Of a stretch of DNA of 64,000 nucleotides, positions 1 through 64,000 are shown one piece after another. The notes beneath the pieces are model-generated. The model ran no database searches, was not told the origin of the DNA, and saw only the letters and a list, made by a program, of their open reading frames with translations. The position numbers were made by a program, and so were the translations under genes. The stretch spans positions 2,108,001 to 2,172,000 of the forward strand of contig NZ_CP142396.1 of assembly GCF_035934735.1 (NCBI RefSeq), in the 5' to 3' direction. Position 1 is the stretch's first letter, and every line of letters starts with the position of its first letter. Source of the stretch: Sedimentibacter sp. MB31-C6. GTDB taxonomy: Bacteria; Bacillota; Clostridia; Tissierellales; Sedimentibacteraceae.

Positions 1-1
1 A

Positions 2-811
2 TATTTTGAATATTTGAGGGCAGCTAATAAAGTAGTTGTTTGTGGAGCTGGACATATATCGATTCCAATAATTAAGATGTGTAAACTTCTTGATTTACAT
101 ACAACTGTTATTGATGATAGACCTAAATTTGCAAACAATGCAATTATAGCCAAAGCCGATAAAGTGATTTGTGAGCCTTTTGCAGATGCATTGGATAAAA
201 TCAAAGGTGATAGCAGTACATTTTTTATAATAGTAACAAGAGGTCATCGTTATGATAAAAGTTGTTTACAAAGTATTGTTAATAAAGAAAATGCATATAT
301 AGGAATGATTGGTAGTAAAGTACGAGTAGCAAAAGTATTAAATTCTTTAGAAGAAGAAGGAATAGAAAGAGAAAAATTAAATAAAGTATACACTCCAATA
401 GGATTAAAGATAGGAGCAGAAACACCAGCTGAAATTTCTGTTGCAATAATGGCTCAAATCATTGATGTTAAGAACAAGGAATTGAAATCAAGTAATTACA
501 GCGATGAAATTATAAATAATATACTGGATATTAAGTATAAAAATATACCTAAGGCAATGGTGACTATCGTTTCTAGAAGGGGTTCTGCACCTAGAGAAGT
601 AGGAACAAAGATGGTTGTGCTAAAAGATGGTACTATGTTCGGTACTATTGGAGGTGGATGTGCTGAATCTAATTTAAGACAAAAAGCCTTTTCGTGTATA
701 GAGAATAATAAATGTCAGTTAGTTAAAGTAGACATGACTGGAAGAGAAAGTGAAGAAGAAGGTATGATATGTGGAGGAATAATAGAGGTTTTTATTGAAC
801 CAATCAAATAA
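2..811 (+). CDS. XdhC-family molybdenum hydroxylase maturation protein (5' end cut by window)
   Basis: The reading frame is open to the first base of the window, so the true start lies outside; a TTG at 14 is only an internal codon. The visible part starts with a Rossmann nucleotide-binding segment (VVVCGAGHIS, then a VIDDRP acidic strand end) and ends with a CoxI/XdhC segment (RRGSAPREVGTKM, GTIGGGCAES). XdhC proteins bind molybdenum cofactor and help sulfurate and insert it into xanthine-dehydrogenase-type enzymes, which fits the hydroxylase genes at 12.9-16.5 kb. The visible order, Rossmann before CoxI, is the reverse of classical XdhC; a further domain may be missing upstream. Family assignment is firm, exact role inferred. 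Confidence 0.88.
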   Translation, partial: YFEYLRAANKVVVCGAGHISIPIIKMCKLLDLHTTVIDDRPKFANNAIIAKADKVICEPFADALDKIKGDSSTFFIIVTRGHRYDKSCLQSIVNKENAYIGMIGSKVRVAKVLNSLEEEGIEREKLNKVYTPIGLKIGAETPAEISVAIMAQIIDVKNKELKSSNYSDEIINNILDIKYKNIPKAMVTIVSRRGSAPREVGTKMVVLKDGTMFGTIGGGCAESNLRQKAFSCIENNKCQLVKVDMTGRESEEEGMICGGIIEVFIEPIK

Positions 812-864
812 TAGTTCTATTAAATATGGAAGGAGAAGTATGATTAATTATATATTTTTCATAC

Positions 865-1398
865 ATGCAAATAATGAAAAATCTATTTCTTTCAGGAGAT
901 ATAAATGTTGGTAAAAGCACGATAATCGAAAAACTTATATATGAATCACATATTAGTAAAGATAAAATTGGAGGATTTTATACTAAAGCATATTTAGAAA
1001 ATGATAAAGTCATGGGATTCTATATAGAACCTATAAATTTTAATAGCAAAATACCAACTATACAAAATAGATTAATAGGATACACTCCTGATGGTAATTC
1101 GTGGGTTGCAGTAGAAAAGACATTTGAAACTTTTGGAGTACAAATACTGAACTATTGTTTAAACAGCAAATTCAAATTAATAATAATGGATGAATTAGGT
1201 TTTTTTGAAAATAAAGCTTATAATTTTCAAAAGATAATTCACAAAGTATTGTCTAGTGATAAAAAAGTATTAGGTTGTATAAAACCATTTTCTACTTCAT
1301 TTATGGATTCTATCAGACAAAGGAAGGACGTGATAGAAGTTGATATTACAAGAAGCAACAGAAACGATATATCAAGGATACTTGCAGAAAAATTTTAA
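865..1398 (+). CDS. THEP1-like nucleoside-triphosphatase
   Basis: A 177-residue P-loop protein with Walker A GDINVGKST near the N-terminus and Walker B LIIMDELG near residue 110, the layout of the small NTPase_1 (THEP1/DUF265) family. Its cellular role is not established; clostridial homologues sit in molybdenum-enzyme clusters, as here between xdhC-like and methyltransferase genes. The start is uncertain: neither ATG 865 nor ATG 874 has a good ribosome site, while a good AAGGAG precedes an out-of-frame ATG at 840 that opens a 24-codon ORF. Translational coupling or a sequence error could explain this. The 3' end overlaps the next gene. Confidence 0.75.
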   Translation: MQIMKNLFLSGDINVGKSTIIEKLIYESHISKDKIGGFYTKAYLENDKVMGFYIEPINFNSKIPTIQNRLIGYTPDGNSWVAVEKTFETFGVQILNYCLNSKFKLIIMDELGFFENKAYNFQKIIHKVLSSDKKVLGCIKPFSTSFMDSIRQRKDVIEVDITRSNRNDISRILAEKF

Positions 1399-2140
1399 TA
1401 TAGTAAAAAAGGAATTTATTTATACTAAAAAAAGCATTAGTTGGTTTATAGACTCTGAAAGAACGACTACATTCTATAAAAAAAGTTTAAAAATATTGAA
1501 ACCCTATTTAAAAGAATGTAAAACGATATTAGATATAGGATGTGGAGTAGGTAGTTTTTCTATAGAGCTTGCAAAAATGGGATTTCATACAACTGCTATT
1601 GATAAATTTCCTTTAGTTATAGAGTCATTAGTTGAAAGAAAACGTCAAATGAAATTAGAAAATTTAACTCCTTTAAATATTTCTTTTGAAGACTTTGAAT
1701 TTAATAATAAATATGACATTATTTTAGCAAGTTATATGATGGGATTAATAAATGAAAATACGATTGATGATATTTTAAAAAATACAAATAAGCATTTAGT
1801 TTTGATTTTGCCATATAAGAGAATTAAAAATGATTTTTCAATATCAGAACTATATGATGAATTAGAAATAGATATAGGTAATTTAGAACAATCTAATTAT
1901 ATTGATATTATAAATATTTTAGATAAAAAAAATATAAAATATGATATTGAAATTTTCAAATCTGAATTTGGACAATCATTTAAGAATTTTGAGGAAGCTA
2001 TTTTATTTATTTATCATTACTTTAATGTTCCTAAAAAGAATCTTAGAATAGTAATAGATTGGTTGAAGCGAAAGTTGATAATCAAAGATAATTTGTATTA
2101 CTTACCTAATGTTAAGGAAAGCGCAATAATAATTATATAA
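1340..2140 (+). CDS. Class I SAM-dependent methyltransferase
   Basis: The protein carries the SAM-binding motif I ILDIGCGVGSF around residue 65-75 and an acidic residue (AIDKF) at the end of the second strand, typical of class I methyltransferases. The substrate is not recognisable. It overlaps the preceding NTPase gene by up to 59 bases, suggesting translational coupling; the start is either TTG 1340 or TTG 1382, and no ATG is usable. It lies in the molybdenum-hydroxylase accessory group, so a role in cofactor or metal handling is possible but is inference from position only. The C-terminal third has no motif I recognise. Confidence 0.7.
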   Translation: MILQEATETIYQGYLQKNFNIVKKEFIYTKKSISWFIDSERTTTFYKKSLKILKPYLKECKTILDIGCGVGSFSIELAKMGFHTTAIDKFPLVIESLVERKRQMKLENLTPLNISFEDFEFNNKYDIILASYMMGLINENTIDDILKNTNKHLVLILPYKRIKNDFSISELYDELEIDIGNLEQSNYIDIINILDKKNIKYDIEIFKSEFGQSFKNFEEAILFIYHYFNVPKKNLRIVIDWLKRKLIIKDNLYYLPNVKESAIIII

Positions 2141-2156
2141 TGGAGGATTATAACAA

Positions 2157-2687
2157 ATGATATCAAAAAGATTTACTTTAAGAGAAATGATTTACATATC
2201 TTTATTAGCAGCCACTGCTACAGTATCCAAGGTTCCTATCAGGGCATTATCGAACTTCTTAACTAGTTCAGTTGGGTTACCAGGAGGGGTAGTAGGGGGA
2301 GTATATTACATGTTTTGGATAGTAGCAGCATGTGCGGTTGTTAGAAAAAAGGGTACAGCTACATTATTTTGTATTATTCAAATATTTGTTACAATAGCTA
2401 CATCAAGTATGCCTTTAATTAAGTTAATTACATATTTACCTCCTGGAATAGCAATTGATTTATTTTTATTAGTATTTAATAAAGATAAATTCAATAAAGG
2501 TACAATGATGATTTTAGGAGCTATAGCTAATTGTGCAGGTGCAATAACACAAGCGACATTAATTATGCAACTTCCGATAATACCAATGTTAGTAAGTGCT
2601 GCTATAGCAATAGTTTCAGGAGCCGTTGGAGGATATTTTGCATATGTGGTTATAATTAGAATCAGAGGAATTGTTTTATGTAATTAA
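2157..2687 (+). CDS. ECF transporter S component, substrate unknown
   Basis: A 176-residue hydrophobic protein with about five to six membrane segments and a short charged N-terminus (ISKRFTLREMIYISLLAA), the typical opening of ECF-type vitamin/metal S components that dock on a shared EcfT-EcfA module. A GGVVGGVYYMFW stretch and a PPGIAIDLFL segment resemble the YkoE/ThiW-like group, but the ligand cannot be assigned. It starts 17 bases after the methyltransferase with GGAGG in front. Its place among molybdenum-hydroxylase accessory genes suggests import of a cofactor precursor or ion; no energising module genes are in the window. Confidence 0.7.
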   Translation: MISKRFTLREMIYISLLAATATVSKVPIRALSNFLTSSVGLPGGVVGGVYYMFWIVAACAVVRKKGTATLFCIIQIFVTIATSSMPLIKLITYLPPGIAIDLFLLVFNKDKFNKGTMMILGAIANCAGAITQATLIMQLPIIPMLVSAAIAIVSGAVGGYFAYVVIIRIRGIVLCN

Positions 2688-2716
2688 CATGAATAGTTTT
2701 TAGGTAGGTGATTTTA

Positions 2717-3046
2717 GTGTATTATAATTATAGGGTATGGCTAATTAATGACAATAAAGACAAAATTATAGGCAGGGGTCCTATAATGATTCTAAAAAAA
2801 ACAGATGAATTAGGTTCGCTAAATAAAGCAGCATTAGAAATGAATATGTCATATACAAAGGCGTATTCTCTAATAAAAAATGCAGAAAAAAATTTGTCTG
2901 TTAAACTTTTGATAAAACAAATTGGTGGGAAATATGGTGGAGGGTCAATAGTTACAGAAGAGGCAAAGGATATTATTAAAAAATATGAAGAATTTGATAG
3001 ACGAGTTGGCGAATCAGTAGAAAGATTATATAATGAAATTTTCTAG
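2717..3046 (+). CDS. ModE-like winged-helix transcriptional regulator
   Basis: A 109-residue protein resembling the N-terminal DNA-binding half of ModE/LysR-like molybdenum regulators: LLKKTDELGSLNKAA-like helix followed by NMSYTKAYSLIKNAE recognition helix and a GGKYGGGS wing. The C-terminal molybdate-binding (TOBE) half of classical ModE is absent, which is common for short clostridial homologues. GTG 2717 is preferred over GTG 2708 because AGGTAGGTG lies seven bases before it. It ends the accessory gene group and is followed by an intergenic dyad and a terminator. It probably controls molybdenum-dependent genes nearby; the effector is unknown. Confidence 0.78.
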   Translation: MYYNYRVWLINDNKDKIIGRGPIMILKKTDELGSLNKAALEMNMSYTKAYSLIKNAEKNLSVKLLIKQIGGKYGGGSIVTEEAKDIIKKYEEFDRRVGESVERLYNEIF

Positions 3047-3067
3047 GAAATAAATATATATAAATCA

Positions 3068-3084
3068 TGTTCAAAAAATGAACA
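3068..3084. promoter_or_regulatory. Palindromic operator-like site TGTTC-N7-GAACA
   Basis: A dyad with 5-base perfect arms separated by 7 bases lies between the ModE-like gene and the terminator, about 220 bases upstream of the putative sigma-54 promoter of the catabolic island. The same arms and spacing occur at 45928-45944 at the IclR promoter. It may be an activator or IclR-type site. Confidence 0.5.
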
Positions 3085-3188
3085 CGAGCAGTATAAAAAA
3101 ATAACATTCTTAAATATTGCATTTAAAATATAACTATAAAGTATAATGTCATAAAAAATTATATATTTTTATTTAAAAGATGGGAAAA

Positions 3189-3220
3189 AGCGATAATCAT
3201 TAAAATTATCGCTTTTTTTT
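3189..3220 (+). terminator. Rho-independent terminator after the molybdenum accessory genes
   Basis: A 9-bp perfect stem (AGCGATAAT with ATTATCGCT), 7-base loop and a run of eight T. It separates region 1 from the catabolic island. A TATAAT at 3142-3147 lies upstream of it, so some attenuation role cannot be excluded. Confidence 0.88.
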
Positions 3221-3288
3221 AATATTTAATGTTAATAAATTATCGAATATTTATGAAAAAGGTAAATAATTATGAGGAAATTTATTAT

Positions 3289-3304
3289 TGGCATAAATTA
3301 TGCT
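3289..3304 (+). promoter_or_regulatory. Sigma-54-like -24/-12 promoter
   Basis: TGGCAT at 3289-3294 and TGCT at 3301-3304 place GG and GC exactly 12 bases apart (G3290 to G3302), matching the RpoN consensus TGGCAC-N5-TTGCW at nine of the key positions. It lies 40 bases before the first gene of the island, leaving room for a start site near 3315 and the GGGAGAGG ribosome site. No sigma-54 activator gene is in the window. Confidence 0.5.
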
Positions 3305-3343
3305 TATTATATGGTCAAACAAATTATATAAGGGAGAGGTTAC

Positions 3344-3850
3344 ATGCATATATCAATGCCAGTTTCAGATTCACTTATTAGTGAGTTAAAAATTAATGAT
3401 ACAGTAAAAATATCTGGAGTAATATATTGTGGTAGAGATGCTGTATTGCCTAAGATAGTAAAGCTTATAGACGATGGCAAGTGGGATGAAAAAAAAGTAA
3501 ATTTAAATGGTACTGCGATTTTTCATACTGCTGTTAGTCCAGCAGGAATAGGACCTACTTCAAGTAATAAGTTAGATATAGAGTCATCTATTCCAGAGTT
3601 GTCAAAGGCAGGAGTTAAGCTACATATAGGAAAAGGTAGCCTAAGCAAAGAAACAGTTGAAGCTTTAAAAAAATACAATTCAATTTTTCTGGTTACTCCT
3701 CCAAATACTGCTTTACTTACTTCAAAAATTAAAAGTAAAGAAGTAGTAGCGTTTAAAGAACAAGGTATGGAGGCATTTACTAGAATAGATGTTGTTGATT
3801 TTCCAGCCATAGTAGCAATAGCACATGGAAAGTCAATATTTGATAAATAA
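3344..3850 (+). CDS. Fumarase/mesaconase-type hydro-lyase, beta subunit
   Basis: A 168-residue protein of the class I fumarase/tartrate dehydratase beta family, with the family features GTAIFHTAVSP (family: ALFHaGP-like), GPTSSNKLD and AIAHGKSIFD. It forms with the next gene a [4Fe-4S] hydro-lyase. In this setting, with methylaspartate ammonia-lyase and citramalate-lyase-type genes, hydration of mesaconate to citramalate is the best reading; fumarate or tartrate are alternatives that sequence alone cannot exclude. It is the first gene of the island, with GGGAGAGG before ATG. The alpha gene follows after 10 bases. Subunit family is firm, substrate is inferred. Confidence 0.88.
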   Translation: MHISMPVSDSLISELKINDTVKISGVIYCGRDAVLPKIVKLIDDGKWDEKKVNLNGTAIFHTAVSPAGIGPTSSNKLDIESSIPELSKAGVKLHIGKGSLSKETVEALKKYNSIFLVTPPNTALLTSKIKSKEVVAFKEQGMEAFTRIDVVDFPAIVAIAHGKSIFDK

Positions 3851-3860
3851 GGAGGAAGTA

Positions 3861-4718
3861 ATGATAAAGTATGAAGATATTGTATTAAAAACAGCAGATA
3901 CCCTTGTTAAAGCAAGTACAACATTTAGTCCAGATAAAATTGAAGCTTATGAAAAAGCAATGGTAATTGAAGAAAATAGTAATGCTAAGTGGGTTCTAGA
4001 AAATATTTTGGAGAATAGTCAAGTAGCTAAAGCTACAAAGTTTCCATTGTGTGATGATACTGGGATACCACATGTATTCTTAGAAGTTGGAGATAAGGCA
4101 ATATTACCAGAGGGTTTTATAGGCGCAATAGAAGAAGGTGTTAGAGAAGGCTTAAGAAAATTACCAGGAAGGCCAATGGCAGTAAAAGGTAATGATAAAG
4201 AGCGTATTAGTCAAAGTTGTGGCTTATTCGAAGATTCTGGAGAATTAGCAATGGCGCCAATACAAATTCGAGAAAAGAAAAATTGTGATAAGGTAGCTTT
4301 AACAGTTTTAATGTTAGGTGGAGGACCAGAAATAAGGGGAAAAACCTTAAGAGTATTCCATAAGCATTCAGAGCAAGTAGTAATAGATGAAATGATTGAA
4401 TGGGCTAAGGAAGGTTGTGGTAAATTAGGTTGTTTACCGGCAGTATTAGGATTTGGTATAGGCAGAACAAATTTAGAAGCAGCTTCCTTATCACTAGAAG
4501 CGATGAGATATGGGAATTTTTTAATTCAATCTGACATAGAAAAAGAAATAACACAAAAAGTTAATGAATCCGGAATTGGTCCATTAGGATTAGGAGGAAA
4601 AACTACAGTATTAGGAACTTTTGTTAAAGTTGGACCTCAAAGGGCAAGTGGTGTTCGAATAGTCTCTATGAGAGTAGGATGCTGTTTTGATCCAAGAAGA
4701 GCAACAGTAACGCTATAA
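3861..4718 (+). CDS. Fumarase/mesaconase-type hydro-lyase, alpha subunit
   Basis: A 285-residue protein carrying the Fe-S core of class I fumarases: Cys64 in FPLCDDTGIP, Cys186 in KEGCGK, and Cys274/Cys275 near the C-terminus before DPRRATVTL, plus the conserved NESGIGPLGLGGKTT segment. These cysteines would hold a [4Fe-4S] cluster whose free iron binds the hydroxy acid. ATG 3861 is chosen because GGAGG lies directly in front and an upstream in-frame start overlaps the beta gene. Two-component mesaconases of glutamate-fermenting clostridia belong to this family, so mesaconate hydration to citramalate is likely; the specificity remains an inference from neighbours. Confidence 0.9.
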   Translation: MIKYEDIVLKTADTLVKASTTFSPDKIEAYEKAMVIEENSNAKWVLENILENSQVAKATKFPLCDDTGIPHVFLEVGDKAILPEGFIGAIEEGVREGLRKLPGRPMAVKGNDKERISQSCGLFEDSGELAMAPIQIREKKNCDKVALTVLMLGGGPEIRGKTLRVFHKHSEQVVIDEMIEWAKEGCGKLGCLPAVLGFGIGRTNLEAASLSLEAMRYGNFLIQSDIEKEITQKVNESGIGPLGLGGKTTVLGTFVKVGPQRASGVRIVSMRVGCCFDPRRATVTL

Positions 4719-4749
4719 AAACTTTTTTAAAAATATAGGAGGATTTGCA

Positions 4750-6096
4750 ATGATAATTTTAAAGGATGGTCTTGTAGTAACAGGTGATGGTGTAACATTA
4801 TATGAAAAGGCCAGTGTGTTAATCAGAGATAATGAAATATTAGGAGTAGTTGAAAGGTTAGATCCATCAATTGAAGCTTATGCTGATGAGGTTGTTGATT
4901 GTACAGGTAAAGCTATTATGCCAGGGATGATAAATCAACATCAACATGGAGTTACTTTCGGTCCTATATTTGCAAGTGGAATGATTAATTATGGAAAAGA
5001 TAGAATAATGGAACTTCTTGACAGAAACTTTTTACAAGGTTGTACTACAGTATTAAATGTTGATGGATTTGTAACAATGGATGAAGTAAATGAAACGCAG
5101 AAACATCATCCAATGAGAATAAAAACAGCTACAACACATGCCCCAATTAATTATGAAGCTGGTTTACGATGTGATGGTAAAGGTTTGACAGAAAAGCATA
5201 AGACTATGACTATCGAAAAAATGCTTGCAGATGGAGCTGTTTGTATAGGAGAAGTAGGAGGCGGACATACTCTTGGCGGAGGTGGACAAGACTATCTTTA
5301 TATACCAAAAGCAGTAAAAGAAGCAAAGGGTGTAGATATAGATTATTTACAGGCCAGAACTTTAAAATTGGGTGTATTAGGTAGATACATAGAAGAAAGT
5401 TATTACGACAAAGATACAGTTGCAGCTGCGTTAAAGGAAGCTAAATTAGATCATATATTAACACCAGAAGAAACTAGAGATCTTGTGTATAAAACAACTC
5501 TTGCATCAGTAAAAGTTGCAATAGATGGATATATGGAAGCTGCACACATAGCAAAAAGATTAGATGTTCCATTATTATGCCATAATGCACCTACTTCAAA
5601 AAAAGTTATTCATGAAGTAGCAAAAGTTGGATTAAATAATTTTGTCGCATGTCATTCTAATTATTTATTTACTAAAGATGAAGCTGTAGAAAACACTAAA
5701 ATATTAAAACAAAATAGCGGAGTGATAATTGAAGCTTGTACACATGATCCTTGGGGTGCAAAAAGATTAGTAGCTAATCCAGAAAACTTATATGCTTTCT
5801 ATGAAGAAGATTTAATTGATGTAGTATCTACAGATTTTGCAAATGGAAGCTTTGATTCAATGCTTGAAGCAGTGCAACATGGAGTTGAAAAGGGTTTAGT
5901 GTCTCTTCCAAAAGCAATAGCTCAATGTACTAAAAATGTAACAGAAGCTATTCCATTGTTGGCACCAAACTTAGGGCAATTAAAAGAAGGATACACTGCA
6001 GATGTATTGGTAACATCATATCCTAACTTTTCAAATGTTGAAAGAATTTATATAGATGGAAAATTAGTAGCTAAAGATGGAAAAAAATTAGTATAA
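4750..6096 (+). CDS. Enamidase-like metal-dependent amidohydrolase
   Basis: A 448-residue amidohydrolase-superfamily barrel. Visible metal ligands are His64 and His66 (NQHQHG), Glu167 in CIGEVGGG, His277 (LCHNAP), His301 (ACHSNY) and Asp361 (STDFAN). A bridging glutamate in a GEVG motif, instead of a carbamylated lysine, is a feature of enamidase from the Eubacterium barkeri nicotinate pathway, and the spacing HxH-GEVG is alike. It probably hydrolyses a cyclic amide or enamide formed by the ring hydroxylase and reductase of this island. The C-terminus (GQLKEGYTADVLV) closes the usual small beta domain. AGGAGG precedes the ATG. Exact substrate unknown; imidazolone- or SsnA-like hydrolysis are alternatives. 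Confidence 0.8.
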   Translation: MIILKDGLVVTGDGVTLYEKASVLIRDNEILGVVERLDPSIEAYADEVVDCTGKAIMPGMINQHQHGVTFGPIFASGMINYGKDRIMELLDRNFLQGCTTVLNVDGFVTMDEVNETQKHHPMRIKTATTHAPINYEAGLRCDGKGLTEKHKTMTIEKMLADGAVCIGEVGGGHTLGGGGQDYLYIPKAVKEAKGVDIDYLQARTLKLGVLGRYIEESYYDKDTVAAALKEAKLDHILTPEETRDLVYKTTLASVKVAIDGYMEAAHIAKRLDVPLLCHNAPTSKKVIHEVAKVGLNNFVACHSNYLFTKDEAVENTKILKQNSGVIIEACTHDPWGAKRLVANPENLYAFYEEDLIDVVSTDFANGSFDSMLEAVQHGVEKGLVSLPKAIAQCTKNVTEAIPLLAPNLGQLKEGYTADVLVTSYPNFSNVERIYIDGKLVAKDGKKLV

Positions 6097-6169
6097 ATAA
6101 ATTATTAATTTATAATAGTTTTTTATGTAATATATCAAAATAAAATAAGCGTAAAATAAGGAGAAAAAA

Positions 6170-7420
6170 ATGAAAGTTAAAAAAGTAATATGTTCAAAAA
6201 TTATGACAGGATTTTATATGGATGATAAGGAAGCTATTAAAAGGGGAGCGGAACCAGATGGCTTTGTATACAAAGGAGAACCTGTTACTAAGGGATTTAA
6301 AACTATAAGACAACCTGGACAAGCTGTATCAGTTATGTTTGTTTTAGAAAATGGAGAGATAGCATATGGAGATTGCGCAGTAGCACAATATGCTGCTAGT
6401 GGTGGAAGAGAAGTTCCAAATACTGCAGAAGCTTTAATAGAAGTAATAGAAAAATATGTAACTCCTATGTTTGAAGGAATGGATATAAAAGAATTTAAAT
6501 CAACAGCCGAAAACTTTGACCGTAAATTATTTGATGGAGTTCAATTACCAGCTTCTATTAGATATGGTGTTACACAAGCGATACTTGAAACTGTTGCTAT
6601 AGAAAGAAAAATTACAATGGCTGAAGTTGTAATTGATGAATACGGATTAGAGATAGATTTAACACCAGTTAGAATAAATGCTCAATCTGGTGATGAAAGA
6701 TATACAAATGTAGATAAGATGATTTTAAAAGAAGTTGGTATGATGCCTCACGGTTTAATTAATAACGTTAAGACTAAATTAGGTGAAGATGGACAGATAT
6801 TCTTAGATTGGGTTAAATGGGTTAAAAATAGAATTCAAGAAATTGGTGATCCAAACTACAATCCAGTAATGAGATATGACGTATATGGATGTATGGGATA
6901 CGCATTTAATGATGATTTAGATAAGGTTGTAGAATATTTGCTTAAAGTTGAAGAAGCATGTTCACCATATACTGTATTTATTGAAATGCCAATAGATTTA
7001 AAATCAAATGACAAACAATTAGCTGGGTTTAGATATCTAAGAAAGAAATTAGATGAAGCAGGTTCGAAATTGAAATTAATAATTGATGAATATGCAAATA
7101 CTTATGAACAAATTGTTGAGTGGGTAGACGCTAAGGGTGCAGATATGATTCAGGTAAAAACAATCGACCTTGGTGGTATAAACAATATAATTGAAGCAGT
7201 ATTATACTGTAAGAAACATGGAATTATAGCGTATCAAGGTGGAACTTGTAATGAAACAGATAAATCCGCAAGGGTTTGTGTTAACTTAGCAGTTGCTACA
7301 AAACCATTTGCTATGGCTGGAAAACCAGGAATGGGTGTTGATGAAGGAGTTATGATTGTAAATAATGAGCAAGAAAGATTGTTAAAAATATTAGAAGCAA
7401 AAAAGAATAATCTAGTTTAG
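6170..7420 (+). CDS. mal: 3-Methylaspartate ammonia-lyase
   Basis: A 416-residue enolase-superfamily protein closely resembling Clostridium tetanomorphum methylaspartase (413 residues). The residues known to act there are all present: Gln172, His194 (MMPHGL), Asp237, Glu272 and Asp306 as magnesium ligands, Gln328 and the catalytic base Lys330 (QVKT), and Thr359-Cys360 (GGTCNET). The reaction is removal of ammonia from L-threo-3-methylaspartate to give mesaconate, the substrate of the hydro-lyase encoded just upstream. No glutamate mutase gene is in the window, so methylaspartate either comes from a mutase encoded elsewhere or directly from the heterocycle opened by this island. GGAG lies before the ATG; the next gene follows after 9 bases. 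Confidence 0.95.
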   Translation: MKVKKVICSKIMTGFYMDDKEAIKRGAEPDGFVYKGEPVTKGFKTIRQPGQAVSVMFVLENGEIAYGDCAVAQYAASGGREVPNTAEALIEVIEKYVTPMFEGMDIKEFKSTAENFDRKLFDGVQLPASIRYGVTQAILETVAIERKITMAEVVIDEYGLEIDLTPVRINAQSGDERYTNVDKMILKEVGMMPHGLINNVKTKLGEDGQIFLDWVKWVKNRIQEIGDPNYNPVMRYDVYGCMGYAFNDDLDKVVEYLLKVEEACSPYTVFIEMPIDLKSNDKQLAGFRYLRKKLDEAGSKLKLIIDEYANTYEQIVEWVDAKGADMIQVKTIDLGGINNIIEAVLYCKKHGIIAYQGGTCNETDKSARVCVNLAVATKPFAMAGKPGMGVDEGVMIVNNEQERLLKILEAKKNNLV

Positions 7421-7429
7421 GAGTTAAAT

Positions 7430-8959
7430 ATGATTTCTGTTAGTATTGATAAGTGCGTAGGTTGTAGAGAATGTTCTCGTGTTTGCCCAATGGAGGCTAT
7501 TGAGATTATTGATAAGAAAGCTGTTGTTAACAAAGATGATTGTGTTAATTGCAAAAGCTGTATTAAGGTATGTAAATTTAATGCACTAGAAGAGATAGAA
7601 GATACTAACCCTAATTCCGTAGTTTGTACAAACTGCGGAGTTAGATGTATCATTCCAAATAAAAAAGATGGCGCATGTAAACGATTCACAAATGATAATG
7701 GTAAATTGTTTAGAAATAGACCTTTGCAGATACCTGACAACATAGAGCCAGATAAAGAAAAAATTGCAATAAGTAGACCTTTAATAACAGCAGTTGGAGC
7801 AGGAGCAAGTTATCCTGATTACCACCCAGCACCATATATTGTTGAAGAAAATATTGATGATTTTGATGTAGTTACTGTTGTTACAGAGGCTCCAATATCA
7901 TATAGTTCAATGATGGTAAAAATAGATACCAATATTCATATTGGTGATGAAAGCGCTGTCGTAAGAAGAGATGGCAAAGAAGTAGGAACAATAAGTACTG
8001 AGCAATACGGCTCTCAAATTTTAATACTTGGAGGAGTTAATAGAGTCAAAGGACCTCATGGTATGACAGTTGTAAAAACTATGACTGAAATTGGTAATAA
8101 AAAACTAGTAAAATTAAAAATCGATGGCGGTTCAACAATAGAAATACAAGTTGGAAAACCACCGATAATCGACGGTGTTGAGGATACAAAGATGAGAGTA
8201 GGGTGTGGTGGTGCATGTTGTGGATTATTTGCAAAACATCTAGGTAAATTAATAGATGAAGCAATAATATTAGACCATCATATAACAGGATTATTTACAA
8301 AACACCCTGCTGGAGCTGAACAATTACCATATAGTGGAGTAACACCCGTTGGAAGACTTGCCACTCCTGGTAGATATTTCTTTGAACATGGTAAAGGCTG
8401 GGGTGGAACTAATGTAGAAAATCCAGCTGAAGCAATAAAAGATATTGATATGACAATAGCAAAACCAGGTATGAAAATATTAGTAGCAGAAACAACTTGG
8501 AGGAATATTGCATTATTTGAAGTTAGTGAAGAAGGTAAAGCAGTAGAGATTGAAATACCATTAGAATTAGAAGAATTTAGACAAATGGCTGCTGAAAATT
8601 GTGAAGATAGTAAGGTTTCTGCCATGTATTATGCAGGTGTAGGAGGAAGTGCAAGAGCTGGAGTTACAGTTAATCCTATTAAGCTTACTCAGGCAGTACA
8701 CAAAGGAGATGCAGTTTTAAGTATTGCAGGTGCAGAAACATTCCTAATGCCAGGTGGAGGTATATCATTTTTATCAGATGTTGAAAAAATGGTAGACGAA
8801 CCATTTAATTATACAGCATCACCAGCTGTATTAGCCCCAATAGAATATACAATTGTAAAAGAAAAATATGATGAAATAGGGGGTCATATAAAGGCAGTTA
8901 GAAAATTAGATGACGTAAAGAAAGAAGGAAGATACGAATATACGAAGTTGAAAAAATAG
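7430..8959 (+). CDS. 6-Hydroxynicotinate-reductase-like iron-sulfur protein
   Basis: A 509-residue protein with an N-terminal two-cluster ferredoxin domain (Cys9, 12, 15, 19 and Cys38, 41, 44, 48), a third cysteine group (Cys66, 69, 73, 83), and a long C-terminal domain containing GCGGACCG (Cys259, 263, 264) and GGSARAGVTVNP near residue 405-416. The architecture fits the ferredoxin-dependent 6-hydroxynicotinate reductase of E. barkeri, which reduces a hydroxylated pyridine ring. Here it would reduce the lactam made by the molybdenum hydroxylase before the amidohydrolase opens it. The family has been reported to carry covalent flavin; the ApbE-like gene at 11.98 kb could supply it. Similarity is judged by eye, so function is tentative. 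Confidence 0.68.
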   Translation: MISVSIDKCVGCRECSRVCPMEAIEIIDKKAVVNKDDCVNCKSCIKVCKFNALEEIEDTNPNSVVCTNCGVRCIIPNKKDGACKRFTNDNGKLFRNRPLQIPDNIEPDKEKIAISRPLITAVGAGASYPDYHPAPYIVEENIDDFDVVTVVTEAPISYSSMMVKIDTNIHIGDESAVVRRDGKEVGTISTEQYGSQILILGGVNRVKGPHGMTVVKTMTEIGNKKLVKLKIDGGSTIEIQVGKPPIIDGVEDTKMRVGCGGACCGLFAKHLGKLIDEAIILDHHITGLFTKHPAGAEQLPYSGVTPVGRLATPGRYFFEHGKGWGGTNVENPAEAIKDIDMTIAKPGMKILVAETTWRNIALFEVSEEGKAVEIEIPLELEEFRQMAAENCEDSKVSAMYYAGVGGSARAGVTVNPIKLTQAVHKGDAVLSIAGAETFLMPGGGISFLSDVEKMVDEPFNYTASPAVLAPIEYTIVKEKYDEIGGHIKAVRKLDDVKKEGRYEYTKLKK

Positions 8960-8971
8960 TTGGAGGTTTTT

Positions 8972-10906
8972 ATGAAAGAGTTGTTTGCAGATTATAAGGA
9001 AGGTGGAAAAAAAAGACAACTTGTTGGTAATGATAAAAAGATTATTAAAGTAATAGCAGTTATTATGTCTCTTTATCAGCTATGGCAAAGTGTTTTTTCA
9101 TCAATGCAACCTCAGATGCATTATGCAATTCATTTAACATTTATTTTAGTATTATGTTATTTGTATTTTACACCTTCTCAAAATAAAGATAGAACAAAAA
9201 TTTTAAAAATAGATTATATTGTAGCTGCAGTAATAATAGTAATTGGAATCTATTATGTATCTCAAATTCAAAGATATTTAGTTAGATGGCCACAAGTAGA
9301 TCCATTGAGTGCAGCTGACATTATTTTTGGGATTATTTTAGCAGTTTTAGTAATTGACGGTACAAGAAGAACAATGGGTATGGTGTTACCATCTATAGGG
9401 ATTTTCTTCTTATTATATGCTTTGTTTGGTGATTTTTTGCCGGGTTCCTTTGGACATAGATTTATTTCCCCAATAGATATATTAGACCAACTTGTTTTTA
9501 CGACAAATGGAATTTTTACTTCACCAATAGCTGTTTCATCAACATTTGTATTCTTGTTCTGCTTATTCGGTTCATTTTTTAATCACTCTGGAGCTGGTGC
9601 CTTTTTTCACAAATTCTCAATGGCAGTAGCAGGTAAATATGCAGGAGGAGCTGGTAAAGTATCAGTAATTTCTTCAGGTTTATTTGGTATGATTAATGGT
9701 AGTCCAACGGCTAATGTTGCAACTATAGGTTCCTTTACGATACCAATGATGAAAAGAGAAGGATATGATTCAGTTTTTGCTGGAGCGATTTCAGCAGTAT
9801 CCTCAACTGGTGGAGGTATTATGCCTCCTATTATGGGAACAGCTGCATTTCTAATGGTAGAAATGGCAGGAGTACCATACAAAAATATTGCAATTGCGGC
9901 GGCTATTCCAGCTGCGTTATATTATGGTTCATTGCTTCTTATATGTCACTTAAGAGCAAAGAAAACAGGTCTTAAGGGCCTCCCTGATGACGAGGTACCA
10001 AATTTAAAACAAACATTAAAAGAAGGATTCCTCTTCTTTTTACCGCTGATTGTATTAGTTGGTATGATAATGATGGGTTACACACCTTCTCTTGCAGCAG
10101 TAGCAGGTATAGTATGTGTAATTATAGCAAGTTCATTAAGAAAAGAAACAAGAATGAGCTTAGAAACTATAATTAAGGCTTTAGAAGAAGGGGCTTTATC
10201 TTCAATAATAGTATCTTTATCTTGTGCAGTAGCAGGTATGGTAATATGTGGATTAATGATTACAGGTTTAACAGGTAAAATTGCTAGTTTAGTATTAAGT
10301 GTTGGTGGTGGAAGTTTGTTTGCAGCCCTTCTTATAACAGCAGCTTTATGTACTTTACTTGGAATGGGAATGCCGGTTGCCGCTGCATATGCACTGACAG
10401 CATCTTTGGCTATTCCGTCATTAATTGAATTAGGAGTACCATTACTAGCTGCTCATATGTTTGTAGTGTATTATTCAACTTTTTCAGCTATTACACCTCC
10501 AGTTGCAGTTGCTAGTTATGCAGCAGCAGGGATTGCAGATGCTAATGCTACCAAAATTGGATGGGCTGCGTGTCGAATTGGTGTTATATGTTTTATAGTA
10601 CCATTTATGTTTGTATTTGATACATCATTATTGGCTGAACCATCAGACTTTTTAAATATTAGTACCTATATAATGATTTTAACAGCATTTTTAGGGGTGT
10701 ATTCTTTAAGCGCAAGTTCAGAAGGATATTTAAAAGCTAAATTAAACATCGTTGCTAGAGTGTTGTTATTTGCATCAGGATTAACGATGATATACCCCGA
10801 AACTCTTACGAGTATTATAGGTATAGCAGTGTTTGCAACAATTTATTTAATGCAGACAGTGAAAATTAAAAAAAGTAATGAACAAATAGCAATTGAAAAA
10901 AACTAA
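8972..10906 (+). CDS. TAXI-type TRAP transporter, fused small and large permease
   Basis: A 644-residue membrane protein with a DctQ-like N-terminal third of four segments joined to a DctM-like domain of about a dozen segments (GAGAFFHKFSMAVAGKYAGG, NGSPTANVATIGSFTIPMMKR, GGGIMPPIMGTAAFLM, SAITPPVAVASYAAAGIA). Such fused permeases work with TAXI periplasmic-type binding proteins, and one follows at 10928. The pair probably imports the carboxylated substrate of the island driven by ion gradients. ATG 8972 is preferred because TGGAGG ends six bases before it; the upstream TTG overlaps that ribosome site. The ligand is unknown. Confidence 0.93.
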   Translation: MKELFADYKEGGKKRQLVGNDKKIIKVIAVIMSLYQLWQSVFSSMQPQMHYAIHLTFILVLCYLYFTPSQNKDRTKILKIDYIVAAVIIVIGIYYVSQIQRYLVRWPQVDPLSAADIIFGIILAVLVIDGTRRTMGMVLPSIGIFFLLYALFGDFLPGSFGHRFISPIDILDQLVFTTNGIFTSPIAVSSTFVFLFCLFGSFFNHSGAGAFFHKFSMAVAGKYAGGAGKVSVISSGLFGMINGSPTANVATIGSFTIPMMKREGYDSVFAGAISAVSSTGGGIMPPIMGTAAFLMVEMAGVPYKNIAIAAAIPAALYYGSLLLICHLRAKKTGLKGLPDDEVPNLKQTLKEGFLFFLPLIVLVGMIMMGYTPSLAAVAGIVCVIIASSLRKETRMSLETIIKALEEGALSSIIVSLSCAVAGMVICGLMITGLTGKIASLVLSVGGGSLFAALLITAALCTLLGMGMPVAAAYALTASLAIPSLIELGVPLLAAHMFVVYYSTFSAITPPVAVASYAAAGIADANATKIGWAACRIGVICFIVPFMFVFDTSLLAEPSDFLNISTYIMILTAFLGVYSLSASSEGYLKAKLNIVARVLLFASGLTMIYPETLTSIIGIAVFATIYLMQTVKIKKSNEQIAIEKN

Positions 10907-10927
10907 TTACATTTAAAGGAGAATATT

Positions 10928-11944
10928 ATGAAAAAAAATTTAAGAAGATTCTCAGGTTTAATGGCTGTAGTATTTTTATTAAGTTCAATGTTAGTAGGAT
11001 GTGGTGAAAGAGGGGCTAGTACTGGTTCTGATACATCAAGTGAAGATGGTAAACTTAAATTAACAATTGTTGGTGGATCTATTGGAGGAGCTTGGGCAGC
11101 TATAGGTGAAGGTGTTAGTGAAGTCATGAGAAGAAGTTATCCTGGCTCAGAGATTGCTTATGAAGTTGGTCAAGAGGCTTCAAATGTTGCTTTAGTAAGC
11201 AACAACAAGGTACAGTTAGGAATAGCTCATGAAAGTTTTTTAAACCTAGCAGCTAAAGGAAAAGAGCCTTTTGCAGAGGAATATGGTAATTTAAGAGCTT
11301 TAGCAGTTTTATATGGAGAAGCTGCAGAACACTTTTTAATATTAAAAGATTCAGGTATGAATTCATTTGATGATATTAAAGATAACAATTATCCTTTAAA
11401 AGTGAATTTTAACACAAAAGATTCTTTCATGGAAATAGTAGGTAAAAAGTGCTTAGAAGCTTATGACATAACTTATGAAGATATACAATCTTGGGGTGGA
11501 AAAGTAGACTTTATGTCAATGGGTTCTTCAATAGATTTAATAAGAGATGGCAAAATCGAAGCATATAGCAACGTTATTCAAGTACCATCAAGTCATATAT
11601 TAGATGCTTCAAGCAACTTGGATTTAAACTTATTAGCAATGTCTGAAGAAGCTATTGAGAAAGTAAATGCTGAAATTGGTACTTATAAGGCAGTAATTTC
11701 TAAAGACCAATATTCATTTTTAGAAGAAGATGTACCTACAGTAGCTGCAAGTGTTGTGTTGTTTACAAATGCTGAACTTTCTGATGATGAAGCATATGCA
11801 GTAGTTAAATCAATTGATGAAAATCTTGATTATTTTACTGGAATTCATGCTTCTTTGAAAGGTTTAGATATAGAAAAATTACAAGATATTAATGGAATAG
11901 AAATACATCCAGGTGCTGTAAAATATTATGAAGAAAACAAATAA
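10928..11944 (+). CDS. TAXI-family TRAP transporter substrate-binding lipoprotein
   Basis: A 338-residue secreted protein with a lipoprotein signal (KKNLRRFSGLMAVVFLLSS, lipobox LVGC) and the TAXI hallmarks GGSIGGAWAAIGEGVSEVM at the start of the mature part and IHPGAVKYYEE at the C-terminus. It captures a small organic acid and delivers it to the permease encoded directly upstream. TAXI proteins of known function bind glutamate, 2-oxoglutarate or related dicarboxylates, but this one shares an operon with ring-hydroxylating enzymes, so an N-heterocyclic carboxylate is also possible. AAAGGAG stands before the ATG. Confidence 0.93.
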   Translation: MKKNLRRFSGLMAVVFLLSSMLVGCGERGASTGSDTSSEDGKLKLTIVGGSIGGAWAAIGEGVSEVMRRSYPGSEIAYEVGQEASNVALVSNNKVQLGIAHESFLNLAAKGKEPFAEEYGNLRALAVLYGEAAEHFLILKDSGMNSFDDIKDNNYPLKVNFNTKDSFMEIVGKKCLEAYDITYEDIQSWGGKVDFMSMGSSIDLIRDGKIEAYSNVIQVPSSHILDASSNLDLNLLAMSEEAIEKVNAEIGTYKAVISKDQYSFLEEDVPTVAASVVLFTNAELSDDEAYAVVKSIDENLDYFTGIHASLKGLDIEKLQDINGIEIHPGAVKYYEENK

Positions 11945-11980
11945 AAAATATTAAGTTTGATAAAGATGAGGGAGGACCAT

Positions 11981-12862
11981 ATGATACAACAATCAAAAAA
12001 GTACAGAATATTAGACGACGGAAGGGTGTTAGTTGATTATGGTCCTATTATCATGTCAATTGCATCTAAAAATCAAAAGAATAGCAATATTAAAGCTTCA
12101 TTAATTGGAGCAGAAAAAGCTATTGAAACTTTAAATAATTTAGTTGAATATTTAGAAATTGCAAAGCAAAGAATTAGTGGCATAGATATGGAAAAATATA
12201 ACGAATATCCAGATGTATTAAAATTATTGATAGAATCAGTAAAATGTTTACATAATAATGAGTTCACACCTATGGCTGCAGTAGCAGGAACCTTTTCTGA
12301 TATAGTAATGGGCGAAATACTAAAAAATTTTGATGTAGATTCAGTTGTAATAAACAACGGAGGAGACATTGCATTTAGTAAATCTGATAAAGATGGAGTT
12401 TTTAATGTTGGAGTTATAAATGATATTACAAGTAGAAAGATAACACATAGGTTATCTATTAAAAATAATAGCGATATTAAAGGTATAGCTACAAGTGGTT
12501 TTGGAGGAAGAAGTTTAACTAAAGGTATTGCATCAGCAGTAACTGTAATGGCAGAGAGTTGTAGATTAGCTGATGCAGCAGCTACAGAAATAGCTAATAA
12601 TACTTATATAGAAAGCAATACGGTGGAAACTTGTCTGGCTGAAGAAATTGATTATGACACAGACATAAAGGGTACTACAGTAGTTAATAAAGTTGGAAAG
12701 CTTAATAAAGAAGAAGTTGAAAAATCAATTAATTTAGGAATAAATAAAGCCAAAGAGCTTTATGATAGGAAGATGATTAAAGGTGCAATAATTTTTGTGC
12801 AAAATGAATTTGATTATTATCCCAAAGATTCCCTTTATTTTAATATAGATAAAAAATTATAA
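11981..12862 (+). CDS. UPF0280 family, ApbE-like protein
   Basis: A 293-residue protein of the UPF0280 family, recognised from YRILDDGRVLVDYGPIIMSI, the FTPMAAVAGTFSDIVMGEIL helix, VVINNGGDIAF and GIATSGFGGRSLTKGIASAVTV. Known UPF0280 structures have the fold of ApbE, the enzyme that transfers FMN onto proteins; the NNGGDIA segment matches the ApbE N-GG-D flavin/metal region. Its reaction is not established. Because a likely flavoprotein with reported covalent flavin in its family (7430-8959) lies in the same operon, a flavin-attachment or maturation role is a reasonable guess. ATG 11981 follows GGGAGG; upstream in-frame codons lack a ribosome site. Confidence 0.82.
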   Translation: MIQQSKKYRILDDGRVLVDYGPIIMSIASKNQKNSNIKASLIGAEKAIETLNNLVEYLEIAKQRISGIDMEKYNEYPDVLKLLIESVKCLHNNEFTPMAAVAGTFSDIVMGEILKNFDVDSVVINNGGDIAFSKSDKDGVFNVGVINDITSRKITHRLSIKNNSDIKGIATSGFGGRSLTKGIASAVTVMAESCRLADAAATEIANNTYIESNTVETCLAEEIDYDTDIKGTTVVNKVGKLNKEEVEKSINLGINKAKELYDRKMIKGAIIFVQNEFDYYPKDSLYFNIDKKL

Positions 12863-12874
12863 TAGGAGGTAAGT

Positions 12875-15136
12875 ATGAAATACATAGGAAATAAGCAAAG
12901 TTTTATTGATTCAAAGGAAAAAGTTACTGGTAAAGCAAAATACTTAGATGATTTAAAAATGCCAGATATGCTATATTGTAAAATTCTTCGTTCGCCACAT
13001 CCTCATGCAAGAATTTTAAGTATTGACACATCATTAGCTGAAAAGTTAGAGGGAGTCAAAGCTGTTATAACTGGAAAGGACTGTCCAAACAATAAGTTTG
13101 GGCTAGAGATAGCTGATGTTACGATGTTAGCAATTGATAAGGTTCGTTATGTAGGGGATGAAGTTGCAGCAGTTGCAGCAGCAACTGAAGAAATTGCAGA
13201 AGAGGCAATTAACTTAATTAAAGTTGATTATGAAATTTTACCTATAGTAGATGATGTTATAAAAGCAATGGAACCGGATTCACCTTTAGTTCATGAAGAA
13301 AACAAAAGTAACATAGCAAAAGAATATCACTTTTCAAGAGGGAATATTGACGAGGATTTCGCTAGTTGTGATTACGTATTTGAAGAAGAATTTAGTACCC
13401 ATAGAGTACAAGGTTTATATATGGAGCCTTTTGGAGCTATAGCTAAATGGGAAGATAATGGAAGATTGACGATTTATAGCGGTTTACAATCTGTTTTTCA
13501 AGGAAGGAATGAAATAGCAAAGGCTTTAGGAATTGAGCCATCTCAAATTACTGTTAAGGCACCATTTATAGGTGGAGGTTTTGGAGCTAAAATATGGATT
13601 AGAAATTTTCATCCTATAGTAGCAGTATTAGCTAAGTTAACACAAAGACCAGTAAAGGTTGTTTTAACTAGAGAAGAAGAAATGTTATCAACAAGACCAA
13701 GAGTTGCACCTAAAATCAAATTGAAATTAGGTATGATGAAAGATGGAACTATGGTTTGTAAACAAGCTCGTATTATAGCTGATAATGGAGCTTATTCATG
13801 GGCAGCAACTAAAATATTGTTAAATATGTCTATACGAACTGATTGTTTATATAGATTTAAATCTACAAAAACAGATTCTTATTTAGTTTATACAAATTTA
13901 ATTCCTACAAGTGGATTTAGAGCTTATGGAAATAGCCAAGCTCACTTTGCTTTAGAATCATTTATCGATTTATGTTCAAGAAAAATAGGGTTAAATCCTG
14001 TTGAAGTAAGACTAAAAAATGCAGTTCATACAGGAGATTTGACTATACATGGTTGGAAAATTAAAAGCTGTGGATTGTCAGAATGTATTGAAGCAGCAAA
14101 TGATAGTATATTAAAAACGAGATTACCAAAAGAAGAGCAAAATGGAAGAATAAAAAGAGGTATTGCAACAGCATGTATGACACATGTTTCTGGTAATAGA
14201 GGTGGAGAAAAATATGATGGCTCATCTGCTATGATTAGAATTCATGAAGATGGAAAAGTATTTGTATTTTCTGGTGAAGCTGATTTAGGACAAGGATCTA
14301 GAACTATCTTTGCACAAATTACTGCAGAAGTATTAGGTGTTAATATAGATGACATTACAGTTATGCCGTTAGATACTGATATAAGTCCATTTGGACTTGG
14401 GACATATTCTAGTAGGGTAACTACAGTAGGTGGAAAAGCAGTAATGCAAGCAGCTGAAAAGGTTAAAAAACAAATTATATCTCTTGCATCTGAAGAATTA
14501 AAAAAACCAATAGCTGCTTTGGATATAAAAGATGGTTTAGTATATTACAAAGCTGATGACAGAGTAAATATATCATTAAAGAGTTTATGTAATAAGGCGA
14601 TAAGAACTAATAAGTCAATACCGTTCACTTCATATATAAGTTATGATCCACCTACGGTAGGAGCAGATTCAACTGGATATGGAGACTATTCAAGTGCTTA
14701 TACTTATGGTGCACATGCAGTAGAAGTAGAAGTAGATACACATACTGGACAAGTTAAAGTATTAAAAGTAGTTGCAGCTCATGATGTTGGAAAAGTAATT
14801 AATCCTAGTGGTGTAATAGGACAAATAAATGGTGGAGTTGCTCAAGGTATTGGATGGACTTTATATGAGAATATGCAATTTAAAGATGGTATACCTCAAA
14901 GTACAGGATTACATAAATATACTTTAATGACATCAAAAGATATGCCAGAAATTGAAAGTATTATTGTTGAAACAAACGATCCAATTGGTCCTTTTGGAGC
15001 TAAAGGTATTGGAGAACCAACTTTGATTCCTACTGGTCCAGCTATAGCAAATGCTATTGAAGATGCTATAGGAGTTCGAATAAAAGATTTACCTATAACT
15101 CCAGAAAAAATATACAGGGCTTTAAATGATAAATAA
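12875..15136 (+). CDS. Molybdenum hydroxylase, molybdopterin-binding large subunit (XDH family)
   Basis: A 753-residue large subunit of the xanthine dehydrogenase/nicotinate dehydrogenase family. Molybdopterin-contact segments are present: GGGFGAK at 233-239, FRAYGNSQ at 348-355, GEADLGQGS near 475, and the catalytic glutamate Glu714 in GIGEP. These enzymes hydroxylate a carbon next to a ring nitrogen using water. The FRAYG motif keeps the arginine that in xanthine dehydrogenase orients the ring, but substrate cannot be deduced. With the two genes that follow it forms a Mo/FAD/2Fe-2S enzyme. It starts after TAGGAGG. Purine oxidation is less likely because no other purine-degrading gene is in the operon. 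Confidence 0.93.
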   Translation: MKYIGNKQSFIDSKEKVTGKAKYLDDLKMPDMLYCKILRSPHPHARILSIDTSLAEKLEGVKAVITGKDCPNNKFGLEIADVTMLAIDKVRYVGDEVAAVAAATEEIAEEAINLIKVDYEILPIVDDVIKAMEPDSPLVHEENKSNIAKEYHFSRGNIDEDFASCDYVFEEEFSTHRVQGLYMEPFGAIAKWEDNGRLTIYSGLQSVFQGRNEIAKALGIEPSQITVKAPFIGGGFGAKIWIRNFHPIVAVLAKLTQRPVKVVLTREEEMLSTRPRVAPKIKLKLGMMKDGTMVCKQARIIADNGAYSWAATKILLNMSIRTDCLYRFKSTKTDSYLVYTNLIPTSGFRAYGNSQAHFALESFIDLCSRKIGLNPVEVRLKNAVHTGDLTIHGWKIKSCGLSECIEAANDSILKTRLPKEEQNGRIKRGIATACMTHVSGNRGGEKYDGSSAMIRIHEDGKVFVFSGEADLGQGSRTIFAQITAEVLGVNIDDITVMPLDTDISPFGLGTYSSRVTTVGGKAVMQAAEKVKKQIISLASEELKKPIAALDIKDGLVYYKADDRVNISLKSLCNKAIRTNKSIPFTSYISYDPPTVGADSTGYGDYSSAYTYGAHAVEVEVDTHTGQVKVLKVVAAHDVGKVINPSGVIGQINGGVAQGIGWTLYENMQFKDGIPQSTGLHKYTLMTSKDMPEIESIIVETNDPIGPFGAKGIGEPTLIPTGPAIANAIEDAIGVRIKDLPITPEKIYRALNDK

Positions 15137-15150
15137 GGGAGGCGAAATAA

Positions 15151-16032
15151 GTGAGAATTGAAAACTATCTATACCCTGAAACTGTAGAAGAAGCAATACA
15201 ACATTTAAAAGAATATAAAGGCAAAGCTAAAATTGTAGCTGGAGGAACTGACTTAGTACTTTGGTTAAAGTCAGATAAAGTTCAAGCTGAGGCTCTAGTT
15301 GATATAACAAATATAGATGAATTACAGGAGATTAAGATAGAAAAAGACCAGTTAGTTATTGGCGCAGGTGTAACATGTACTGATGTTTCATTAAATAAAA
15401 ATATAAAGAAAATATTTAAGAGTTTAGCAGATGGATGCAGAAGTGTTGGTTCGCCTCAAATACGCAATATGGCTACATTAGCTGGGAATATTGTAAGTGC
15501 ACAACCAGCGGCTGATGCTAGTGTAAATTTTGTAGCACTAGAAGCAAAATGTGAAGTAGCTTCTATTGAAGGCAGAAGAATTGTTAATGTCGAGGATTTA
15601 TATTTAGGAGTAGGCAAAAGTGCAATAGATTCAACTAAGGAAATAATTACTAAAATATTTATTGAAATACCGAAAAATAATTATTCTACTGGTTTTGAAA
15701 GAATTGCACCAAGAAATTCATTAGCTTTACCTATAGTAAACGTAGCTATAAAAATTGAAGTTGATAATAATATTATAACTAACTCTAAGATTGTAACGGC
15801 ACCAGTTTCAATAGTTCCTTTTAGAGCTAAAAACGCAGAATCTTATTTAATAGGTAAAGATATTACAGATGAAAAAATTATAGAGTTAGCTTCAATAGAA
15901 GCATTTAACGAGGCAAAACCAAGAGATAGTATGTTGAGAGGAACTGGAGAATATAGAAAAGTTTTAGTAAAAGAATTAGTTTACAAAGCTTTGGAAGCAA
16001 TTAAAAAAGATTTAATACAGGAAGGTAGGTGA
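15151..16032 (+). CDS. Molybdenum hydroxylase, FAD-binding medium subunit
   Basis: A 293-residue subunit of the CoxM/XdhB type. The FAD-binding motifs KIVAGGTDLVLWLK near residue 30 and RNMATLAGNIVSAQPAADAS near 110 are clear, followed by the CO-dehydrogenase-flavoprotein C-terminal domain. It passes electrons from the 2Fe-2S subunit to the final acceptor. It starts at GTG 15151 with GGGAGG in front, 14 bases after the large subunit gene, and is followed after 4 bases by the small subunit, so the three subunits are translated together. Confidence 0.94.
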   Translation: MRIENYLYPETVEEAIQHLKEYKGKAKIVAGGTDLVLWLKSDKVQAEALVDITNIDELQEIKIEKDQLVIGAGVTCTDVSLNKNIKKIFKSLADGCRSVGSPQIRNMATLAGNIVSAQPAADASVNFVALEAKCEVASIEGRRIVNVEDLYLGVGKSAIDSTKEIITKIFIEIPKNNYSTGFERIAPRNSLALPIVNVAIKIEVDNNIITNSKIVTAPVSIVPFRAKNAESYLIGKDITDEKIIELASIEAFNEAKPRDSMLRGTGEYRKVLVKELVYKALEAIKKDLIQEGR

Positions 16033-16036
16033 TAAC

Positions 16037-16513
16037 ATGCAAGAGATAAAATTTATTTTAAATGGAGAAAATGTAACTGTTAAGGTGAATCCTAATGAAA
16101 CGTTATTAAAGGTTTTAAGAGAAAAACTTGGAATGACTGGCACAAAGGAAGGCTGCGGAGAAGGCGAATGTGGAGCCTGCACTGTTATTTTCGACTCAAG
16201 ACCAGTTAATTCTTGCATCATACCTGCTGCTAAAGTAAATGGTAAGGAAGTTTTAACAATTGAAGGGCTAAGTAAAAATGGTGAACTTCATCCAATACAA
16301 GAAGCATTCATCGAGGCTGGAGCAATACAATGTGGTTTCTGTACACCAGGAGTTGTTTTATCAGCTAAGGCTATATTAGATAAATATGATGATCCTGATG
16401 AAGAAACAATAAAAGATGAGTTATCAGGTCATTTATGTAGATGCACTGGGTATTTACAGTTCTATGATGCTATAAAACTAGCAGTTGAAAAAATTAAAGA
16501 AATGAAAAAATAA
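16037..16513 (+). CDS. Molybdenum hydroxylase, [2Fe-2S] small subunit
   Basis: A 158-residue subunit with the two expected cluster sites: the plant-ferredoxin-type motif GCGEGECGACTV near residues 39-50, and the second domain's QCGFCTPG and HLCRCTGY near residues 97-135. Length and cysteine pattern match CoxS/XdhC-type small subunits. It relays electrons from molybdenum to FAD. GGTAGGTGAT precedes the ATG, and the gene follows the FAD subunit by 4 bases. Confidence 0.95.
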   Translation: MQEIKFILNGENVTVKVNPNETLLKVLREKLGMTGTKEGCGEGECGACTVIFDSRPVNSCIIPAAKVNGKEVLTIEGLSKNGELHPIQEAFIEAGAIQCGFCTPGVVLSAKAILDKYDDPDEETIKDELSGHLCRCTGYLQFYDAIKLAVEKIKEMKK

Positions 16514-16538
16514 AACAATACAGAAAGTAGGCATAATA

Positions 16539-19007
16539 ATGAAAGAAGTTAATTTGTTTTCACCTATTAAAATTAAGATATTAGAGCTTCCTAATAGGGT
16601 TATAATGTCACCTATGTTTTCAAATTCAGCAGGACCAAAGGGAGAGGTAACACAAAATACAATTAATCATTATGTTGACAGAGCTAGGTCTGGAGTTGGC
16701 TTAATTATGACTGAGCATACTAGTGTATGCTCAAAGTATATACATCCTGGCAATAGACTTCAAATTAGTGAAGACTTTCATATTGAAGGTTTAAAAAGGC
16801 TTGCAGACGCTGTGCATAAAGAAGGATGTAAGATAGGTTTGCAAATTGCACATTCTATACATGGAAAGAATAAAGTTCCTTCTGATTTAACAAATGAAGA
16901 ATGTTATAAAATAATAGATGATTTTGTAGAAGGTGCTAGAAGAGCAAAAGAAGCAGGTTTTGACACAATAGAACTTCATTATGCACATACCTATACTATG
17001 GCTGACTTTATTTCCAAACGAACAAATACCAGAACGGATGAGTTTGGTGGAGATATATATGGCAGAATGTTTATGCATATAGAAATTCTAAAAAGAGTTA
17101 GAGAATTAGTAGGAGAAGAATATCCATTATTTGCGAGAATAAGCGCTGAAGAATTTATAGTCGGTGGAAATACTTTAGTACAAACTAGAATTTTTGCAAA
17201 AGAATTAGAAAAGTATGGTATAGACTGTATGGATGTATCAGCTGGTGTAAGATTTGATGACGGTGGGCTAAAGGGATACAGTGACCAAAGAGGTAAACCT
17301 ACTATTGAATATCCAGATGGACCTAATGTTTATTTAGCAGAGGATATTAAAGAGCATGTTAGTATTCCAGTAGTAACAGTAGGAAAATTAGGTAATCCTG
17401 ATGTGGCAAAAGAAGTTATAGAAACAGGAAGAGCAGATTTAGTTGCATTAGCTAGACCTTTGATTGCAGACCCAATGTGGGTTAATAAGGTTAAAGCTAA
17501 TAGATATGATTTAATAAAATCTTGTTTATATTGTAATGAATGTTTATATGAAAGACATGACCCTGATGCATATGTTCATTGTATGAGATATACTTGTCAA
17601 AATGCATGTCCAGCAAATGTTAAAGTTCCTGTATATATAGATTTGGCATATCATAACAAATGTGAAGAAGCATATGAAGTTATACAAAGCGAAAATCCAT
17701 TAGCAGTAGCTTGTGGTAGAATTTGTAATCATTTATGTGAGTCTATGTGTAACAGAGTTAAAATAGACAATCCTGTTGGAATTAAAAATATTAAAAGATA
17801 TGTTACAGATAAATTAATGGAAGATAATATTGATTTCCCTGTACCTAAAATAGAAAAAGAAAACAATAAAAAAGTTGCAATTATAGGTTCTGGACCATCA
17901 GGTTTATCTTGTGCATTTTATTTGAGAAAAAAAGGATATGACGTGACTGTATATGAAGCAGCAGATAGAATAGGTGGAATGCTAGTATATGGAATACCAG
18001 AATATAGACTTCCTAAAGATTTATTAGAAAAAGAGTTAGAAGTATTTAGAAAAATGGGTATTAAATTCATTACTAATAAAACATTTGGTGTAGACATAAC
18101 AAAATCTCAATTATTAGAACAAGGATTTAAAGCCATTTACTTAGGCATAGGTGCTCAAGGTGGTAGAAAACTAAACATACCAGGAGAAGAAGCGCAAAAT
18201 GTATTGTCAGGAGTAGAGTTTTTAAATAAAGTAAGTAAAGGCGAAAATATAGGAATTGAAAATAAAGAAGTTGTAATTGTTGGTGGTGGGAATGTTGCAA
18301 TGGACGCAGCTAGAACTGCTATAAGACTTAATGCTAAGAAAGTAAAATTATATTGTCTTGAGGATAGAAAAACAATGCCAGCTAGTGGAGAAGAAATAGA
18401 CTTTGCTTTAAAAGATGGTGTATTTATAAATAATAGCTGGGGTCCTAAGGAAATTACAGCAAGTGATGGAAAGGTTGACTCAATTTCATTTAAGGAATGT
18501 GTTTCTGTTATTAATGAAGGTAGATTTAATCCAATTTATAATGAAGACAATGATATAATTGTAAAAGCTGACTTTGTAATATCTGCAATTGGACAAAGTG
18601 TTGACTGTGAAGCATTTAAAGATGACTTAAGAGAAATTGTAAATCCTAGAGGTATTACAGCTAGTTTTGGTGGTTTCACAAGTATACCATATGTATTTTC
18701 TGGTGGAGATTGTATTGCTGCACCTGCATCAGTTGTAAAATGCACAAATGATGGAAAGCTTGCTGCAGGCTCTATTGACAAATTTTTAGGTGGAGATGGT
18801 CAAGTCGTAAGAATTAAGTCTCATGAAAGAGTAATGACTCATGAAATAAATGAAGAGCCACAAAAAAGAGCAGAACAAGAATATATTCCATTAGATAAAT
18901 TAAATAGCAAATTTGACGAATGTGAAAAGGTAATAACATACGACCAAGTAAAATGTGAAGCGTCAAGATGTTTAAGATGTGATGTATTAAAGATAAATAA
19001 ACTATAA
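16539..19007 (+). CDS. Old-yellow-enzyme/GltD fusion, FMN-FeS-FAD oxidoreductase
   Basis: An 822-residue multidomain reductase. Residues 1-325 form an OYE-type FMN barrel with LQIAH near 101, His147 and His150 in the active-site region and TRTDEFGG. A 4Fe-4S site like that of 2,4-dienoyl-CoA reductase follows (Cys329, 332, 335, 348). Residues 350-410 hold a cysteine-rich block (Cys353, 357, 375, 392, 396, 400, 404) like the N-terminal domain of GltD and dihydropyrimidine dehydrogenase. The rest is a GltD-type FAD/NAD(P)H module (GSGPSG at 450, VGGGNVAMDAAR near 583). It may move electrons between NAD(P)H and the hydroxylase or ring reductase, or reduce a ring double bond itself. Substrate unknown. 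Confidence 0.82.
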   Translation: MKEVNLFSPIKIKILELPNRVIMSPMFSNSAGPKGEVTQNTINHYVDRARSGVGLIMTEHTSVCSKYIHPGNRLQISEDFHIEGLKRLADAVHKEGCKIGLQIAHSIHGKNKVPSDLTNEECYKIIDDFVEGARRAKEAGFDTIELHYAHTYTMADFISKRTNTRTDEFGGDIYGRMFMHIEILKRVRELVGEEYPLFARISAEEFIVGGNTLVQTRIFAKELEKYGIDCMDVSAGVRFDDGGLKGYSDQRGKPTIEYPDGPNVYLAEDIKEHVSIPVVTVGKLGNPDVAKEVIETGRADLVALARPLIADPMWVNKVKANRYDLIKSCLYCNECLYERHDPDAYVHCMRYTCQNACPANVKVPVYIDLAYHNKCEEAYEVIQSENPLAVACGRICNHLCESMCNRVKIDNPVGIKNIKRYVTDKLMEDNIDFPVPKIEKENNKKVAIIGSGPSGLSCAFYLRKKGYDVTVYEAADRIGGMLVYGIPEYRLPKDLLEKELEVFRKMGIKFITNKTFGVDITKSQLLEQGFKAIYLGIGAQGGRKLNIPGEEAQNVLSGVEFLNKVSKGENIGIENKEVVIVGGGNVAMDAARTAIRLNAKKVKLYCLEDRKTMPASGEEIDFALKDGVFINNSWGPKEITASDGKVDSISFKECVSVINEGRFNPIYNEDNDIIVKADFVISAIGQSVDCEAFKDDLREIVNPRGITASFGGFTSIPYVFSGGDCIAAPASVVKCTNDGKLAAGSIDKFLGGDGQVVRIKSHERVMTHEINEEPQKRAEQEYIPLDKLNSKFDECEKVITYDQVKCEASRCLRCDVLKINKL

Positions 19008-19015
19008 TATTTAGC

Positions 19016-19040
19016 TCTCTGTGCATACATTGCACAGAGA
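19016..19040 (+). other. Intra-operon RNA hairpin without U-tract
   Basis: A perfect 10-bp stem (TCTCTGTGCA with TGCACAGAGA) and 5-base loop lie between the fusion reductase and citC genes. No T-run follows, so it is more likely an mRNA-stabilising or processing hairpin than a terminator. Confidence 0.7.
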
Positions 19041-19067
19041 TGCTATTAATTTAAGGATAGTGAATAA

Positions 19068-20099
19068 ATGGATACTAGCTTAAAACTTAAAGAAATTTTT
19101 TTAAATTATCAGCCAGAGAAGCAATTATTAAAAAATTTTTTAAATAGTTGTGATTTAGAATTAGATGAAGATGTTGAGTATGCGGTAGGACTTTATGATG
19201 ATAAAGATGAAATTGTCGGATGTGGTGCATTTAGTAAAAATGTTTTGAAGTGTTTTGCAGTTAAAGAAGAATTAAGAGGTTTAAATGCATTGAACACTAT
19301 TGCAACACATTTAATAAATAAGCAATATGAAAGAAAAGTATATCATTTGTTTGTTTATACAAAACCAAAAAATATAAAATTTTTTCAAAATTTAGGATTT
19401 AATGTTGTTGAATGTGTTGAGTATGTTGTATTACTTGAAAATGTTAAAAATGGTATCAATGATTATTTAGCTTCTTTAGAAAATCCTGAAAAGATATCTA
19501 AAGATATTGGTGCCATTGTTATGAATTGTAATCCTTTTACACTAGGTCATGAGTATATTATTGAATATGCATCAAACAATTGTGATTTATTACATATATT
19601 TTTAGTTGAAGAAGATAAATCTATATTTCCATTTGAAATTAGATATGAATTAGTGAAAGAGGGAGTTTCTAAGTTTAACAATATTATACTGCATAGAAGT
19701 GGTAATTATATAATTTCTTCAACAACATTTCCAACGTATTTTATTAAGGATAAATATAAAAGGGCAAATGTATATGCAGAGTTAGATTTAAATATTTTTG
19801 CTAAGCATATTGCTCCAGCATTAAATATTACTAAAAGATTTGTAGGGCATGAACCATATTGTGCAGTGACAAATCAATATAATAATCTCATGAAAAAAAT
19901 ACTACCAATTCATAATATAGATGTAGTTGAAATAGAAAGAAAAGAAATCAAAGGGAAAGCAATAAGCGCTTCATCTGTAAGAGATAGCATTAAAAAATAT
20001 GGTATTTCTGAGGAATTGAAGGAATTGGTTCCAATAACAACTTATAATTTCTTAAAAAGTAAAAAAGCAAAAAAAATAATTGAGAATATTAAAAATTAA
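19068..20099 (+). CDS. citC: [Citrate lyase]-ligase type acetyltransferase
   Basis: A 343-residue protein with a GNAT-like N-terminal half and a nucleotidyltransferase half marked by IGAIVMNCNPFTLGHEYIIE (HxGH-like motif) and the ISASSVRDSIKK motif (ISxTxxR-like). CitC acetylates the prosthetic-group thiol of the acyl carrier subunit with acetate and ATP, activating the lyase. It heads the lyase gene set citC-D-E-F-G-X. In clostridial citramalate lyase the same activation chemistry applies, and context favours that substrate. The ribosome site is weak (AAGGATAGTGAATA), consistent with low need for the ligase. Confidence 0.92.
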   Translation: MDTSLKLKEIFLNYQPEKQLLKNFLNSCDLELDEDVEYAVGLYDDKDEIVGCGAFSKNVLKCFAVKEELRGLNALNTIATHLINKQYERKVYHLFVYTKPKNIKFFQNLGFNVVECVEYVVLLENVKNGINDYLASLENPEKISKDIGAIVMNCNPFTLGHEYIIEYASNNCDLLHIFLVEEDKSIFPFEIRYELVKEGVSKFNNIILHRSGNYIISSTTFPTYFIKDKYKRANVYAELDLNIFAKHIAPALNITKRFVGHEPYCAVTNQYNNLMKKILPIHNIDVVEIERKEIKGKAISASSVRDSIKKYGISEELKELVPITTYNFLKSKKAKKIIENIKN

Positions 20100-20162
20100 T
20101 AATTTTTTTATATAAATTAACATAGCTTAAATTTTAAATTTATGACTATGAGGAGGTGCAAT

Positions 20163-20456
20163 ATGAAGTTAACAACATTAGGTTATGCCGGAAGTCTAGA
20201 ATCAGGTGACTTATACGTAGTAACTAAACCTAACCTAGATAAAGGCATAAAGATTGAAATTGAAAGTATTGTAAAAATGCAGTTTGGCGATGCTATTCAG
20301 GAAACCATTAAAAATGTATTGAAAAGCTTTGGCGTAACAGATGCAATTGTAGAAATTAACGATCAAGGTGCTTTAGATAGCGTTATCAAATCAAGGGTAC
20401 AAGCATCTTTGTGTAGATCAGCAGAAATTACAGAATTTGAATGGGGAAGGTATTAA
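20163..20456 (+). CDS. citD: Citrate/citramalate lyase acyl carrier protein (gamma subunit)
   Basis: A 97-residue carrier protein. Ser14 in AGSLESGDLYV is the conserved attachment site for the phosphoribosyl-dephospho-CoA group. The substrate is carried as a thioester on this arm between the alpha and beta subunits. ATG 20163 follows GAGGAGG; a longer upstream reading would include the ribosome site. The citE gene starts one base after its stop codon. Confidence 0.95.
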   Translation: MKLTTLGYAGSLESGDLYVVTKPNLDKGIKIEIESIVKMQFGDAIQETIKNVLKSFGVTDAIVEINDQGALDSVIKSRVQASLCRSAEITEFEWGRY

Positions 20457-20457
20457 C

Positions 20458-21354
20458 ATGAATAAGGAAAAATTAAGAAGATCATTATTATATGTTAGTG
20501 GTAGTAAGCCAGGTGGTATTTCTCAAGCTCCATTTTATGGCTCGGATTGTATAATTTATGATCTTGAAGATTCTGTTCCTATAACAGAAAAGGATGCTGC
20601 TAGGTTTTTAATATTTAATACACTTAAGAAAAAAAGACCAGAAAATATTGAGATAATAGTAAGAGTAAATGGAATGGATACACCATTTGCAGAGCAAGAT
20701 CTTGAAGCAATAGTTAGAGCTAAACCTGATATAGTAAGATTCCCTAAAATAGAGACTCCAGAAGATGTTAAATTAGCAGATGAATATATTTCTAAGGTGG
20801 AGTTAGAAGCAGGAATAGAAGTTGGAAGCACTAGAATAATAGCTGGTATGGAAACTCATACAGGAGTATTGAATGCAAGGGAAATAGCTACGGCAAGTAA
20901 AAGGATAGTTGCCATTTCAATAGGTGGAGAAGACTTTACTGCTAGTATGAAAACAACACGTTCAGTTGAAGGGATGGAAATGTTTTATGCTAGAAATGCA
21001 ATATTAATAGCAGCTAGAGCAGCAGGAGTACAGGCAATAGATACAGTATTTTCTGATATAAATAACACTGAAGGGTTAATTGAAGATACAAAGTTAATAA
21101 AAAGATTAGGCTTTGATGGTAAATATTTAATTCATCCAAGGCAGGTTGAGCCTGTAAATAATGTATTTACACCAAATAAAAAAGAAATTCAAAATGCAGT
21201 AAGGATTCTTAAAGCATTAGAAGAAGCAAATAAGAAAAATCTTGGAGTAGTTGCGTTGGATGGTAAGATGATAGATGCACCTGTAGTGGATAGAGCAAAA
21301 AGAGTAATAGCACTTGCTGAAGCATCAGGGGTAATTGCTGGAGGTGAAATATAA
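20458..21354 (+). CDS. citE: Citrate/citramalate lyase beta subunit
   Basis: A 298-residue HpcH/HpaI-type aldolase of the CitE family: LLYVSGSKPGG near the start, YDLEDSVP with the acidic metal ligands, the RFPKIETPEDV strand and IGGEDFTAS. It cleaves the acyl-thioester to acetyl-carrier and a 2-oxo acid: oxaloacetate from citryl or pyruvate from citramalyl. Citramalate is favoured here because mesaconate-forming and mesaconate-hydrating genes are in the same island; sequence alone does not settle this. ATG 20458 follows GGGGAAGG. Its TAA overlaps the citF start codon by one base. Confidence 0.93.
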   Translation: MNKEKLRRSLLYVSGSKPGGISQAPFYGSDCIIYDLEDSVPITEKDAARFLIFNTLKKKRPENIEIIVRVNGMDTPFAEQDLEAIVRAKPDIVRFPKIETPEDVKLADEYISKVELEAGIEVGSTRIIAGMETHTGVLNAREIATASKRIVAISIGGEDFTASMKTTRSVEGMEMFYARNAILIAARAAGVQAIDTVFSDINNTEGLIEDTKLIKRLGFDGKYLIHPRQVEPVNNVFTPNKKEIQNAVRILKALEEANKKNLGVVALDGKMIDAPVVDRAKRVIALAEASGVIAGGEI

Positions 21355-22910
21355 TGGCTAAAAACAGTGTAGGAAGAGATATTCCTGAATACATAGGAAA
21401 TAGAAAATTAATTCCATATATGGGTCCATTTGAAAAAGAACCTGATTCTATTATAAAAGTTAATAAAAGACAATCTAAAATTTTACCAGGTGAAAGTAAA
21501 ATTAAATCAACTATAAAAGATGCAATTATTTCTAGTGGATTAAAGGATGGTATGACAATATCTTTCCATCATCACTTTAGAGAAGGTGATAAGGTAATAG
21601 GATTAGTATTAACTATAATTAAAGAGTTAGGTATAAAGAATTTAAGATTTGCACCTAGTGCGGTTATTAACATTAAAAATCCTTCAATTGTTGATTTCGT
21701 TAAAGATGGAACTATTTCAAGAATTGAAGCCAGTGGTATTAGAGGTCAATTAGGTGATGCTGTTATCGAAGGTTTTATGGATGAGCCAGTAGTACTTCGT
21801 ACACATGGTAGTCGTCCTAGAGCTATTGAATCAGGGGAACTTTCTATAGATATTGCTTTTATAGCAGCTTCTGCAAGCGATGATTATGGTAATGCAAATG
21901 GATTTTCAGGACCTAATGCTTGTGGTTCTTTAGGTTATGCAATGATAGACGCTAAAAGTGCTGAAAAGGTTATAGTTATTACAGATACATTAGTTGATTT
22001 TCCCTGTGTACCCGCTTCTATATCACAACATGAAGTTGATTATGTTGTTGTAGTAGATGAAATAGGAGATAGTGCATCAATTGGAAAAGGGGCAGCAAGG
22101 GTTACTAAGAATCCTAGAGATCTATTAATAGCTAAAAATACTGCAAATGTTATTGCAAATTGTGGTTACTTTAATGATGGTTTTACATTTTTAACAGGAG
22201 TTGGAGCAACATCTATAGCATGTATTCAATTCTTAAGAGAGAAAATGATAGAAAAAAATATTAAAGCTGGGGCAGCTATTGGTGGTATTCCAGCTGCAGT
22301 AGTAAAACTTCATGAGGAAGGTTTAGTTAAAGTAGTTGAAGCTGTTCAATGTTTTGATGCAGAATCAGCTAAAGCTTTAGGACAAAGTAATACTATTTGC
22401 GAATGTGATAATAATGTATACTCTAATGTTCATAACAAAGGAAATATGGTTAATAAAGTGGATATTGGAATATTAGCCGCACTGGAGGTAGATACTGACT
22501 TTAATGTTAATATACTTACTGGATCTAGTGGAGAAATGTTGGGAGGTCTTGGTGGTGGACCTGATGTTGCTGCTGGTGCACAGGTTTCTATTGTAACAAT
22601 TCCACTATTTAGAGGAAGAACACCATCTATAGTTAAAAAAGTATTTACTTTATGTACACCAGGAGAAACTGTGGCATTAGTTGTAACAGAGTTAGGAGTT
22701 TCGATTAATCCAAAGCATAAAAATTATGAGTTTTTAAAAGAAAATTTAAGTAAATCTAATATAAAAATTATACCAATTGAAGATTTGCAGCAAATGGCAG
22801 AAGAAATTACAGGAACACCAAAACCTATCGAATGTACAGATAAAGTTGTTGCTGTTGTTGAATATAGAGATGGAACAGTTATTGATGTAATAAGACAAAT
22901 AAAAAAATAG
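21354..22910 (+). CDS. citF: Citrate/citramalate lyase alpha subunit (CoA-transferase-like)
   Basis: A 518-residue alpha subunit of the CitF family, with SFHHHFREGD and the glycine-rich GSSGEMLGGLGGGPDVAAGA near residue 387, both family signatures. It exchanges the acetyl group on the carrier for the incoming acid, forming the acyl-carrier thioester. It overlaps citE at TAATG, which gives translational coupling and equal subunit amounts. A strong hairpin follows its stop codon, separating it from the low-demand citG and citX genes. Confidence 0.95.
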   Translation: MAKNSVGRDIPEYIGNRKLIPYMGPFEKEPDSIIKVNKRQSKILPGESKIKSTIKDAIISSGLKDGMTISFHHHFREGDKVIGLVLTIIKELGIKNLRFAPSAVINIKNPSIVDFVKDGTISRIEASGIRGQLGDAVIEGFMDEPVVLRTHGSRPRAIESGELSIDIAFIAASASDDYGNANGFSGPNACGSLGYAMIDAKSAEKVIVITDTLVDFPCVPASISQHEVDYVVVVDEIGDSASIGKGAARVTKNPRDLLIAKNTANVIANCGYFNDGFTFLTGVGATSIACIQFLREKMIEKNIKAGAAIGGIPAAVVKLHEEGLVKVVEAVQCFDAESAKALGQSNTICECDNNVYSNVHNKGNMVNKVDIGILAALEVDTDFNVNILTGSSGEMLGGLGGGPDVAAGAQVSIVTIPLFRGRTPSIVKKVFTLCTPGETVALVVTELGVSINPKHKNYEFLKENLSKSNIKIIPIEDLQQMAEEITGTPKPIECTDKVVAVVEYRDGTVIDVIRQIKK

Positions 22911-22913
22911 GAC

Positions 22914-22952
22914 AATATTACAAGGTTAATAATAAGTTAGCCTTGTAATATT
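22914..22952 (+). other. Hairpin between citF and citG
   Basis: A perfect 12-bp stem (AATATTACAAGG with CCTTGTAATATT) with a 15-base loop, lacking a following T-run. It probably stabilises the citCDEF part or marks an RNA processing site, lowering citG-citX expression. Confidence 0.7.
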
Positions 22953-22974
22953 AGAATGATTGCGGAGTAAAATC

Positions 22975-23838
22975 ATGACTGAAATTACAAAAGGAAAAGT
23001 ATGTATTAAATTAAGTGAATTTGCAGTAGAATCTATGCTTTACGAGGTTGCATGTTACCCTTCGTTTGGTCTTGTATCACCTATATCTAGCGGATCTCAT
23101 ACAGATATGGATTTTTTCACTTTCATTAATAGTACAACTTGTTTAGCACCATTTATGTATGAATTCGCCAATAAATCTTATAATAGTGAAAAACCTAAGG
23201 ATGTATTTAGAGAAATTAGATTACTTGGTATAAAAGCAGAAAAGTTAATGTATAAAAAAACAAAAAATGTCAATACACATAAAGGTATGATTTTTACATT
23301 AGGTTTATGTGTAGCTGCAGCTTCCAAATGCATTTATAATAAAAGAGATTTTACTTACATTAAAAATACTATAAAAAATATGACAACTGGTATAGTAGAA
23401 AAAGAATTGTACAATATAAGGCATGAAAATCTTTCAAATGGGGAAAAAACTTTTTTAAAATATGGACATACGGGTATAAGAGGAGAAGCAGAAGCAGGAT
23501 TCCCTATTATTTTTGACTTAGCATTACATACTTATGAAGGTTGTTATGATTTAAGTGAAAATGATAGGTTAGTTCAGACATTAATTACAATTATGCAATA
23601 TACAGAGGACAGCACTATATTATATAGACACAATGCTGATATATTAAAGGAAGTTCAAGGAATTTGCAAATATATTATAGAAATTGGAGGCATGTACTCT
23701 GAAAGAGGTAGGCAAAATATTAATGCATATTCTAATAATTTTGAAAATAGGAATATAAGTCCTGGAGGAAGTGCTGATTTATTAGCTTGTACTGTTTTTT
23801 TAAGTAAAGTTAAAAAATTATTTTTTAGTAAATTGTAA
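22975..23838 (+). CDS. citG: Triphosphoribosyl-dephospho-CoA synthase
   Basis: A 287-residue CitG-family protein, recognised by LYEVACYPSFGLVSPISSGSH-like N-terminal block (positions 15-40), the NTHKGMIFTLG motif near 105, and the GIRGEAEAGF and NISPGGSADLLA segments. It makes the precursor of the lyase prosthetic group from ATP and dephospho-CoA. ATG 22975 follows GCGGAG. The gene follows the hairpin after citF and precedes citX. Confidence 0.92.
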   Translation: MTEITKGKVCIKLSEFAVESMLYEVACYPSFGLVSPISSGSHTDMDFFTFINSTTCLAPFMYEFANKSYNSEKPKDVFREIRLLGIKAEKLMYKKTKNVNTHKGMIFTLGLCVAAASKCIYNKRDFTYIKNTIKNMTTGIVEKELYNIRHENLSNGEKTFLKYGHTGIRGEAEAGFPIIFDLALHTYEGCYDLSENDRLVQTLITIMQYTEDSTILYRHNADILKEVQGICKYIIEIGGMYSERGRQNINAYSNNFENRNISPGGSADLLACTVFLSKVKKLFFSKL

Positions 23839-23865
23839 AATAAATGCATATGAAAGGTGATAATA

Positions 23866-24405
23866 ATGGAAGTTAGTAATAATTTCGTTGAGAACTTTTT
23901 AAGAGATAGGGATAAGAGGGTAGAATATCAGAAAAAATTGAGTAATAAGTATCATAAATCCATTGTATGTATTAGAGTCAATTTTCCAGGAATAAATAAG
24001 GACAATGTTACATCAAGAAAAATTAATGAAATAATATATAATATTCTAACTGGTATGATTAAAGACAAAATAATATATGAAAATTCATTTGTGACACTTG
24101 AAGGACCAATATCCATTTTAGTTGTCAATGAAAAATCAAATCAATTGAAAGAAAATTGCCTGCAAATAGAAGAATATCATCCGTTAGGGAGAATAGTTGA
24201 CATTGATGTATACGATGAAAACTATAAAGGATTAAGTAGAGTTAGTTTTGGTAGAATGCCAAGGAGATGTTACTTATGTGATGAATTAGCAGTTGTTTGT
24301 TCTAGAACTAAAAGGCATCCAGAAACAGAAATAGTATCCTTTATTGAGAGAAGTTTATGGGAATATGAGTATAATATTGAGAATAATGATTATAATACCG
24401 TTTAA
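23866..24405 (+). CDS. citX: Holo-lyase synthase (apo-citrate lyase phosphoribosyl-dephospho-CoA transferase)
   Basis: A 179-residue CitX-family protein: FLRDRDKRVEYQKKL near the N-terminus, CIRVNFPG, the HPLGRIVDIDVYD block and RRCYLCDELAVVCSRTKRHP near residue 135-155. It attaches the prosthetic group to Ser14 of the carrier subunit. ATG 23866 lies after AAAGGTGAT. It is the last gene of the island; its stop codon sits inside the loop of the terminator hairpin. Confidence 0.93.
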   Translation: MEVSNNFVENFLRDRDKRVEYQKKLSNKYHKSIVCIRVNFPGINKDNVTSRKINEIIYNILTGMIKDKIIYENSFVTLEGPISILVVNEKSNQLKENCLQIEEYHPLGRIVDIDVYDENYKGLSRVSFGRMPRRCYLCDELAVVCSRTKRHPETEIVSFIERSLWEYEYNIENNDYNTV

Positions 24406-24420
24406 CGACGGTTTTTTTTT
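24397..24420 (+). terminator. Terminator of the catabolic island
   Basis: A short stem ACCGT/ACGGT with 6-base loop and a run of nine T. The loop contains the citX stop codon, so ribosomes finishing citX may disturb folding. Confidence 0.75.
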
Positions 24421-24440
24421 GTCAAAAAGCAAAATAATTT

Positions 24441-24504
24441 GTATACGATTCAAGAACAAGTTCGACAATAAGCACTTGACATGTATACAAAATCAGAGTA
24501 TTAT
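24441..24504 (+). promoter_or_regulatory. SigA promoter of tdh-kbl with two GTATAC sites
   Basis: TTGACA (24476-24481), 17-base spacer and TATTAT (24499-24504) make a near-consensus promoter. TTGTATAC at 24439-24446 and GTATACAA at 24483-24490 form an inverted pair; the second lies in the spacer. GntR-type regulators often bind such GTATAC cores, so repression is plausible. No GntR gene is nearby. Confidence 0.75.
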
Positions 24505-24549
24505 AGTTGTGTAAAGACAACGTTTTAATAATTTAAGGATGGTGAATGT

Positions 24550-25590
24550 ATGGCTAAAATGGATGCCCTTGTAAAAAAATATGCAGAACCTGGATTATGG
24601 CTTGAAGAGGTTGATATTCCAGCACCTAATGAAGGAGAAGTATTAATAAAAATACATAAAACTTCAATATGTGGAACAGATGTTCATATTTATGTTTGGA
24701 ACAAATGGGCACAGGATACGATACCTGTACCAATGACTATAGGTCATGAATTTGTTGGTGAAATTGTTGAACTTGGAAAAGGTGTTAAAGATTTGAGTGT
24801 TGGAGACCTCGTTTCAGGAGAAGGTCATATTGTTTGTGGAAAATGTAGAAATTGCTTAGCAGGCAGAAGACATTTATGTAAAGATACAAAAGGAGTAGGA
24901 GTTAATCGAACTGGAATTTTCTCAGAATATGTAACATTACCTGCTACTAACATTTGGCTATGCGACAAGTCACTACCAGAAGAAATATTTAGTATTTTTG
25001 ATCCATTTGGTAATGCTGCACATACAGCATTATCCTTTGACTTACTAGGTGAAGATGTGCTTATTACTGGAGCAGGACCGATAGGAATGATGGCAGCGGC
25101 AATTTCGAAACATGCAGGTGCTAGGTATGTTGTAGTAACTGATATTAATGATTATAGACTAGATTTAGCAAAGCAAATGGGAGCTACTAGAGTAGTAAAC
25201 ACTAAAAACGAAAAAATAAGTGATATAATTAACGAATTAGGTATGAAGGAGGGGTTCGATGTAGGCTTGGAAATGTCAGGAAATGACATTGCGTTGAATG
25301 ATATGATAAATAATATGGTTCATGGTGGAAAAATAGCAATGCTAGGTTTGCAAGAGCCAAATACAGTGGTAGATTGGAACAAAGTAGTATTTAATGGCCT
25401 TCATATTAAAGGTATATATGGAAGAGAAATGTTTGAAACTTGGTATAAGATGCAATCTATGTTGAAATCAGGACTAGACATAACACCGGTTATAACTCAT
25501 AGATTTCATTATTCTGATTTTATAAAAGGTTTTGAAGCAATGACTAGTGGAAAGTCAGGCAAAGTAATACTTGACTGGACTAAAAAATAA
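24550..25590 (+). CDS. tdh: L-threonine 3-dehydrogenase
   Basis: A 346-residue zinc-dependent medium-chain dehydrogenase. Catalytic zinc ligands are seen in [10 protein letters not shown] and [10 protein letters not shown], four structural-zinc cysteines in [16 protein letters not shown], and the NAD-binding [13 protein letters not shown] near residue 175. It oxidises threonine to 2-amino-3-oxobutyrate, handed to the ligase encoded 13 bases downstream. The assignment is supported by length, the [11 protein letters not shown] segment of this family and the kbl neighbour. It has its own near-consensus promoter. Confidence 0.95.
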
Positions 25591-25603
25591 AGGAGAAGAT
25601 TCT

Positions 25604-26794
25604 ATGCATGAAAAAACTAAACAAATCTATAAAGATATTTTGCAGGACATCAAAAGCAGTGGACTATGGAAAGATGAAAGGATTATAACAACACCTCAAT
25701 CTAGTAAAATTAATACTACTAATGTAAATGGAGTATTAAATTTGTGTGCCAATAACTATTTAGGGTTAGCTGACAATAAAGAAGTTATTGAAGCTGCAAA
25801 AAACGTCTATGATAATTGGGGTTATGGACTATCATCTGTAAGATTTATATGCGGTACTCAACAAATTCACAAGGAATTAGAAGATAAGCTAAGTGAATTT
25901 TTAGGTACAGAAGATACAATCTTGTATTCATCATGTTTTGATGCTAATGGAGGATTATTTGAAACAATTACCACAGATAATGATGCAATTATTAGCGATG
26001 AATTAAATCATGCAAGTATTATTGATGGGGTAAGACTTGCTAAGGCTAAAAAGTATAGATATAAAAATAATGATATGGATTCCTTAGAAGAGAAACTAAT
26101 CCAAGCCGACAAAGATGGAGCTGTAATAAAACTTATAGCTACGGATGGAGTTTTTTCTATGGATGGAATAATTGCAGACTTAAAGGGAATATGTGATTTA
26201 GCTGATAAATATAATGCTCTTGTAATGGTAGATGACAGTCATGCAGTAGGATTCATCGGTAAAAAGGGTAGAGGAACACATGAATATAGAGATGTAATGG
26301 GAAGAGTAGATATTATTACAGGAACATTAGGTAAAGCTCTTGGAGGAGCAAGTGGTGGATACACAAGTGGAAGAAAAGAAATAATAGATTTATTGAGGCA
26401 ACGTTCAAGACCATATTTATTCTCAAATACATTAGCACCAGCAATAGCAGGTGCATCATTAAAGGTTCTTGACATGATAACAAAAAGTACTGAGTATAGA
26501 GATAAACTAGAAGAAAATACAAAATATTTTAGACAGGAAATTAAAAAAATTGGATTAACGATAATTGATGGAGAACATCCAATAGTTCCTATCATGTTAG
26601 GAGATGCAGTTTTATCTCAGAAAATGGCCGAAATGTTACTGGAAAAAGGTGTATATGTAATAGGTTTTTATTATCCTGTAGTACCAAAAGGCAAGGCAAG
26701 AATAAGAACTCAAATATCAGCAGCTCATTCAAAAGAAGATTTAGACTTTGCAATAAATGCATTTAAGGAAGTTAAAGAAGAATTGAATATATAA
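25604..26794 (+). CDS. kbl: Glycine C-acetyltransferase (2-amino-3-ketobutyrate CoA ligase)
   Basis: A 396-residue PLP enzyme of the alpha-oxoamine synthase family: [41 protein letters not shown], and the PLP lysine in [14 protein letters not shown]. It splits 2-amino-3-oxobutyrate with CoA into glycine and acetyl-CoA, completing threonine breakdown with the upstream dehydrogenase. ATG 25604 follows AAAGGAGA; the longer frame begins inside tdh. It ends the two-gene operon. Confidence 0.95.
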
Positions 26795-26810
26795 CGAGGG
26801 GAAGGTTTCA

Positions 26811-26860
26811 TCCACCTTGTTGAAGTGGGGTGAGGCAATTGTTACATAATTGCTTCCGAT
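26811..26860 (+). repeat. 3'-UTR element, copy 1
   Basis: Between kbl and its terminator lies a block whose core TTGAAGTGGGGTGAGG-CAATTG and end CTTCCGAT recur at 42901-42938 with one mismatch and an 11-base insertion here. The insertion duplicates AATTG. It may be a small repeat or an RNA structure; no known family is recognised. Confidence 0.6.
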
Positions 26861-26914
26861 AATTAAAAAGAAAAACAGAAATTGTAAATACAATTTCTGT
26901 TTTTCTTTTTAATT
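26861..26914. terminator. Bidirectional terminator between kbl and the minus-strand TAXI operon
   Basis: A perfect 24-bp stem with a 6-base loop (26885-26890), A-rich on the left arm and T-rich on the right, so it can stop transcription from both sides: kbl on plus, permease gene on minus. Confidence 0.93.
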
Positions 26915-26926
26915 AGAAGGATTATG

Positions 26927-28930
26927 CTATATTGCTCCTTGAGGAACAGAAGATTTCTTTTTTTGTATGATGTAAACTATTGTTATGAATAATAAACCTA
27001 CAGCAACAAAGTAAGCTTTAGTTAAAACCATTAGTACTCCGCCTGCAACAAATAAGAATCTTTCAATATTTGACATCTTAGCTTTGAAAAAGCCTGTTAA
27101 TCCTGATGCGACACAAATAATTCCAATAACAGCTGTTACTACATCAAATAAAAGTAATAAAGGAGTTGTGCCTATCATAATCATTCTAGGACTAAAAACA
27201 AATATATATGGTATCATAAATGCTGCGATAGCAAGTCTAGTTGCTTGTACACCTGTTTTCATAGGTTCTGCTTTAGCAATTCCAGCACCTGCAACAGCAG
27301 CCAAACAAACAGGAGGTGTAATATCAGCAATTATACCAAAATAGAATACGAATAAGTGGGCTGCAAGTAATTCAACATCAAGCATCAATAAAGCCGGGGC
27401 TGCAATAGTAGATGTTATAACATAATTTGCAGTAGTAGGAACACCGATACCTAATATTATTGATGTAATCATTGTAAAGAACAATGTTAGGAATAATTTA
27501 TTTTGTGCTAATCCTACAATGACAGAACCCATTTTAAGTCCTAGTCCAGTTTGAGTAACTACACCGATTATAATACCTGCACAAGCACAAGCTGCAACAA
27601 CTGTTAATGCATTTCTTGCTCCATTGATTAATCCATTTACTATATCCTTGAAAGATAATCTAGTTTCCTTTTTAACATAAGAACATAATAAAGTTGTTAC
27701 TATGGCACCTAATGCCGCTCTTATTGGAGAGTATCCTTGTATTAGTAAAAACATTACAGCAATTATAGGTATAATTAAATGACCTCTTGTTTTCATAACA
27801 TGCTTAAATTTAGGTATTTGATCAGCTGGTAATCCTAGTAAATTTTGTTTTTTTGCTTCAAAATGAACTCCAGACCAAACGCCAAAATAATATAACATAG
27901 CTGGTATAGCAGCGGCCTTAATTATTTCTACATATGGTGTATTAGTGATTTCAGCCATTAAGAAAGCTGCAGCTCCCATAATAGGAGGCATTAATTGTCC
28001 ACCAGTAGAAGCTGTAGCTTCAACTGCACCAGCAAATTCTGGTTTGTATCCAAGTCTTTTCATCATAGGAATTGTAAAGCTTCCTGTACCTACAACATTT
28101 GCAACTGAGCTACCAGAAAGAGTTCCCATCATTCCACTTGAAATAACAGCAACCTTGGCTGGTCCACCAGGAGATTTACCATTAATTGCATTAGCTAGGT
28201 TAATAAAAAATTCTCCCATACCAGTTTTTTCTAAGTAAGCACCAAAAATTAAAAACATAAATATAAATGTAGATGAAACACCAATGGGAAGACCCATAAT
28301 ACCTTCTGTTGTAAAAAATAAATGTTGGGCAAAATTATTTAAGTCTACACCCCTATGAGCTAATTGTCCAGGGATATATGGACCTAAAAAGGCATAAGCA
28401 ATAAATAAAGTTGAAATTATAACCATTGGTAATCCTATAACTCTTCTAGCAGCTTCTAAAACTAAAACAACGGCTAATAGTCCTATCACCATATCGGTAC
28501 TAGTAATTAAGCCCATCCTAAAAACTATATCCTTGTAGAATACAACAACATATAAACACACAATTATTGATAATATTGCTATAGCTATATCCATAGGATG
28601 TATTTTATCTTTAGGCATATTTTTCTTTGCTGGATAAAGCAAATATATTAAGGAAAGACCAAATGCTAAATGTATGGATCTTAATATCATTGGTTCCATT
28701 CCAAGAAAAATTGCTGTATAAAGTTGAAATAAAGAAAAACATAAAAGTACTGCAGATATAAAAATATTTACTTTTCCTTTTAAAACCCTAAAGTTTGAAC
28801 CTTTGTCATATTTTCTAAGAATTTCATCGACTTGCTCGGCACTTATATTATCATCTATATCTTGAACCACATCTTGATTCTTATCATTATCAATATCTTG
28901 AACCATATCATGGTTTATTTTCTTATCCAA
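26927..28930 (-). CDS. TAXI-type TRAP transporter fused permease (second copy)
   Basis: A 667-residue fused DctQ-DctM permease with a charged N-terminal extension rich in Asp/Asn (residues 1-45) that the first copy at 8972 lacks. Family segments are AKVAVISSGMMGTLSGSSVAN, STGGQLMPPIMGAAAF and ADITPPVCLAAVAGAGIAKA. It works with the binding protein at 29522-30538, the two being separated by a DUF1850 gene, a common TAXI arrangement. Translation starts at TTG with AAAGGAGG eight bases before it. The ligand is unknown; dicarboxylic amino acids are plausible given the adjacent GlnK/GlnL-like regulators. Confidence 0.92.
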   Translation of the reverse strand: MDKKINHDMVQDIDNDKNQDVVQDIDDNISAEQVDEILRKYDKGSNFRVLKGKVNIFISAVLLCFSLFQLYTAIFLGMEPMILRSIHLAFGLSLIYLLYPAKKNMPKDKIHPMDIAIAILSIIVCLYVVVFYKDIVFRMGLITSTDMVIGLLAVVLVLEAARRVIGLPMVIISTLFIAYAFLGPYIPGQLAHRGVDLNNFAQHLFFTTEGIMGLPIGVSSTFIFMFLIFGAYLEKTGMGEFFINLANAINGKSPGGPAKVAVISSGMMGTLSGSSVANVVGTGSFTIPMMKRLGYKPEFAGAVEATASTGGQLMPPIMGAAAFLMAEITNTPYVEIIKAAAIPAMLYYFGVWSGVHFEAKKQNLLGLPADQIPKFKHVMKTRGHLIIPIIAVMFLLIQGYSPIRAALGAIVTTLLCSYVKKETRLSFKDIVNGLINGARNALTVVAACACAGIIIGVVTQTGLGLKMGSVIVGLAQNKLFLTLFFTMITSIILGIGVPTTANYVITSTIAAPALLMLDVELLAAHLFVFYFGIIADITPPVCLAAVAGAGIAKAEPMKTGVQATRLAIAAFMIPYIFVFSPRMIMIGTTPLLLLFDVVTAVIGIICVASGLTGFFKAKMSNIERFLFVAGGVLMVLTKAYFVAVGLLFITIVYIIQKKKSSVPQGAI

Positions 28931-28954
28931 TAATGTTTCCTCCTTTAATTAAAG

Positions 28955-29494
28955 TTAGTATATATCTGCAAAAACATCAGTAGAGATATTAAAAAATTTT
29001 TTTATCATATCTTTATCATAAACGTATATTTCTATAGAACAGTTTGGCTCTTTTAAAATGTCCATTAATTCATATTTTTTATCGCCTATCTGAAGCCAAT
29101 GCTTTGGAATAGGCGATATAATCATATTAATTTCATTGTAGATGGAATTTGTATAAAGAATGAATTTATCATCTTTAATTTCAAAATCTTTTTCATCAGC
29201 TAAAAAAGGCAAACCTACACCAAAAGATTCATATACAGTTTTATTTAAAATGATTTGGTTATTTTCATCTACACTGAAAAACTCTTCTGCAGGTGTTTTC
29301 ATTACAGAATGTGTATAACCTAGGGAAAAACTGTTGTTTGGCAGATAAAATTCGGTTTTAATTCCTGTTGTATTGTTTTGTATTACTAATATTTTACCAT
29401 TTTCAACATTACAGCCTAATATAAAAACAATAGAAGATAAAATGATTATGAAAATAATAGTAATTATGATAAATTCACTCTTAGAAAAATTCAA
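28955..29494 (-). CDS. DUF1850 protein of a TAXI transporter operon
   Basis: A 179-residue protein with one N-terminal membrane segment and an extracellular domain containing LGYTHSVMKTPAEEFFSVDEN, typical of DUF1850 proteins, which are encoded between TAXI binding protein and permease genes in many bacteria. Function is unknown; an assembly or coupling role in the transporter is assumed from genetic linkage. It starts at TTG with AAAGGA ten bases upstream. Confidence 0.82.
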   Translation of the reverse strand: MNFSKSEFIIITIIFIIILSSIVFILGCNVENGKILVIQNNTTGIKTEFYLPNNSFSLGYTHSVMKTPAEEFFSVDENNQIILNKTVYESFGVGLPFLADEKDFEIKDDKFILYTNSIYNEINMIISPIPKHWLQIGDKKYELMDILKEPNCSIEIYVYDKDMIKKFFNISTDVFADIY

Positions 29495-29521
29495 GTTGAC
29501 TCATTCCTTTATGTTATTTTA

Positions 29522-30538
29522 TTATTGTTCATCAAAGTATTTTTGTGCTCCAGGATGTAATTGAATACCAATACCATCAAGAGCAGTATCTATAGTTATG
29601 TCTTTTCCTACGTTGTGAGCTGCAGTTATTCTTTCACCATTACTATAAATTGATTTAACCATATTATATGCTAAATCTTCATCTAATTCACTGCTTACAG
29701 CAAGCATAGCCTTAACAGATAAAGTTTTTGCATCTTCAGTTTGTCCTTTATAAGTTTCAGCAGGTATAGTAAATTCAGTGTAGAATGGATATTCATTCAT
29801 CAAATTTTCAGCAACTTCTCCATCAATAGGAACAACAAATACATCGTTTTGAGTAGAAAGGTCAACGATTGCAGCAGTAGGAACTCCAGCAACTAAGAAA
29901 GCAGCATCCAATTGCTTATCTTTAAGACCTGTAGAAGCTTCAGAGAATGATAAGAATTTTGGATTAATATCTTCTTCGAAATCTAAACCAGCAGCAGCAA
30001 TGATTTGTCTAGCATTTGCTTCAACACCACTTCCTATTGCACCAACAGCAACTCTTTTTCCTTGTAAATCTGCTACGGATTTTACAGTTGGATCAGTAGT
30101 AACTAGTTGTAATGGTTCGCTGTATAAAGTACATAATCCTCTTATTTCAGGGAATGCTCCACCTTCGAACATTATTGTTCCAGTTTCAGAATAAGATGCT
30201 ATATCATTTTGGATTATAACAACTTCAACTTTACCTTCTTTTAACAAGTTAACGTTTGCTACTGATGCACCAGTACTTGTTGCGGTAGCGTTTACACCAT
30301 CAATATCTTTGTTCCATATTTCAGCAAAAGCTCCTCCAAGAGGGAAGTAAGTTCCCGCTGTTCCACCAGTACCAATATTTACAAATACTTGTCCACCTGA
30401 AGGAGCTTCAGGAGTTTCTTCGCCTGTGTCAGCATCAGTATCAGCTGGTGCAGGGTCTTGGCTACAACCGGTAATCATACCAACTGCAAGAATTGCAACC
30501 ATAAAAAGCAATACATAATTTGAGAATTTTCTTTTCAT
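29522..30538 (-). CDS. TAXI-family TRAP substrate-binding lipoprotein (second copy)
   Basis: A 338-residue binding protein with signal peptide and lipobox ITGC, an acidic linker (residues 28-48), then NIGTGGTAGTYFPLGGAFAEIW and the C-terminal IQLHPGAQKYFDE, hallmarks of the TAXI family. It is the first gene of a minus-strand operon followed by DUF1850 and permease genes. AAGGAGG precedes the ATG. The ligand cannot be read from sequence; it differs from the copy at 10928 in the binding region, so the two systems probably take up different compounds. Confidence 0.94.
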   Translation of the reverse strand: MKRKFSNYVLLFMVAILAVGMITGCSQDPAPADTDADTGEETPEAPSGGQVFVNIGTGGTAGTYFPLGGAFAEIWNKDIDGVNATATSTGASVANVNLLKEGKVEVVIIQNDIASYSETGTIMFEGGAFPEIRGLCTLYSEPLQLVTTDPTVKSVADLQGKRVAVGAIGSGVEANARQIIAAAGLDFEEDINPKFLSFSEASTGLKDKQLDAAFLVAGVPTAAIVDLSTQNDVFVVPIDGEVAENLMNEYPFYTEFTIPAETYKGQTEDAKTLSVKAMLAVSSELDEDLAYNMVKSIYSNGERITAAHNVGKDITIDTALDGIGIQLHPGAQKYFDEQ

Positions 30539-30633
30539 AAAATAACCTCCTTGAAAATTAGGCTTATAGCCTTTATATAAATATACGGATCAATTTCAAA
30601 AAAATACAATAAAACTCACAAAAAAACATAATT

Positions 30634-30664
30634 TATTAAAAAAGGTAATGCTTTTGCATTACCT
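30634..30664 (-). terminator. Terminator after the response regulator gene
   Basis: Read on the minus strand, AGGTAATGC-AAAA-GCATTACCT is followed by a T-run. It ends the two-component operon, or separates it from the TAXI operon just downstream. Confidence 0.85.
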
Positions 30665-30667
30665 AGA

Positions 30668-30723
30668 CTGTAGGGTATGCATTGCATGCATACCGCGGGA
30701 CGCATACAATGCGTACCCTACAG
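30668..30723. repeat. REP-like palindromic repeat, double unit
   Basis: Two inverted units form one large dyad: CTGTAGGGTA at the left end pairs with TACCCTACAG at the right, and each unit has its own inner palindrome (for example GGTATGCAT-TGC-ATGCATACC). Members of the same family recur at 32956, 40611, 44491, 45701 and 52037. Confidence 0.9.
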
Positions 30724-30747
30724 TGTGAAATATATCCATTCAGGTTA

Positions 30748-31590
30748 CTATTCTACATTAATCATGAGACCATCGATGAACTTTTTAATATTTACTTTTC
30801 CAGATGAATTCTTTTTGCCTCTTATATAATCCATTTCAGATTTTACTTCTTCAAAATTATATAAACTATTTGCATAGGTAATAAATATTTCATTCATATA
30901 ATCCTCAATACCTAAATAAGCGAGGTTTGTTAATCCCTTTGATATCGCTCTTCTAATTCTTTGTTCCATGTTTTTAGAATTAGAACTTAAAATACTACAT
31001 ATTTCATTTATACCTATTTCAAAAATGTTTTTATTGTTTTCTATAAGAAACTGGCATATATCGATAATATCTTTTGCTCCTTTTTCTCCCGACATTCCTA
31101 ATTTATTTAATACTAATTTGATTTTTTTTACTTTTAAATAAGATAAGTTTTGAGAAGGGTTCATGTTTTCGTTATCTCTATCATAAATAAATAAATCTTT
31201 AATTTTCTCCAAAGTCAATTTGAATTTAATTTTTTCTGTTACATTTTCTATTACTTTTTTCACTTCAATAATATTAATAGGTTTATTAATAAAGAAATCT
31301 ATACCAGCTGAATAAGCTTTTCCAACAAGATTTTTAGATGAGACTTGAGATATCATTATATATTTCATATTACTATTAATTTTATTCAATTCATTTACAA
31401 CTGTTATACCATCCTTTTCAGGCATTAATAAATCTACTAGAACTATATCAGGTGAAAGTGCAGCAATTTCTGAAGTGCATTCATTTGCCTTTAATGAATA
31501 GCCACAAACTGTTCCTAAATCATTATCTTCTATTATATTTTCTAACATTTTTATTACAGTAATATCATCATCAATAATATATATTCTCAT
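30748..31590 (-). CDS. GlnL/YcbB-type response regulator
   Basis: A 280-residue response regulator. The receiver domain shows IIDDDITV, the phosphorylation aspartate in LVDLLMPEKDG near residue 56, and the switch lysine in FINKPINI. The C-terminal domain (from about residue 150, KVKKIKLVLNKLGMSGEKGAKDI) resembles the YcbB DNA-binding domain of Bacillus GlnL rather than the usual OmpR or LuxR types. GlnK-GlnL controls glutamine uptake in Bacillus. The kinase gene lies directly upstream, and the TAXI operon directly downstream is the likely target. GGAGG precedes the ATG. Confidence 0.85.
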   Translation of the reverse strand: MRIYIIDDDITVIKMLENIIEDNDLGTVCGYSLKANECTSEIAALSPDIVLVDLLMPEKDGITVVNELNKINSNMKYIMISQVSSKNLVGKAYSAGIDFFINKPINIIEVKKVIENVTEKIKFKLTLEKIKDLFIYDRDNENMNPSQNLSYLKVKKIKLVLNKLGMSGEKGAKDIIDICQFLIENNKNIFEIGINEICSILSSNSKNMEQRIRRAISKGLTNLAYLGIEDYMNEIFITYANSLYNFEEVKSEMDYIRGKKNSSGKVNIKKFIDGLMINVE

Positions 31591-31591
31591 A

Positions 31592-32857
31592 CTAATCCTC
31601 CATGTTTATTACTGGAATTTTAATTTCAAATTTAGTTCCAATTTTTTGACGGGATGATACTCTAATATCACCATTAAAATAATCATTGACTAATGTTTTT
31701 ACGTGGGTAAGGCCGATTCCTCTGTATACATCACCAGTATAATAGTCAAATTTTGTAGAAAAACCAGGATTGAAAATATAATTTATGTTTTCTTCAGTTA
31801 TCCCCTTGCCGTTATCCTCTATAATTAATATGTGATTTTCGTTTTCTTTTTTATGACGTATTCTCACGAAATTATTGCTCTTATAAGGATCAAATGATTC
31901 AATTGCATTGTTAACTAAATTTCTCATTATCGACATCAATTGAAAGTGATTTTTTGTAGTAAAGTTTTCTTCATATCTAAAATCAAGTAAAACAGACATA
32001 TATTTTCCTTCAAGCATAGTATAAGTGCTATCCTTCAAAATATAGAAAATATCCTTTATACTCATTTCAGTTAATTCAATCTTATTTACCAAGTTGCTTT
32101 CTATTCCTTTTATGACCCTTAAATAATCTTTTTTAATTTCATGAATATCTTTTGTTATATTTAAAGATAAATTAATTATTTCATCAGAATTATCAGAAAT
32201 AGAAAGTTTTTCATAAAGTTTGTAAGAATTACTCATTATGTTTTCTACATCATCAGTGTTTTTTCTCATTAAATATATTTCGCTTATTAAGCTTGAGTTT
32301 ATTAGTATCAAATTTTGGTATCGTTTTTCATGATCTTCCTTTGTTAATAATATTTTATAGTTTCTTATGAGTATTAATATAATTAAAGCCATGGTGGCTC
32401 TAGTAGTCGCAATCATGAATAAAACAAACAAGTATGGTATTTTGTCAATATTATAAGTAAGATTCATCCTTATAAAAACTTCAAAAACGTTTGCAATAAA
32501 GTCGCAAGTTAAAATTAGCAAAAACATTTTAGAGAAATGATAATATGGAAAAATTTTTAATAATTTAAAAATAAAACCATAAATTAAATAAAATAAGGAG
32601 CCTGGATAAACACTATAAAGAGCTTGTACAATTTCAACATCTCTAATAACGAGAATAAACAATCTAATTATAAAAACCATAATAGCTGTAATAGCTGAAG
32701 CATGCATAACATTTAAATCATTATAAGTCAATAATAAAATAGGGAAAATAATTACAGATGTTGAAACACGAAAACCATCAATAATAAAGTTAAAATATAT
32801 TTGTGAAGTTATAGTTACAATTAAGCCTATTATAAACATTTTCTGGAATTGTTTCAT
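31592..32857 (-). CDS. GlnK/YcbA-type sensor histidine kinase
   Basis: A 421-residue membrane kinase. About six membrane segments fill residues 1-175, followed by a helical dimerisation part with a probable phospho-histidine in DIHEIKKDY near residue 250, then a GHKL ATPase domain: MRNLVNNAIES (N box), IEDNGKGI (G1), FNPGFSTKF (F box) and RGIGLTHVK (G2). Layout and H-box match Bacillus YcbA (GlnK). The ATG at 32857 is preferred over TTG 32869 because TTGAGG then sits as ribosome site. One base separates it from the response regulator gene. The signal is probably an amino acid or related acid; this is inference. Confidence 0.85.
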   Translation of the reverse strand: MKQFQKMFIIGLIVTITSQIYFNFIIDGFRVSTSVIIFPILLLTYNDLNVMHASAITAIMVFIIRLFILVIRDVEIVQALYSVYPGSLFYLIYGFIFKLLKIFPYYHFSKMFLLILTCDFIANVFEVFIRMNLTYNIDKIPYLFVLFMIATTRATMALIILILIRNYKILLTKEDHEKRYQNLILINSSLISEIYLMRKNTDDVENIMSNSYKLYEKLSISDNSDEIINLSLNITKDIHEIKKDYLRVIKGIESNLVNKIELTEMSIKDIFYILKDSTYTMLEGKYMSVLLDFRYEENFTTKNHFQLMSIMRNLVNNAIESFDPYKSNNFVRIRHKKENENHILIIEDNGKGITEENINYIFNPGFSTKFDYYTGDVYRGIGLTHVKTLVNDYFNGDIRVSSRQKIGTKFEIKIPVINMED

Positions 32858-32955
32858 ATTTAGCCTCAATATTTTTTAATATAAAGTATTATATATCATA
32901 ATTGTAATAATTACAAATATGATAATATTTTAACAATTAAGGCTTGAATTAACGT

Positions 32956-33005
32956 TGTAGGGGACGCATTGCATGCGTCCCGCGTCATGCAATGCGTCCC
33001 CTACA
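32956..33005. repeat. REP-like palindromic repeat, double unit
   Basis: A near-perfect 50-base dyad (TGTAGGGGACGCAT at the left, ATGCGTCCCCTACA at the right) between the folT and sensor kinase genes. It is the most symmetrical copy of the repeat family in the window. Confidence 0.92.
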
Positions 33006-33039
33006 TTTTAGACTGATAAGAAGACGGTTTATTAATAGT

Positions 33040-33792
33040 TTACATAGATAGTTTTTTACTTAAAGCATTTAATATTGAAGCAATAATTACTGAAAACAAA
33101 GGAATCATAAAAAAGTTAGTAAAAATTCTTGCAGGTAAAAATACATATACTCCTTTACCATACAGGATTGACAAAAAGTAAGTATTGAGAATTATTGAAG
33201 TGATTAATTGTGTTACTGATACAGTAAATACAATTTTATTGATTTTTAAATTTTTGCTACTTATTGATGTTAATTTAATTGGAATAATTAAATAAGTAGC
33301 CACTAATATTAAAAAGCTAATAATATATAAAAGACTTAAAGGTTCACCGTTATACATAATCCAATTATTATCAATGGACATAACACCTTCTGATATAAAT
33401 ACACTAACAAAGCCAACTGAAAGAAGTGATATAAATATGGTATTTAGTAAATTAAATTTTATATCTTTTTTAATATACTTAAATATTAGTCCAGGAATCA
33501 TACCGCTTAAAGCACTGACTAATGTAAAACCTGGGAAAAATGGACCACCTGGTTTAACCATGAAATTTATAAGATCGGCTGCTGCTCCAGTACAAAATCC
33601 AGCTAATGGACCTAAAACTATACCTGAAAGCATTATTGGAATTGAAGCGAAATTAATTCGTAAAGCAGGTAAACCTGCTAATGGAATATAAATTTCAAAC
33701 ATTACTTTAAGAACTAAGCTCATTGAAATAAATAAACCTGCTCTTACAATTGTTAAAGACGTGAATTTTTGTGTTGTAGTATTACTACTCAT
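33040..33792 (-). CDS. folT: Folate ECF transporter S component
   Basis: A 250-residue membrane protein with about six segments and the FolT signatures RINFASIPIMLSGIVLGP, GAAADLINF and PFFPGFTLVSALSGMIPG. It binds folate and works with a general ECF energising module encoded elsewhere. The assignment is strongly supported by a tetrahydrofolate riboswitch in its leader. It is longer than common FolT proteins (about 170-180 residues): a middle stretch of extra residues around 125-190 carries one or two added hydrophobic segments. AGGAGG precedes the ATG. Confidence 0.88.
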   Translation of the reverse strand: MSSNTTTQKFTSLTIVRAGLFISMSLVLKVMFEIYIPLAGLPALRINFASIPIMLSGIVLGPLAGFCTGAAADLINFMVKPGGPFFPGFTLVSALSGMIPGLIFKYIKKDIKFNLLNTIFISLLSVGFVSVFISEGVMSIDNNWIMYNGEPLSLLYIISFLILVATYLIIPIKLTSISSKNLKINKIVFTVSVTQLITSIILNTYFLSILYGKGVYVFLPARIFTNFFMIPLFSVIIASILNALSKKLSM

Positions 33793-33880
33793 TGTTTTTC
33801 CTCCTAATTTTGAGCAAAGTAATACCTCCGCACCTTATAGGAGAGTCATCAAATAGTAGTATCTTGATATATCTCAAATA

Positions 33881-33969
33881 CAGCGGAAGCGACAAGACAC
33901 CGCAGACATAGTCTTTCGTTTAAGAGCGACCTCCCATCTCTTAACACTTAACGCATCTTATCTACTCTG
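33881..33969 (-). promoter_or_regulatory. Tetrahydrofolate (THF) riboswitch
   Basis: Read on the minus strand from 33969, the leader contains GAGTAGAT, CGTTAAGTGT, GATGGGA-GTCG, ACGAA and GCGGTG-CTTGTCGC-TTCCGC in the order and spacing of the THF riboswitch consensus. Between aptamer and folT, a CTCC (33838-33841 region, minus strand) could pair with GGAG near the gene, consistent with control of translation or termination by bound folate. Confidence 0.92.
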
Positions 33970-34083
33970 TTGATTTTATTTTTATTATATGTTGATTATA
34001 ATATCATATAGTCGAAAATATGTCGATAGTGTTTTTACCTTATCTTTAAATTGTATATTACATTTTATATTACATAAATTCAA

Positions 34084-34112
34084 TTGAATATTTACCAATT
34101 ATAGTATATAAT
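34084..34112 (+). promoter_or_regulatory. SigA promoter of ilvE
   Basis: TTGAAT (34084-34089), 17-base spacer and TATAAT (34107-34112), about 40 bases before the ilvE start codon. Confidence 0.75.
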
Positions 34113-34151
34113 ATTTATATAAAAATTTAAATTAATATAAGGGAGGCTGTT

Positions 34152-35174
34152 ATGGTTAAAAAGGACATTGAATGGAGCCAACTTGGATTTAGCTACATAA
34201 AAACAGACAAAAGATACATATCACATTGGAAAGATGGAAAATGGGATGAAGGAAAACTAGTTGAAGACAATACAATTTCAATTAGCGAAGGTTCTACCTC
34301 ATTACATTATGGACAAGAATGTTTTGAAGGCTTAAAAGCGTATGCAACAAAAGACGGCGGAATTCAGTTATTCAGACCTGATGAAAATGCAAAACGTATG
34401 CAAAGAACATGTGAAAAAATCATGATGCCGTTAGTATCAGTTGAAAAGTTTATTGATGCATGCATGCAGGTAGTTAAAGCAAATGAAGCTTGGGTTCCAC
34501 CATATGGTACTGGAGCAACATTTTATTTAAGACCATTTGTAATAGGAGTTGGCGACAATATTGGAGTAAAACCAGCTGAAGAATATATATTTGGAGTATT
34601 TGGAATGCCAGTAGGACCATACTTCAAAGGTGGATTGAGTCCAGTAAACTTTACTACTACAGATGCAGATAGAGCAGCACCTCATGGAACAGGAAAAATT
34701 AAGGTTGGCGGAAACTACGCTGCTAGTTTGAAATCTCATTCTGAAGCAGTAGATAGAGGATATGCTGACTGTATATATTTAGATCCATTAACTCATACTA
34801 AAATAGATGAAGTTGGAGCAGCAAACTTCTTTGGAATAACTAAGGACAATAAATTTGTAACACCTAATTCATCATCAATTTTACCGAGTATTACTAAATA
34901 TTCATTACTTCAAGTTGCAAAAGAATATTTAGGAATGGAAGCAGTTGAAGATGATGTATACATTGATGACTTAGATAAATTTGCAGAAGCTGGAGCTTGC
35001 GGAACAGCTGCAGTAATTACCCCTATAGGAGGGATTGAACATAAAGGTAAATTCCATGTTTTTTATAGTGAAACAGAAGTAGGTCCTGTTACCAAAAAAT
35101 TATATGATACATTGTATGGCATTCAAATGGGTGATATAAAAGCGCCTGAAGGATGGATTTATAAAGTTAAGTAG
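34152..35174 (+). CDS. ilvE: Branched-chain amino acid aminotransferase
   Basis: A 340-residue fold-type IV PLP aminotransferase of the BCAT group: [23 protein letters not shown], and the PLP lysine in [12 protein letters not shown] near residue 183-190. It interconverts branched-chain amino acids and their 2-oxo acids, with glutamate as amino donor. Length and motifs match the longer BCAT type. It is a single gene with GGGAGG before ATG, its own promoter and a shared downstream terminator. In an amino-acid fermenter it can work in breakdown as well as synthesis. Confidence 0.95.
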
Positions 35175-35246
35175 GAATTACGTTGTACGAAAGATTATGA
35201 GATTCTTTATTATAGTTTGAATAAGTGACGTATATAGTGCAAGTTG

Positions 35247-35276
35247 AAAGGATTTGAGTTTAACTCAAATCCTTTC
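35247..35276. terminator. Terminator between ilvE and the minus-strand ATPase gene
   Basis: AAAGGATTTGAGT pairs with ACTCAAATCCTTT with a minimal loop; A-rich and T-rich flanks allow action in both directions for the two converging genes. Confidence 0.82.
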
Positions 35277-35311
35277 TTGTTAATAATTGTTCAGTGTTAA
35301 TTCGTTTGTAA

Positions 35312-38011
35312 TTATAAAAATTTCGCTACCTCTTCCTTAGTGTTTCTTAAACGCAGATATGATTTACGCATTAAATCAAAGGGTATAACTGTAAAGGATA
35401 ATGACAAAACAACAATAAATTCTTTAAAAGTCAAGCCATAGGTTCTGAATACACTTCCTCCACAAAATAATAATATTATTTGAATTATACAAACAAAGCC
35501 CATAATTAAAACAAAAGCCTTGTTTTTCCATAAATATGATAATATATTCAATCTTTGAGTTCTGGCATTTAAACTGTTGAATATTGCACAAAACATAAAT
35601 AAAGCAAAAAACCCAGTCATAATAAAATTATCTTTAGAAGAATATCTAAACATGTTATTGATATTTGGTAGTTTTAGGAACAGTATACATAATAATGTTG
35701 TAAAAATTCCTGTAAATAGTATTTGATTAGCCATATACTTATTTATTATTTTCTCATTTTTTACTTTAGGAGGTTCTTCCATATATTCAATTAGTGGAGG
35801 TTCCCCAGCAAAAGCTAATCCAGCTAATGTATCCATAACCATGTTAACCCAAAGCATTTGTATAACAGTTATAGGCATTTCTACACCTATAAATTGTCCA
35901 ATCAAAGAAATTCCTACAGCACAAACATTAATTGATAATTGGAATACAATAAATTTTCTTATACTTTTATAAATAGTGCGCCCATAAAGAATTGCTTTTC
36001 CTATGGATAAAAAATTATCATCTAAAATTACAATATCACTTGCTTCTTTTGCTATTTCTGTTCCACTACCCATTGAAAAACCAACATCTGCTTTTTTTAG
36101 AGCTGGAGCATCATTAACGCCATCTCCTGTCATCCCAACAACTAATCCAATTTTTTGAGAAAGACGAATTAGCCTACTTTTATCTTGAGGAAGAGCTCTA
36201 GCAATAACTCTGATATATGGAAGTAATTTAATAACCTCATCATCGTTTAAATTATTTAATTCATCTGATGTCAGTACGATATGATTTTTACTTTCATCTA
36301 ATAGGCCAGATTCAATAGCTATTGCTAATGCTGTATATTTACTGTCACCAGTCATCATAACAACTTGTATACCTGCATTTATTACATTTTGCACACTATA
36401 TTTAACGTTTTGCCTTAATTCATCATTTATACATACAATTCCTACTAGCGTTAAATCTGAAAATTTACCAGATGAAGTATTTAATTTATTATTAGATGTA
36501 GCAATGGCTAGAAGTCTTATTCCACTATTAGACATAGTTTTAACTAATTTGTTAATATTAAAAATATTAGTCAAATTTGTTTTTACTCCCATAGAATTAT
36601 AAAAATTAGTACAATGGGGTAAGATTTTTTCAGGAGCTCCCTTTATTAATGTCAAATCTACATCACCCTTTACGCTTGTTAATGAATATTTGTTTTTACT
36701 ATTAAAGGGAATTGTAGATGATTTTGTAATATTGACATCAATTAAGGGATATGTTGTAGCAAAATCCAATAATGCCCTATCAGTTGAATTGCCTCCAACA
36801 GCTTTGCGTTTTCTACCATCATAACCAAGTTTAGAACTGTTATTATAAACTGATGAAATATAAATCATTTTCCAAAATTCTTTTTGTTCCTTTAAACTAA
36901 ACATATTATCATAAATATTTCCGTTTCCACTTATGAATTTTGTTACTTGAAGCTTACCCTTAGTCAGAGTTCCTGTTTTATCAGTAAATAATATATTTAA
37001 ACTTCCTGCAGTTTCAATACCTACTAACTTTCTTACTAAAACTTTATCCTTAATCATGCGTTTCATATTTGAAGATAGTACTACGGTTATCATAACAGGC
37101 AGTCCTTCTGGTACAGCTACTACTATTATGGTAATTGCAAATGTAACTGCCTTTATAATATCTCCAATTAATAAATATGGGTTTGAAATATAAGCAGCAA
37201 TTTGAATTAAATTAAAATTATTGTCTATTATAATAGACTTAAATAATGAAGCAGTTAAAATAAGCAAAGCCCCTAAATATCCAAATTTACTTATTGTTTT
37301 AGCTAAATCTGTCAATCTTTGTTTTAATGGACTATCTTCATTATCTTCTTGGAGTTCCTTTGCAAGATGTCCATAAAAGGTTCTTTCACCGACAGCTTGT
37401 ACTAACATTGTCCCTTCTCCATGTGTAACAATACAGCCATTAAATAATAGGTAAGGGTTCAACAAGTTTTTATCATTGCTTTCTTCATAGTCTATCTTAA
37501 TAGCAGAAGTTTTATGGGATTCTTTCATTTCTCCGTTTAATGCTGATTGATCTACATCTATTTCTCCATCTATTAATAAACCGTCTGCTGGGATTCTATC
37601 GCCAGCCTCTAGATGTATAAAGTCTCCAGTTACAATATCTGTAATAGAAAGTTCAATTAATTCATTATTTCGGTATACTTTTGATTTAATTTTTTCTGAA
37701 TCTTCCATAAGTTTTTCAAAAGCCAATTGACTACCATATTCGGAAATGCTTGAAACAAAAGTTGCAAGTATAATAGAAACTGCGATTCCTATAGATTCAT
37801 ACCAATTAAAATTTTTAATAAAAAAAATTACATTTAAGCCGAGGGCAACTAATAATATCTTTATCGTAGGATCCCCAAAACTTTCTAGGTACTGTCTAAT
37901 GAATGTTTTTCTATTACCTGGAGGTATTACATTAGAACCATATTTCAATCTTGATTTCTCAACATCTTTTTCATTTAATCCTCTGTACTTTTTAATATCA
38001 TTTTTAACCAT
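35312..38011 (-). CDS. Cation-translocating P-type ATPase, calcium-type
   Basis: An 899-residue P2-type ATPase with the N-terminal cation_ATPase domain, ALNGEMKESHK actuator region, VPEGLPVMI in membrane segment 4, the phosphorylated aspartate in DKTGTLTKG, GDGVNDAPALKKADVGFSMG, and a C-terminal set of four membrane segments. Size and the IIVVAVPEGLP motif point to a PMCA/SERCA-like calcium pump that exports calcium. It is a single gene with GAGGTGG before the ATG. Other divalent cations are possible. Confidence 0.92.
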   Translation of the reverse strand: MVKNDIKKYRGLNEKDVEKSRLKYGSNVIPPGNRKTFIRQYLESFGDPTIKILLVALGLNVIFFIKNFNWYESIGIAVSIILATFVSSISEYGSQLAFEKLMEDSEKIKSKVYRNNELIELSITDIVTGDFIHLEAGDRIPADGLLIDGEIDVDQSALNGEMKESHKTSAIKIDYEESNDKNLLNPYLLFNGCIVTHGEGTMLVQAVGERTFYGHLAKELQEDNEDSPLKQRLTDLAKTISKFGYLGALLILTASLFKSIIIDNNFNLIQIAAYISNPYLLIGDIIKAVTFAITIIVVAVPEGLPVMITVVLSSNMKRMIKDKVLVRKLVGIETAGSLNILFTDKTGTLTKGKLQVTKFISGNGNIYDNMFSLKEQKEFWKMIYISSVYNNSSKLGYDGRKRKAVGGNSTDRALLDFATTYPLIDVNITKSSTIPFNSKNKYSLTSVKGDVDLTLIKGAPEKILPHCTNFYNSMGVKTNLTNIFNINKLVKTMSNSGIRLLAIATSNNKLNTSSGKFSDLTLVGIVCINDELRQNVKYSVQNVINAGIQVVMMTGDSKYTALAIAIESGLLDESKNHIVLTSDELNNLNDDEVIKLLPYIRVIARALPQDKSRLIRLSQKIGLVVGMTGDGVNDAPALKKADVGFSMGSGTEIAKEASDIVILDDNFLSIGKAILYGRTIYKSIRKFIVFQLSINVCAVGISLIGQFIGVEMPITVIQMLWVNMVMDTLAGLAFAGEPPLIEYMEEPPKVKNEKIINKYMANQILFTGIFTTLLCILFLKLPNINNMFRYSSKDNFIMTGFFALFMFCAIFNSLNARTQRLNILSYLWKNKAFVLIMGFVCIIQIILLFCGGSVFRTYGLTFKEFIVVLSLSFTVIPFDLMRKSYLRLRNTKEEVAKFL

Positions 38012-38140
38012 ATAACCACCTCATTTGTATTAAACATTTGATACTCTGATCTCTCTTTTAATATATGTGGACAAGACTAGTGTTAGAACTGGATAATTTT
38101 TCAATTAAAATTATAAATTAATATACTAATTAATTATATG

Positions 38141-38168
38141 TTGAAAAAAATAAAATTTAGGGTATAAT
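38141..38168 (+). promoter_or_regulatory. SigA promoter of greA
   Basis: TTGAAA (38141-38146), 16-base spacer, TATAAT (38163-38168), 44 bases before the greA ATG. Confidence 0.75.
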
Positions 38169-38211
38169 ATAGTAAATATTTAAATATGTAAATATAAAGT
38201 AGGTGGGAAAT

Positions 38212-38682
38212 ATGGATAATGAAATATTGGTAACAGAAGAAGGATATCAAGCTCTTATTGATGAATTGGAAACTAGAAAGACAAAGACTAGAAAAGAAAT
38301 AGCAGAAAGAATTAAGGGAGCATTAAAGGAAGGGGACCTTAGTGAAAATGCTGAATACTCTGAATCAAAAGATGAACAAAATAAGAATGAATCAAGAATA
38401 ATAGTTCTTGAACATACATTGAAACATGTAAAAATAGTTAAACATAATAAAAAAAATAAAGATATTATTCAAATAGGAAGTAAAGTAAAGGTTAAAGATT
38501 TAGAGTTTGACGAAGAAATGGAATTTTCTTTAGTAGGAGCAACCGAAGCTGATCCAGTAGGAGGAAAAATATCTAACTTATCCCCTTTAGGTTCAGAGCT
38601 TTTAGGAAAAAAGAAAGGCGAAAGAATTGATGTTGCTTCACCTGGAGGAAATGTTAGATATGAAATATTAGAAGTTAATTAA
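38212..38682 (+). CDS. greA: Transcription elongation factor GreA
   Basis: A 156-residue protein with the N-terminal coiled coil (EEGYQALIDELE, DLSENAEYSESKDEQ at the acidic tip) and the C-terminal FKBP-like domain (DPVGGKISNLSPLGSELLGKK). It rescues backtracked RNA polymerase by stimulating transcript cleavage. ATG 38212 is chosen because AGGTGG lies seven bases before it; the upstream GTG overlaps that site. It is monocistronic, with a SigA promoter and a terminator. Confidence 0.95.
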   Translation: MDNEILVTEEGYQALIDELETRKTKTRKEIAERIKGALKEGDLSENAEYSESKDEQNKNESRIIVLEHTLKHVKIVKHNKKNKDIIQIGSKVKVKDLEFDEEMEFSLVGATEADPVGGKISNLSPLGSELLGKKKGERIDVASPGGNVRYEILEVN

Positions 38683-38690
38683 TAACAGTT

Positions 38691-38731
38691 TAAGCTTTGT
38701 AATATATAATTATAAAGCTTATTTATTTTTT
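38691..38731 (+). terminator. Terminator of greA
   Basis: TAAGCTTT pairs with AAAGCTTA around an AT-rich loop, followed by a T-rich tail. Confidence 0.7.
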
Positions 38732-38740
38732 ATAAATTTC

Positions 38741-38769
38741 TTGAATAATCTTTAATATAATTGTATAAT
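38741..38769 (+). promoter_or_regulatory. SigA promoter of the yqhQ-prmC-prfA group
   Basis: TTGAAT (38741-38746), 17-base spacer, TATAAT (38764-38769), 32 bases before the yqhQ ATG. Confidence 0.75.
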
Positions 38770-38801
38770 AGGCAATGAATGTATAGTGAAAAGAGGAAAA
38801 T

Positions 38802-39746
38802 ATGAGTGATAGAATAAAAAGTGAGGTTAAAAAAACCAGTATAGGTGGTCAAGCTTTAATTGAAGGTATTATGATGAAAGGTCCTGATAAAATTGCAACT
38901 GCTGTTAGAAAACCTGACGGTGAAATAGTTGTAAAGGAAAGTAAAATAAAACCTTTATTTAAACATAAATTCTTTAAACTACCAATTATAAGAGGATCTT
39001 TTGTGTTAATAGACTCATTAGTTAGTGGTGTTAAGGAACTGATGTATTCTGCTGAATTTTTTGGTGATGACTATGAAGAAGATGCAATAGATAAATTTTT
39101 AAAGAAAGTTTTTAAGGATAAAGCGGATACTGCAATAATATATGCATCAGTAATAATAGCATTGTTTTTTTCAGTAGGTATATTTATACTTGGTCCTACT
39201 TTTTTAACTAATTTCCTTAAAAATATAGTTAAAAGTACATTTTTCTTAAATTTTATTGAGGGAGTTATAAGAGTTGGACTATTTGTTTTATACGTTTATT
39301 TTGTATCTAAATTAGATGATATTAAAAGGGTGTTTATGTATCACGGAGCTGAGCATAAAACCATATATTGTTATGAACATAAAGAAGAATTAGTAGTTGA
39401 AAATGCAAGAAAATACTCTACACTTCATCCTCGTTGTGGCACAAGTTTCATGATTAATGTAATGCTAATAAGTATAATAGTATTTTCATTTTTTGGATGG
39501 CCCAACCCGTTAATGAGATTTATTATAAGAATAGGAACTTTACCTTTAATAGCAGGTCTTTCTTATGAGTTAAATAAATATGTAGGAAAACAGGATAGTG
39601 ATAATTTTCTTGTAAAAATCATTACTTTCCCAGGATTTATGATTCAAAAAATAACAACTAAGGAACCAGATGACTCTATGTTAGAAGTTGCAATTAAAGC
39701 TATGGAAAGAGTAATTCCTCAAAATGGAGAAGATGATACATGGTAA
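38802..39746 (+). CDS. DUF1385 membrane protein (YqhQ family)
   Basis: A 314-residue protein with GGQALIEGIMMKGPDK at the start, about four membrane segments from residue 105 onward, and MYHGAEHKTIYCYEH and STLHPRCGTSFM, signatures of DUF1385. The His/Cys residues in AEHK and HPRCGT are invariant in the family and may bind metal. Function is unknown; the gene is linked to prmC and prfA across many Clostridia, as here where it overlaps prmC by 7 bases. Confidence 0.9.
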   Translation: MSDRIKSEVKKTSIGGQALIEGIMMKGPDKIATAVRKPDGEIVVKESKIKPLFKHKFFKLPIIRGSFVLIDSLVSGVKELMYSAEFFGDDYEEDAIDKFLKKVFKDKADTAIIYASVIIALFFSVGIFILGPTFLTNFLKNIVKSTFFLNFIEGVIRVGLFVLYVYFVSKLDDIKRVFMYHGAEHKTIYCYEHKEELVVENARKYSTLHPRCGTSFMINVMLISIIVFSFFGWPNPLMRFIIRIGTLPLIAGLSYELNKYVGKQDSDNFLVKIITFPGFMIQKITTKEPDDSMLEVAIKAMERVIPQNGEDDTW

Positions 39747-40600
39747 CAATTGAAAAATTGTTAAAAGACGGAGTTAATATAATAAAGAAGAGGGATTATA
39801 ACAATCCCTTTCTTGATGTACAATTAATCTTGTCCTATCTATTAAAAAAGGATAGGATTTATTTGCATTTAAATAAAGATGAAGAAGTTGATGCTGAAGT
39901 TTCAAATTTGTTTTATAGAATGGTTGAAAAGAGAGATAGGGGCTATCCACTACAATATATGATAAAATCACAGGAGTTTATGGGTTTAAAATTATACATA
40001 CAAGAGGGAGTTCTTATTCCAAGGCCAGATACAGAAATCTTAGTTGAAAAAATTATTAAATTTGTAAATAATTCTAATTTAAAGAACAAACAATTAAAAG
40101 TTCTAGATATTGGAACAGGAAGTGGTGCAATTGCAGTAAGTCTTGCTCATTTTTTGGCTAAAGCAGATGTAACAGCTATAGATGTTAGTGATATAGCACT
40201 ACAAACGGCAGAAATAAATAAAAACAATCATAATTTAAAAAATATGAGAGTTATAAAAGGAGATATTTTTGAAAAGCTAGAAGTATACGACAAATTTGAT
40301 ATAGTTGTTTCAAATCCTCCATATATTGAAAATAATATTATAGATAAACTGCCTTTAGAAGTTTCAAATTACGAGCCAAGATTAGCTCTTGATGGAGGTT
40401 TAGACGGATTAGATTTCTATAGGCAAATAGTAAGAGTATTTAAAGAAATTCATAGCAAAAATTCTATTTTAGCAGTAGAAATAGGATATAATCAAAAGGA
40501 AAAGGTAATGGAAATATTTAATAATATAAATTTATTTGATAAAATTGAAAGTGATAAAGATTTAAATGGCAATGACCGTGTTGTTACTGGTTTCTTGTAG
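39740..40600 (+). CDS. prmC: Peptide chain release factor N5-glutamine methyltransferase
   Basis: A 286-residue class I methyltransferase with LDIGTGSGAIAVSLA (SAM site) and the catalytic SNPPYI motif, preceded by the PrmC-specific N-terminal helical domain. It methylates the GGQ glutamine of release factors; the substrate gene prfA follows. It overlaps yqhQ and ends just before a triple array of palindromic repeats that separates it from prfA. Confidence 0.95.
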   Translation: MVTIEKLLKDGVNIIKKRDYNNPFLDVQLILSYLLKKDRIYLHLNKDEEVDAEVSNLFYRMVEKRDRGYPLQYMIKSQEFMGLKLYIQEGVLIPRPDTEILVEKIIKFVNNSNLKNKQLKVLDIGTGSGAIAVSLAHFLAKADVTAIDVSDIALQTAEINKNNHNLKNMRVIKGDIFEKLEVYDKFDIVVSNPPYIENNIIDKLPLEVSNYEPRLALDGGLDGLDFYRQIVRVFKEIHSKNSILAVEIGYNQKEKVMEIFNNINLFDKIESDKDLNGNDRVVTGFL

Positions 40601-40610
40601 CTATTGAATC

Positions 40611-40711
40611 GTAGGGGACGCATTGCATGCGTACCGCAAGAACAAATGTAGGGGACGCATTGCATGCGTACCGAAAAAACCAAATGTAGGGGACGCATTG
40701 CATGCGTACCG
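40611..40711. repeat. Three tandem REP-like repeat units in the prfA leader
   Basis: Three identical 26-base units start at 40611, 40648 and 40686, each beginning GTAGGGGACGCAT and ending ATGCGTACCG, separated by 11-12 unrelated bases. They lie in direct orientation between prmC and prfA and end 17 bases before the prfA start codon, close to its ribosome site. Each unit can fold into an imperfect hairpin. Confidence 0.95.
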
Positions 40712-40728
40712 AAAAATAGAGGTGTAAA

Positions 40729-41799
40729 ATGTTAGAAAAATTAGATTTTTTAGAAGAAAAATATATAGAATTAACAGATAAAATTTCTGATCCAGAAATT
40801 CTAAGTGATTCAAAAAAGCTCCAAAAACTTATGAAAGAACAATCACAAATAGAACATATAGTATTAAAATATAAAGAATTTAAAGATATTAATGGTCAGC
40901 TTAATGATTCTAAAGAAATGCTTAAAGAAAAGCTTGATGATGATTTTAAGGAAATGGTAAAAGAAGAAGTAAAAGAATTATCAGAAATATTAGATAACCT
41001 TGAACAGGAGTTGAAAATACTGCTGTTACCAAAAGATCCTAATGATGATAAGGATGTTATCGTTGAAATAAGAGCAGGAGTTGGTGGAGATGAAGCCGGG
41101 TTGTTCGCTGGCGACTTACTTCGTATGTATTTAAGATATGCAGAAAGACAGGGATGGAAAGCAGAATTTATTACTTTAAACGAACAGGGAATAGGCGGAT
41201 ATAAAGAAGTTATATTCTCTATTAAGGGAAAAGGAGCTTATTCAAAGTTAAAATATGAAAGTGGTGTTCATAGGGTACAGAGAGTACCTGATACAGAATC
41301 TAGTGGTAGAATTCATACATCTTCGGCTACTGTTGCTGTTTTACCTGAAGCAGATGATATTGATATTGAAATTAATCCAAACGAAGTTAGAGTTGATGTA
41401 TTCAGGTCATCAGGTAATGGAGGACAAAGTGTTAATACAACTGATTCCGCTGTAAGGTTAACACATATACCAACGGGGATTGTTATATCATGTCAAGATG
41501 AAAAATCACAACTTAAAAATAAAGATAAAGCTTTCAAAGTTTTAAAAGCTAGACTTTATGATAAATATCTTCAAGAGCAAAATGATGAACTTGCTCAGGA
41601 AAGAAGAAGTCAAGTAGGTTCAGGTGATAGAAGCGAAAGAATTAGAACATATAATTTTCCACAAGGAAGAGTAAGTGACCACAGAATTGGACTTACCTTA
41701 TATAAACTGGATTCTTTTATAGATGGAGATATAACTGAAATGATTGACTCTCTAACTACCTCAGACCAAGCAGAAAAACTGAAAAATATTTCGGAATAA
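40729..41799 (+). CDS. prfA: Peptide chain release factor 1
   Basis: A 356-residue class I release factor with the GGQ loop in [17 protein letters not shown] near residue 230 and the upstream [18 protein letters not shown] block; the stop-codon recognition region and EVRVDVFR are conserved. It reads UAA and UAG. Its glutamine is the target of the upstream PrmC. The leader holds three palindromic repeats; the ribosome site GAGGTG is separate from them. Confidence 0.96.
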
Positions 41800-41819
41800 G
41801 GATTAGGTAAGGAGAAAAT

Positions 41820-42062
41820 ATGAGGATTGATAAATATTTAAAAAATGCTAGAGTTATAAAAAGAAGAACCATAGCCAAGGAAGCCTGTGAACAAGGAAGA
41901 GTTTTAGTAAATGGTAAAAATGCAAAACCAGGTACTGAAGTAAATGTGGGAGATGAAATAGAGATAATCTTTGGAACAAAACCTATGAAAATAAAAGTTG
42001 AACAACTTTTGGATCATGCAATGAAAGATGATGCTAAAGAGATGTATTCAATTATTAATTAG
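41820..42062 (+). CDS. rqcP: S4-domain RNA-binding protein RqcP
   Basis: An 80-residue protein consisting of a single S4 domain (MRIDKYLKNARVIKRRTIAKEA at the start, VLVNGKNAKPGTEVNVGDEI). It matches Bacillus YabO/RqcP, which helps RqcH add alanine tails to stalled nascent chains on the 50S subunit. Heat-shock Hsp15-type proteins are related but longer. AAGGAG precedes the ATG, 21 bases after prfA. Confidence 0.88.
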   Translation: MRIDKYLKNARVIKRRTIAKEACEQGRVLVNGKNAKPGTEVNVGDEIEIIFGTKPMKIKVEQLLDHAMKDDAKEMYSIIN

Positions 42063-42228
42063 TATTTTTATTTTTAATATTAAAATATAGTATAAATTAT
42101 ATATATTTATGTTTTGGAAGTGAAATTGTGGGTATATAATATGCGATGAATTAAACAATAAAGATATTATAATCTTTACATTTAATTTAGTTGTATTTCT
42201 ACAAAGTAAGATATATAATCTAAATGAG

Positions 42229-42260
42229 AGCGACTTTCGATTAACGTTATTTTAGTCGCT
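42229..42260 (+). other. Hairpin upstream of rubrerythrin
   Basis: AGCGACT and AGTCGCT form a 7-bp stem with an 18-base loop in the 268-base gap between rqcP and the rubrerythrin gene. A weak T-containing tail follows, so it may end the prfA operon. The rest of the gap is AT-rich with no clear consensus promoter. Confidence 0.5.
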
Positions 42261-42330
42261 TGTTAAAAATTGATATCCACAGTAGTTTTACTGCTTTATA
42301 GGATAAATATATATTAAAAGAGGTGTTTTT

Positions 42331-42867
42331 ATGGAATTAAAAGGAAGTAAAACAGAACAAAACTTATTAACAGCTTTTGCAGGCGAATCTCAAGCGCATG
42401 TAAAGTATAATTACTATGCTAGCAAAGCTAAAAAAGAAGGATATGTACAAATTAGTAAATTCTTTGAAGAAACAGCAAGAAATGAAAAAGAGCATGCAAA
42501 AATTTGGTTTAAATTGTTACATGATGGTATAGCTGATACAATTACTAATTTACAAGACGCAGCTGACGGTGAAAATTATGAATGGACAGATATGTATGCG
42601 AACTTTGCAAAAGAAGCAAGAGAAGAAGGGTTTAATAAAATAGCATTTTTATTTGATGGTGTAGCTGCAATAGAAAAAGGTCATGAAGAAAGATACTTAG
42701 CGCTTAAAAATAACTTAGAAACTGGCAAAGTATTTAATAGAGAAGGGGAAACAGTATGGCAATGTGATAATTGCGGCCATATACATGTTGGACCTGAAGC
42801 ACCAAAAGTATGCCCAGTTTGCGACCACCCGCAAGCTCATTTTCAATTATATGTAAAAGCTTATTAA
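42331..42867 (+). CDS. rbr: Rubrerythrin
   Basis: A 178-residue protein with a diiron four-helix bundle ([42 protein letters not shown] carrying the EXXH ligands) and a C-terminal rubredoxin domain (CDNCGHIH and CPVCDHP). It reduces hydrogen peroxide to water in anaerobes, taking electrons from NADH through rubredoxin-type partners. It is monocistronic, with GAGGTG before ATG and a strong terminator behind. Confidence 0.96.
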
Positions 42868-42900
42868 AAATATTGTAACAAGGTGGTGTGTCTTAACCAC

Positions 42901-42938
42901 CCACCATATTGAAGTGGTGTGAGGCAATTGCTTCCGAT
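42901..42938 (+). repeat. 3'-UTR element, copy 2
   Basis: Core TTGAAGTGGTGTGAGG-CAATTG and CTTCCGAT match the element at 26811-26860. It again lies between a gene (rubrerythrin) and its terminator. Here it is preceded by a GGTGGT/ACCACC hairpin. Confidence 0.6.
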
Positions 42939-42951
42939 ACTTAAACGATGA

Positions 42952-42980
42952 AAAAATGTCAGCTATTTGCTGACATTTTT
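42952..42980 (+). terminator. Terminator of rubrerythrin
   Basis: A perfect 12-bp stem (AAAAATGTCAGC with GCTGACATTTTT) and 5-base loop ending in a T-run. Confidence 0.92.
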
Positions 42981-42997
42981 ATATTAAAAAATAAAAC

Positions 42998-43025
42998 TTG
43001 AAGGAAGTTAGAAATATGTTATAAT
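42998..43025 (+). promoter_or_regulatory. SigA promoter of argH
   Basis: TTGAAG (42998-43003), 16-base spacer, TATAAT (43020-43025), about 90 bases before the argH start. Confidence 0.65.
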
Positions 43026-43114
43026 TAACAATAAAAATAAATTAAAATACATCTATTAAGTATAAGAGAAACGAAATTTTTATAAATTAGATGAAGTTTA
43101 AGGAGAATATTTGT

Positions 43115-44494
43115 ATGGCAAACCTATGGGGTGGAAGATTTGAAAAAGAGATGGATGAAATTGTTGAAGAATTCAACGCATCCATAACCTTTGATAAAAG
43201 ACTGTATGATTGTGATATTCAGGGAAGTATAGCTCATATAACAATGTTAAGTGAACAGGGAATTGTATCTAAAGAAGAAAAAAACAAAATAATTGTAGCA
43301 TTAAATAAGATAAAAGAAGAAATAGAAATGGGCAAAATTCAATTCAGCCTAAATGATGAAGATATACATATGGCAATAGAAAAATTGCTTATAGGTAGAT
43401 TAGGCGATATAGGAAAGAAATTACATACAGCTAGAAGCAGAAATGACCAAGTTGCAGTTGATACAAGGTTGTATATAAAAAAGGAAATTACTAATATATT
43501 GGATAATTTAAAACTAATGGAAGAAGTTTTGTTATTAAAAGCTGAAAAATATTATAATCAAATAATGATTGGCTTTACACATATGCAACATGCACAACCT
43601 GTAACAATAGGTTTTCATTTAATGGCTTATTTTCAAATGTTTAGGAGAGATATAGAAAGATTTCAGCAATCTTATGAAAGAACTGACTATAATCCACTTG
43701 GCTCGTGTGCCTTAGCAGGAACGACAATTCCTATAGATAGACACAGAACAGCTGAGCTACTTGGTTTTAAAAATGTAACTGAAAATGCTATGGATTCTGT
43801 TAGTGATAGAGACTACATTTTAGATTTTATGAATGCTGCTTCGATTGCGATGATGCATATAAGTCGTTTAGCAGAAGAATTCGTATATTGGAATTCACAA
43901 GAATTTAGTTATATATCAATTGATGATAGCTTTTGTACAGGAAGTAGTATAATGCCTCAAAAGAAAAACCCGGATATGGCAGAACTTTTAAGAGGAAAAG
44001 TAGGCAGAGTGTATGGAAATTTAATACAACTACTAACTGTTATGAAAGGAACTCCTCTAGCATATAACAAGGATTTCCAAGAAGATAAAGAAGGCCTGTT
44101 TGATACGATAGACACATTGAAAAAAAGTTTATTAATATTTGCAAAAATGATTGATAAAACAGAGTTCAATGTAGAAAATATTAAAAAACAACTAAATAAA
44201 GGGTTCTTAAATGCAACAGATATAGCTGAACATTTTGTAAAAATGAATATACCATTCAGAGAAGCTCATGAATTAGTTGGTAAAATGGTTAAGTATTGTG
44301 AAATAAACAAAAAAGATTTCAATAATCTTACAGATGAAGAATTAAGAGAAATTGACACTAGACTTAGCTTAGATTATTTACCTGACTTAAGCATGGAGGG
44401 TTGTGTAAAAGGAAGAGTATCCTATGGAGGAACAGCACCAAGTGAAGTATTAAGACAAATTAAATCAGGGAAACATTGGTTACAAAAAATGTAG
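43115..44494 (+). CDS. argH: Argininosuccinate lyase
   Basis: A 459-residue fumarase/aspartase-superfamily lyase: MANLWGGRFEKEMD at the start, TARSRNDQVAVDTRL, GFTHMQHAQPVT, and the catalytic-serine loop GSSIMPQKKNPD. It splits argininosuccinate into arginine and fumarate. ATG 43115 follows AAGGAGA; the longer frame lacks a ribosome site. No argG or other arginine gene is adjacent, so it is an orphan copy here. Its stop codon TAG (44492-44494) lies inside a palindromic repeat. Confidence 0.95.
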   Translation: MANLWGGRFEKEMDEIVEEFNASITFDKRLYDCDIQGSIAHITMLSEQGIVSKEEKNKIIVALNKIKEEIEMGKIQFSLNDEDIHMAIEKLLIGRLGDIGKKLHTARSRNDQVAVDTRLYIKKEITNILDNLKLMEEVLLLKAEKYYNQIMIGFTHMQHAQPVTIGFHLMAYFQMFRRDIERFQQSYERTDYNPLGSCALAGTTIPIDRHRTAELLGFKNVTENAMDSVSDRDYILDFMNAASIAMMHISRLAEEFVYWNSQEFSYISIDDSFCTGSSIMPQKKNPDMAELLRGKVGRVYGNLIQLLTVMKGTPLAYNKDFQEDKEGLFDTIDTLKKSLLIFAKMIDKTEFNVENIKKQLNKGFLNATDIAEHFVKMNIPFREAHELVGKMVKYCEINKKDFNNLTDEELREIDTRLSLDYLPDLSMEGCVKGRVSYGGTAPSEVLRQIKSGKHWLQKM

Positions 44495-44516
44495 GGTACG
44501 CATTGTATGCGTACCG
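44491..44516. repeat. REP-like repeat unit overlapping the argH stop codon
   Basis: A single unit, GTAGGGTACGCAT to ATGCGTACCG, 26 bases. The TAG of its opening GTAGGG is the argH stop codon. It lies 22 bases before the malic enzyme start. Confidence 0.92.
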
Positions 44517-44537
44517 TAATATATATTTGGAGGAAAA

Positions 44538-45704
44538 ATGAATTACAACGAAGAAGCACTAAAAATCCACGAAGCTCTTAAGGGAAAAATTGAAGTAATA
44601 AGCAAAACAAGAGTAGAAAATAGAGATGATTTAAGTATTGCATATACTCCTGGAGTTGCAGAGCCATGTAAAAAAATACATGAAAAAAAAGATGATATTT
44701 ATAAATATACTGCTAAAGGAAATCTTGTTGCTGTGTTAAGTGATGGTTCTGCAGTATTAGGTTTAGGAAATATTGGAGCAGAAGCATCAATGCCAGTTAT
44801 GGAAGGAAAGGCTGTTTTATTTAAGAATTTTGCAAATGTAGATGCATTTCCTATATGTGTTAAATCGCAAAATGCAGAAGATATAATTAATACAGCTATA
44901 AATATTGCACCTGGATTTGGAGGCATAAATCTAGAAGATATACAAGCTCCTAAATGTTTTGAAATAGAAAGAAGATTGCAGGAAGAATTAGATATTCCTG
45001 TTTTTCATGATGATCAACATGGAACAGCTATTGTAGTTAGCGCAGCATTAATTAATGCCCTTAAATATACTAAAAAATCAATGGAAAGTATTAAAGTTGT
45101 TGTAAATGGACCAGGAGCAGCTGGTACTGCAATAATTAAAATGCTTATATTATTAGGAGTTAAAAATATAATAACATGCGATAGTAAAGGAATTGTTGTA
45201 GAAGGACGTGAAGGTGGGCTAAATGAACATAAGACCGAATTAGCTCAAATTACGAATAAGGATAAATTAACTGGAAACTTAAATGATGCATTAATAGGGT
45301 CTGATGTTTTTATAGGAGTATCAGTACCAAATTGTGTAACTGGAGAAATGATAAAAAGCATGAATAAAGATGCTATAATTTTTGCTATGGCGAATCCAAT
45401 ACCTGAAATAATGCCTGATGTTGCAAAAAATGCCGGAGCAGCAGTAGTTGGAACTGGAAGATCAGATTTTCCAAATCAAATTAACAATGTTATTGCCTTT
45501 CCCGGCGTTTTCAGAGGAGCACTTGATTCAAGAGCTAAAAAAATCACAGAAGAAATGAAAAAAGCCGCAGCATATGCTATTGCTGACCTTGTTTTAGAAG
45601 ATGATTTAGCAGATAATTATATTATTCCAGGACCATTTAACAATAAAGTTGTTCAAGCAGTTTCTAAAGCAGTAGCAGCAGCATGGAAAAAATCTAAAAT
45701 GTAG
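44538..45704 (+). CDS. Malic enzyme (short bacterial type)
   Basis: A 388-residue malic enzyme with the SIAYTPGVAEPC substrate segment, GNLVAVLSDGSAVLGLGNIG, FHDDQHGTA metal site and the NAD(P)-binding VVNGPGAAGTAIIKM near residue 190. It decarboxylates malate to pyruvate with reduction of NAD(P). Length matches the short ~390-residue type without the phosphotransacetylase domain. GGAGG precedes the ATG. It follows argH, and fumarate from arginine breakdown could feed it through fumarase. The stop codon lies inside a palindromic repeat. Confidence 0.95.
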   Translation: MNYNEEALKIHEALKGKIEVISKTRVENRDDLSIAYTPGVAEPCKKIHEKKDDIYKYTAKGNLVAVLSDGSAVLGLGNIGAEASMPVMEGKAVLFKNFANVDAFPICVKSQNAEDIINTAINIAPGFGGINLEDIQAPKCFEIERRLQEELDIPVFHDDQHGTAIVVSAALINALKYTKKSMESIKVVVNGPGAAGTAIIKMLILLGVKNIITCDSKGIVVEGREGGLNEHKTELAQITNKDKLTGNLNDALIGSDVFIGVSVPNCVTGEMIKSMNKDAIIFAMANPIPEIMPDVAKNAGAAVVGTGRSDFPNQINNVIAFPGVFRGALDSRAKKITEEMKKAAAYAIADLVLEDDLADNYIIPGPFNNKVVQAVSKAVAAAWKKSKM

Positions 45705-45798
45705 GGGACGTAGCGTCCCGCGGTATGCATAAAATGCATACCCTACAATGAATTCCCGGAACACCAAATGTAGGGGACGCATTGTATGCGTCCCGCGG
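45701..45798. repeat. REP-like repeats after malic enzyme (double plus single unit)
   Basis: A double unit at 45701-45747 (left unit shortened to GGGGACG-TAG-CGTCCC, right unit inverted, ending CCCTACA) and a single unit at 45770-45798. The TAG of the opening GTAGGGG is the malic enzyme stop codon. Confidence 0.92.
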
Positions 45799-45824
45799 AA
45801 CAAAGGATAATAGGCTCAAATTCT

Positions 45825-45855
45825 ACTTAGGCATTGCCTAAGTTTTTTTTTTATT
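45825..45855 (+). terminator. Terminator after malic enzyme
   Basis: An 8-bp stem ACTTAGGC/GCCTAAGT with a 3-base loop and a long T-run. Confidence 0.9.
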
Positions 45856-45870
45856 ATTTTAAAATAATTA

Positions 45871-45899
45871 TTGACAAATGAAAACGTTTATATTAAAAT
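45871..45899 (+). promoter_or_regulatory. SigA promoter of the IclR-family gene
   Basis: TTGACA (45871-45876), 17-base spacer, TAAAAT (45894-45899). Palindromic sites lie directly downstream of the -10 box, where a bound repressor would block transcription. Confidence 0.8.
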
Positions 45900-45907
45900 G
45901 AACTTAG

Positions 45908-45945
45908 TATTCAATATAAGAACACAGTGTTCGCATCGTGAACAC
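45908..45945. promoter_or_regulatory. Tandem operator pair at the IclR promoter
   Basis: Two dyads with centres 20 bases apart: TATTC-N7-GAACA (45908-45924) and the stronger GTGTTC-N7-GAACAC (45927-45945). They cover the expected start site, fitting autorepression. The second matches the dyad at 3068-3084 in arm sequence and spacing. Confidence 0.65.
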
Positions 45946-45973
45946 AAAACAAATATATTAATGGAGTTACATA

Positions 45974-46732
45974 ATGGATAATATATCAAGTTTAGAAAAA
46001 TCAATGAAAATTTTAAAAATTTTAAGTAAAAAACCTTACTCTTATAATGTTACTGAATTAAGTAACATTTCAGGATTTAATAGAACTACTGTTTATAGAA
46101 TATTGTCAACATTGGAAAAAGGAAAATTTATTATAAAAAATGAAAATACAAAAAAATATAAAATAGGTGCTGCCATATATCAAATGGGTTGTGTATATCT
46201 TAATAATTTCAATTATGATGATATGATACCAAAGATTCTAAATGATATTTCGAAAGAAACAGAGGAATCTGTCGGTTATGCTATTAGAGAAGGAAATACA
46301 GTTGTATCATTGTATGAAATAGAAATAAATCAGCCTTTAAAGATGAATTATAAACCTGGATTATATTATCCTATAAATAGAGGTTGTTATGGAAAGTGTT
46401 TAATGGCATATCATGACCCTGAAATTGTTAGGGAATTATTGTATTCTCAAAAATTTGAAAAAATAACTGAAAATACTTTAACTGAACCTGAAGAATTATT
46501 AAATGAATATAAGAAAATAAGAGAACAGGGGTATGTAATTAGTAATTGCGAAGTATCTTCTTATCACGTTGCAGTAGGTATACCTATTTTTAATTCTAAA
46601 GGACAGGTCAAAGCTTGTATAGCAGTTTCATTTATAAAAGGTAGTAGTAGTAAAGGTGATAATCAAAGATTAGAAGAAATAAAAAATGTTTTAATTTCAT
46701 ATTCAGAAGAATTTACTAAATATATTCCCTAA
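45974..46732 (+). CDS. IclR-family transcriptional regulator
   Basis: A 252-residue regulator with an N-terminal winged helix (SLEKSMKILKILSKKPYSY, VTELSNISGFNRTTVYRILSTLE) and a C-terminal IclR effector domain (TEESVGYAIREGN, NRGCYGKCLMAYHDP, VAVGIPIFNSKGQV). It probably senses a small acid or acyl amino acid and controls itself and the downstream deacylase and permease genes. Operator-like dyads overlap its own promoter. The gene starts the 46-51 kb module; ATG has GGAG in front. Confidence 0.92.
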   Translation: MDNISSLEKSMKILKILSKKPYSYNVTELSNISGFNRTTVYRILSTLEKGKFIIKNENTKKYKIGAAIYQMGCVYLNNFNYDDMIPKILNDISKETEESVGYAIREGNTVVSLYEIEINQPLKMNYKPGLYYPINRGCYGKCLMAYHDPEIVRELLYSQKFEKITENTLTEPEELLNEYKKIREQGYVISNCEVSSYHVAVGIPIFNSKGQVKACIAVSFIKGSSSKGDNQRLEEIKNVLISYSEEFTKYIP

Positions 46733-46787
46733 ATTATTTTAGGATAATTTAAGAATAAAAATGTTGAAAATTATTGGAGGAAATATT

Positions 46788-47990
46788 ATGCATGCAAATT
46801 TAATATCTAAATTACAAGAAGTAATAAAAGAAAAAGAAGTTATTGACTTCATAGGGGAAGTTGTAAAAATACCAAGTTACAATGGTATTGATAATCAAGA
46901 AACTGAAGTTGCTAAATGTATACATAATTTATTTACAAAAGAAGGTATAGAATCAGAATTAATTCCAGTTTGTGATGGCAGAAGCAATGTAACTGCTAAG
47001 ATTAAAGGCAATGGAAGCGGGAAAAAATTGCTTTTAACTGGTCATATGGATACAGTACCACCATATGATATGTTAAATCCATTTGAACTAAAAAATGATG
47101 GAGATAAATTATATGGTCGTGGTGTAGTAGATATGAAAGGACCTTTAGTATGCATGATTTTCAGCATGATAGCTATTAAAAGAGCAAATATTAAATTAAG
47201 TGGCGATATAATTTTTGCTGGAGTTATAGATGAAGAAGAGAAAAGTTTAGGAACTATAGATTTAATTGAAAATGGAATTAAGGCTGATGCAGCAATTGTA
47301 GGAGAGCCAACTAATCTTGATATATGTGTTGCTCACAGAGGGTTGGAGTGGTTTGAATTGTATTTTGAAGGGAAAACTGTACACGGTGGAGCACAGAAAG
47401 AAGGAATAAATGCAATATTAAAAGCTTCAAATTTCATTCAAAGGGTTGAGGAAAAAATAATTCCTGAAATCGAGAAAGAAACTCATCCTATTATAGGTAC
47501 TTCTTCTATGAATTACGGCACTATAAATGGAGGAACTCAACCTAGCACAGTTGCTGGCGAATGTATTCTTAAAATTGATAGAAGATGGGTTCCAGGTATA
47601 AAATATGAGGATATGGTTAAAGAATACCAAGATGTTATAGATGAAATTTCAAGAGAAGATGACAAATTTAATTGTACGCTTAAAGTAATGGATGTGAGTA
47701 TTATGAAGGAAGGTTATGTTCATGAGCCAATGGAAATTGATGTTAATCATCCTATAGTGAACATAACTAAATCACTCACTGAAGAAGTATTTAACAAGGT
47801 ACCTGAATTAACATATTTTCCAGCTTGGTCAGATGGAGGACTTTTAAGCAGTTATGCAAATATTCCAACAATAGTATTTGCACCTGGAAGTTTAAAAACT
47901 GCTCATTCTGCAAATGAACAAATAGATATTAAGCAAATTTTTCCAGCAACAATAATATATTCATTAATTGCTACTCAATTTTGTGAATAG
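46788..47990 (+). CDS. M20-family metallohydrolase (acylase/deacetylase type)
   Basis: A 400-residue M20 peptidase-family protein: the metal-binding LTGHMDTVPP and GVVDMKGPL, catalytic glutamates in IDEEEKSLG and AIVGEPTNL, a dimerisation domain in the middle, and a final metal ligand in KTAHSANEQ. Members include ArgE, DapE, YgeY-type and other N-acyl amino acid hydrolases. Next to a D-aminoacylase and a YfcC permease it likely removes acyl groups from imported acyl amino acids or cleaves dipeptides. ATG 46788 follows TTGGAGG; the longer frame lacks a ribosome site. Confidence 0.88.
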   Translation: MHANLISKLQEVIKEKEVIDFIGEVVKIPSYNGIDNQETEVAKCIHNLFTKEGIESELIPVCDGRSNVTAKIKGNGSGKKLLLTGHMDTVPPYDMLNPFELKNDGDKLYGRGVVDMKGPLVCMIFSMIAIKRANIKLSGDIIFAGVIDEEEKSLGTIDLIENGIKADAAIVGEPTNLDICVAHRGLEWFELYFEGKTVHGGAQKEGINAILKASNFIQRVEEKIIPEIEKETHPIIGTSSMNYGTINGGTQPSTVAGECILKIDRRWVPGIKYEDMVKEYQDVIDEISREDDKFNCTLKVMDVSIMKEGYVHEPMEIDVNHPIVNITKSLTEEVFNKVPELTYFPAWSDGGLLSSYANIPTIVFAPGSLKTAHSANEQIDIKQIFPATIIYSLIATQFCE

Positions 47991-48067
47991 CAATATTATA
48001 ATAAATTTATAAGGAGGATAGAAAACTTACAACATCAAAAATAATAAAATTTTAAAGGAGGAGCATT

Positions 48068-49471
48068 ATGTCTGAAATTACAAAAAAAGGGAAAAGAAAA
48101 TTTCCACATGTGTATGTTGTTTTATTAACAGTAGTTATAATTTGCGCAATACTTACATACATTGTGCCAGCAGGTCTTTATGATATGGTAGAGTCGCCTG
48201 ATGGAAGAATGGTTATTGATCCTAGTTCTTATCACAATGTAGATAGCACGCCAGTAGGATTATTTGGTATACTCCAATCAATACCAAAAGGTATGGTTGA
48301 AACAGCTTCAATAATATTTTTCATATTTATAGTAGGTGGTTCTTTTGGAGTAGTTGAAGCTACAGGAGCATTTGAAGCTGGAATTGGTAAGATTACTAAA
48401 ATTATGTCTGGAAAAGAGAGAGCTATTATCCCGATTATAATGATAGTTTTTTCTCTTGGTGGTGGAGTTTTTGGAATGGCAGAGGAAACATTACCATTTA
48501 TTCCGATAATGGTTACACTTGCGATTTCTCTAGGTTTTGATTCCCTAACAGGTGTTGGTATAGTATTAGCAGGTGCCGGTGCTGGATTTGCAGGAGCATT
48601 TATGAATCCATTTACTGTAGGTGTTGCTCAAGGTATTGCTGGTCTTCCTACATTTTCATCTATGGGATTTAGAATTGTAATGTACATAGTTATGGTTTCT
48701 GTTGCTATATTGTTTATGTACAGATATGCTGGTAAAGTTAAGAAAAATCCTGAGCTAAGCAGTATGTACGAATTTGATAAAACTAGAGAAGATACTCTGG
48801 ATTTAGATAATCTTAGTGAACTTGAAACAAGTGATAAGTCAGTTTTAATTGCTGTTGCAGTGACAATTGGATTATTAGTTTACGGCGTTGTAGAATTTGG
48901 GTGGTATATTCAAGAAATTTCTGCCTTGTTTTTAGGAATGGCAATAGTAGTAGCTATTTTAGGTAAGCTTGGACTCAATGGATTTGGGGAACACCTAGTT
49001 CAAGGTATGGCTAATATGGCAGGTGGAGCATTAGTTGTTGGTTTCGCAAGAGCTATATTAGTGGTACTGACTGAAGGTAGCATACTAGATACAATATTAT
49101 ACGTTACATCAAATGCGGTTTCGAGCTTGCCTTCGTCACTTACAGCTTTAGGTATGTATATTTTCCAATGTGTGTTAAATTTCATTGTACCTTCAGGAAG
49201 TGGTCAAGCGGCTGTTTCTATACCAATTATGGCTCCATTGGCTGATATTGTTGGTGTAACTAGACAAACTGCTGTTATAGCATATCAATTAGGTGATGGA
49301 ATTTCAAATATATTCACACCAACTTCTGGATATTTTATGGCTGGATTGGCCTTAGCAAAAGTTCCATGGAATAAATGGGCAAAATGGATACTTCCTATGA
49401 TATTATTAGAGTATTTTGTAGGTGCAGTTTTTGTATTCATTGCAAATCTTATTCAACTTGGTCCATTTTAA
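48068..49471 (+). CDS. YfcC-family transporter
   Basis: A 467-residue membrane protein with about 12 segments and YfcC signatures: FPHVYVVLL...YIVPAGLYD near the N-terminus, GGVFGMAEETLPFIPIM, FMNPFTVGVAQGIAGLP and SGSGQAAVSIPIMAPLAD. YfcC proteins belong to the basic amino acid/C4-dicarboxylate uptake group; substrates of most are unknown. Co-location with two deacylases suggests import of N-acylated or D-amino acids or dipeptides. Two purine-rich sites (48013, 48056) precede it; AAAGGAGGAGC is used for the ATG. Confidence 0.88.
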   Translation: MSEITKKGKRKFPHVYVVLLTVVIICAILTYIVPAGLYDMVESPDGRMVIDPSSYHNVDSTPVGLFGILQSIPKGMVETASIIFFIFIVGGSFGVVEATGAFEAGIGKITKIMSGKERAIIPIIMIVFSLGGGVFGMAEETLPFIPIMVTLAISLGFDSLTGVGIVLAGAGAGFAGAFMNPFTVGVAQGIAGLPTFSSMGFRIVMYIVMVSVAILFMYRYAGKVKKNPELSSMYEFDKTREDTLDLDNLSELETSDKSVLIAVAVTIGLLVYGVVEFGWYIQEISALFLGMAIVVAILGKLGLNGFGEHLVQGMANMAGGALVVGFARAILVVLTEGSILDTILYVTSNAVSSLPSSLTALGMYIFQCVLNFIVPSGSGQAAVSIPIMAPLADIVGVTRQTAVIAYQLGDGISNIFTPTSGYFMAGLALAKVPWNKWAKWILPMILLEYFVGAVFVFIANLIQLGPF

Positions 49472-49588
49472 TAGATACCTTGTATACTAAAAGGTACCCA
49501 CCACTTGAAGAAATGGGAGAAATCTTCACATCATTATAATTATTAATGAATAATGATTGAATATCATAAAATTAGGAGCGTGCTTTGT

Positions 49589-50956
49589 ATGCTAGATTTA
49601 AAAATAATAAATTGTAAAATAATAGATATAGAAAATAGACTGATTGTTGATGGCGATATTGGTATAAAAAATGGGAAAATAACTGATATTGGAACTGTCT
49701 TTAGTGAAGCTAAAATTGAAATTGATGCAAAGGAGAATTATGTATCTCCGGGTTTTATAGATATTCATATGCATGAAGAAGATCTTTCTTTAACAAAAAA
49801 GGTAAAATATGATATAGCAAATACAATGTTAAATATGGGTGTTACTACCAGTGTAGTTGGAAACTGTGGAAATAATAGACAAGGCATTAATGAACTTTAT
49901 GAATTTATTAAGGAAAAGGGTAACCCAGTTAACTATCTATCCTTTATTGGACATAATTACCTAAGGAATGAAGTAGGGAATACAAATATTTATAAAAAAT
50001 CTTCTAAAAATCAAATTGAAAAGATGAAAGTATTAGTAAAAGATGCTATAGATTTTGGTGCAGTAGGAGTGTCATATGGTTTAGAATATTGTCCAGGAAT
50101 AGATACTGATGAAGCAGTTGCTATAACAAAAGAAATTCAAGGAAGAAATGATTTGTTGTTAGCCGCTCATTATAGAAAAGATTCAATTTATGCTTTAGAT
50201 GCAATTAAAGAAATGGCTCAAATAGGAAAAGAAGCTAATATACCTTTTCAAATATCACATTTATCTAGTTGTAGTGCTTATGGGAATATGACAGAGGCAT
50301 TAGAACTAATTGATAATATTGCAGCTACTGGTCAGGATATAACGGTAGATGCATATCCATATGATGCTTTTAGTACTTATATTGGTTCAGCTGTTTTTGA
50401 TGAAGGATGTTTTGAACTTTGGAATAAGAGTTACGATTCTATAATGCTTACAGAAGAACCATTTAAAGGATTGATATGTGATAAGGAAATTTTTGAAAGA
50501 GCAAGAAAAGAATACCCTGAAATGTTAGCTGTAGCATATGTTATGAAAAAAGAAGAAATTATAGAAGCTTTGAATCATCCATTAGTGATGGTTGCAAGTG
50601 ATGGAATTTATAGAAATCATTCAGGTCACCCAAGAGGAGCGGGTACTTTTCCTAGAGTTTTAGGAAGGTTTATAAGAGACCAAAAGTTGATGGAATTTTA
50701 TGATGGAATATATAAAATGACACAAATGCCTGCCGAAAGGCTAAATTTAGCTAGAAAAGGTCTTATCAAAGAAGGTTACGATGCAGATATAACAATTTTT
50801 GATTATGATAGAATAATAGATAAGGCAACCTTCCAAGAACCACAATTAAAGCCTGAAGGCATTGAATATGTTATTGTAAATGGTAAAATTGCAATAGATA
50901 GGGGTAATTTAGTAAACAATACTTTTGGAGTTTTTTACAAAAGAGGAGAAGCTTAA
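49589..50956 (+). CDS. N-acyl-D-amino-acid deacylase family amidohydrolase
   Basis: A 455-residue amidohydrolase-superfamily protein of the D-aminoacylase group: GFIDIHMHEED (HxH), GVTTSVVGNCGNN, the cysteine/histidine metal region EYCPGID and QISHLSSC, AAHYRKDS and the VASDGIYRNHSGHPRGAGTFPRVLGRF segment with the catalytic Asp. Such enzymes release D-amino acids from N-acyl forms, and some related members act on dipeptides. ATG 49589 follows TTAGGAG. It closes the IclR module and is followed by a strong terminator. Confidence 0.87.
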   Translation: MLDLKIINCKIIDIENRLIVDGDIGIKNGKITDIGTVFSEAKIEIDAKENYVSPGFIDIHMHEEDLSLTKKVKYDIANTMLNMGVTTSVVGNCGNNRQGINELYEFIKEKGNPVNYLSFIGHNYLRNEVGNTNIYKKSSKNQIEKMKVLVKDAIDFGAVGVSYGLEYCPGIDTDEAVAITKEIQGRNDLLLAAHYRKDSIYALDAIKEMAQIGKEANIPFQISHLSSCSAYGNMTEALELIDNIAATGQDITVDAYPYDAFSTYIGSAVFDEGCFELWNKSYDSIMLTEEPFKGLICDKEIFERARKEYPEMLAVAYVMKKEEIIEALNHPLVMVASDGIYRNHSGHPRGAGTFPRVLGRFIRDQKLMEFYDGIYKMTQMPAERLNLARKGLIKEGYDADITIFDYDRIIDKATFQEPQLKPEGIEYVIVNGKIAIDRGNLVNNTFGVFYKRGEA

Positions 50957-50987
50957 ACTTAACGATAATTATATGATTATTTTCTAT

Positions 50988-51020
50988 AGAAATATACCTG
51001 ATTTAATCAGGTATATTTCT
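50988..51020 (+). terminator. Terminator of the IclR-M20-YfcC-deacylase module
   Basis: A perfect 14-bp stem (AGAAATATACCTGA with TCAGGTATATTTCT) and 5-base loop, T-rich right arm. Confidence 0.88.
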
Positions 51021-51108
51021 TATTATAAAAAATAAATATATCTTTCAATAATTCCGAAGAAATGTTAATATAATTATATAGAATATATTTCAGAAAGGGT
51101 TAAAAAGG

Positions 51109-52035
51109 ATGGAATATAAAACAATGACTAATGAACTGTATGATGAGCTTGCTTCAAAAATTAAAGGGAAAGTTACAAGAGATGAGCTACTAAAAAATCA
51201 CTCATATTTTAAAATTGGTGGACCTGCTGAAATATTTGCAGAACCAGAAAATACAGAAGAACTGAAAATAGTATTAAACTTAATAAAGAAATATAATTTA
51301 AATTACTTAATAATAGGTAACGGTACAAACTTGCTTATTTCAGATGATGGATACAAAGGCGCGATAGTTAAAATAGGTGAATGTTTTAATTATATAAGAA
51401 AAAATAATAATAAGGTAACAGTTGGAGCAGGAACACTTTTGTCTGTATTAGCAAAATTTCTTGCTAAAGAAAGTCTTGCTGGATTTGAATTTGCAAGTGG
51501 AATTCCTGGTTATGTTGGTGGTGCTGTATATATGAATGCGGGAGCTTATGGCGGGGAAATGAAGGATGTTATAAGTAAGGTGAAATGTATGGACTCAAAT
51601 GGGAATATATATGAATATTCTAATGAAGACATGGATTTTAGTTATAGACATTCAAAGCTAGTAGATTCAGATTTAATAGTATTAGAAGCAGAACTTACAT
51701 TAGAATTAGGTAACAAAGAAAATATAATGTTAAAAATAAAAGATTTCAATGAAAGAAGAACATCAAAACAACCTTTGAATTTACCAAGTGCTGGTAGTAC
51801 GTTTAAGAGACCAATAAATGGATATGCATCAAAGCTTATAGAAGATGCTGGACTTAAAGGTATGGTATATAGAGGAGCAATGGTTTCAGATAAACATAGT
51901 GGTTTTATTGTGAATTATGATAATGCAAGTTGTGAAGATGTTTTGGAACTAATGAGAATTGTCATAAGTACAGTATATGATAAATTCGGTATAAAATTAG
52001 AGCCAGAAATAAAAATAATAGGAACAACACTTTAA
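51109..52035 (+). CDS. murB: UDP-N-acetylenolpyruvoylglucosamine reductase
   Basis: A 308-residue type II MurB: FKIGGPAEIFAEP and IGNGTNLLISD for FAD binding, FASGIPGYVGGAVYMNAGAYGGE, the RTSKQPLNLPSAGSTFKRP block with the catalytic serine, and a C-terminal glutamate in LEPEIKIIG. It reduces the enolpyruvyl group in peptidoglycan precursor synthesis. It starts the rapZ-yvcK gene line, a common arrangement in Clostridia. A palindromic repeat begins directly after its stop codon. Confidence 0.95.
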   Translation: MEYKTMTNELYDELASKIKGKVTRDELLKNHSYFKIGGPAEIFAEPENTEELKIVLNLIKKYNLNYLIIGNGTNLLISDDGYKGAIVKIGECFNYIRKNNNKVTVGAGTLLSVLAKFLAKESLAGFEFASGIPGYVGGAVYMNAGAYGGEMKDVISKVKCMDSNGNIYEYSNEDMDFSYRHSKLVDSDLIVLEAELTLELGNKENIMLKIKDFNERRTSKQPLNLPSAGSTFKRPINGYASKLIEDAGLKGMVYRGAMVSDKHSGFIVNYDNASCEDVLELMRIVISTVYDKFGIKLEPEIKIIGTTL

Positions 52036-52036
52036 T

Positions 52037-52061
52037 GTAGGGACGCATTGTATGCGTACCG
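52037..52061. repeat. REP-like repeat unit after murB
   Basis: A single unit with one G fewer than the others (GTAGGGACGCAT to ATGCGTACCG), starting one base after the murB stop codon. Confidence 0.9.
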
Positions 52062-52112
52062 AAGAGTACGCACAGCATATCGAACTTTCATTTGTATTGG
52101 ACGGAGGTCTAT

Positions 52113-52850
52113 ATGAAAACAAAAGCAGATTATCATATACATTCGACATACTCAAGAAACAATCATGGTAAATCAACGATTGAGGAAATAGTTGTAAGGG
52201 CAGTAGATATTGGGTTAGAGAAAATCGCAATAACTGATCACGGTCCAAGTCATTACTTATATGGTATTAAAAGAAATAAAATTAAAGAAGCGAAAAGCGA
52301 AATAATAAAGATGAGAAAAAAGTACCCTGGAATTAAAATATTATTTGGAGTAGAAGCTAATATTTTAAGTTTTCAAGGTGATACAGATATAAATGATGAT
52401 ATAATCGAAAATTGCGATATTATTTTATGTGGATATCATATAGGCGCTACATTTTCAACGTTTAATGACTTTAAATATTTTACTTTAATGAATTACTTAG
52501 GAAAATATAATGAAAAAGTTAGAAAAAAAATGATTGAAAAGAATACTGAGGCAATAGTAAATGCTTTATATAAATATAATATCAATATTTTAACTCACCC
52601 AGGAGACAAAATTCCGTTAAATATTGATAAAGTAGCTCAAGCAGCTGAAAAAACCAACACATTGTTGGAGATAAATAATAGTCATGGACACCTAAGTTCT
52701 GAAGAAATAAAAATAGCGGCAAAATACAATGTTAAATTTGTAATAAACAGTGATTCGCATATAAAGGATAAGATAGGTGGTTGTGAAAATGGAATAAAGG
52801 CAGCAAAAAATGCCGGTCTCGATTTAAGTAGAATTATTAACTTAGTATAA
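52113..52850 (+). CDS. PHP-domain phosphoesterase
   Basis: A 245-residue PHP-domain protein with metal-binding motifs DYHIHSTYSRNNHG, AITDHG, FGVEANI, ILTHPGD and INSDSHIKD, in the YcdX-like layout. These motifs hold a trinuclear zinc/manganese centre that hydrolyses phosphate esters. Its substrate is not known. In Clostridia a PHP gene often lies between murB and rapZ, as here. ATG 52113 follows CGGAGG; the earlier in-frame start lies in the repeat-flanked spacer. Confidence 0.88.
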   Translation: MKTKADYHIHSTYSRNNHGKSTIEEIVVRAVDIGLEKIAITDHGPSHYLYGIKRNKIKEAKSEIIKMRKKYPGIKILFGVEANILSFQGDTDINDDIIENCDIILCGYHIGATFSTFNDFKYFTLMNYLGKYNEKVRKKMIEKNTEAIVNALYKYNINILTHPGDKIPLNIDKVAQAAEKTNTLLEINNSHGHLSSEEIKIAAKYNVKFVINSDSHIKDKIGGCENGIKAAKNAGLDLSRIINLV

Positions 52851-52860
52851 GGAGCAGAAA

Positions 52861-53715
52861 ATGGAGTTTGTAATTATAACAGGAATGTCAGGTGCTGGAA
52901 AAAGTCAGGCAATTAACGTATTAGAAGATATTAATTATTATTGTATGGATAATTTACCTCCTGCTCTTCTCCCTAACTTTGCTGAATTATGTAAGACTTC
53001 TTCAAAAGAAGTTAGCAAAGTAGCAGTTGTTGCAGATATTAGAGGAGGTATCTTTTTCAAAGATCTTTTTAATAGCTTAGAAATGTTAAAAAATAATGGT
53101 ATAAAATATCATATATTATTTCTTGATGCTTCAGATGAGGATTTAGTGAAAAGATATAAAGAACTGAGACGTCCACATCCTCTTAGTACTACTGGAAGAA
53201 TCATTGATGGTATACAAGAAGAAAGAGAAATGTTAAAGGAAGTTAAACAAAAATCAGATTATATAATTGATACATCAAGCATGAAATTGGGTAGACTTAA
53301 AGAGGAGATTTTAAGTATTTTTGTAAAGGGTAAAATTTCTCATAATATGAATATTACTATTATGTCTTTCGGATATAAATATGGATTGCCAAATGATTCA
53401 GATTTGGTATTTGATGTTAGGTTTTTGCCAAATCCATATTATATTGAAAAGTTAAAATATTCTACAGGTAATGATACGAATGTTCAAGATTATGTAATGA
53501 GTTTTGAAACTAGTGAGATATTTATAGATAAACTAATTAGTATGTTAAAGTTTTTAATGCCACTTTATATTAAAGAAGGAAAATCAAATTTAGTTATTTC
53601 TATAGGTTGTACAGGTGGAAAACATCGTTCAGTAACGATTTCAAATAAGGTAGCTGATTTATTAAGCGAAGAAAACTACAGAGTACTGCTTACTCATAGA
53701 GATGCAGGAAAATAG
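52861..53715 (+). CDS. rapZ: RNase adapter/P-loop protein RapZ
   Basis: A 284-residue protein with the Walker A motif GMSGAGKS near the N-terminus, MDNLPPALLP, RRPHPLS and the C-terminal SFGYKYGLP, DVRFLPNPYY, GCTGGKHRSV motifs of RapZ/YvcJ. In Gram-negatives RapZ senses glucosamine-6-phosphate; in Bacillus the homologue YvcJ is a nucleotide-binding protein of unclear role, linked to competence. It is followed after 15 bases by yvcK. Confidence 0.95.
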   Translation: MEFVIITGMSGAGKSQAINVLEDINYYCMDNLPPALLPNFAELCKTSSKEVSKVAVVADIRGGIFFKDLFNSLEMLKNNGIKYHILFLDASDEDLVKRYKELRRPHPLSTTGRIIDGIQEEREMLKEVKQKSDYIIDTSSMKLGRLKEEILSIFVKGKISHNMNITIMSFGYKYGLPNDSDLVFDVRFLPNPYYIEKLKYSTGNDTNVQDYVMSFETSEIFIDKLISMLKFLMPLYIKEGKSNLVISIGCTGGKHRSVTISNKVADLLSEENYRVLLTHRDAGK

Positions 53716-53730
53716 ATAGTGAGGAAATTT

Positions 53731-54699
53731 ATGAAAATAGTAGCTTTTGGAGGTGGAACAGGACTTGCTATACTTTTAAGGGGGTTAAAAAAGTATACAA
53801 AGAATATTTCTGCCATAGTAACTGTTGCGGATAATGGAGGGGGATCCGGTGTTCTTAGAGAAGATTTAGGAATGTTACCTCCTGGAGATATGAGAAATAA
53901 TATTATTGCATTGTCAGATATAGAACCAACAATGGTTAAATTAATGCAACACAGGTTTAAAGAAGGATTTTTAAAGGGACAAAGTTTTGGTAACCTTTTT
54001 ATAGCTGCAATGTATGAAATTTTCGGAGATTATGAACATGCATTGAAGGAAATTGGGAGTATTTTTAGACTTTCAGGCAAGGTACTTCCAATGACATTGG
54101 AGGATACACAACTTAAAGCTATTCTTACCTGTGGCAATGTTATTTTAGGTGAAAAAGATATTCCAGAGTATGTGAGTAAATTAAACAGCAGTATAGATAG
54201 CGTAGCATTAGTGCCGGAAATATGCAAACCTTTAAGCGAAACAATAAAAGATATAGAAAATGCTGATATTATTGTTTTAGGACCTGGTAGTCTTTATACA
54301 AGCGTTATACCTAATTTATTAGTTAACGATATACCGAAATTGTTAATAAAATCAAAAGCAACAGTTTTTTATATATGTAATATTATGACTCAACCTGGAG
54401 AAACAGACAATTATAATGTTTTTGACCATATAAACGCAATTATAAAGCATAGTAGTAGAAATTTAATTGATTACATTATAGCAAATGATGAAGTTATATC
54501 AGAAGAAGATATAAAAAATTATAAATTCAAAGGAGCAAGTCAAGTATTAATAGATGATGACCAAGTAAAGATGCTAGAAGAAATAAATATTAAGGTAATC
54601 AGAAGTAATTTTGTAGAAATCCAGAAGAACTATATTAGACATAATGCAGAAAAAATAGGTAAGATTCTATTTAATTATGCTAAAGAAAAAAATCATTAG
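53731..54699 (+). CDS. yvcK: YvcK/GlmR family gluconeogenesis factor
   Basis: A 322-residue CofD-like protein: IVAFGGGTGLAILLRGLK at the start, VADNGGGSGVLREDLGMLPPGD, and GPGSLYTSVIPNLL. Homologues bind UDP-sugars and stimulate GlmS, adjusting precursor flow into peptidoglycan. ATG 53731 is preferred to GTG 53719 because GTGAGG serves as the ribosome site. The usual next gene whiA is missing; a PAS-PP2C gene follows instead. Confidence 0.94.
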   Translation: MKIVAFGGGTGLAILLRGLKKYTKNISAIVTVADNGGGSGVLREDLGMLPPGDMRNNIIALSDIEPTMVKLMQHRFKEGFLKGQSFGNLFIAAMYEIFGDYEHALKEIGSIFRLSGKVLPMTLEDTQLKAILTCGNVILGEKDIPEYVSKLNSSIDSVALVPEICKPLSETIKDIENADIIVLGPGSLYTSVIPNLLVNDIPKLLIKSKATVFYICNIMTQPGETDNYNVFDHINAIIKHSSRNLIDYIIANDEVISEEDIKNYKFKGASQVLIDDDQVKMLEEINIKVIRSNFVEIQKNYIRHNAEKIGKILFNYAKEKNH

Positions 54700-54714
54700 G
54701 GGAGGATATAACTT

Positions 54715-55806
54715 ATGGGATTATATTCAGGACATATTAAAAAGGAACAATTAAGTATTGTAGATGGTATGATTGATTGGGTGAGGGTAATTGACAAGGA
54801 TAATAAAGTTTACTATGCTAATAAAAAGATGAAAGAAGATTTAGGAGAAGATATAATAGGCAAAAAATGCTATGATGTATTTTGTAGAGATACTAAGTGT
54901 GAAAACTGTATTTCTCATAAAACATTAATGGATGGGTCTATTTTTAGAAAGGAAGAAGTTTTAAATAATAAAACTTATATGGTTGTAGCATCTCCTATGT
55001 ATAATGAATTGGGAGAAATAGTAGGCTCTGTTGAAGTGTTCAGAGATATAACAAATGAAAAGAAGCTTACTAAAAGCGTAAATGAAAAAAATAAAAAAAT
55101 GAGTGATGATATTGCTTTTGCAAGGAATATGCAAAAGAGAATGCTTCCACCCAAAGGTATATATAATGGCATTAATGTAGATTACCTATATGAATCATCA
55201 GAATTATTAAGTGGTGATTTCTTTGATGTTTTTAAAATAGATAAAGATAATACAGGAATATATATATGCGATGTTGTAGGACATGGTGTTACAGCGTCTT
55301 TGTTAACAATTTTTGTTAGACAATCTCTTAGAACAATTTCAAAAGGTGATAAATCTATCGATTTTATTATGAAAGAGTTACATAAATCATTTTTGGCTTT
55401 AAACTTAGATTATGATAAATATTTTTCTATATTTTGTGGGAAGTATAATAAAACAACTGGAGATTTTGAATATATTAATGCAGGGCACAATTCGGTACCA
55501 TTTCTACTAAATAAAGAAAAGTCGCTAATTTCACTTGAATCTAAAGGTTATCCGATTTGTAATATATTTGATAATGTTGATTATGATAATAATAAAATAA
55601 ATTTGAAAACTGGAGATAAATTATTTTTTTATACTGATGGTATACCAGAAGCAAAAAATGAACTTGGACAAGAATTTGGTACAGAAAAATTAATAGAAAT
55701 AATTAAAACTGAAAATGATATATTAAATAAAATTAAAGTATCTTTAGAAAATTATAGTAAAGTTCAAAAAGATGATTACGCCATATTAATGGCAGAAATA
55801 ATATAG
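54715..55806 (+). CDS. PAS domain PP2C-type (SpoIIE/RsbU) phosphatase
   Basis: A 363-residue protein: PAS domain (about 10-115) with a cysteine set CYDVFCRDTKCENC around residue 57-70, a short coiled linker, then a PP2C-like phosphatase domain (ARNMQKRMLPPKG, LSGDFFDVFKID, CDVVGHGVTASLL, INAGHNSVPFLL, FYTDGIPEAKNELG) with the metal-binding aspartates. It probably dephosphorylates an anti-sigma-factor antagonist in response to a redox or ligand signal at the PAS cysteines. No partner anti-sigma gene is adjacent. GGGGAGG precedes the ATG. Confidence 0.88.
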   Translation: MGLYSGHIKKEQLSIVDGMIDWVRVIDKDNKVYYANKKMKEDLGEDIIGKKCYDVFCRDTKCENCISHKTLMDGSIFRKEEVLNNKTYMVVASPMYNELGEIVGSVEVFRDITNEKKLTKSVNEKNKKMSDDIAFARNMQKRMLPPKGIYNGINVDYLYESSELLSGDFFDVFKIDKDNTGIYICDVVGHGVTASLLTIFVRQSLRTISKGDKSIDFIMKELHKSFLALNLDYDKYFSIFCGKYNKTTGDFEYINAGHNSVPFLLNKEKSLISLESKGYPICNIFDNVDYDNNKINLKTGDKLFFYTDGIPEAKNELGQEFGTEKLIEIIKTENDILNKIKVSLENYSKVQKDDYAILMAEII

Positions 55807-55831
55807 AATAATAGTAAATGGGGGTATTAGT

Positions 55832-57115
55832 ATGAAAGATATTGTTCTTGATTTAAAAGGAACATTTATAACAAACGCTGAAATGAAAGATATTGAGCCA
55901 GAAATAATGGCTGCACAAAAAATGCTTTTAAAATGTGAGGGTTTTAGCAGTGATATGACAGGTTGGATAGACTATGTGGATAATATAAATAAAAAAGAAT
56001 ATGATGAAATAAAATTATCTGCAAATTATATAAAGAAAAATTGTGAAGCTTTTATACTCCTTGGAATTGGGGGTTCTTATTTAGGTGCTAAGGCAGCAAT
56101 TGAAGGAATTAGAGGTGATTTTCATAATGAGCTACATAGCCCTAAAGTATATTATGCTGGACAAAATTTAAGCGGTACTTATTTAAAAAAGTTAATTGAA
56201 GTAATTAAAAACAAAGAAGTTTGTTTAATCGTTATATCCAAGTCTGGTACAACACTGGAAACAGCTATTGCATTTAGAGTTTTTAGAGAATTAATGGAAG
56301 AAAAGTACAAAGATAATGCAAAAAACCGTATTTTTGTTGTAACAGATAAAGATAAAGGAGCATTAAAGGAACTTTCCAATTGCTATAATTATAAATCCTT
56401 CACTATTCCTAATAATATAGGAGGACGGTATTCTGTTATAACTCCAGTTGGATTACTTCCGATGGCAGCAGCAGGACTTGATATAGATAAATTTATTGAA
56501 GGTCTTAGGGATGCAACAGAATCATATAAAAACAATGACTTTAAGACCAATATATGTTGTCAATATGCAGCTGTAAGAAATATCTTAAACAGGAAAGGAA
56601 AAGAAATTGAAATACTTGTTGGGTATGAACCAGCAAATATGTCTATAGCTGAATGGTGGAAACAACTTTTTGGAGAAAGTGAAGGTAAAGAAGGAAAAGG
56701 AATATTTCCCGCATCATTAAATTATACTACAGATTTACATTCGATGGGGCAATATGTACAAGAGGGTAAAAAGATATTATTTGAAACAACTATTGAAATA
56801 GAAAGTACTAATGAAGATATTGTAGTGCCTTTTAATGAAAATGATTTTGACAAATTAAATTATATTTCAGGCAAATCAATAAAGTTCATACAAGAAAAAG
56901 CTTTCAAAGGTACTTTTATGGCACATAAAGAAGGAGATGTTCCAGGAATTATTATTAAAGTCCCTAAAATGAATGAATATTATTTAGGTAAGCTTTTTTA
57001 CTTTTTTATGTTGTCTTGTGGAATAAGTGGGTATAATAATAAAATAGATCCATTTACACAACCTGGAGTAGAAGCGTACAAAAAAAATATGTTTAAATTA
57101 CTAGGGAAAAAATAA
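55832..57115 (+). CDS. pgi: Glucose-6-phosphate isomerase
   Basis: A 427-residue sugar isomerase with ILLGIGGSYLGAKAAIEGI, the phosphate-binding VISKSGTTLETA, GGRYSVITPVGLLP signature, and catalytic residues in QLFGESEGKEGKG and a terminal lysine region PGVEAYKKN. It interconverts glucose-6-phosphate and fructose-6-phosphate. Length matches the compact Gram-positive type. GGGGG precedes the ATG; it lies between the phosphatase gene and cvfB. Confidence 0.95.
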   Translation: MKDIVLDLKGTFITNAEMKDIEPEIMAAQKMLLKCEGFSSDMTGWIDYVDNINKKEYDEIKLSANYIKKNCEAFILLGIGGSYLGAKAAIEGIRGDFHNELHSPKVYYAGQNLSGTYLKKLIEVIKNKEVCLIVISKSGTTLETAIAFRVFRELMEEKYKDNAKNRIFVVTDKDKGALKELSNCYNYKSFTIPNNIGGRYSVITPVGLLPMAAAGLDIDKFIEGLRDATESYKNNDFKTNICCQYAAVRNILNRKGKEIEILVGYEPANMSIAEWWKQLFGESEGKEGKGIFPASLNYTTDLHSMGQYVQEGKKILFETTIEIESTNEDIVVPFNENDFDKLNYISGKSIKFIQEKAFKGTFMAHKEGDVPGIIIKVPKMNEYYLGKLFYFFMLSCGISGYNNKIDPFTQPGVEAYKKNMFKLLGKK

Positions 57116-57133
57116 AGAAACGAAGGTGAATAA

Positions 57134-58051
57134 ATGATAAAATTAGGAGAAATGCAAGAATTAGAAGTCGTAAAAAAGGTTGAATTTGGGGTATACCTTA
57201 AAAGTCCAGAAGATGAAGATAAGATAGAAAACAGAGTTTTACTTCCGCTAAAACAAGTACCTGAAAACACTATTATAGGAGATAAGTTAACTGTATTTGT
57301 TTATAGAGACTCAAATGATAGAATTATTGCTACTGTTAAAAAACCAAGGATAGTTATTGGACAAATTGGATATTTGAGAGTAGTAGAAATTTCGAGAATT
57401 GGTGCCTTTTTAAACTGGGGATTAGAGAAGGATTTATTTCTACCATTTAAAGAACAAATAGGTGAAATCAGAGTGAATGGCGAATACATGGTTGGGCTGT
57501 ACATTGATAAATCAAATCGTTTATGTGCAACAATGAATTTGTTTAAAGTTCTTAGAACAGATTCGCCATATAAAGTAAATGATATTGTGAGAGGTACTGT
57601 TTTTAGTCTAAAAAGAGGCCTTGGTGCAATGATAGCAGTTGAAGGAAAGTACTTAGGTCTTATTCACGAGGGTGAAATTTTAAAGCCTCTTAGATCTGGA
57701 GATGAAGTTGAAGTAAGAATTAGTCATATAAAAGAAGATGGAAAGTTAGATTTAAGTTTAAAGGATGCACCTAGACTTCAAATAGATAATGATGCAGAAA
57801 AAATTCTTAAAGTTGTAGCTAAGAATAAAGGCACTCTCAAATTAAATGATAACAGCAGTCCAGAGCTTATAAGAGAAACACTTGGTATGAGTAAAAGTTC
57901 TTTTAAAAAGGGTATTGGTAGGCTTATGAAGAAGGAAATTATTGAAATCACAAGAGAAGGTATACGCTTAATCGACAAAAAAAACAATCAAAATAAGCAA
58001 TATAGAAAAAATAAAGAAATTAAAATATCGAAAAAAAGTAAACGAAGTTGA
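57134..58051 (+). CDS. CvfB-family S1 RNA-binding protein
   Basis: A 305-residue protein with an N-terminal domain (MIKLGEMQELEVVKKVEFGVYL), two or three S1-type RNA-binding segments (GYLRVVEISRIGAFLNWGLEKDLFLPF; VNDIVRGTVFSLKRGLGAMIAV, read across residues 65-210) and a winged-helix end with a lysine-rich tail. Homologues (Staphylococcus CvfB, Bacillus YitL) bind RNA and affect virulence or competence genes. The exact role here is unknown. Confidence 0.88.
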   Translation: MIKLGEMQELEVVKKVEFGVYLKSPEDEDKIENRVLLPLKQVPENTIIGDKLTVFVYRDSNDRIIATVKKPRIVIGQIGYLRVVEISRIGAFLNWGLEKDLFLPFKEQIGEIRVNGEYMVGLYIDKSNRLCATMNLFKVLRTDSPYKVNDIVRGTVFSLKRGLGAMIAVEGKYLGLIHEGEILKPLRSGDEVEVRISHIKEDGKLDLSLKDAPRLQIDNDAEKILKVVAKNKGTLKLNDNSSPELIRETLGMSKSSFKKGIGRLMKKEIIEITREGIRLIDKKNNQNKQYRKNKEIKISKKSKRS

Positions 58052-58054
58052 TTA

Positions 58055-58083
58055 TTGACAAATACATAATATAGAAGTACAAT
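58055..58083 (+). promoter_or_regulatory. SigA promoter of the deoD-bmp operon
   Basis: TTGACA (58055-58060), 17-base spacer and TACAAT (58078-58083), directly after cvfB. Confidence 0.78.
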
Positions 58084-58273
58084 TTATATAGATTTTGTAA
58101 AATGATTATAGTGTGTCTAAAAAGGATTTATTATGGTACTTAATCTATACGTTAATAAGAAAATTCCTACTATATAGTGTATTTATAATATAGTTAAGAA
58201 AGTTTTAATGGGAAGTTTATTAAAAATTGTATAGTTTTTTTTTGAAAAAATCTATTAAAAAGTATAAAGGAGA
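58084..58273 (+). other. Long untranslated leader of deoD
   Basis: About 190 bases separate the promoter from the deoD ribosome site. It contains a weak ACTATAT/ATATAGT hairpin (58169-58194) and a run of T ending near 58241, an attenuator-like layout. I do not see the conserved junctions of a purine or pyrimidine riboswitch. Confidence 0.4.
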
Positions 58274-58279
58274 ATGATT

Positions 58280-58981
58280 ATGACTACACCACATAATAGT
58301 GCAATTAAAGGAAATATTGCAGAAACTGTATTACTACCTGGAGACCCTCTGAGAGCAAAATTTATAGCAGAGAACTTTTTACAAGATGTTGAACAGTTTA
58401 ATGCTGTAAGAAATATGTTTGGATATACTGGAACTTACAATGGAAAAAAAGTATCTGTAATGGGTACAGGAATGGGATGCCCTTCTATAGGGATTTATTC
58501 TTATGAATTAATACATATGTATAATGTTAAAAACTTAATTCGTATAGGCTCTTGTGGCGCTTATAGTGAAAAATTAAAGTTATATGATATCATTTTAGCC
58601 ATAGGGGCAAGTACTGATTCAAATTTCGCAGATCAATATGATTTACCTGGCATATTTTCCGCTACAGCATCATGGGAACTACTTTCAAAAGCAAAAAAGG
58701 CAGCAGATGATAACAATATTCCTACAGTTGTAGGCAATATAGTAACATCAGATATATTCTATCATGATAATCCAGAAGATTGGAAAAGATGGGCTAAAAT
58801 GGGGATAATGGCAGCAGAAATGGAATCTTATGCGTTATACTGTAATGCTTCTAGAGCAGGAGTTAATGCATTAACTATATTAACAGTATCTGATTCAATT
58901 GTAGATAAATCTGAAACTACACCTGAAGAAAGAGAAAAGGGCTTTAAAAATATGATGAAAATAGCATTGGAGTTGGCATAG
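58280..58981 (+). CDS. deoD: Purine-nucleoside phosphorylase (DeoD type)
   Basis: A 233-residue hexameric-type phosphorylase: VLLPGDPLRAKFIAENFL for phosphate binding, RIGSCGAYS, and the base/ribose-binding MAAEMESYALY. The reaction splits purine nucleosides with phosphate into base and ribose-1-phosphate. ATG 58280 is preferred over ATG 58274 because AAAGGAG ends only one base before the latter. It heads an operon for nucleoside uptake. Confidence 0.95.
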   Translation: MTTPHNSAIKGNIAETVLLPGDPLRAKFIAENFLQDVEQFNAVRNMFGYTGTYNGKKVSVMGTGMGCPSIGIYSYELIHMYNVKNLIRIGSCGAYSEKLKLYDIILAIGASTDSNFADQYDLPGIFSATASWELLSKAKKAADDNNIPTVVGNIVTSDIFYHDNPEDWKRWAKMGIMAAEMESYALYCNASRAGVNALTILTVSDSIVDKSETTPEEREKGFKNMMKIALELA

Positions 58982-59006
58982 CTTAATAGCTATGTTTGGT
59001 GATAAT

Positions 59007-60398
59007 ATGAAAAAAGCATGGGAATTAGCATACGATTTATTTTCAAATGCTGAACCAACAGTACTTGCTGAAGAAGAACAAGGTTGGACTGCTATAAAAG
59101 CTGTATCTAAATTTTATGACAGCATCTTATCGTTAGATTGGTCAAGTAATGTACCTGGTTCAGGAGCACCTGAGAAGATTATGGTAGCTGCTATTCAAGC
59201 ACTTGAAAATAGAGGATACAAAGTTGAAAATGGATACGAGTTATTAGAAAAAGGAATGAAAGCTCATTCGGAAAATAACTTTGTAGAATTACATAAAATT
59301 TCTGCAGAACTAAAAAACGAATTATTAAATGCAAAAAAAGATGAAGAATCAGAGTATTGGAAATTTAAATATTATAATGATTATGAAGAATATATAAAAA
59401 AGGTTAATTTTAACGAACCAGTAGAAGTAGATGTAAATTCAGAAAAGTTTAAAGATCAAATTAAGGCTGCTTGGATGTCTCAATTAATTGGGGCAGCTAT
59501 GGGTACAATGGTAGAAGGATATACTTCTAAGAATTTGTATAAAGCATTTGGTGATGTAAAAGATTATATAAGAAAGCCAAATACATATAATGATGATATA
59601 ACTTTTGAAATAGCTTTTTTAGATGCTTTTAAGGAAAAAGGATATGAAGTAACTAGTAAAGACATAGCATTATCTTGGATAGGCCTTATCCCTAGTGGAT
59701 GGTCTGCAGAGGAAATTGCTTTAAGGAATATTCGAGGAGGTCTTTTACCTCCGGAAAGTGGTGAATTTAACAATCCTTTTAATGAGTGGATTGGAGCTCA
59801 AATGCGTGGAGCTGTATGTGGTATGGTTGCTCCTGGAAATCCAAAGCTTGCTGCAGAATTAGCTTGGAAAGATGGTATAGTATCCCATATTAACAATGGA
59901 GTGCTTGGGGAAGTATTTAATGCAATAATGATTTCTTTAGCTTTTGTAGAGAAGGATGTTAAGGAAATTGTAAAAACTGCTATAAACTTAATACCAATTG
60001 ATAGTGAATATTATTCTGTTGTAAAATTTGCTTATGATGTATCTATGAAATACAGTGATTGGCATGATGCTTTAGCAGAATGTGAGAAAAAATATATTAA
60101 ATATAATTGGATACATTCTTATCCAAATGCATGTTGTGAAGTAATAGCACTTATGTATGGTGACGGTGATTATGATAAAACACTTAATATTATTACAATG
60201 TGCGGTATAGATGCAGACTGTAATGCAGGTATGATTATGCCAATATTAGGAATACAAAAGGGAATGAGTGTCATTCCAAAAAGACTAATTTCTCCAGCCT
60301 TTAATAAACTTATAACTTATATGAGATATTATGAAGAAATTAAGCTGGATGATTTAGTCGATGATACTTTAATATACATAAAAAAAGCAAAATATTAG
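59007..60398 (+). CDS. ADP-ribosylglycohydrolase-family protein
   Basis: A 463-residue protein whose C-terminal 310 residues form an ADP-ribosylglycohydrolase fold: GAAMGTMVEGY, the metal motif YNDDITFEIAF, LRNIRGGLLPPESG and GIDADCNAGMIMPILG. An N-terminal helical part of about 140 residues has no motif I recognise. The metal motifs deviate from classical TDDT and GGDTDT forms. In an operon with a phosphorylase and a nucleoside importer it may split an N-glycosidic bond of a nucleoside or nucleotide rather than de-ADP-ribosylate proteins; this is inference. ATG 59007 follows GGTGAT; ATG 58992 is the alternative. Confidence 0.82.
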   Translation: MKKAWELAYDLFSNAEPTVLAEEEQGWTAIKAVSKFYDSILSLDWSSNVPGSGAPEKIMVAAIQALENRGYKVENGYELLEKGMKAHSENNFVELHKISAELKNELLNAKKDEESEYWKFKYYNDYEEYIKKVNFNEPVEVDVNSEKFKDQIKAAWMSQLIGAAMGTMVEGYTSKNLYKAFGDVKDYIRKPNTYNDDITFEIAFLDAFKEKGYEVTSKDIALSWIGLIPSGWSAEEIALRNIRGGLLPPESGEFNNPFNEWIGAQMRGAVCGMVAPGNPKLAAELAWKDGIVSHINNGVLGEVFNAIMISLAFVEKDVKEIVKTAINLIPIDSEYYSVVKFAYDVSMKYSDWHDALAECEKKYIKYNWIHSYPNACCEVIALMYGDGDYDKTLNIITMCGIDADCNAGMIMPILGIQKGMSVIPKRLISPAFNKLITYMRYYEEIKLDDLVDDTLIYIKKAKY

Positions 60399-60409
60399 GA
60401 GGAACAAAA

Positions 60410-61549
60410 ATGAAAAGAATACTATCTTTATTGCTTGTAGTTATAATGATTTTTTCATTGACTGCTTGCGCACAAGAACCAGCAGAAACACCAAATGAAG
60501 AAACTCCGGGAGAAGAAACTCCAGGAGAGCCATATAAGGCAGCTTTGTTGTTAAATGGAACATTAGGTGATAAATCATTTTTTGATTCTGCAAATGAAGG
60601 ACTTGAAAAACTAAAAGAAGAATTAGGACCTGAAGTATTTGACTTTAAAGTTGAACAAATGGGTGCAACTGCTGCAGATGAGCCGATATGGGAGCCAACA
60701 TTGTTAGATTACTGTGATAGTGGTGAATACGATGTAATTATTATTGGAACTTGGCAGATGATTGAAGCATTAGCAAATGCTGCAACTGAATTCCCAGAAC
60801 AAAAATTCATATTCTTTGATGAAACTTTTGATTATTCGTCAGGTGGTTTTGATAATATATATAATGTATTATACAAGCAAAACGAAGTATCATTCTTAGT
60901 TGGAGCAGCTGCTGCAATGATGACGACTGATGAAAGTCTTCCAATGATAGACCCATCAAATAAAATGATAGGTTTCTTAGGTGGAATGGAAAATCAAATA
61001 ATCAATGACTTTTTAGTAGGTTATATTCAAGGAGCAAAATATGTAGAAGAAGATATAAAAGTTTCTATAGCTTATGTTGGAGATTTTTATGATTCTGCAA
61101 AAGGTAAAGACCTTGCATTAGTTCAATATCAAAGTGGTGTTGATGTAGGTTTTAATGTTGCTGGCGCAGCAGGATTAGGACAAATTGATGCAGCAGTTGA
61201 TGCTAATAGATATGCTTTTGGTGTTGACTCTGACCAAGCAGCTTTACTTCCTGAAAAAGCTGAATATATTCCAACATCTGCTTTAAAAAATGTAGGAAAT
61301 TCTTTAATCAGAGCAATTAAGCTTGATATCGATGGAGAATTAGAATATGGTCAAAGTGAATCTATGGGATTTGCTGAAGGTGGAGTTGAATTAGTTAAAG
61401 ATGCTCATTATGAAGAAATGTTATCTGAAGAAATCAGAACACAACTTGATGAATTAGAGCAACAAATTATTGATGGAGAAATTGTTGTAGAAACTTCAGC
61501 TGGAAAAACTACTGAAGAAATTAATGCGATAAAAGAATCAGTTCAATAA
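60410..61549 (+). CDS. BMP-family nucleoside-binding lipoprotein
   Basis: A 379-residue secreted binding protein with signal peptide and lipobox LTAC, an acidic Glu/Pro/Thr linker, then the BMP/PnrA fold: LLNGTLGDKSFFDSANEGL, PMIDPSNKMIGFLGGMEN, FGVDSDQAALLPE and TSALKNVGNSLIRAI. Such proteins bind purine nucleosides for ABC import. The ATPase and permease genes follow. A strong hairpin after the stop codon may raise its mRNA level over the membrane components. Confidence 0.93.
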   Translation: MKRILSLLLVVIMIFSLTACAQEPAETPNEETPGEETPGEPYKAALLLNGTLGDKSFFDSANEGLEKLKEELGPEVFDFKVEQMGATAADEPIWEPTLLDYCDSGEYDVIIIGTWQMIEALANAATEFPEQKFIFFDETFDYSSGGFDNIYNVLYKQNEVSFLVGAAAAMMTTDESLPMIDPSNKMIGFLGGMENQIINDFLVGYIQGAKYVEEDIKVSIAYVGDFYDSAKGKDLALVQYQSGVDVGFNVAGAAGLGQIDAAVDANRYAFGVDSDQAALLPEKAEYIPTSALKNVGNSLIRAIKLDIDGELEYGQSESMGFAEGGVELVKDAHYEEMLSEEIRTQLDELEQQIIDGEIVVETSAGKTTEEINAIKESVQ

Positions 61550-61556
61550 TATTTGA

Positions 61557-61589
61557 TTTTAACAGTCAGGTTTAACCTGACTGTTAAAA
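61557..61589 (+). other. Hairpin after the binding-protein gene
   Basis: A 14-bp stem (TTTTAACAGTCAGG with CCTGACTGTTAAAA) with 5-base loop and only a weak T-tail, between the binding protein and ATPase genes. It fits partial termination or 3'-end protection, common for ABC binding-protein genes. Confidence 0.75.
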
Positions 61590-61698
61590 ATTATTCATTA
61601 ATAATTAAGAATTGCTAACTATACTTTATCATATTTATTTAATTTATATTTTTAGCTATCAATTATTAGTTATTAATCTCAAAAATCGGAGGTAGACA

Positions 61699-63252
61699 AT
61701 GAGTGAAAAAGTACTGCAGATGAATAATATAATGAAAATATACCCAAATGGGGTAGTTGCAGTAGAGGATGTTACTTTTGAACTGGAAAAAGGAGAGATA
61801 CATGCTTTGCTTGGAGAAAACGGAGCAGGAAAGAGTACTCTGATGAAAGTTCTCTTTGGTATTGAAACGCCAGAACAAGGTCAAATAATTTTAAATGGTA
61901 CTGAAACTACTATGAAATCTTCTCAAGATGCAATAAGCAAAGGCATAGGTATGGTACATCAGCATTTTATGTTAGTTCCTTCCCTTACTGTTGCAGAAAA
62001 TATAGTACTTGGTGTTGAACCAACAAATAATAAAGCTTTTATAAACATGGACAAAGCAATAGAAATATCTCAAAATCTAGCAGAAAAATATAATTTTGAA
62101 GTAGATGTTACTAACAAAGTAGAAGAACTGCCAGTTGGAATCAAACAAAAAGTTGAAATATTAAAAGCTCTTTATAGGGGAGCTGATATTTTGATTTTAG
62201 ATGAACCTACTGCAGTATTGACCCCTCAAGAAACAGATGAATTGTTTATTCAGTTGAAGAAACTTAAAGATGATGGTCATACTATTATATTTATTTCACA
62301 CAAATTAGACGAGATAAAGGCAATATGTGATAGAGCCACTATTATGAGAAATGGTAGGAGTATGGGAACTCATTTGGTAAAGGATATAACAACTAGTGAA
62401 ATGTCAAAGCTTATGGTTGGTAGAGATGTAGTTCTAACATTTGATAAAAAACCTGCAAAATTAAAAGAAACAGTAATGAAAGTTAGAAATCTTAAAGTTG
62501 TTGGTTCAACAGGAACTGTAAGAGTAAATGATTTATCATTCGATTTAAAAGCAGGAGAGATTTTTTCTATAGCAGGAGTTGAAGGTAATGGTCAAAGTCA
62601 TCTAGTAGAAGCAATAACAGGTTTAACGAAAAAGTATACAGGTGAAGTATTAATCTATGATAAAGATATAAGGAATCATAACATAAAGGAAATTAGAGAA
62701 CTAGGTTTATCTCATATTCCAGAAGATAGAATGACTTTCGGTGTTGCTAAAAATATGAATATTATGGATAATATTCTTTCCAATCAATATGACAGACCTG
62801 AATTATCTGGAAAGTATTTATTAAAAATAAAGAAAATTGAAGCAAGGGTTAATGAACTAATTAAAGAATATAAAGTAAAATGTAAAACTTATAAACAAAA
62901 TGTAGGAATGCTTTCTGGTGGAAATATTCAAAAAGTTGTAGTTGCGCGAGAGTTCTCAATAGGTCCAAAAATAATTATTGCGAATCAACCAACTAGGGGT
63001 ATAGATGTTGGAGCGGCATCTTTTATAAGACAAAGAATTATTGATTATAGAGATGCAGGATGTGCAGTAATTTTAATTTCTGCTGATTTAAATGAAGTTT
63101 TTGAATTAAGTGATAGATTAGCAGTTATGTATAAGGGACAATTTTCAGGTGTATTTAAAGATATGGATAAACTTACTGAAGAAGAATTAGGCAAGTATAT
63201 GCTTGGCTTAAAAAAGGACGAAAGATTGGAGGGAATAACATATGAACATTAA
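61699..63252 (+). CDS. Nucleoside ABC transporter ATP-binding protein
   Basis: A 517-residue protein with two ABC domains in tandem, as in sugar/nucleoside importers (NupO/YufO type). The first has Walker A GENGAGKST, Q-loop region VHQHFMLVP, and Walker B ILILDEPTAVL; its signature region is ELPVGIKQKVEI. The second has a degenerate Walker A GVEGNGQSH and signature LSGGNIQKVVVAREF, the usual asymmetry of this class. It powers the BMP-dependent importer. CGGAGG precedes the ATG. Confidence 0.95.
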   Translation: MSEKVLQMNNIMKIYPNGVVAVEDVTFELEKGEIHALLGENGAGKSTLMKVLFGIETPEQGQIILNGTETTMKSSQDAISKGIGMVHQHFMLVPSLTVAENIVLGVEPTNNKAFINMDKAIEISQNLAEKYNFEVDVTNKVEELPVGIKQKVEILKALYRGADILILDEPTAVLTPQETDELFIQLKKLKDDGHTIIFISHKLDEIKAICDRATIMRNGRSMGTHLVKDITTSEMSKLMVGRDVVLTFDKKPAKLKETVMKVRNLKVVGSTGTVRVNDLSFDLKAGEIFSIAGVEGNGQSHLVEAITGLTKKYTGEVLIYDKDIRNHNIKEIRELGLSHIPEDRMTFGVAKNMNIMDNILSNQYDRPELSGKYLLKIKKIEARVNELIKEYKVKCKTYKQNVGMLSGGNIQKVVVAREFSIGPKIIIANQPTRGIDVGAASFIRQRIIDYRDAGCAVILISADLNEVFELSDRLAVMYKGQFSGVFKDMDKLTEEELGKYMLGLKKDERLEGITYEH

Positions 63253-64000
63253 TAAAAAATTTGATATAATGCGAACTTTGTTAGCAATAGGTATTGCATT
63301 ATTCATTTCATTTTTAATAATTGTTCTTACAAGCGAAGAACCTTTGAATGCTATTATTCAGTTAATTACAGGTCCGTTGCAAAGTAAGCGACGCTTTGGC
63401 AATGTTATAGAAGCTATGATTCCATTAATATTTACAGGAGTAGGAGTAAGTATTATGTTTGCAGCTAATCAAATTAATCTTGCCGGAGAGGGAGCATTTC
63501 ATATAGGTGGACTAATTGCAACATTCGTGGCTATTAATACTACGCTCCCTTTAGGAATAAGTCCTTTAGTTTGCATAATAGTAGCTGGAGTATTCGGTGC
63601 ATTGGTAACAGTAATACCTGCAATTTTAAAAATAAAAACAAATTCAGATGTATTAGTATCATCCTTGATGATGAATTATATAGTTTTTAATTTTGCGAAT
63701 TATATATTGAATTATTTTTTGAGAGATTCATCAGCTGGTTCTGTTGTTTCATATGCAGTTCCACAAGCTACACAGTTAAATACTATTATACAAGGAACAA
63801 GAATACACATTGGATTATTTATCGCAATAGCAGTTGCAATATTGGGTTATATATTCTTATATAAAACAAAGACTGGATATGAAATCCGTTTAACAGGAGA
63901 AAATCAAGATTTTGCAAGATACTCTGGTATTAATATCGTTAAAGTTACCTTAATATCTGCATTGCTTGGAGGATTTATATTTGGTATGGGAGGCGGAGTT
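63242..64000 (+). CDS. Nucleoside ABC transporter permease (3' end cut by window)
   Basis: The frame opens at ATG 63242, overlapping the ATPase gene by 11 bases, and runs without a stop to the window end. The translation starts MNINKKFDIMRTLLAIGIA and contains INLAGEGAFHIGGLIA and, near the end, TGYEIRLTGENQDFARYSGI, the typical EAA-like loop of BMP-type ABC permeases (NupP/YufP). About eight membrane segments are visible before the cut. A second permease gene would be expected next. Confidence 0.93.
   Translation, partial: MNINKKFDIMRTLLAIGIALFISFLIIVLTSEEPLNAIIQLITGPLQSKRRFGNVIEAMIPLIFTGVGVSIMFAANQINLAGEGAFHIGGLIATFVAINTTLPLGISPLVCIIVAGVFGALVTVIPAILKIKTNSDVLVSSLMMNYIVFNFANYILNYFLRDSSAGSVVSYAVPQATQLNTIIQGTRIHIGLFIAIAVAILGYIFLYKTKTGYEIRLTGENQDFARYSGINIVKVTLISALLGGFIFGMGGGV

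What the first reader, a model, noticed from the sequence alone, without database searches (positions are those of the whole stretch)
3344..24405. Candidate undescribed N-heterocycle fermentation island ending in the methylaspartate-citramalate route
One co-directional run joins parts of two known clostridial pathways. From the Eubacterium barkeri nicotinate type come a molybdenum hydroxylase, a 6-hydroxynicotinate-reductase-like protein and an enamidase-like amidohydrolase. From the Clostridium tetanomorphum glutamate type come methylaspartate ammonia-lyase, a two-subunit mesaconase and a complete citramalate-lyase-type set. The specific nicotinate steps (methyleneglutarate mutase, methylitaconate isomerase, dimethylmaleate hydratase) are absent. 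The gene set reads as: import, hydroxylate ring, reduce, hydrolyse, deaminate, hydrate, cleave to acetate and pyruvate. Two chemical options: the ring opens directly to 3-methylaspartate, or it opens to glutamate (for example pyrrole-2-carboxylate through 5-oxoproline) with a glutamate mutase encoded elsewhere.
Basis: partly seen in the sequence, partly recalled or inferred. Interest (0 to 1): 0.88.

Follow-up and report, generated by a model that had tools for sequence, protein, structure and literature searches.

The report
Likely quinolinate fermentation gene cluster
A bacterial gene cluster shared by distantly related oxygen-free microbes looks like an undescribed route for eating quinolinate, a pyridine acid known as a brain toxin and vitamin B3 precursor, by opening its ring and cutting it into acetate and 2-oxoglutarate.

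Summary
The single-pathway reading is supported: the same core recurs in 13 other genomes of Synergistota and Bacillota, as far as their contigs reach. Both proposed chemistries fail, however. Glutamate mutase, found in 19 of 20 genomes with ordinary methylaspartase, is missing from 12 of 14 cluster genomes, this one included. The methylaspartase is a distinct subfamily: catalytic residues kept, but the pocket for the 3-methyl group is changed (Phe170 to Asn, Leu384 to Ala, Pro168 to Arg/Lys). Leu384Ala is the engineered change that admits large 3-substituents. Best explanation: quinolinate. 6-Hydroxylation, two ring reductions and lactam opening give 2-amino-3-carboxyadipate; deamination to homoaconitate, hydration to homocitrate and cleavage to acetate and 2-oxoglutarate follow. 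The atoms balance. The last step varies between genomes: citDEF, citryl-CoA synthetase/lyase, or AtuA/DUF4387. Substrate and activities are inferred, not assayed.

The parts
3288..3303 (+). sigma-54 (-24/-12) promoter-like site TTGGCATAAATTATGC upstream of the first gene
   Evidence: sequence, pattern (4 matches in the 64-kb window on both strands); a site of the same pattern upstream of the operon in L108, L109, L111 and L113, the four loci with an adjacent PrpR-type activator
3344..3850 (+). mesB: fumarase/mesaconase-type hydratase, beta subunit (proposed homoaconitate hydratase)
   Evidence: PF05683 9e-26; 57-74% in 11 related loci; 33-37% to mesaconases of ordinary methylaspartase clusters
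3825..4718 (+). mesA: hydratase alpha subunit
   Evidence: PF05681 1e-52; 60-73% in 11 related loci; 26-32% to mesaconases of ordinary clusters, which are 49-95% alike among themselves
4750..6096 (+). amidohydrolase, proposed 6-oxopiperidine-2,3-dicarboxylate (lactam) hydrolase
   Evidence: Amidohydro_1 8e-7; 67-78% in 12 related loci, no match in 8 nicotinate-type stretches; H64, H66, E168, H278, H302, D362 also in the Lutispora protein
6170..7420 (+). methylaspartate ammonia-lyase family, variant with changed pocket (proposed 2-amino-3-carboxyadipate ammonia-lyase)
   Evidence: TIGR01502 474 bits; pocket residues
7430..8959 (+). Hnr-like ferredoxin-domain reductase (proposed 6-hydroxyquinolinate reductase)
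   Evidence: Fer4; 64-76% to 13 cluster relatives, 48-51% to 8 nicotinate-type Hnr
8960..10906 (+). TRAP transporter fused permease
   Evidence: TIGR02123 632 bits
10928..11944 (+). TAXI solute-binding protein
   Evidence: TIGR02122 169 bits
11957..12862 (+). UPF0280/ApbE-like protein, partner of Hnr (possible flavin transferase, inferred)
   Evidence: NF003322 200 bits, below its cut-off; next to hnr in 8 of 8 other Hnr loci of the order sample
12875..15136 (+). molybdenum hydroxylase large subunit
   Evidence: PF02738, PF20256
15151..16032 (+). molybdenum hydroxylase FAD subunit
   Evidence: PF00941, PF03450
16037..16513 (+). molybdenum hydroxylase 2Fe-2S subunit
   Evidence: PF01799, PF00111
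16539..19007 (+). OYE + GltD-type reductase (proposed second ring reduction, C2=C3)
   Evidence: PF00724 7e-64, PF14691, PF07992; 57-85% in 9 related loci, some partial
19068..20099 (+). citC, [citrate lyase] ligase type
   Evidence: TIGR00124 343 bits over cut-off
20142..20456 (+). citD, acyl carrier protein
   Evidence: TIGR01608 105 bits over cut-off
20437..21354 (+). citE, lyase beta subunit
   Evidence: TIGR01588 381 bits, below the 443 cut-off
21354..22910 (+). citF, lyase alpha subunit; the only CitF match in this genome
   Evidence: TIGR01584 624 bits over cut-off
22960..23838 (+). citG, prosthetic-group synthesis
   Evidence: TIGR03125 279 bits over cut-off
23857..24405 (+). citX, holo-ACP synthase
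   Evidence: TIGR03124 147 bits over cut-off

Best explanation
The operon encodes anaerobic catabolism of quinolinate (pyridine-2,3-dicarboxylate). Proposed steps: TRAP-TAXI uptake; hydroxylation at C6 by the Mo hydroxylase; two-electron ring reduction by the Hnr-like enzyme (with UPF0280 as its maturation partner); reduction of the remaining C2=C3 bond by the OYE/GltD reductase to 6-oxopiperidine-2,3-dicarboxylate; lactam hydrolysis by the amidohydrolase to 2-amino-3-carboxyadipate, which is aspartate with CH2CH2COOH on C3; anti-elimination of ammonia by the variant methylaspartase to trans-homoaconitate; hydration by the fumarase-type MesAB to homocitrate; cleavage by citrate-lyase-type CitDEF to acetate and 2-oxoglutarate. 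Shown by computation: gene content, recurrence of the unit across phyla, absence of glutamate mutase, altered pocket, exchangeable last step, atom balance. Inferred: the substrate, the position of each reduction, and all activities.
For: The core recurs in 13 other genomes of two phyla. GlmE in 19 of 20 ordinary-methylaspartase genomes (2 of 2 more) but in 2 of 14 cluster genomes, there on other contigs than mal (Fisher). Residues recalled as catalytic are kept in every variant row that reaches them, while Asn170 and Ala383 (= Leu384 of the C. tetanomorphum enzyme) are in 15 of 15 variant rows against Phe/Tyr/His and Leu in all 89 readable ordinary rows; Arg/Lys168 15 of 15 against 1 of 89. 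Ala or Gly at Leu384 lets the enzyme aminate fumarates with large C2 substituents (PMC4517298, passages). Last step: cit genes beside the cluster in the window, L113, L107 and G575, citryl-CoA synthetase/lyase in L108/L109, AtuA/DUF4387 in G574; the three genomes without a strong CitF match are exactly those with an alternative in the cluster. TctA-type tricarboxylate transporters at L107 and L109. OYE-family HxnT is reported to reduce a hydroxylated pyridine ring (PMC9304392, passages). All seven steps balance.
Against: No assay or growth data. No coordinates were available, so the pocket reading rests on alignment and recalled structural knowledge; a conserved Arg270 is lost (to Phe), so the net charge gain is small. 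MesAB and CitEF specificity could not be read. The CitDEF and citryl-CoA-lyase families would fit citrate as well as homocitrate. In four Synergistota genomes (G576, G577, G578, G584) the stretch after the OYE gene held no recognised lyase gene, though CitF is elsewhere in them; in L105 and L106 the contigs end earlier. NadA is absent in 12 of 14 but without a matched control. The amidohydrolase model failed. G000 has another AtuA elsewhere whose role was not examined.
Confidence: 0.6

Rival explanations
1. Same logic on a five-membered ring: pyrrole-2,3-dicarboxylate is hydroxylated, reduced to 5-oxopyrrolidine-2,3-dicarboxylate, opened to 3-carboxyglutamate, deaminated to aconitate, hydrated to citrate and cut by true citrate lyase to acetate and oxaloacetate.
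For: Fits the changed basic pocket and fits the citrate-lyase and citryl-CoA-lyase families even better.
Against: The nearest characterised type of Hnr is a pyridine-ring reductase (recalled; 48-51% identity to Hnr of nicotinate-type loci); pyrrole-2,3-dicarboxylate is not a known abundant natural substrate (recalled); 5-oxoproline-type lactams normally need ATP to open (recalled) and the enzyme here is a plain amidohydrolase.
Confidence: 0.12
2. First reader, option A: ring opens to glutamate (e.g. pyrrole-2-carboxylate through 5-oxoproline), then glutamate mutase, methylaspartase, mesaconase, citramalate lyase.
For: Family membership of MAL, MesAB and CitDEF.
Against: No GlmE match in the 99.57%-complete genome; GlmE missing in 12 of 14 cluster genomes, while the same search finds it in 19 of 20 controls; methyl-pocket residues replaced.
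Confidence: 0.04
3. First reader, option B: the ring opens directly to 3-methylaspartate, giving mesaconate, citramalate, acetate and pyruvate.
For: MAL family score well over the cut-off.
Against: A simple lactam containing N, C-alpha, C-beta and the beta-carbonyl would be four-membered (my argument); no natural precursor is apparent to me; Leu384 and Phe170, which line the methyl pocket (recalled; Leu384), are replaced in all 15 variant rows.
Confidence: 0.05
4. Another N-heterocyclic 2,3-dicarboxylate or a substituted quinolinate (or an upstream aromatic that funnels to it) is the real substrate, with the same downstream chemistry.
For: Anatomy only fixes the N-C(COOH)-C(COOH) unit and a lactam; transporters differ between loci.
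Against: No extra modification gene recurs among the loci compared, though only the window's own genes and some flanking ORFs were traced.
Confidence: 0.15
5. The run is two or more unrelated operons placed side by side by chance.
For: None found beyond the novelty of the combination.
Against: Same core in Synergistota and several Bacillota lineages; in L113 cit genes and ring genes follow one sigma-54 site in one co-directional run.
Confidence: 0.02

Closest known systems
Nicotinate fermentation of Eubacterium barkeri (hydroxylase, hnr, enamidase, mutase, isomerase, dimethylmaleate hydratase; gene roles recalled)
   Same: Mo hydroxylase, Hnr-family reductase with UPF0280 neighbour, amidohydrolase-superfamily ring opening, final cleavage of a hydroxy acid
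   Different: No B12 mutase, PrpF isomerase, aconitase-type hydratase or PEP-mutase-type lyase (L043 has all); Hnr only about 50% alike; amidohydrolase not detectably alike by tblastn; keeps N as an amino acid (inferred); adds an OYE reductase and MAL
Methylaspartate pathway of glutamate fermentation (Clostridium tetanomorphum type)
   Same: MAL, fumarase-type hydratase and CitDEF-type lyase families in one run
   Different: No glutamate mutase; MAL pocket changed; hydratase only 26-37% alike while ordinary ones are 49-99% alike; preceded by ring chemistry
Nicotinate catabolism of Aspergillus nidulans (hxn)
   Same: Hydroxylation of a pyridine acid at C6 and an OYE-family reductase (HxnT) acting on a hydroxylated pyridine ring (PMC9304392, passages)
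   Different: Uses monooxygenases, different ring opening and products
Citryl-CoA synthetase / citryl-CoA lyase
   Same: Relatives L108/L109 carry this three-gene set inside the cluster; best PDB match 6hxp, citryl-CoA lyase
   Different: Used here, by inference, on homocitrate or a similar acid in place of CitDEF

Membership tests
E. barkeri-type nicotinate fermentation | Hnr-family reductase | tested here: met
   48-51% identity to Hnr of 8 nicotinate-type loci
E. barkeri-type nicotinate fermentation | enamidase homologue | tested here: not met
   No tblastn match of the window amidohydrolase in 8 of 8 nicotinate-type stretches; same superfamily only
E. barkeri-type nicotinate fermentation | 2-methyleneglutarate mutase, PrpF-type isomerase, aconitase-type dimethylmaleate hydratase, PEP-mutase-type lyase | tested here: not met
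   None among the genes at 2157-24405; present in L043
Methylaspartate pathway of glutamate fermentation | glutamate mutase GlmE | tested here: not met
   0 matches in G000; control 19 of 20
Methylaspartate pathway of glutamate fermentation | methylaspartate ammonia-lyase family protein | tested here: met
   TIGR01502 474 bits, cut-off 286; catalytic residues kept
Methylaspartate pathway of glutamate fermentation | methyl-binding pocket Phe170/Leu384 (Phe170 recalled) | tested here: not met
   Asn170, Ala383 in 15 of 15 variant rows
Methylaspartate pathway of glutamate fermentation | mesaconase and citramalate lyase activity | not testable with these tools
   Families match; specificity not readable
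Citrate-lyase-type lyase (CitCDEFGX) | complete lyase and maturation set | tested here: met
   citC, D, F, G, X over curated cut-offs; citE at 381 of 443 bits
Proposed quinolinate pathway | oxidation of quinolinate at C6 | not testable with these tools
   Needs enzyme assay

The most novel reading that the evidence does not exclude
A complete, previously undescribed anaerobic quinolinate fermentation via 2-amino-3-carboxyadipate, trans-homoaconitate and homocitrate to acetate and 2-oxoglutarate. It uses a naturally evolved wide-pocket methylaspartase and a homocitrate-cleaving step that can be any of three enzyme types (CitDEF, citryl-CoA synthetase/lyase, perhaps AtuA/DUF4387). It is spread over Synergistota and Bacillota, including Cuneatibacter sp. 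NSJ-177 and Lutispora saccharofermentans, so that some anaerobes could destroy the neurotoxin quinolinate.
Probability: 0.55. Interest if true: 0.9.

Novelty: new variant of a known kind. Interest (0 to 1): 0.8.

Why it matters
It would be a new fermentation of an N-heterocycle, with two proposed enzyme activities (2-amino-3-carboxyadipate ammonia-lyase and homocitrate lyase); the listings (open-licence papers only) showed no description of the route. It would show nature making the same Leu384 change that engineers made in methylaspartase. It gives a concrete gene marker for microbial removal of quinolinate, an excitotoxin and NAD precursor (recalled). It also points to an annotation trap: by family models these proteins are methylaspartase, fumarase-type hydratase and citrate lyase, and would be read as glutamate or citrate fermentation.

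Tried and rejected
Rejected: glutamate route (no GlmE). Direct 3-methylaspartate (ring size, pocket). Imidazole acids (imidazolepropionate would give glutamate, imidazoleacetate would give aspartate; neither explains the pocket nor two ring reductases). Dipicolinate and picolinate (ring opening cannot give a 3-carboxylated aspartate). These are chemical arguments of mine, not tests.

Led nowhere: amidohydrolase pattern scans of genome contigs and viral contigs confirmed no relative, and a sample of 391 class genomes gave only the window genome. Yet 12 related loci do encode it at 67-78%, so those scans miss much; the same caution holds, which used two peptide patterns. Amidohydrolase structure prediction failed (pLDDT 40). 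The MAL model was good (pLDDT 89.6) but gave no coordinates to measure. Of five ORFs called after the OYE gene in L184 four had no Pfam match and one was an IclR regulator. Paper searches for quinolinate degradation or this gene set showed no description of the route in their listings; the library holds open-licence papers only, so older subscription work on anaerobic quinolinate or dipicolinate degradation was not searchable. DUF4387 is in no held paper. NadA absence has no matched control.

One search showed CitF on the same contig in G575; searches then showed citD, citE and citF on the same strand about 2-5 kb after its OYE gene. I had also said that the genes after the operon are not conserved in relatives without a search; now tested the two at 24550-26794 and found no match in the 26 stretches given.
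Full report
What is there. One important gene was not mentioned: 16539-19007 encodes an 822-aa fusion of an Old Yellow Enzyme-type flavin reductase and a GltD-type NAD(P)H-binding module. The amidohydrolase is only a superfamily relative of enamidase. The window lies at C1:2108001-2172000 of a 3.02-Mb genome in two contigs, 99.57% complete.

It is one unit. The Hnr-like protein was sought in 199 genomes of the order. Full-length relatives were found in 9 including the window's own; the other 8 are 48-52% alike and all 8 have UPF0280 next to them. The genes of one of these 8 (L043) are the nicotinate set: aconitase pair, B12 protein, PrpF, MutL, PEP-mutase-type lyase, amidohydrolase, Hnr. The other seven show a similar run of ORF lengths as far as held, which I did not scan. 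So the window is not the nicotinate type. Searching with the methylaspartase found G546 (83%) and G574 (82%). An alignment of these three (A4) found 13 loci at 71-85% in contigs of 84,980 species; the next is at 51% (two peptide patterns, 149 stretches, 94 relatives, best 80 kept, so members without these patterns are missed). With the window this makes 14 genomes. As far as each contig reaches they hold mesB, mesA, amidohydrolase, mal, hnr, UPF0280, xdh and OYE genes. L112 and L106 are short and show only three and four of the genes. The order is mostly that of the window; in L108 and L109 the lyase genes sit between mesA and the amidohydrolase and an OYE gene between mal and hnr. Identities to the window: Hnr 64-76 (n=13), amidohydrolase 67-78 (n=12), XDH large 66-78 (n=10), MesA 60-73 (n=11), OYE 57-85 (n=9); the amidohydrolase, OYE, MesAB and MAL have no match in the 8 nicotinate-type stretches.

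Not the glutamate route. PF06368 (glutamate mutase E) has no match in G000. As a control, 20 of the 22 genomes with ordinary methylaspartase were searched (G263 and G314 were not given): 19 of 20 have GlmE; the exception, G429, is 82% complete. Two more ordinary ones, L114 and L115, both have it. Of 14 genomes with the variant cluster 12 lack it, including two whose cluster lies on a record titled complete chromosome (G577, G581); completeness of the 11 genomes reached through loci is not told, and G546 is 77% complete. The two that have it (G578, G582) carry it on other contigs than the variant mal. Fisher p = 2e-6 on 19/20 against 2/14, not corrected for relatedness. Of the eight B12-domain places in G000, L003 reads as a methylmalonyl-CoA mutase small subunit beside a MeaB-type GTPase and an epimerase (my reading); the others were not classified.

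The methylaspartase is a different subfamily. Rows examined: 15 variant rows (14 distinct genes, L049 and L112 being apparently one) and 90 ordinary rows (some fragments; possible repeats between the two sources not removed). Residues that I recall as catalytic or metal-binding (window positions 73, 172, 194, 237, 272, 306, 328, 330, 359, 360) are the expected ones in the variants wherever the row reaches them. Position 170 is Asn in 15 of 15 against Phe 77, Tyr 10, His 2; position 383 (Leu384 of the C. tetanomorphum enzyme) is Ala in 15 of 15 against Leu in 89 of 89 readable; 168 is Arg 13/Lys 2 against Pro 82 of 89 and a single Arg; 235 is Arg in 15 of 15 against His 88/Gln 2. Against the charge reading, Arg270 becomes Phe. 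These are among 40 of 146 otherwise invariant positions that differ in the variants, so the change is not confined to the pocket. PMC4517298 (passages) states that Ala or Gly at Leu384 lets the enzyme aminate fumarates with large C2 substituents; PDB 3zvi carries Ala there. In a predicted model (pLDDT 89.6) residues 168-170, 235, 270 and 383 fall on predicted strands. That Phe170 lines the methyl pocket is recalled.

The chemistry. A lactam that opens to an aspartate carrying a larger acidic group on C3 must be a ring N-C(COOH)-C(COOH)-...-C(=O). With a six-membered ring this is 6-oxopiperidine-2,3-dicarboxylate, i.e. reduced 6-hydroxyquinolinate. This uses every enzyme: hydroxylase, Hnr, OYE, amidohydrolase, MAL, fumarase-type hydratase (fitting the trans product of MAL), lyase. 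The seven formulas balance; added up, quinolinate + 3 H2O + 2[H] gives acetate + 2-oxoglutarate + NH3. The OYE step has a parallel in HxnT of A. nidulans (PMC9304392, passages).

The last step. Of 20 canonical methylaspartase loci 13 have mesAB and cit genes, 5 have AtuA + DUF4387 instead, and 2 are cut short. In the variant clusters cit genes lie beside the core in the window, L113, L107 and G575, the genome of L101. A SucCD-like pair plus citryl-CoA lyase lies in L108 and L109 (best PDB match 6hxp, 2e-60), and AtuA + DUF4387 in G574. Stretches after the OYE gene in G576, G577, G578 and G584 hold no recognised lyase gene. Strong CitF matches occur in 11 of 14 genomes; G574 has none, G582 none, G583 one weak match of 28 bits. 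These are exactly the three with an alternative in the cluster (Fisher p = 0.003). This supports a retro-Claisen cleavage as the last step but does not tell homocitrate from citrate or citramalate.

Supporting context. Some relatives have other transporters near: TctA upstream in L107 and TctA/TctB inside L109, a sodium:dicarboxylate symporter upstream in L101 (which also has TRAP-TAXI) and a DctM protein about 5.7 kb upstream of mesB in L102. A sigma-54 site lies at 3288-3303, and such sites lie upstream of the operon in the four Bacillota loci with an adjacent PrpR-type activator (L108, L109, L111; L113, upstream of citC); 8 of 11 loci tested upstream of mesB had none, L113 among them. NadA is missing in 12 of 14, which fits organisms that use quinolinate as food but lacks a matched control.

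Verdict. Single pathway: very likely. Larger acidic 3-substituent instead of methyl: likely. Quinolinate: best guess at about 0.6. Novelty was judged from the listings, which showed no description of such a route in open-licence papers.

Noticed in passing
L078, L079, L080, L082, L094 (canonical methylaspartase loci): In 5 of 20 ordinary glutamate-fermentation loci AtuA + DUF4387 lie beside mal and no mesaconase or cit match is in the stretch; in the four scanned a 308-323-aa protein without Pfam match follows. The pair may replace mesaconase and/or citramalate lyase.
   Followed up: partly
G000:C1:2329833-2331143 (L097); G574:C21:66811-67869 (L098): The window's genome has another AtuA protein elsewhere, and G574 a second AtuA with DUF4387 beside it.
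   Followed up: no
L183:938-11872 (Candidatus Formimonas warabiya): Next to the cluster lies a second set: citDEF, TAXI, TRAP, MmgE/PrpD, a FAD_binding_2 protein and a second mesAB pair (51-55%), perhaps a related tricarboxylate pathway.
   Followed up: no
window 14-3046: XdhC-type, NTPase, methyltransferase, ABC_cobalt-type permease and ModE-like genes just upstream, perhaps for molybdenum cofactor supply.
   Followed up: no
window 26927-32869 (-): Second TRAP fused permease, DUF1850, TAXI protein and a YcbB-type response regulator with histidine kinase.
   Followed up: no
window 24550-26794: Zinc alcohol dehydrogenase and class I/II aminotransferase directly after the operon; no tblastn match in 26 stretches from the related loci.
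   Followed up: partly
window 33879-33971 (-): THF riboswitch aptamer, 75 bits.
   Followed up: no
literature: 3-carboxyadipate, which is homoaconitate plus 2H, is listed in two human faecal metabolome tables (PMC7712156, PMC9063241, passages); no link to this pathway is shown.
   Followed up: partly
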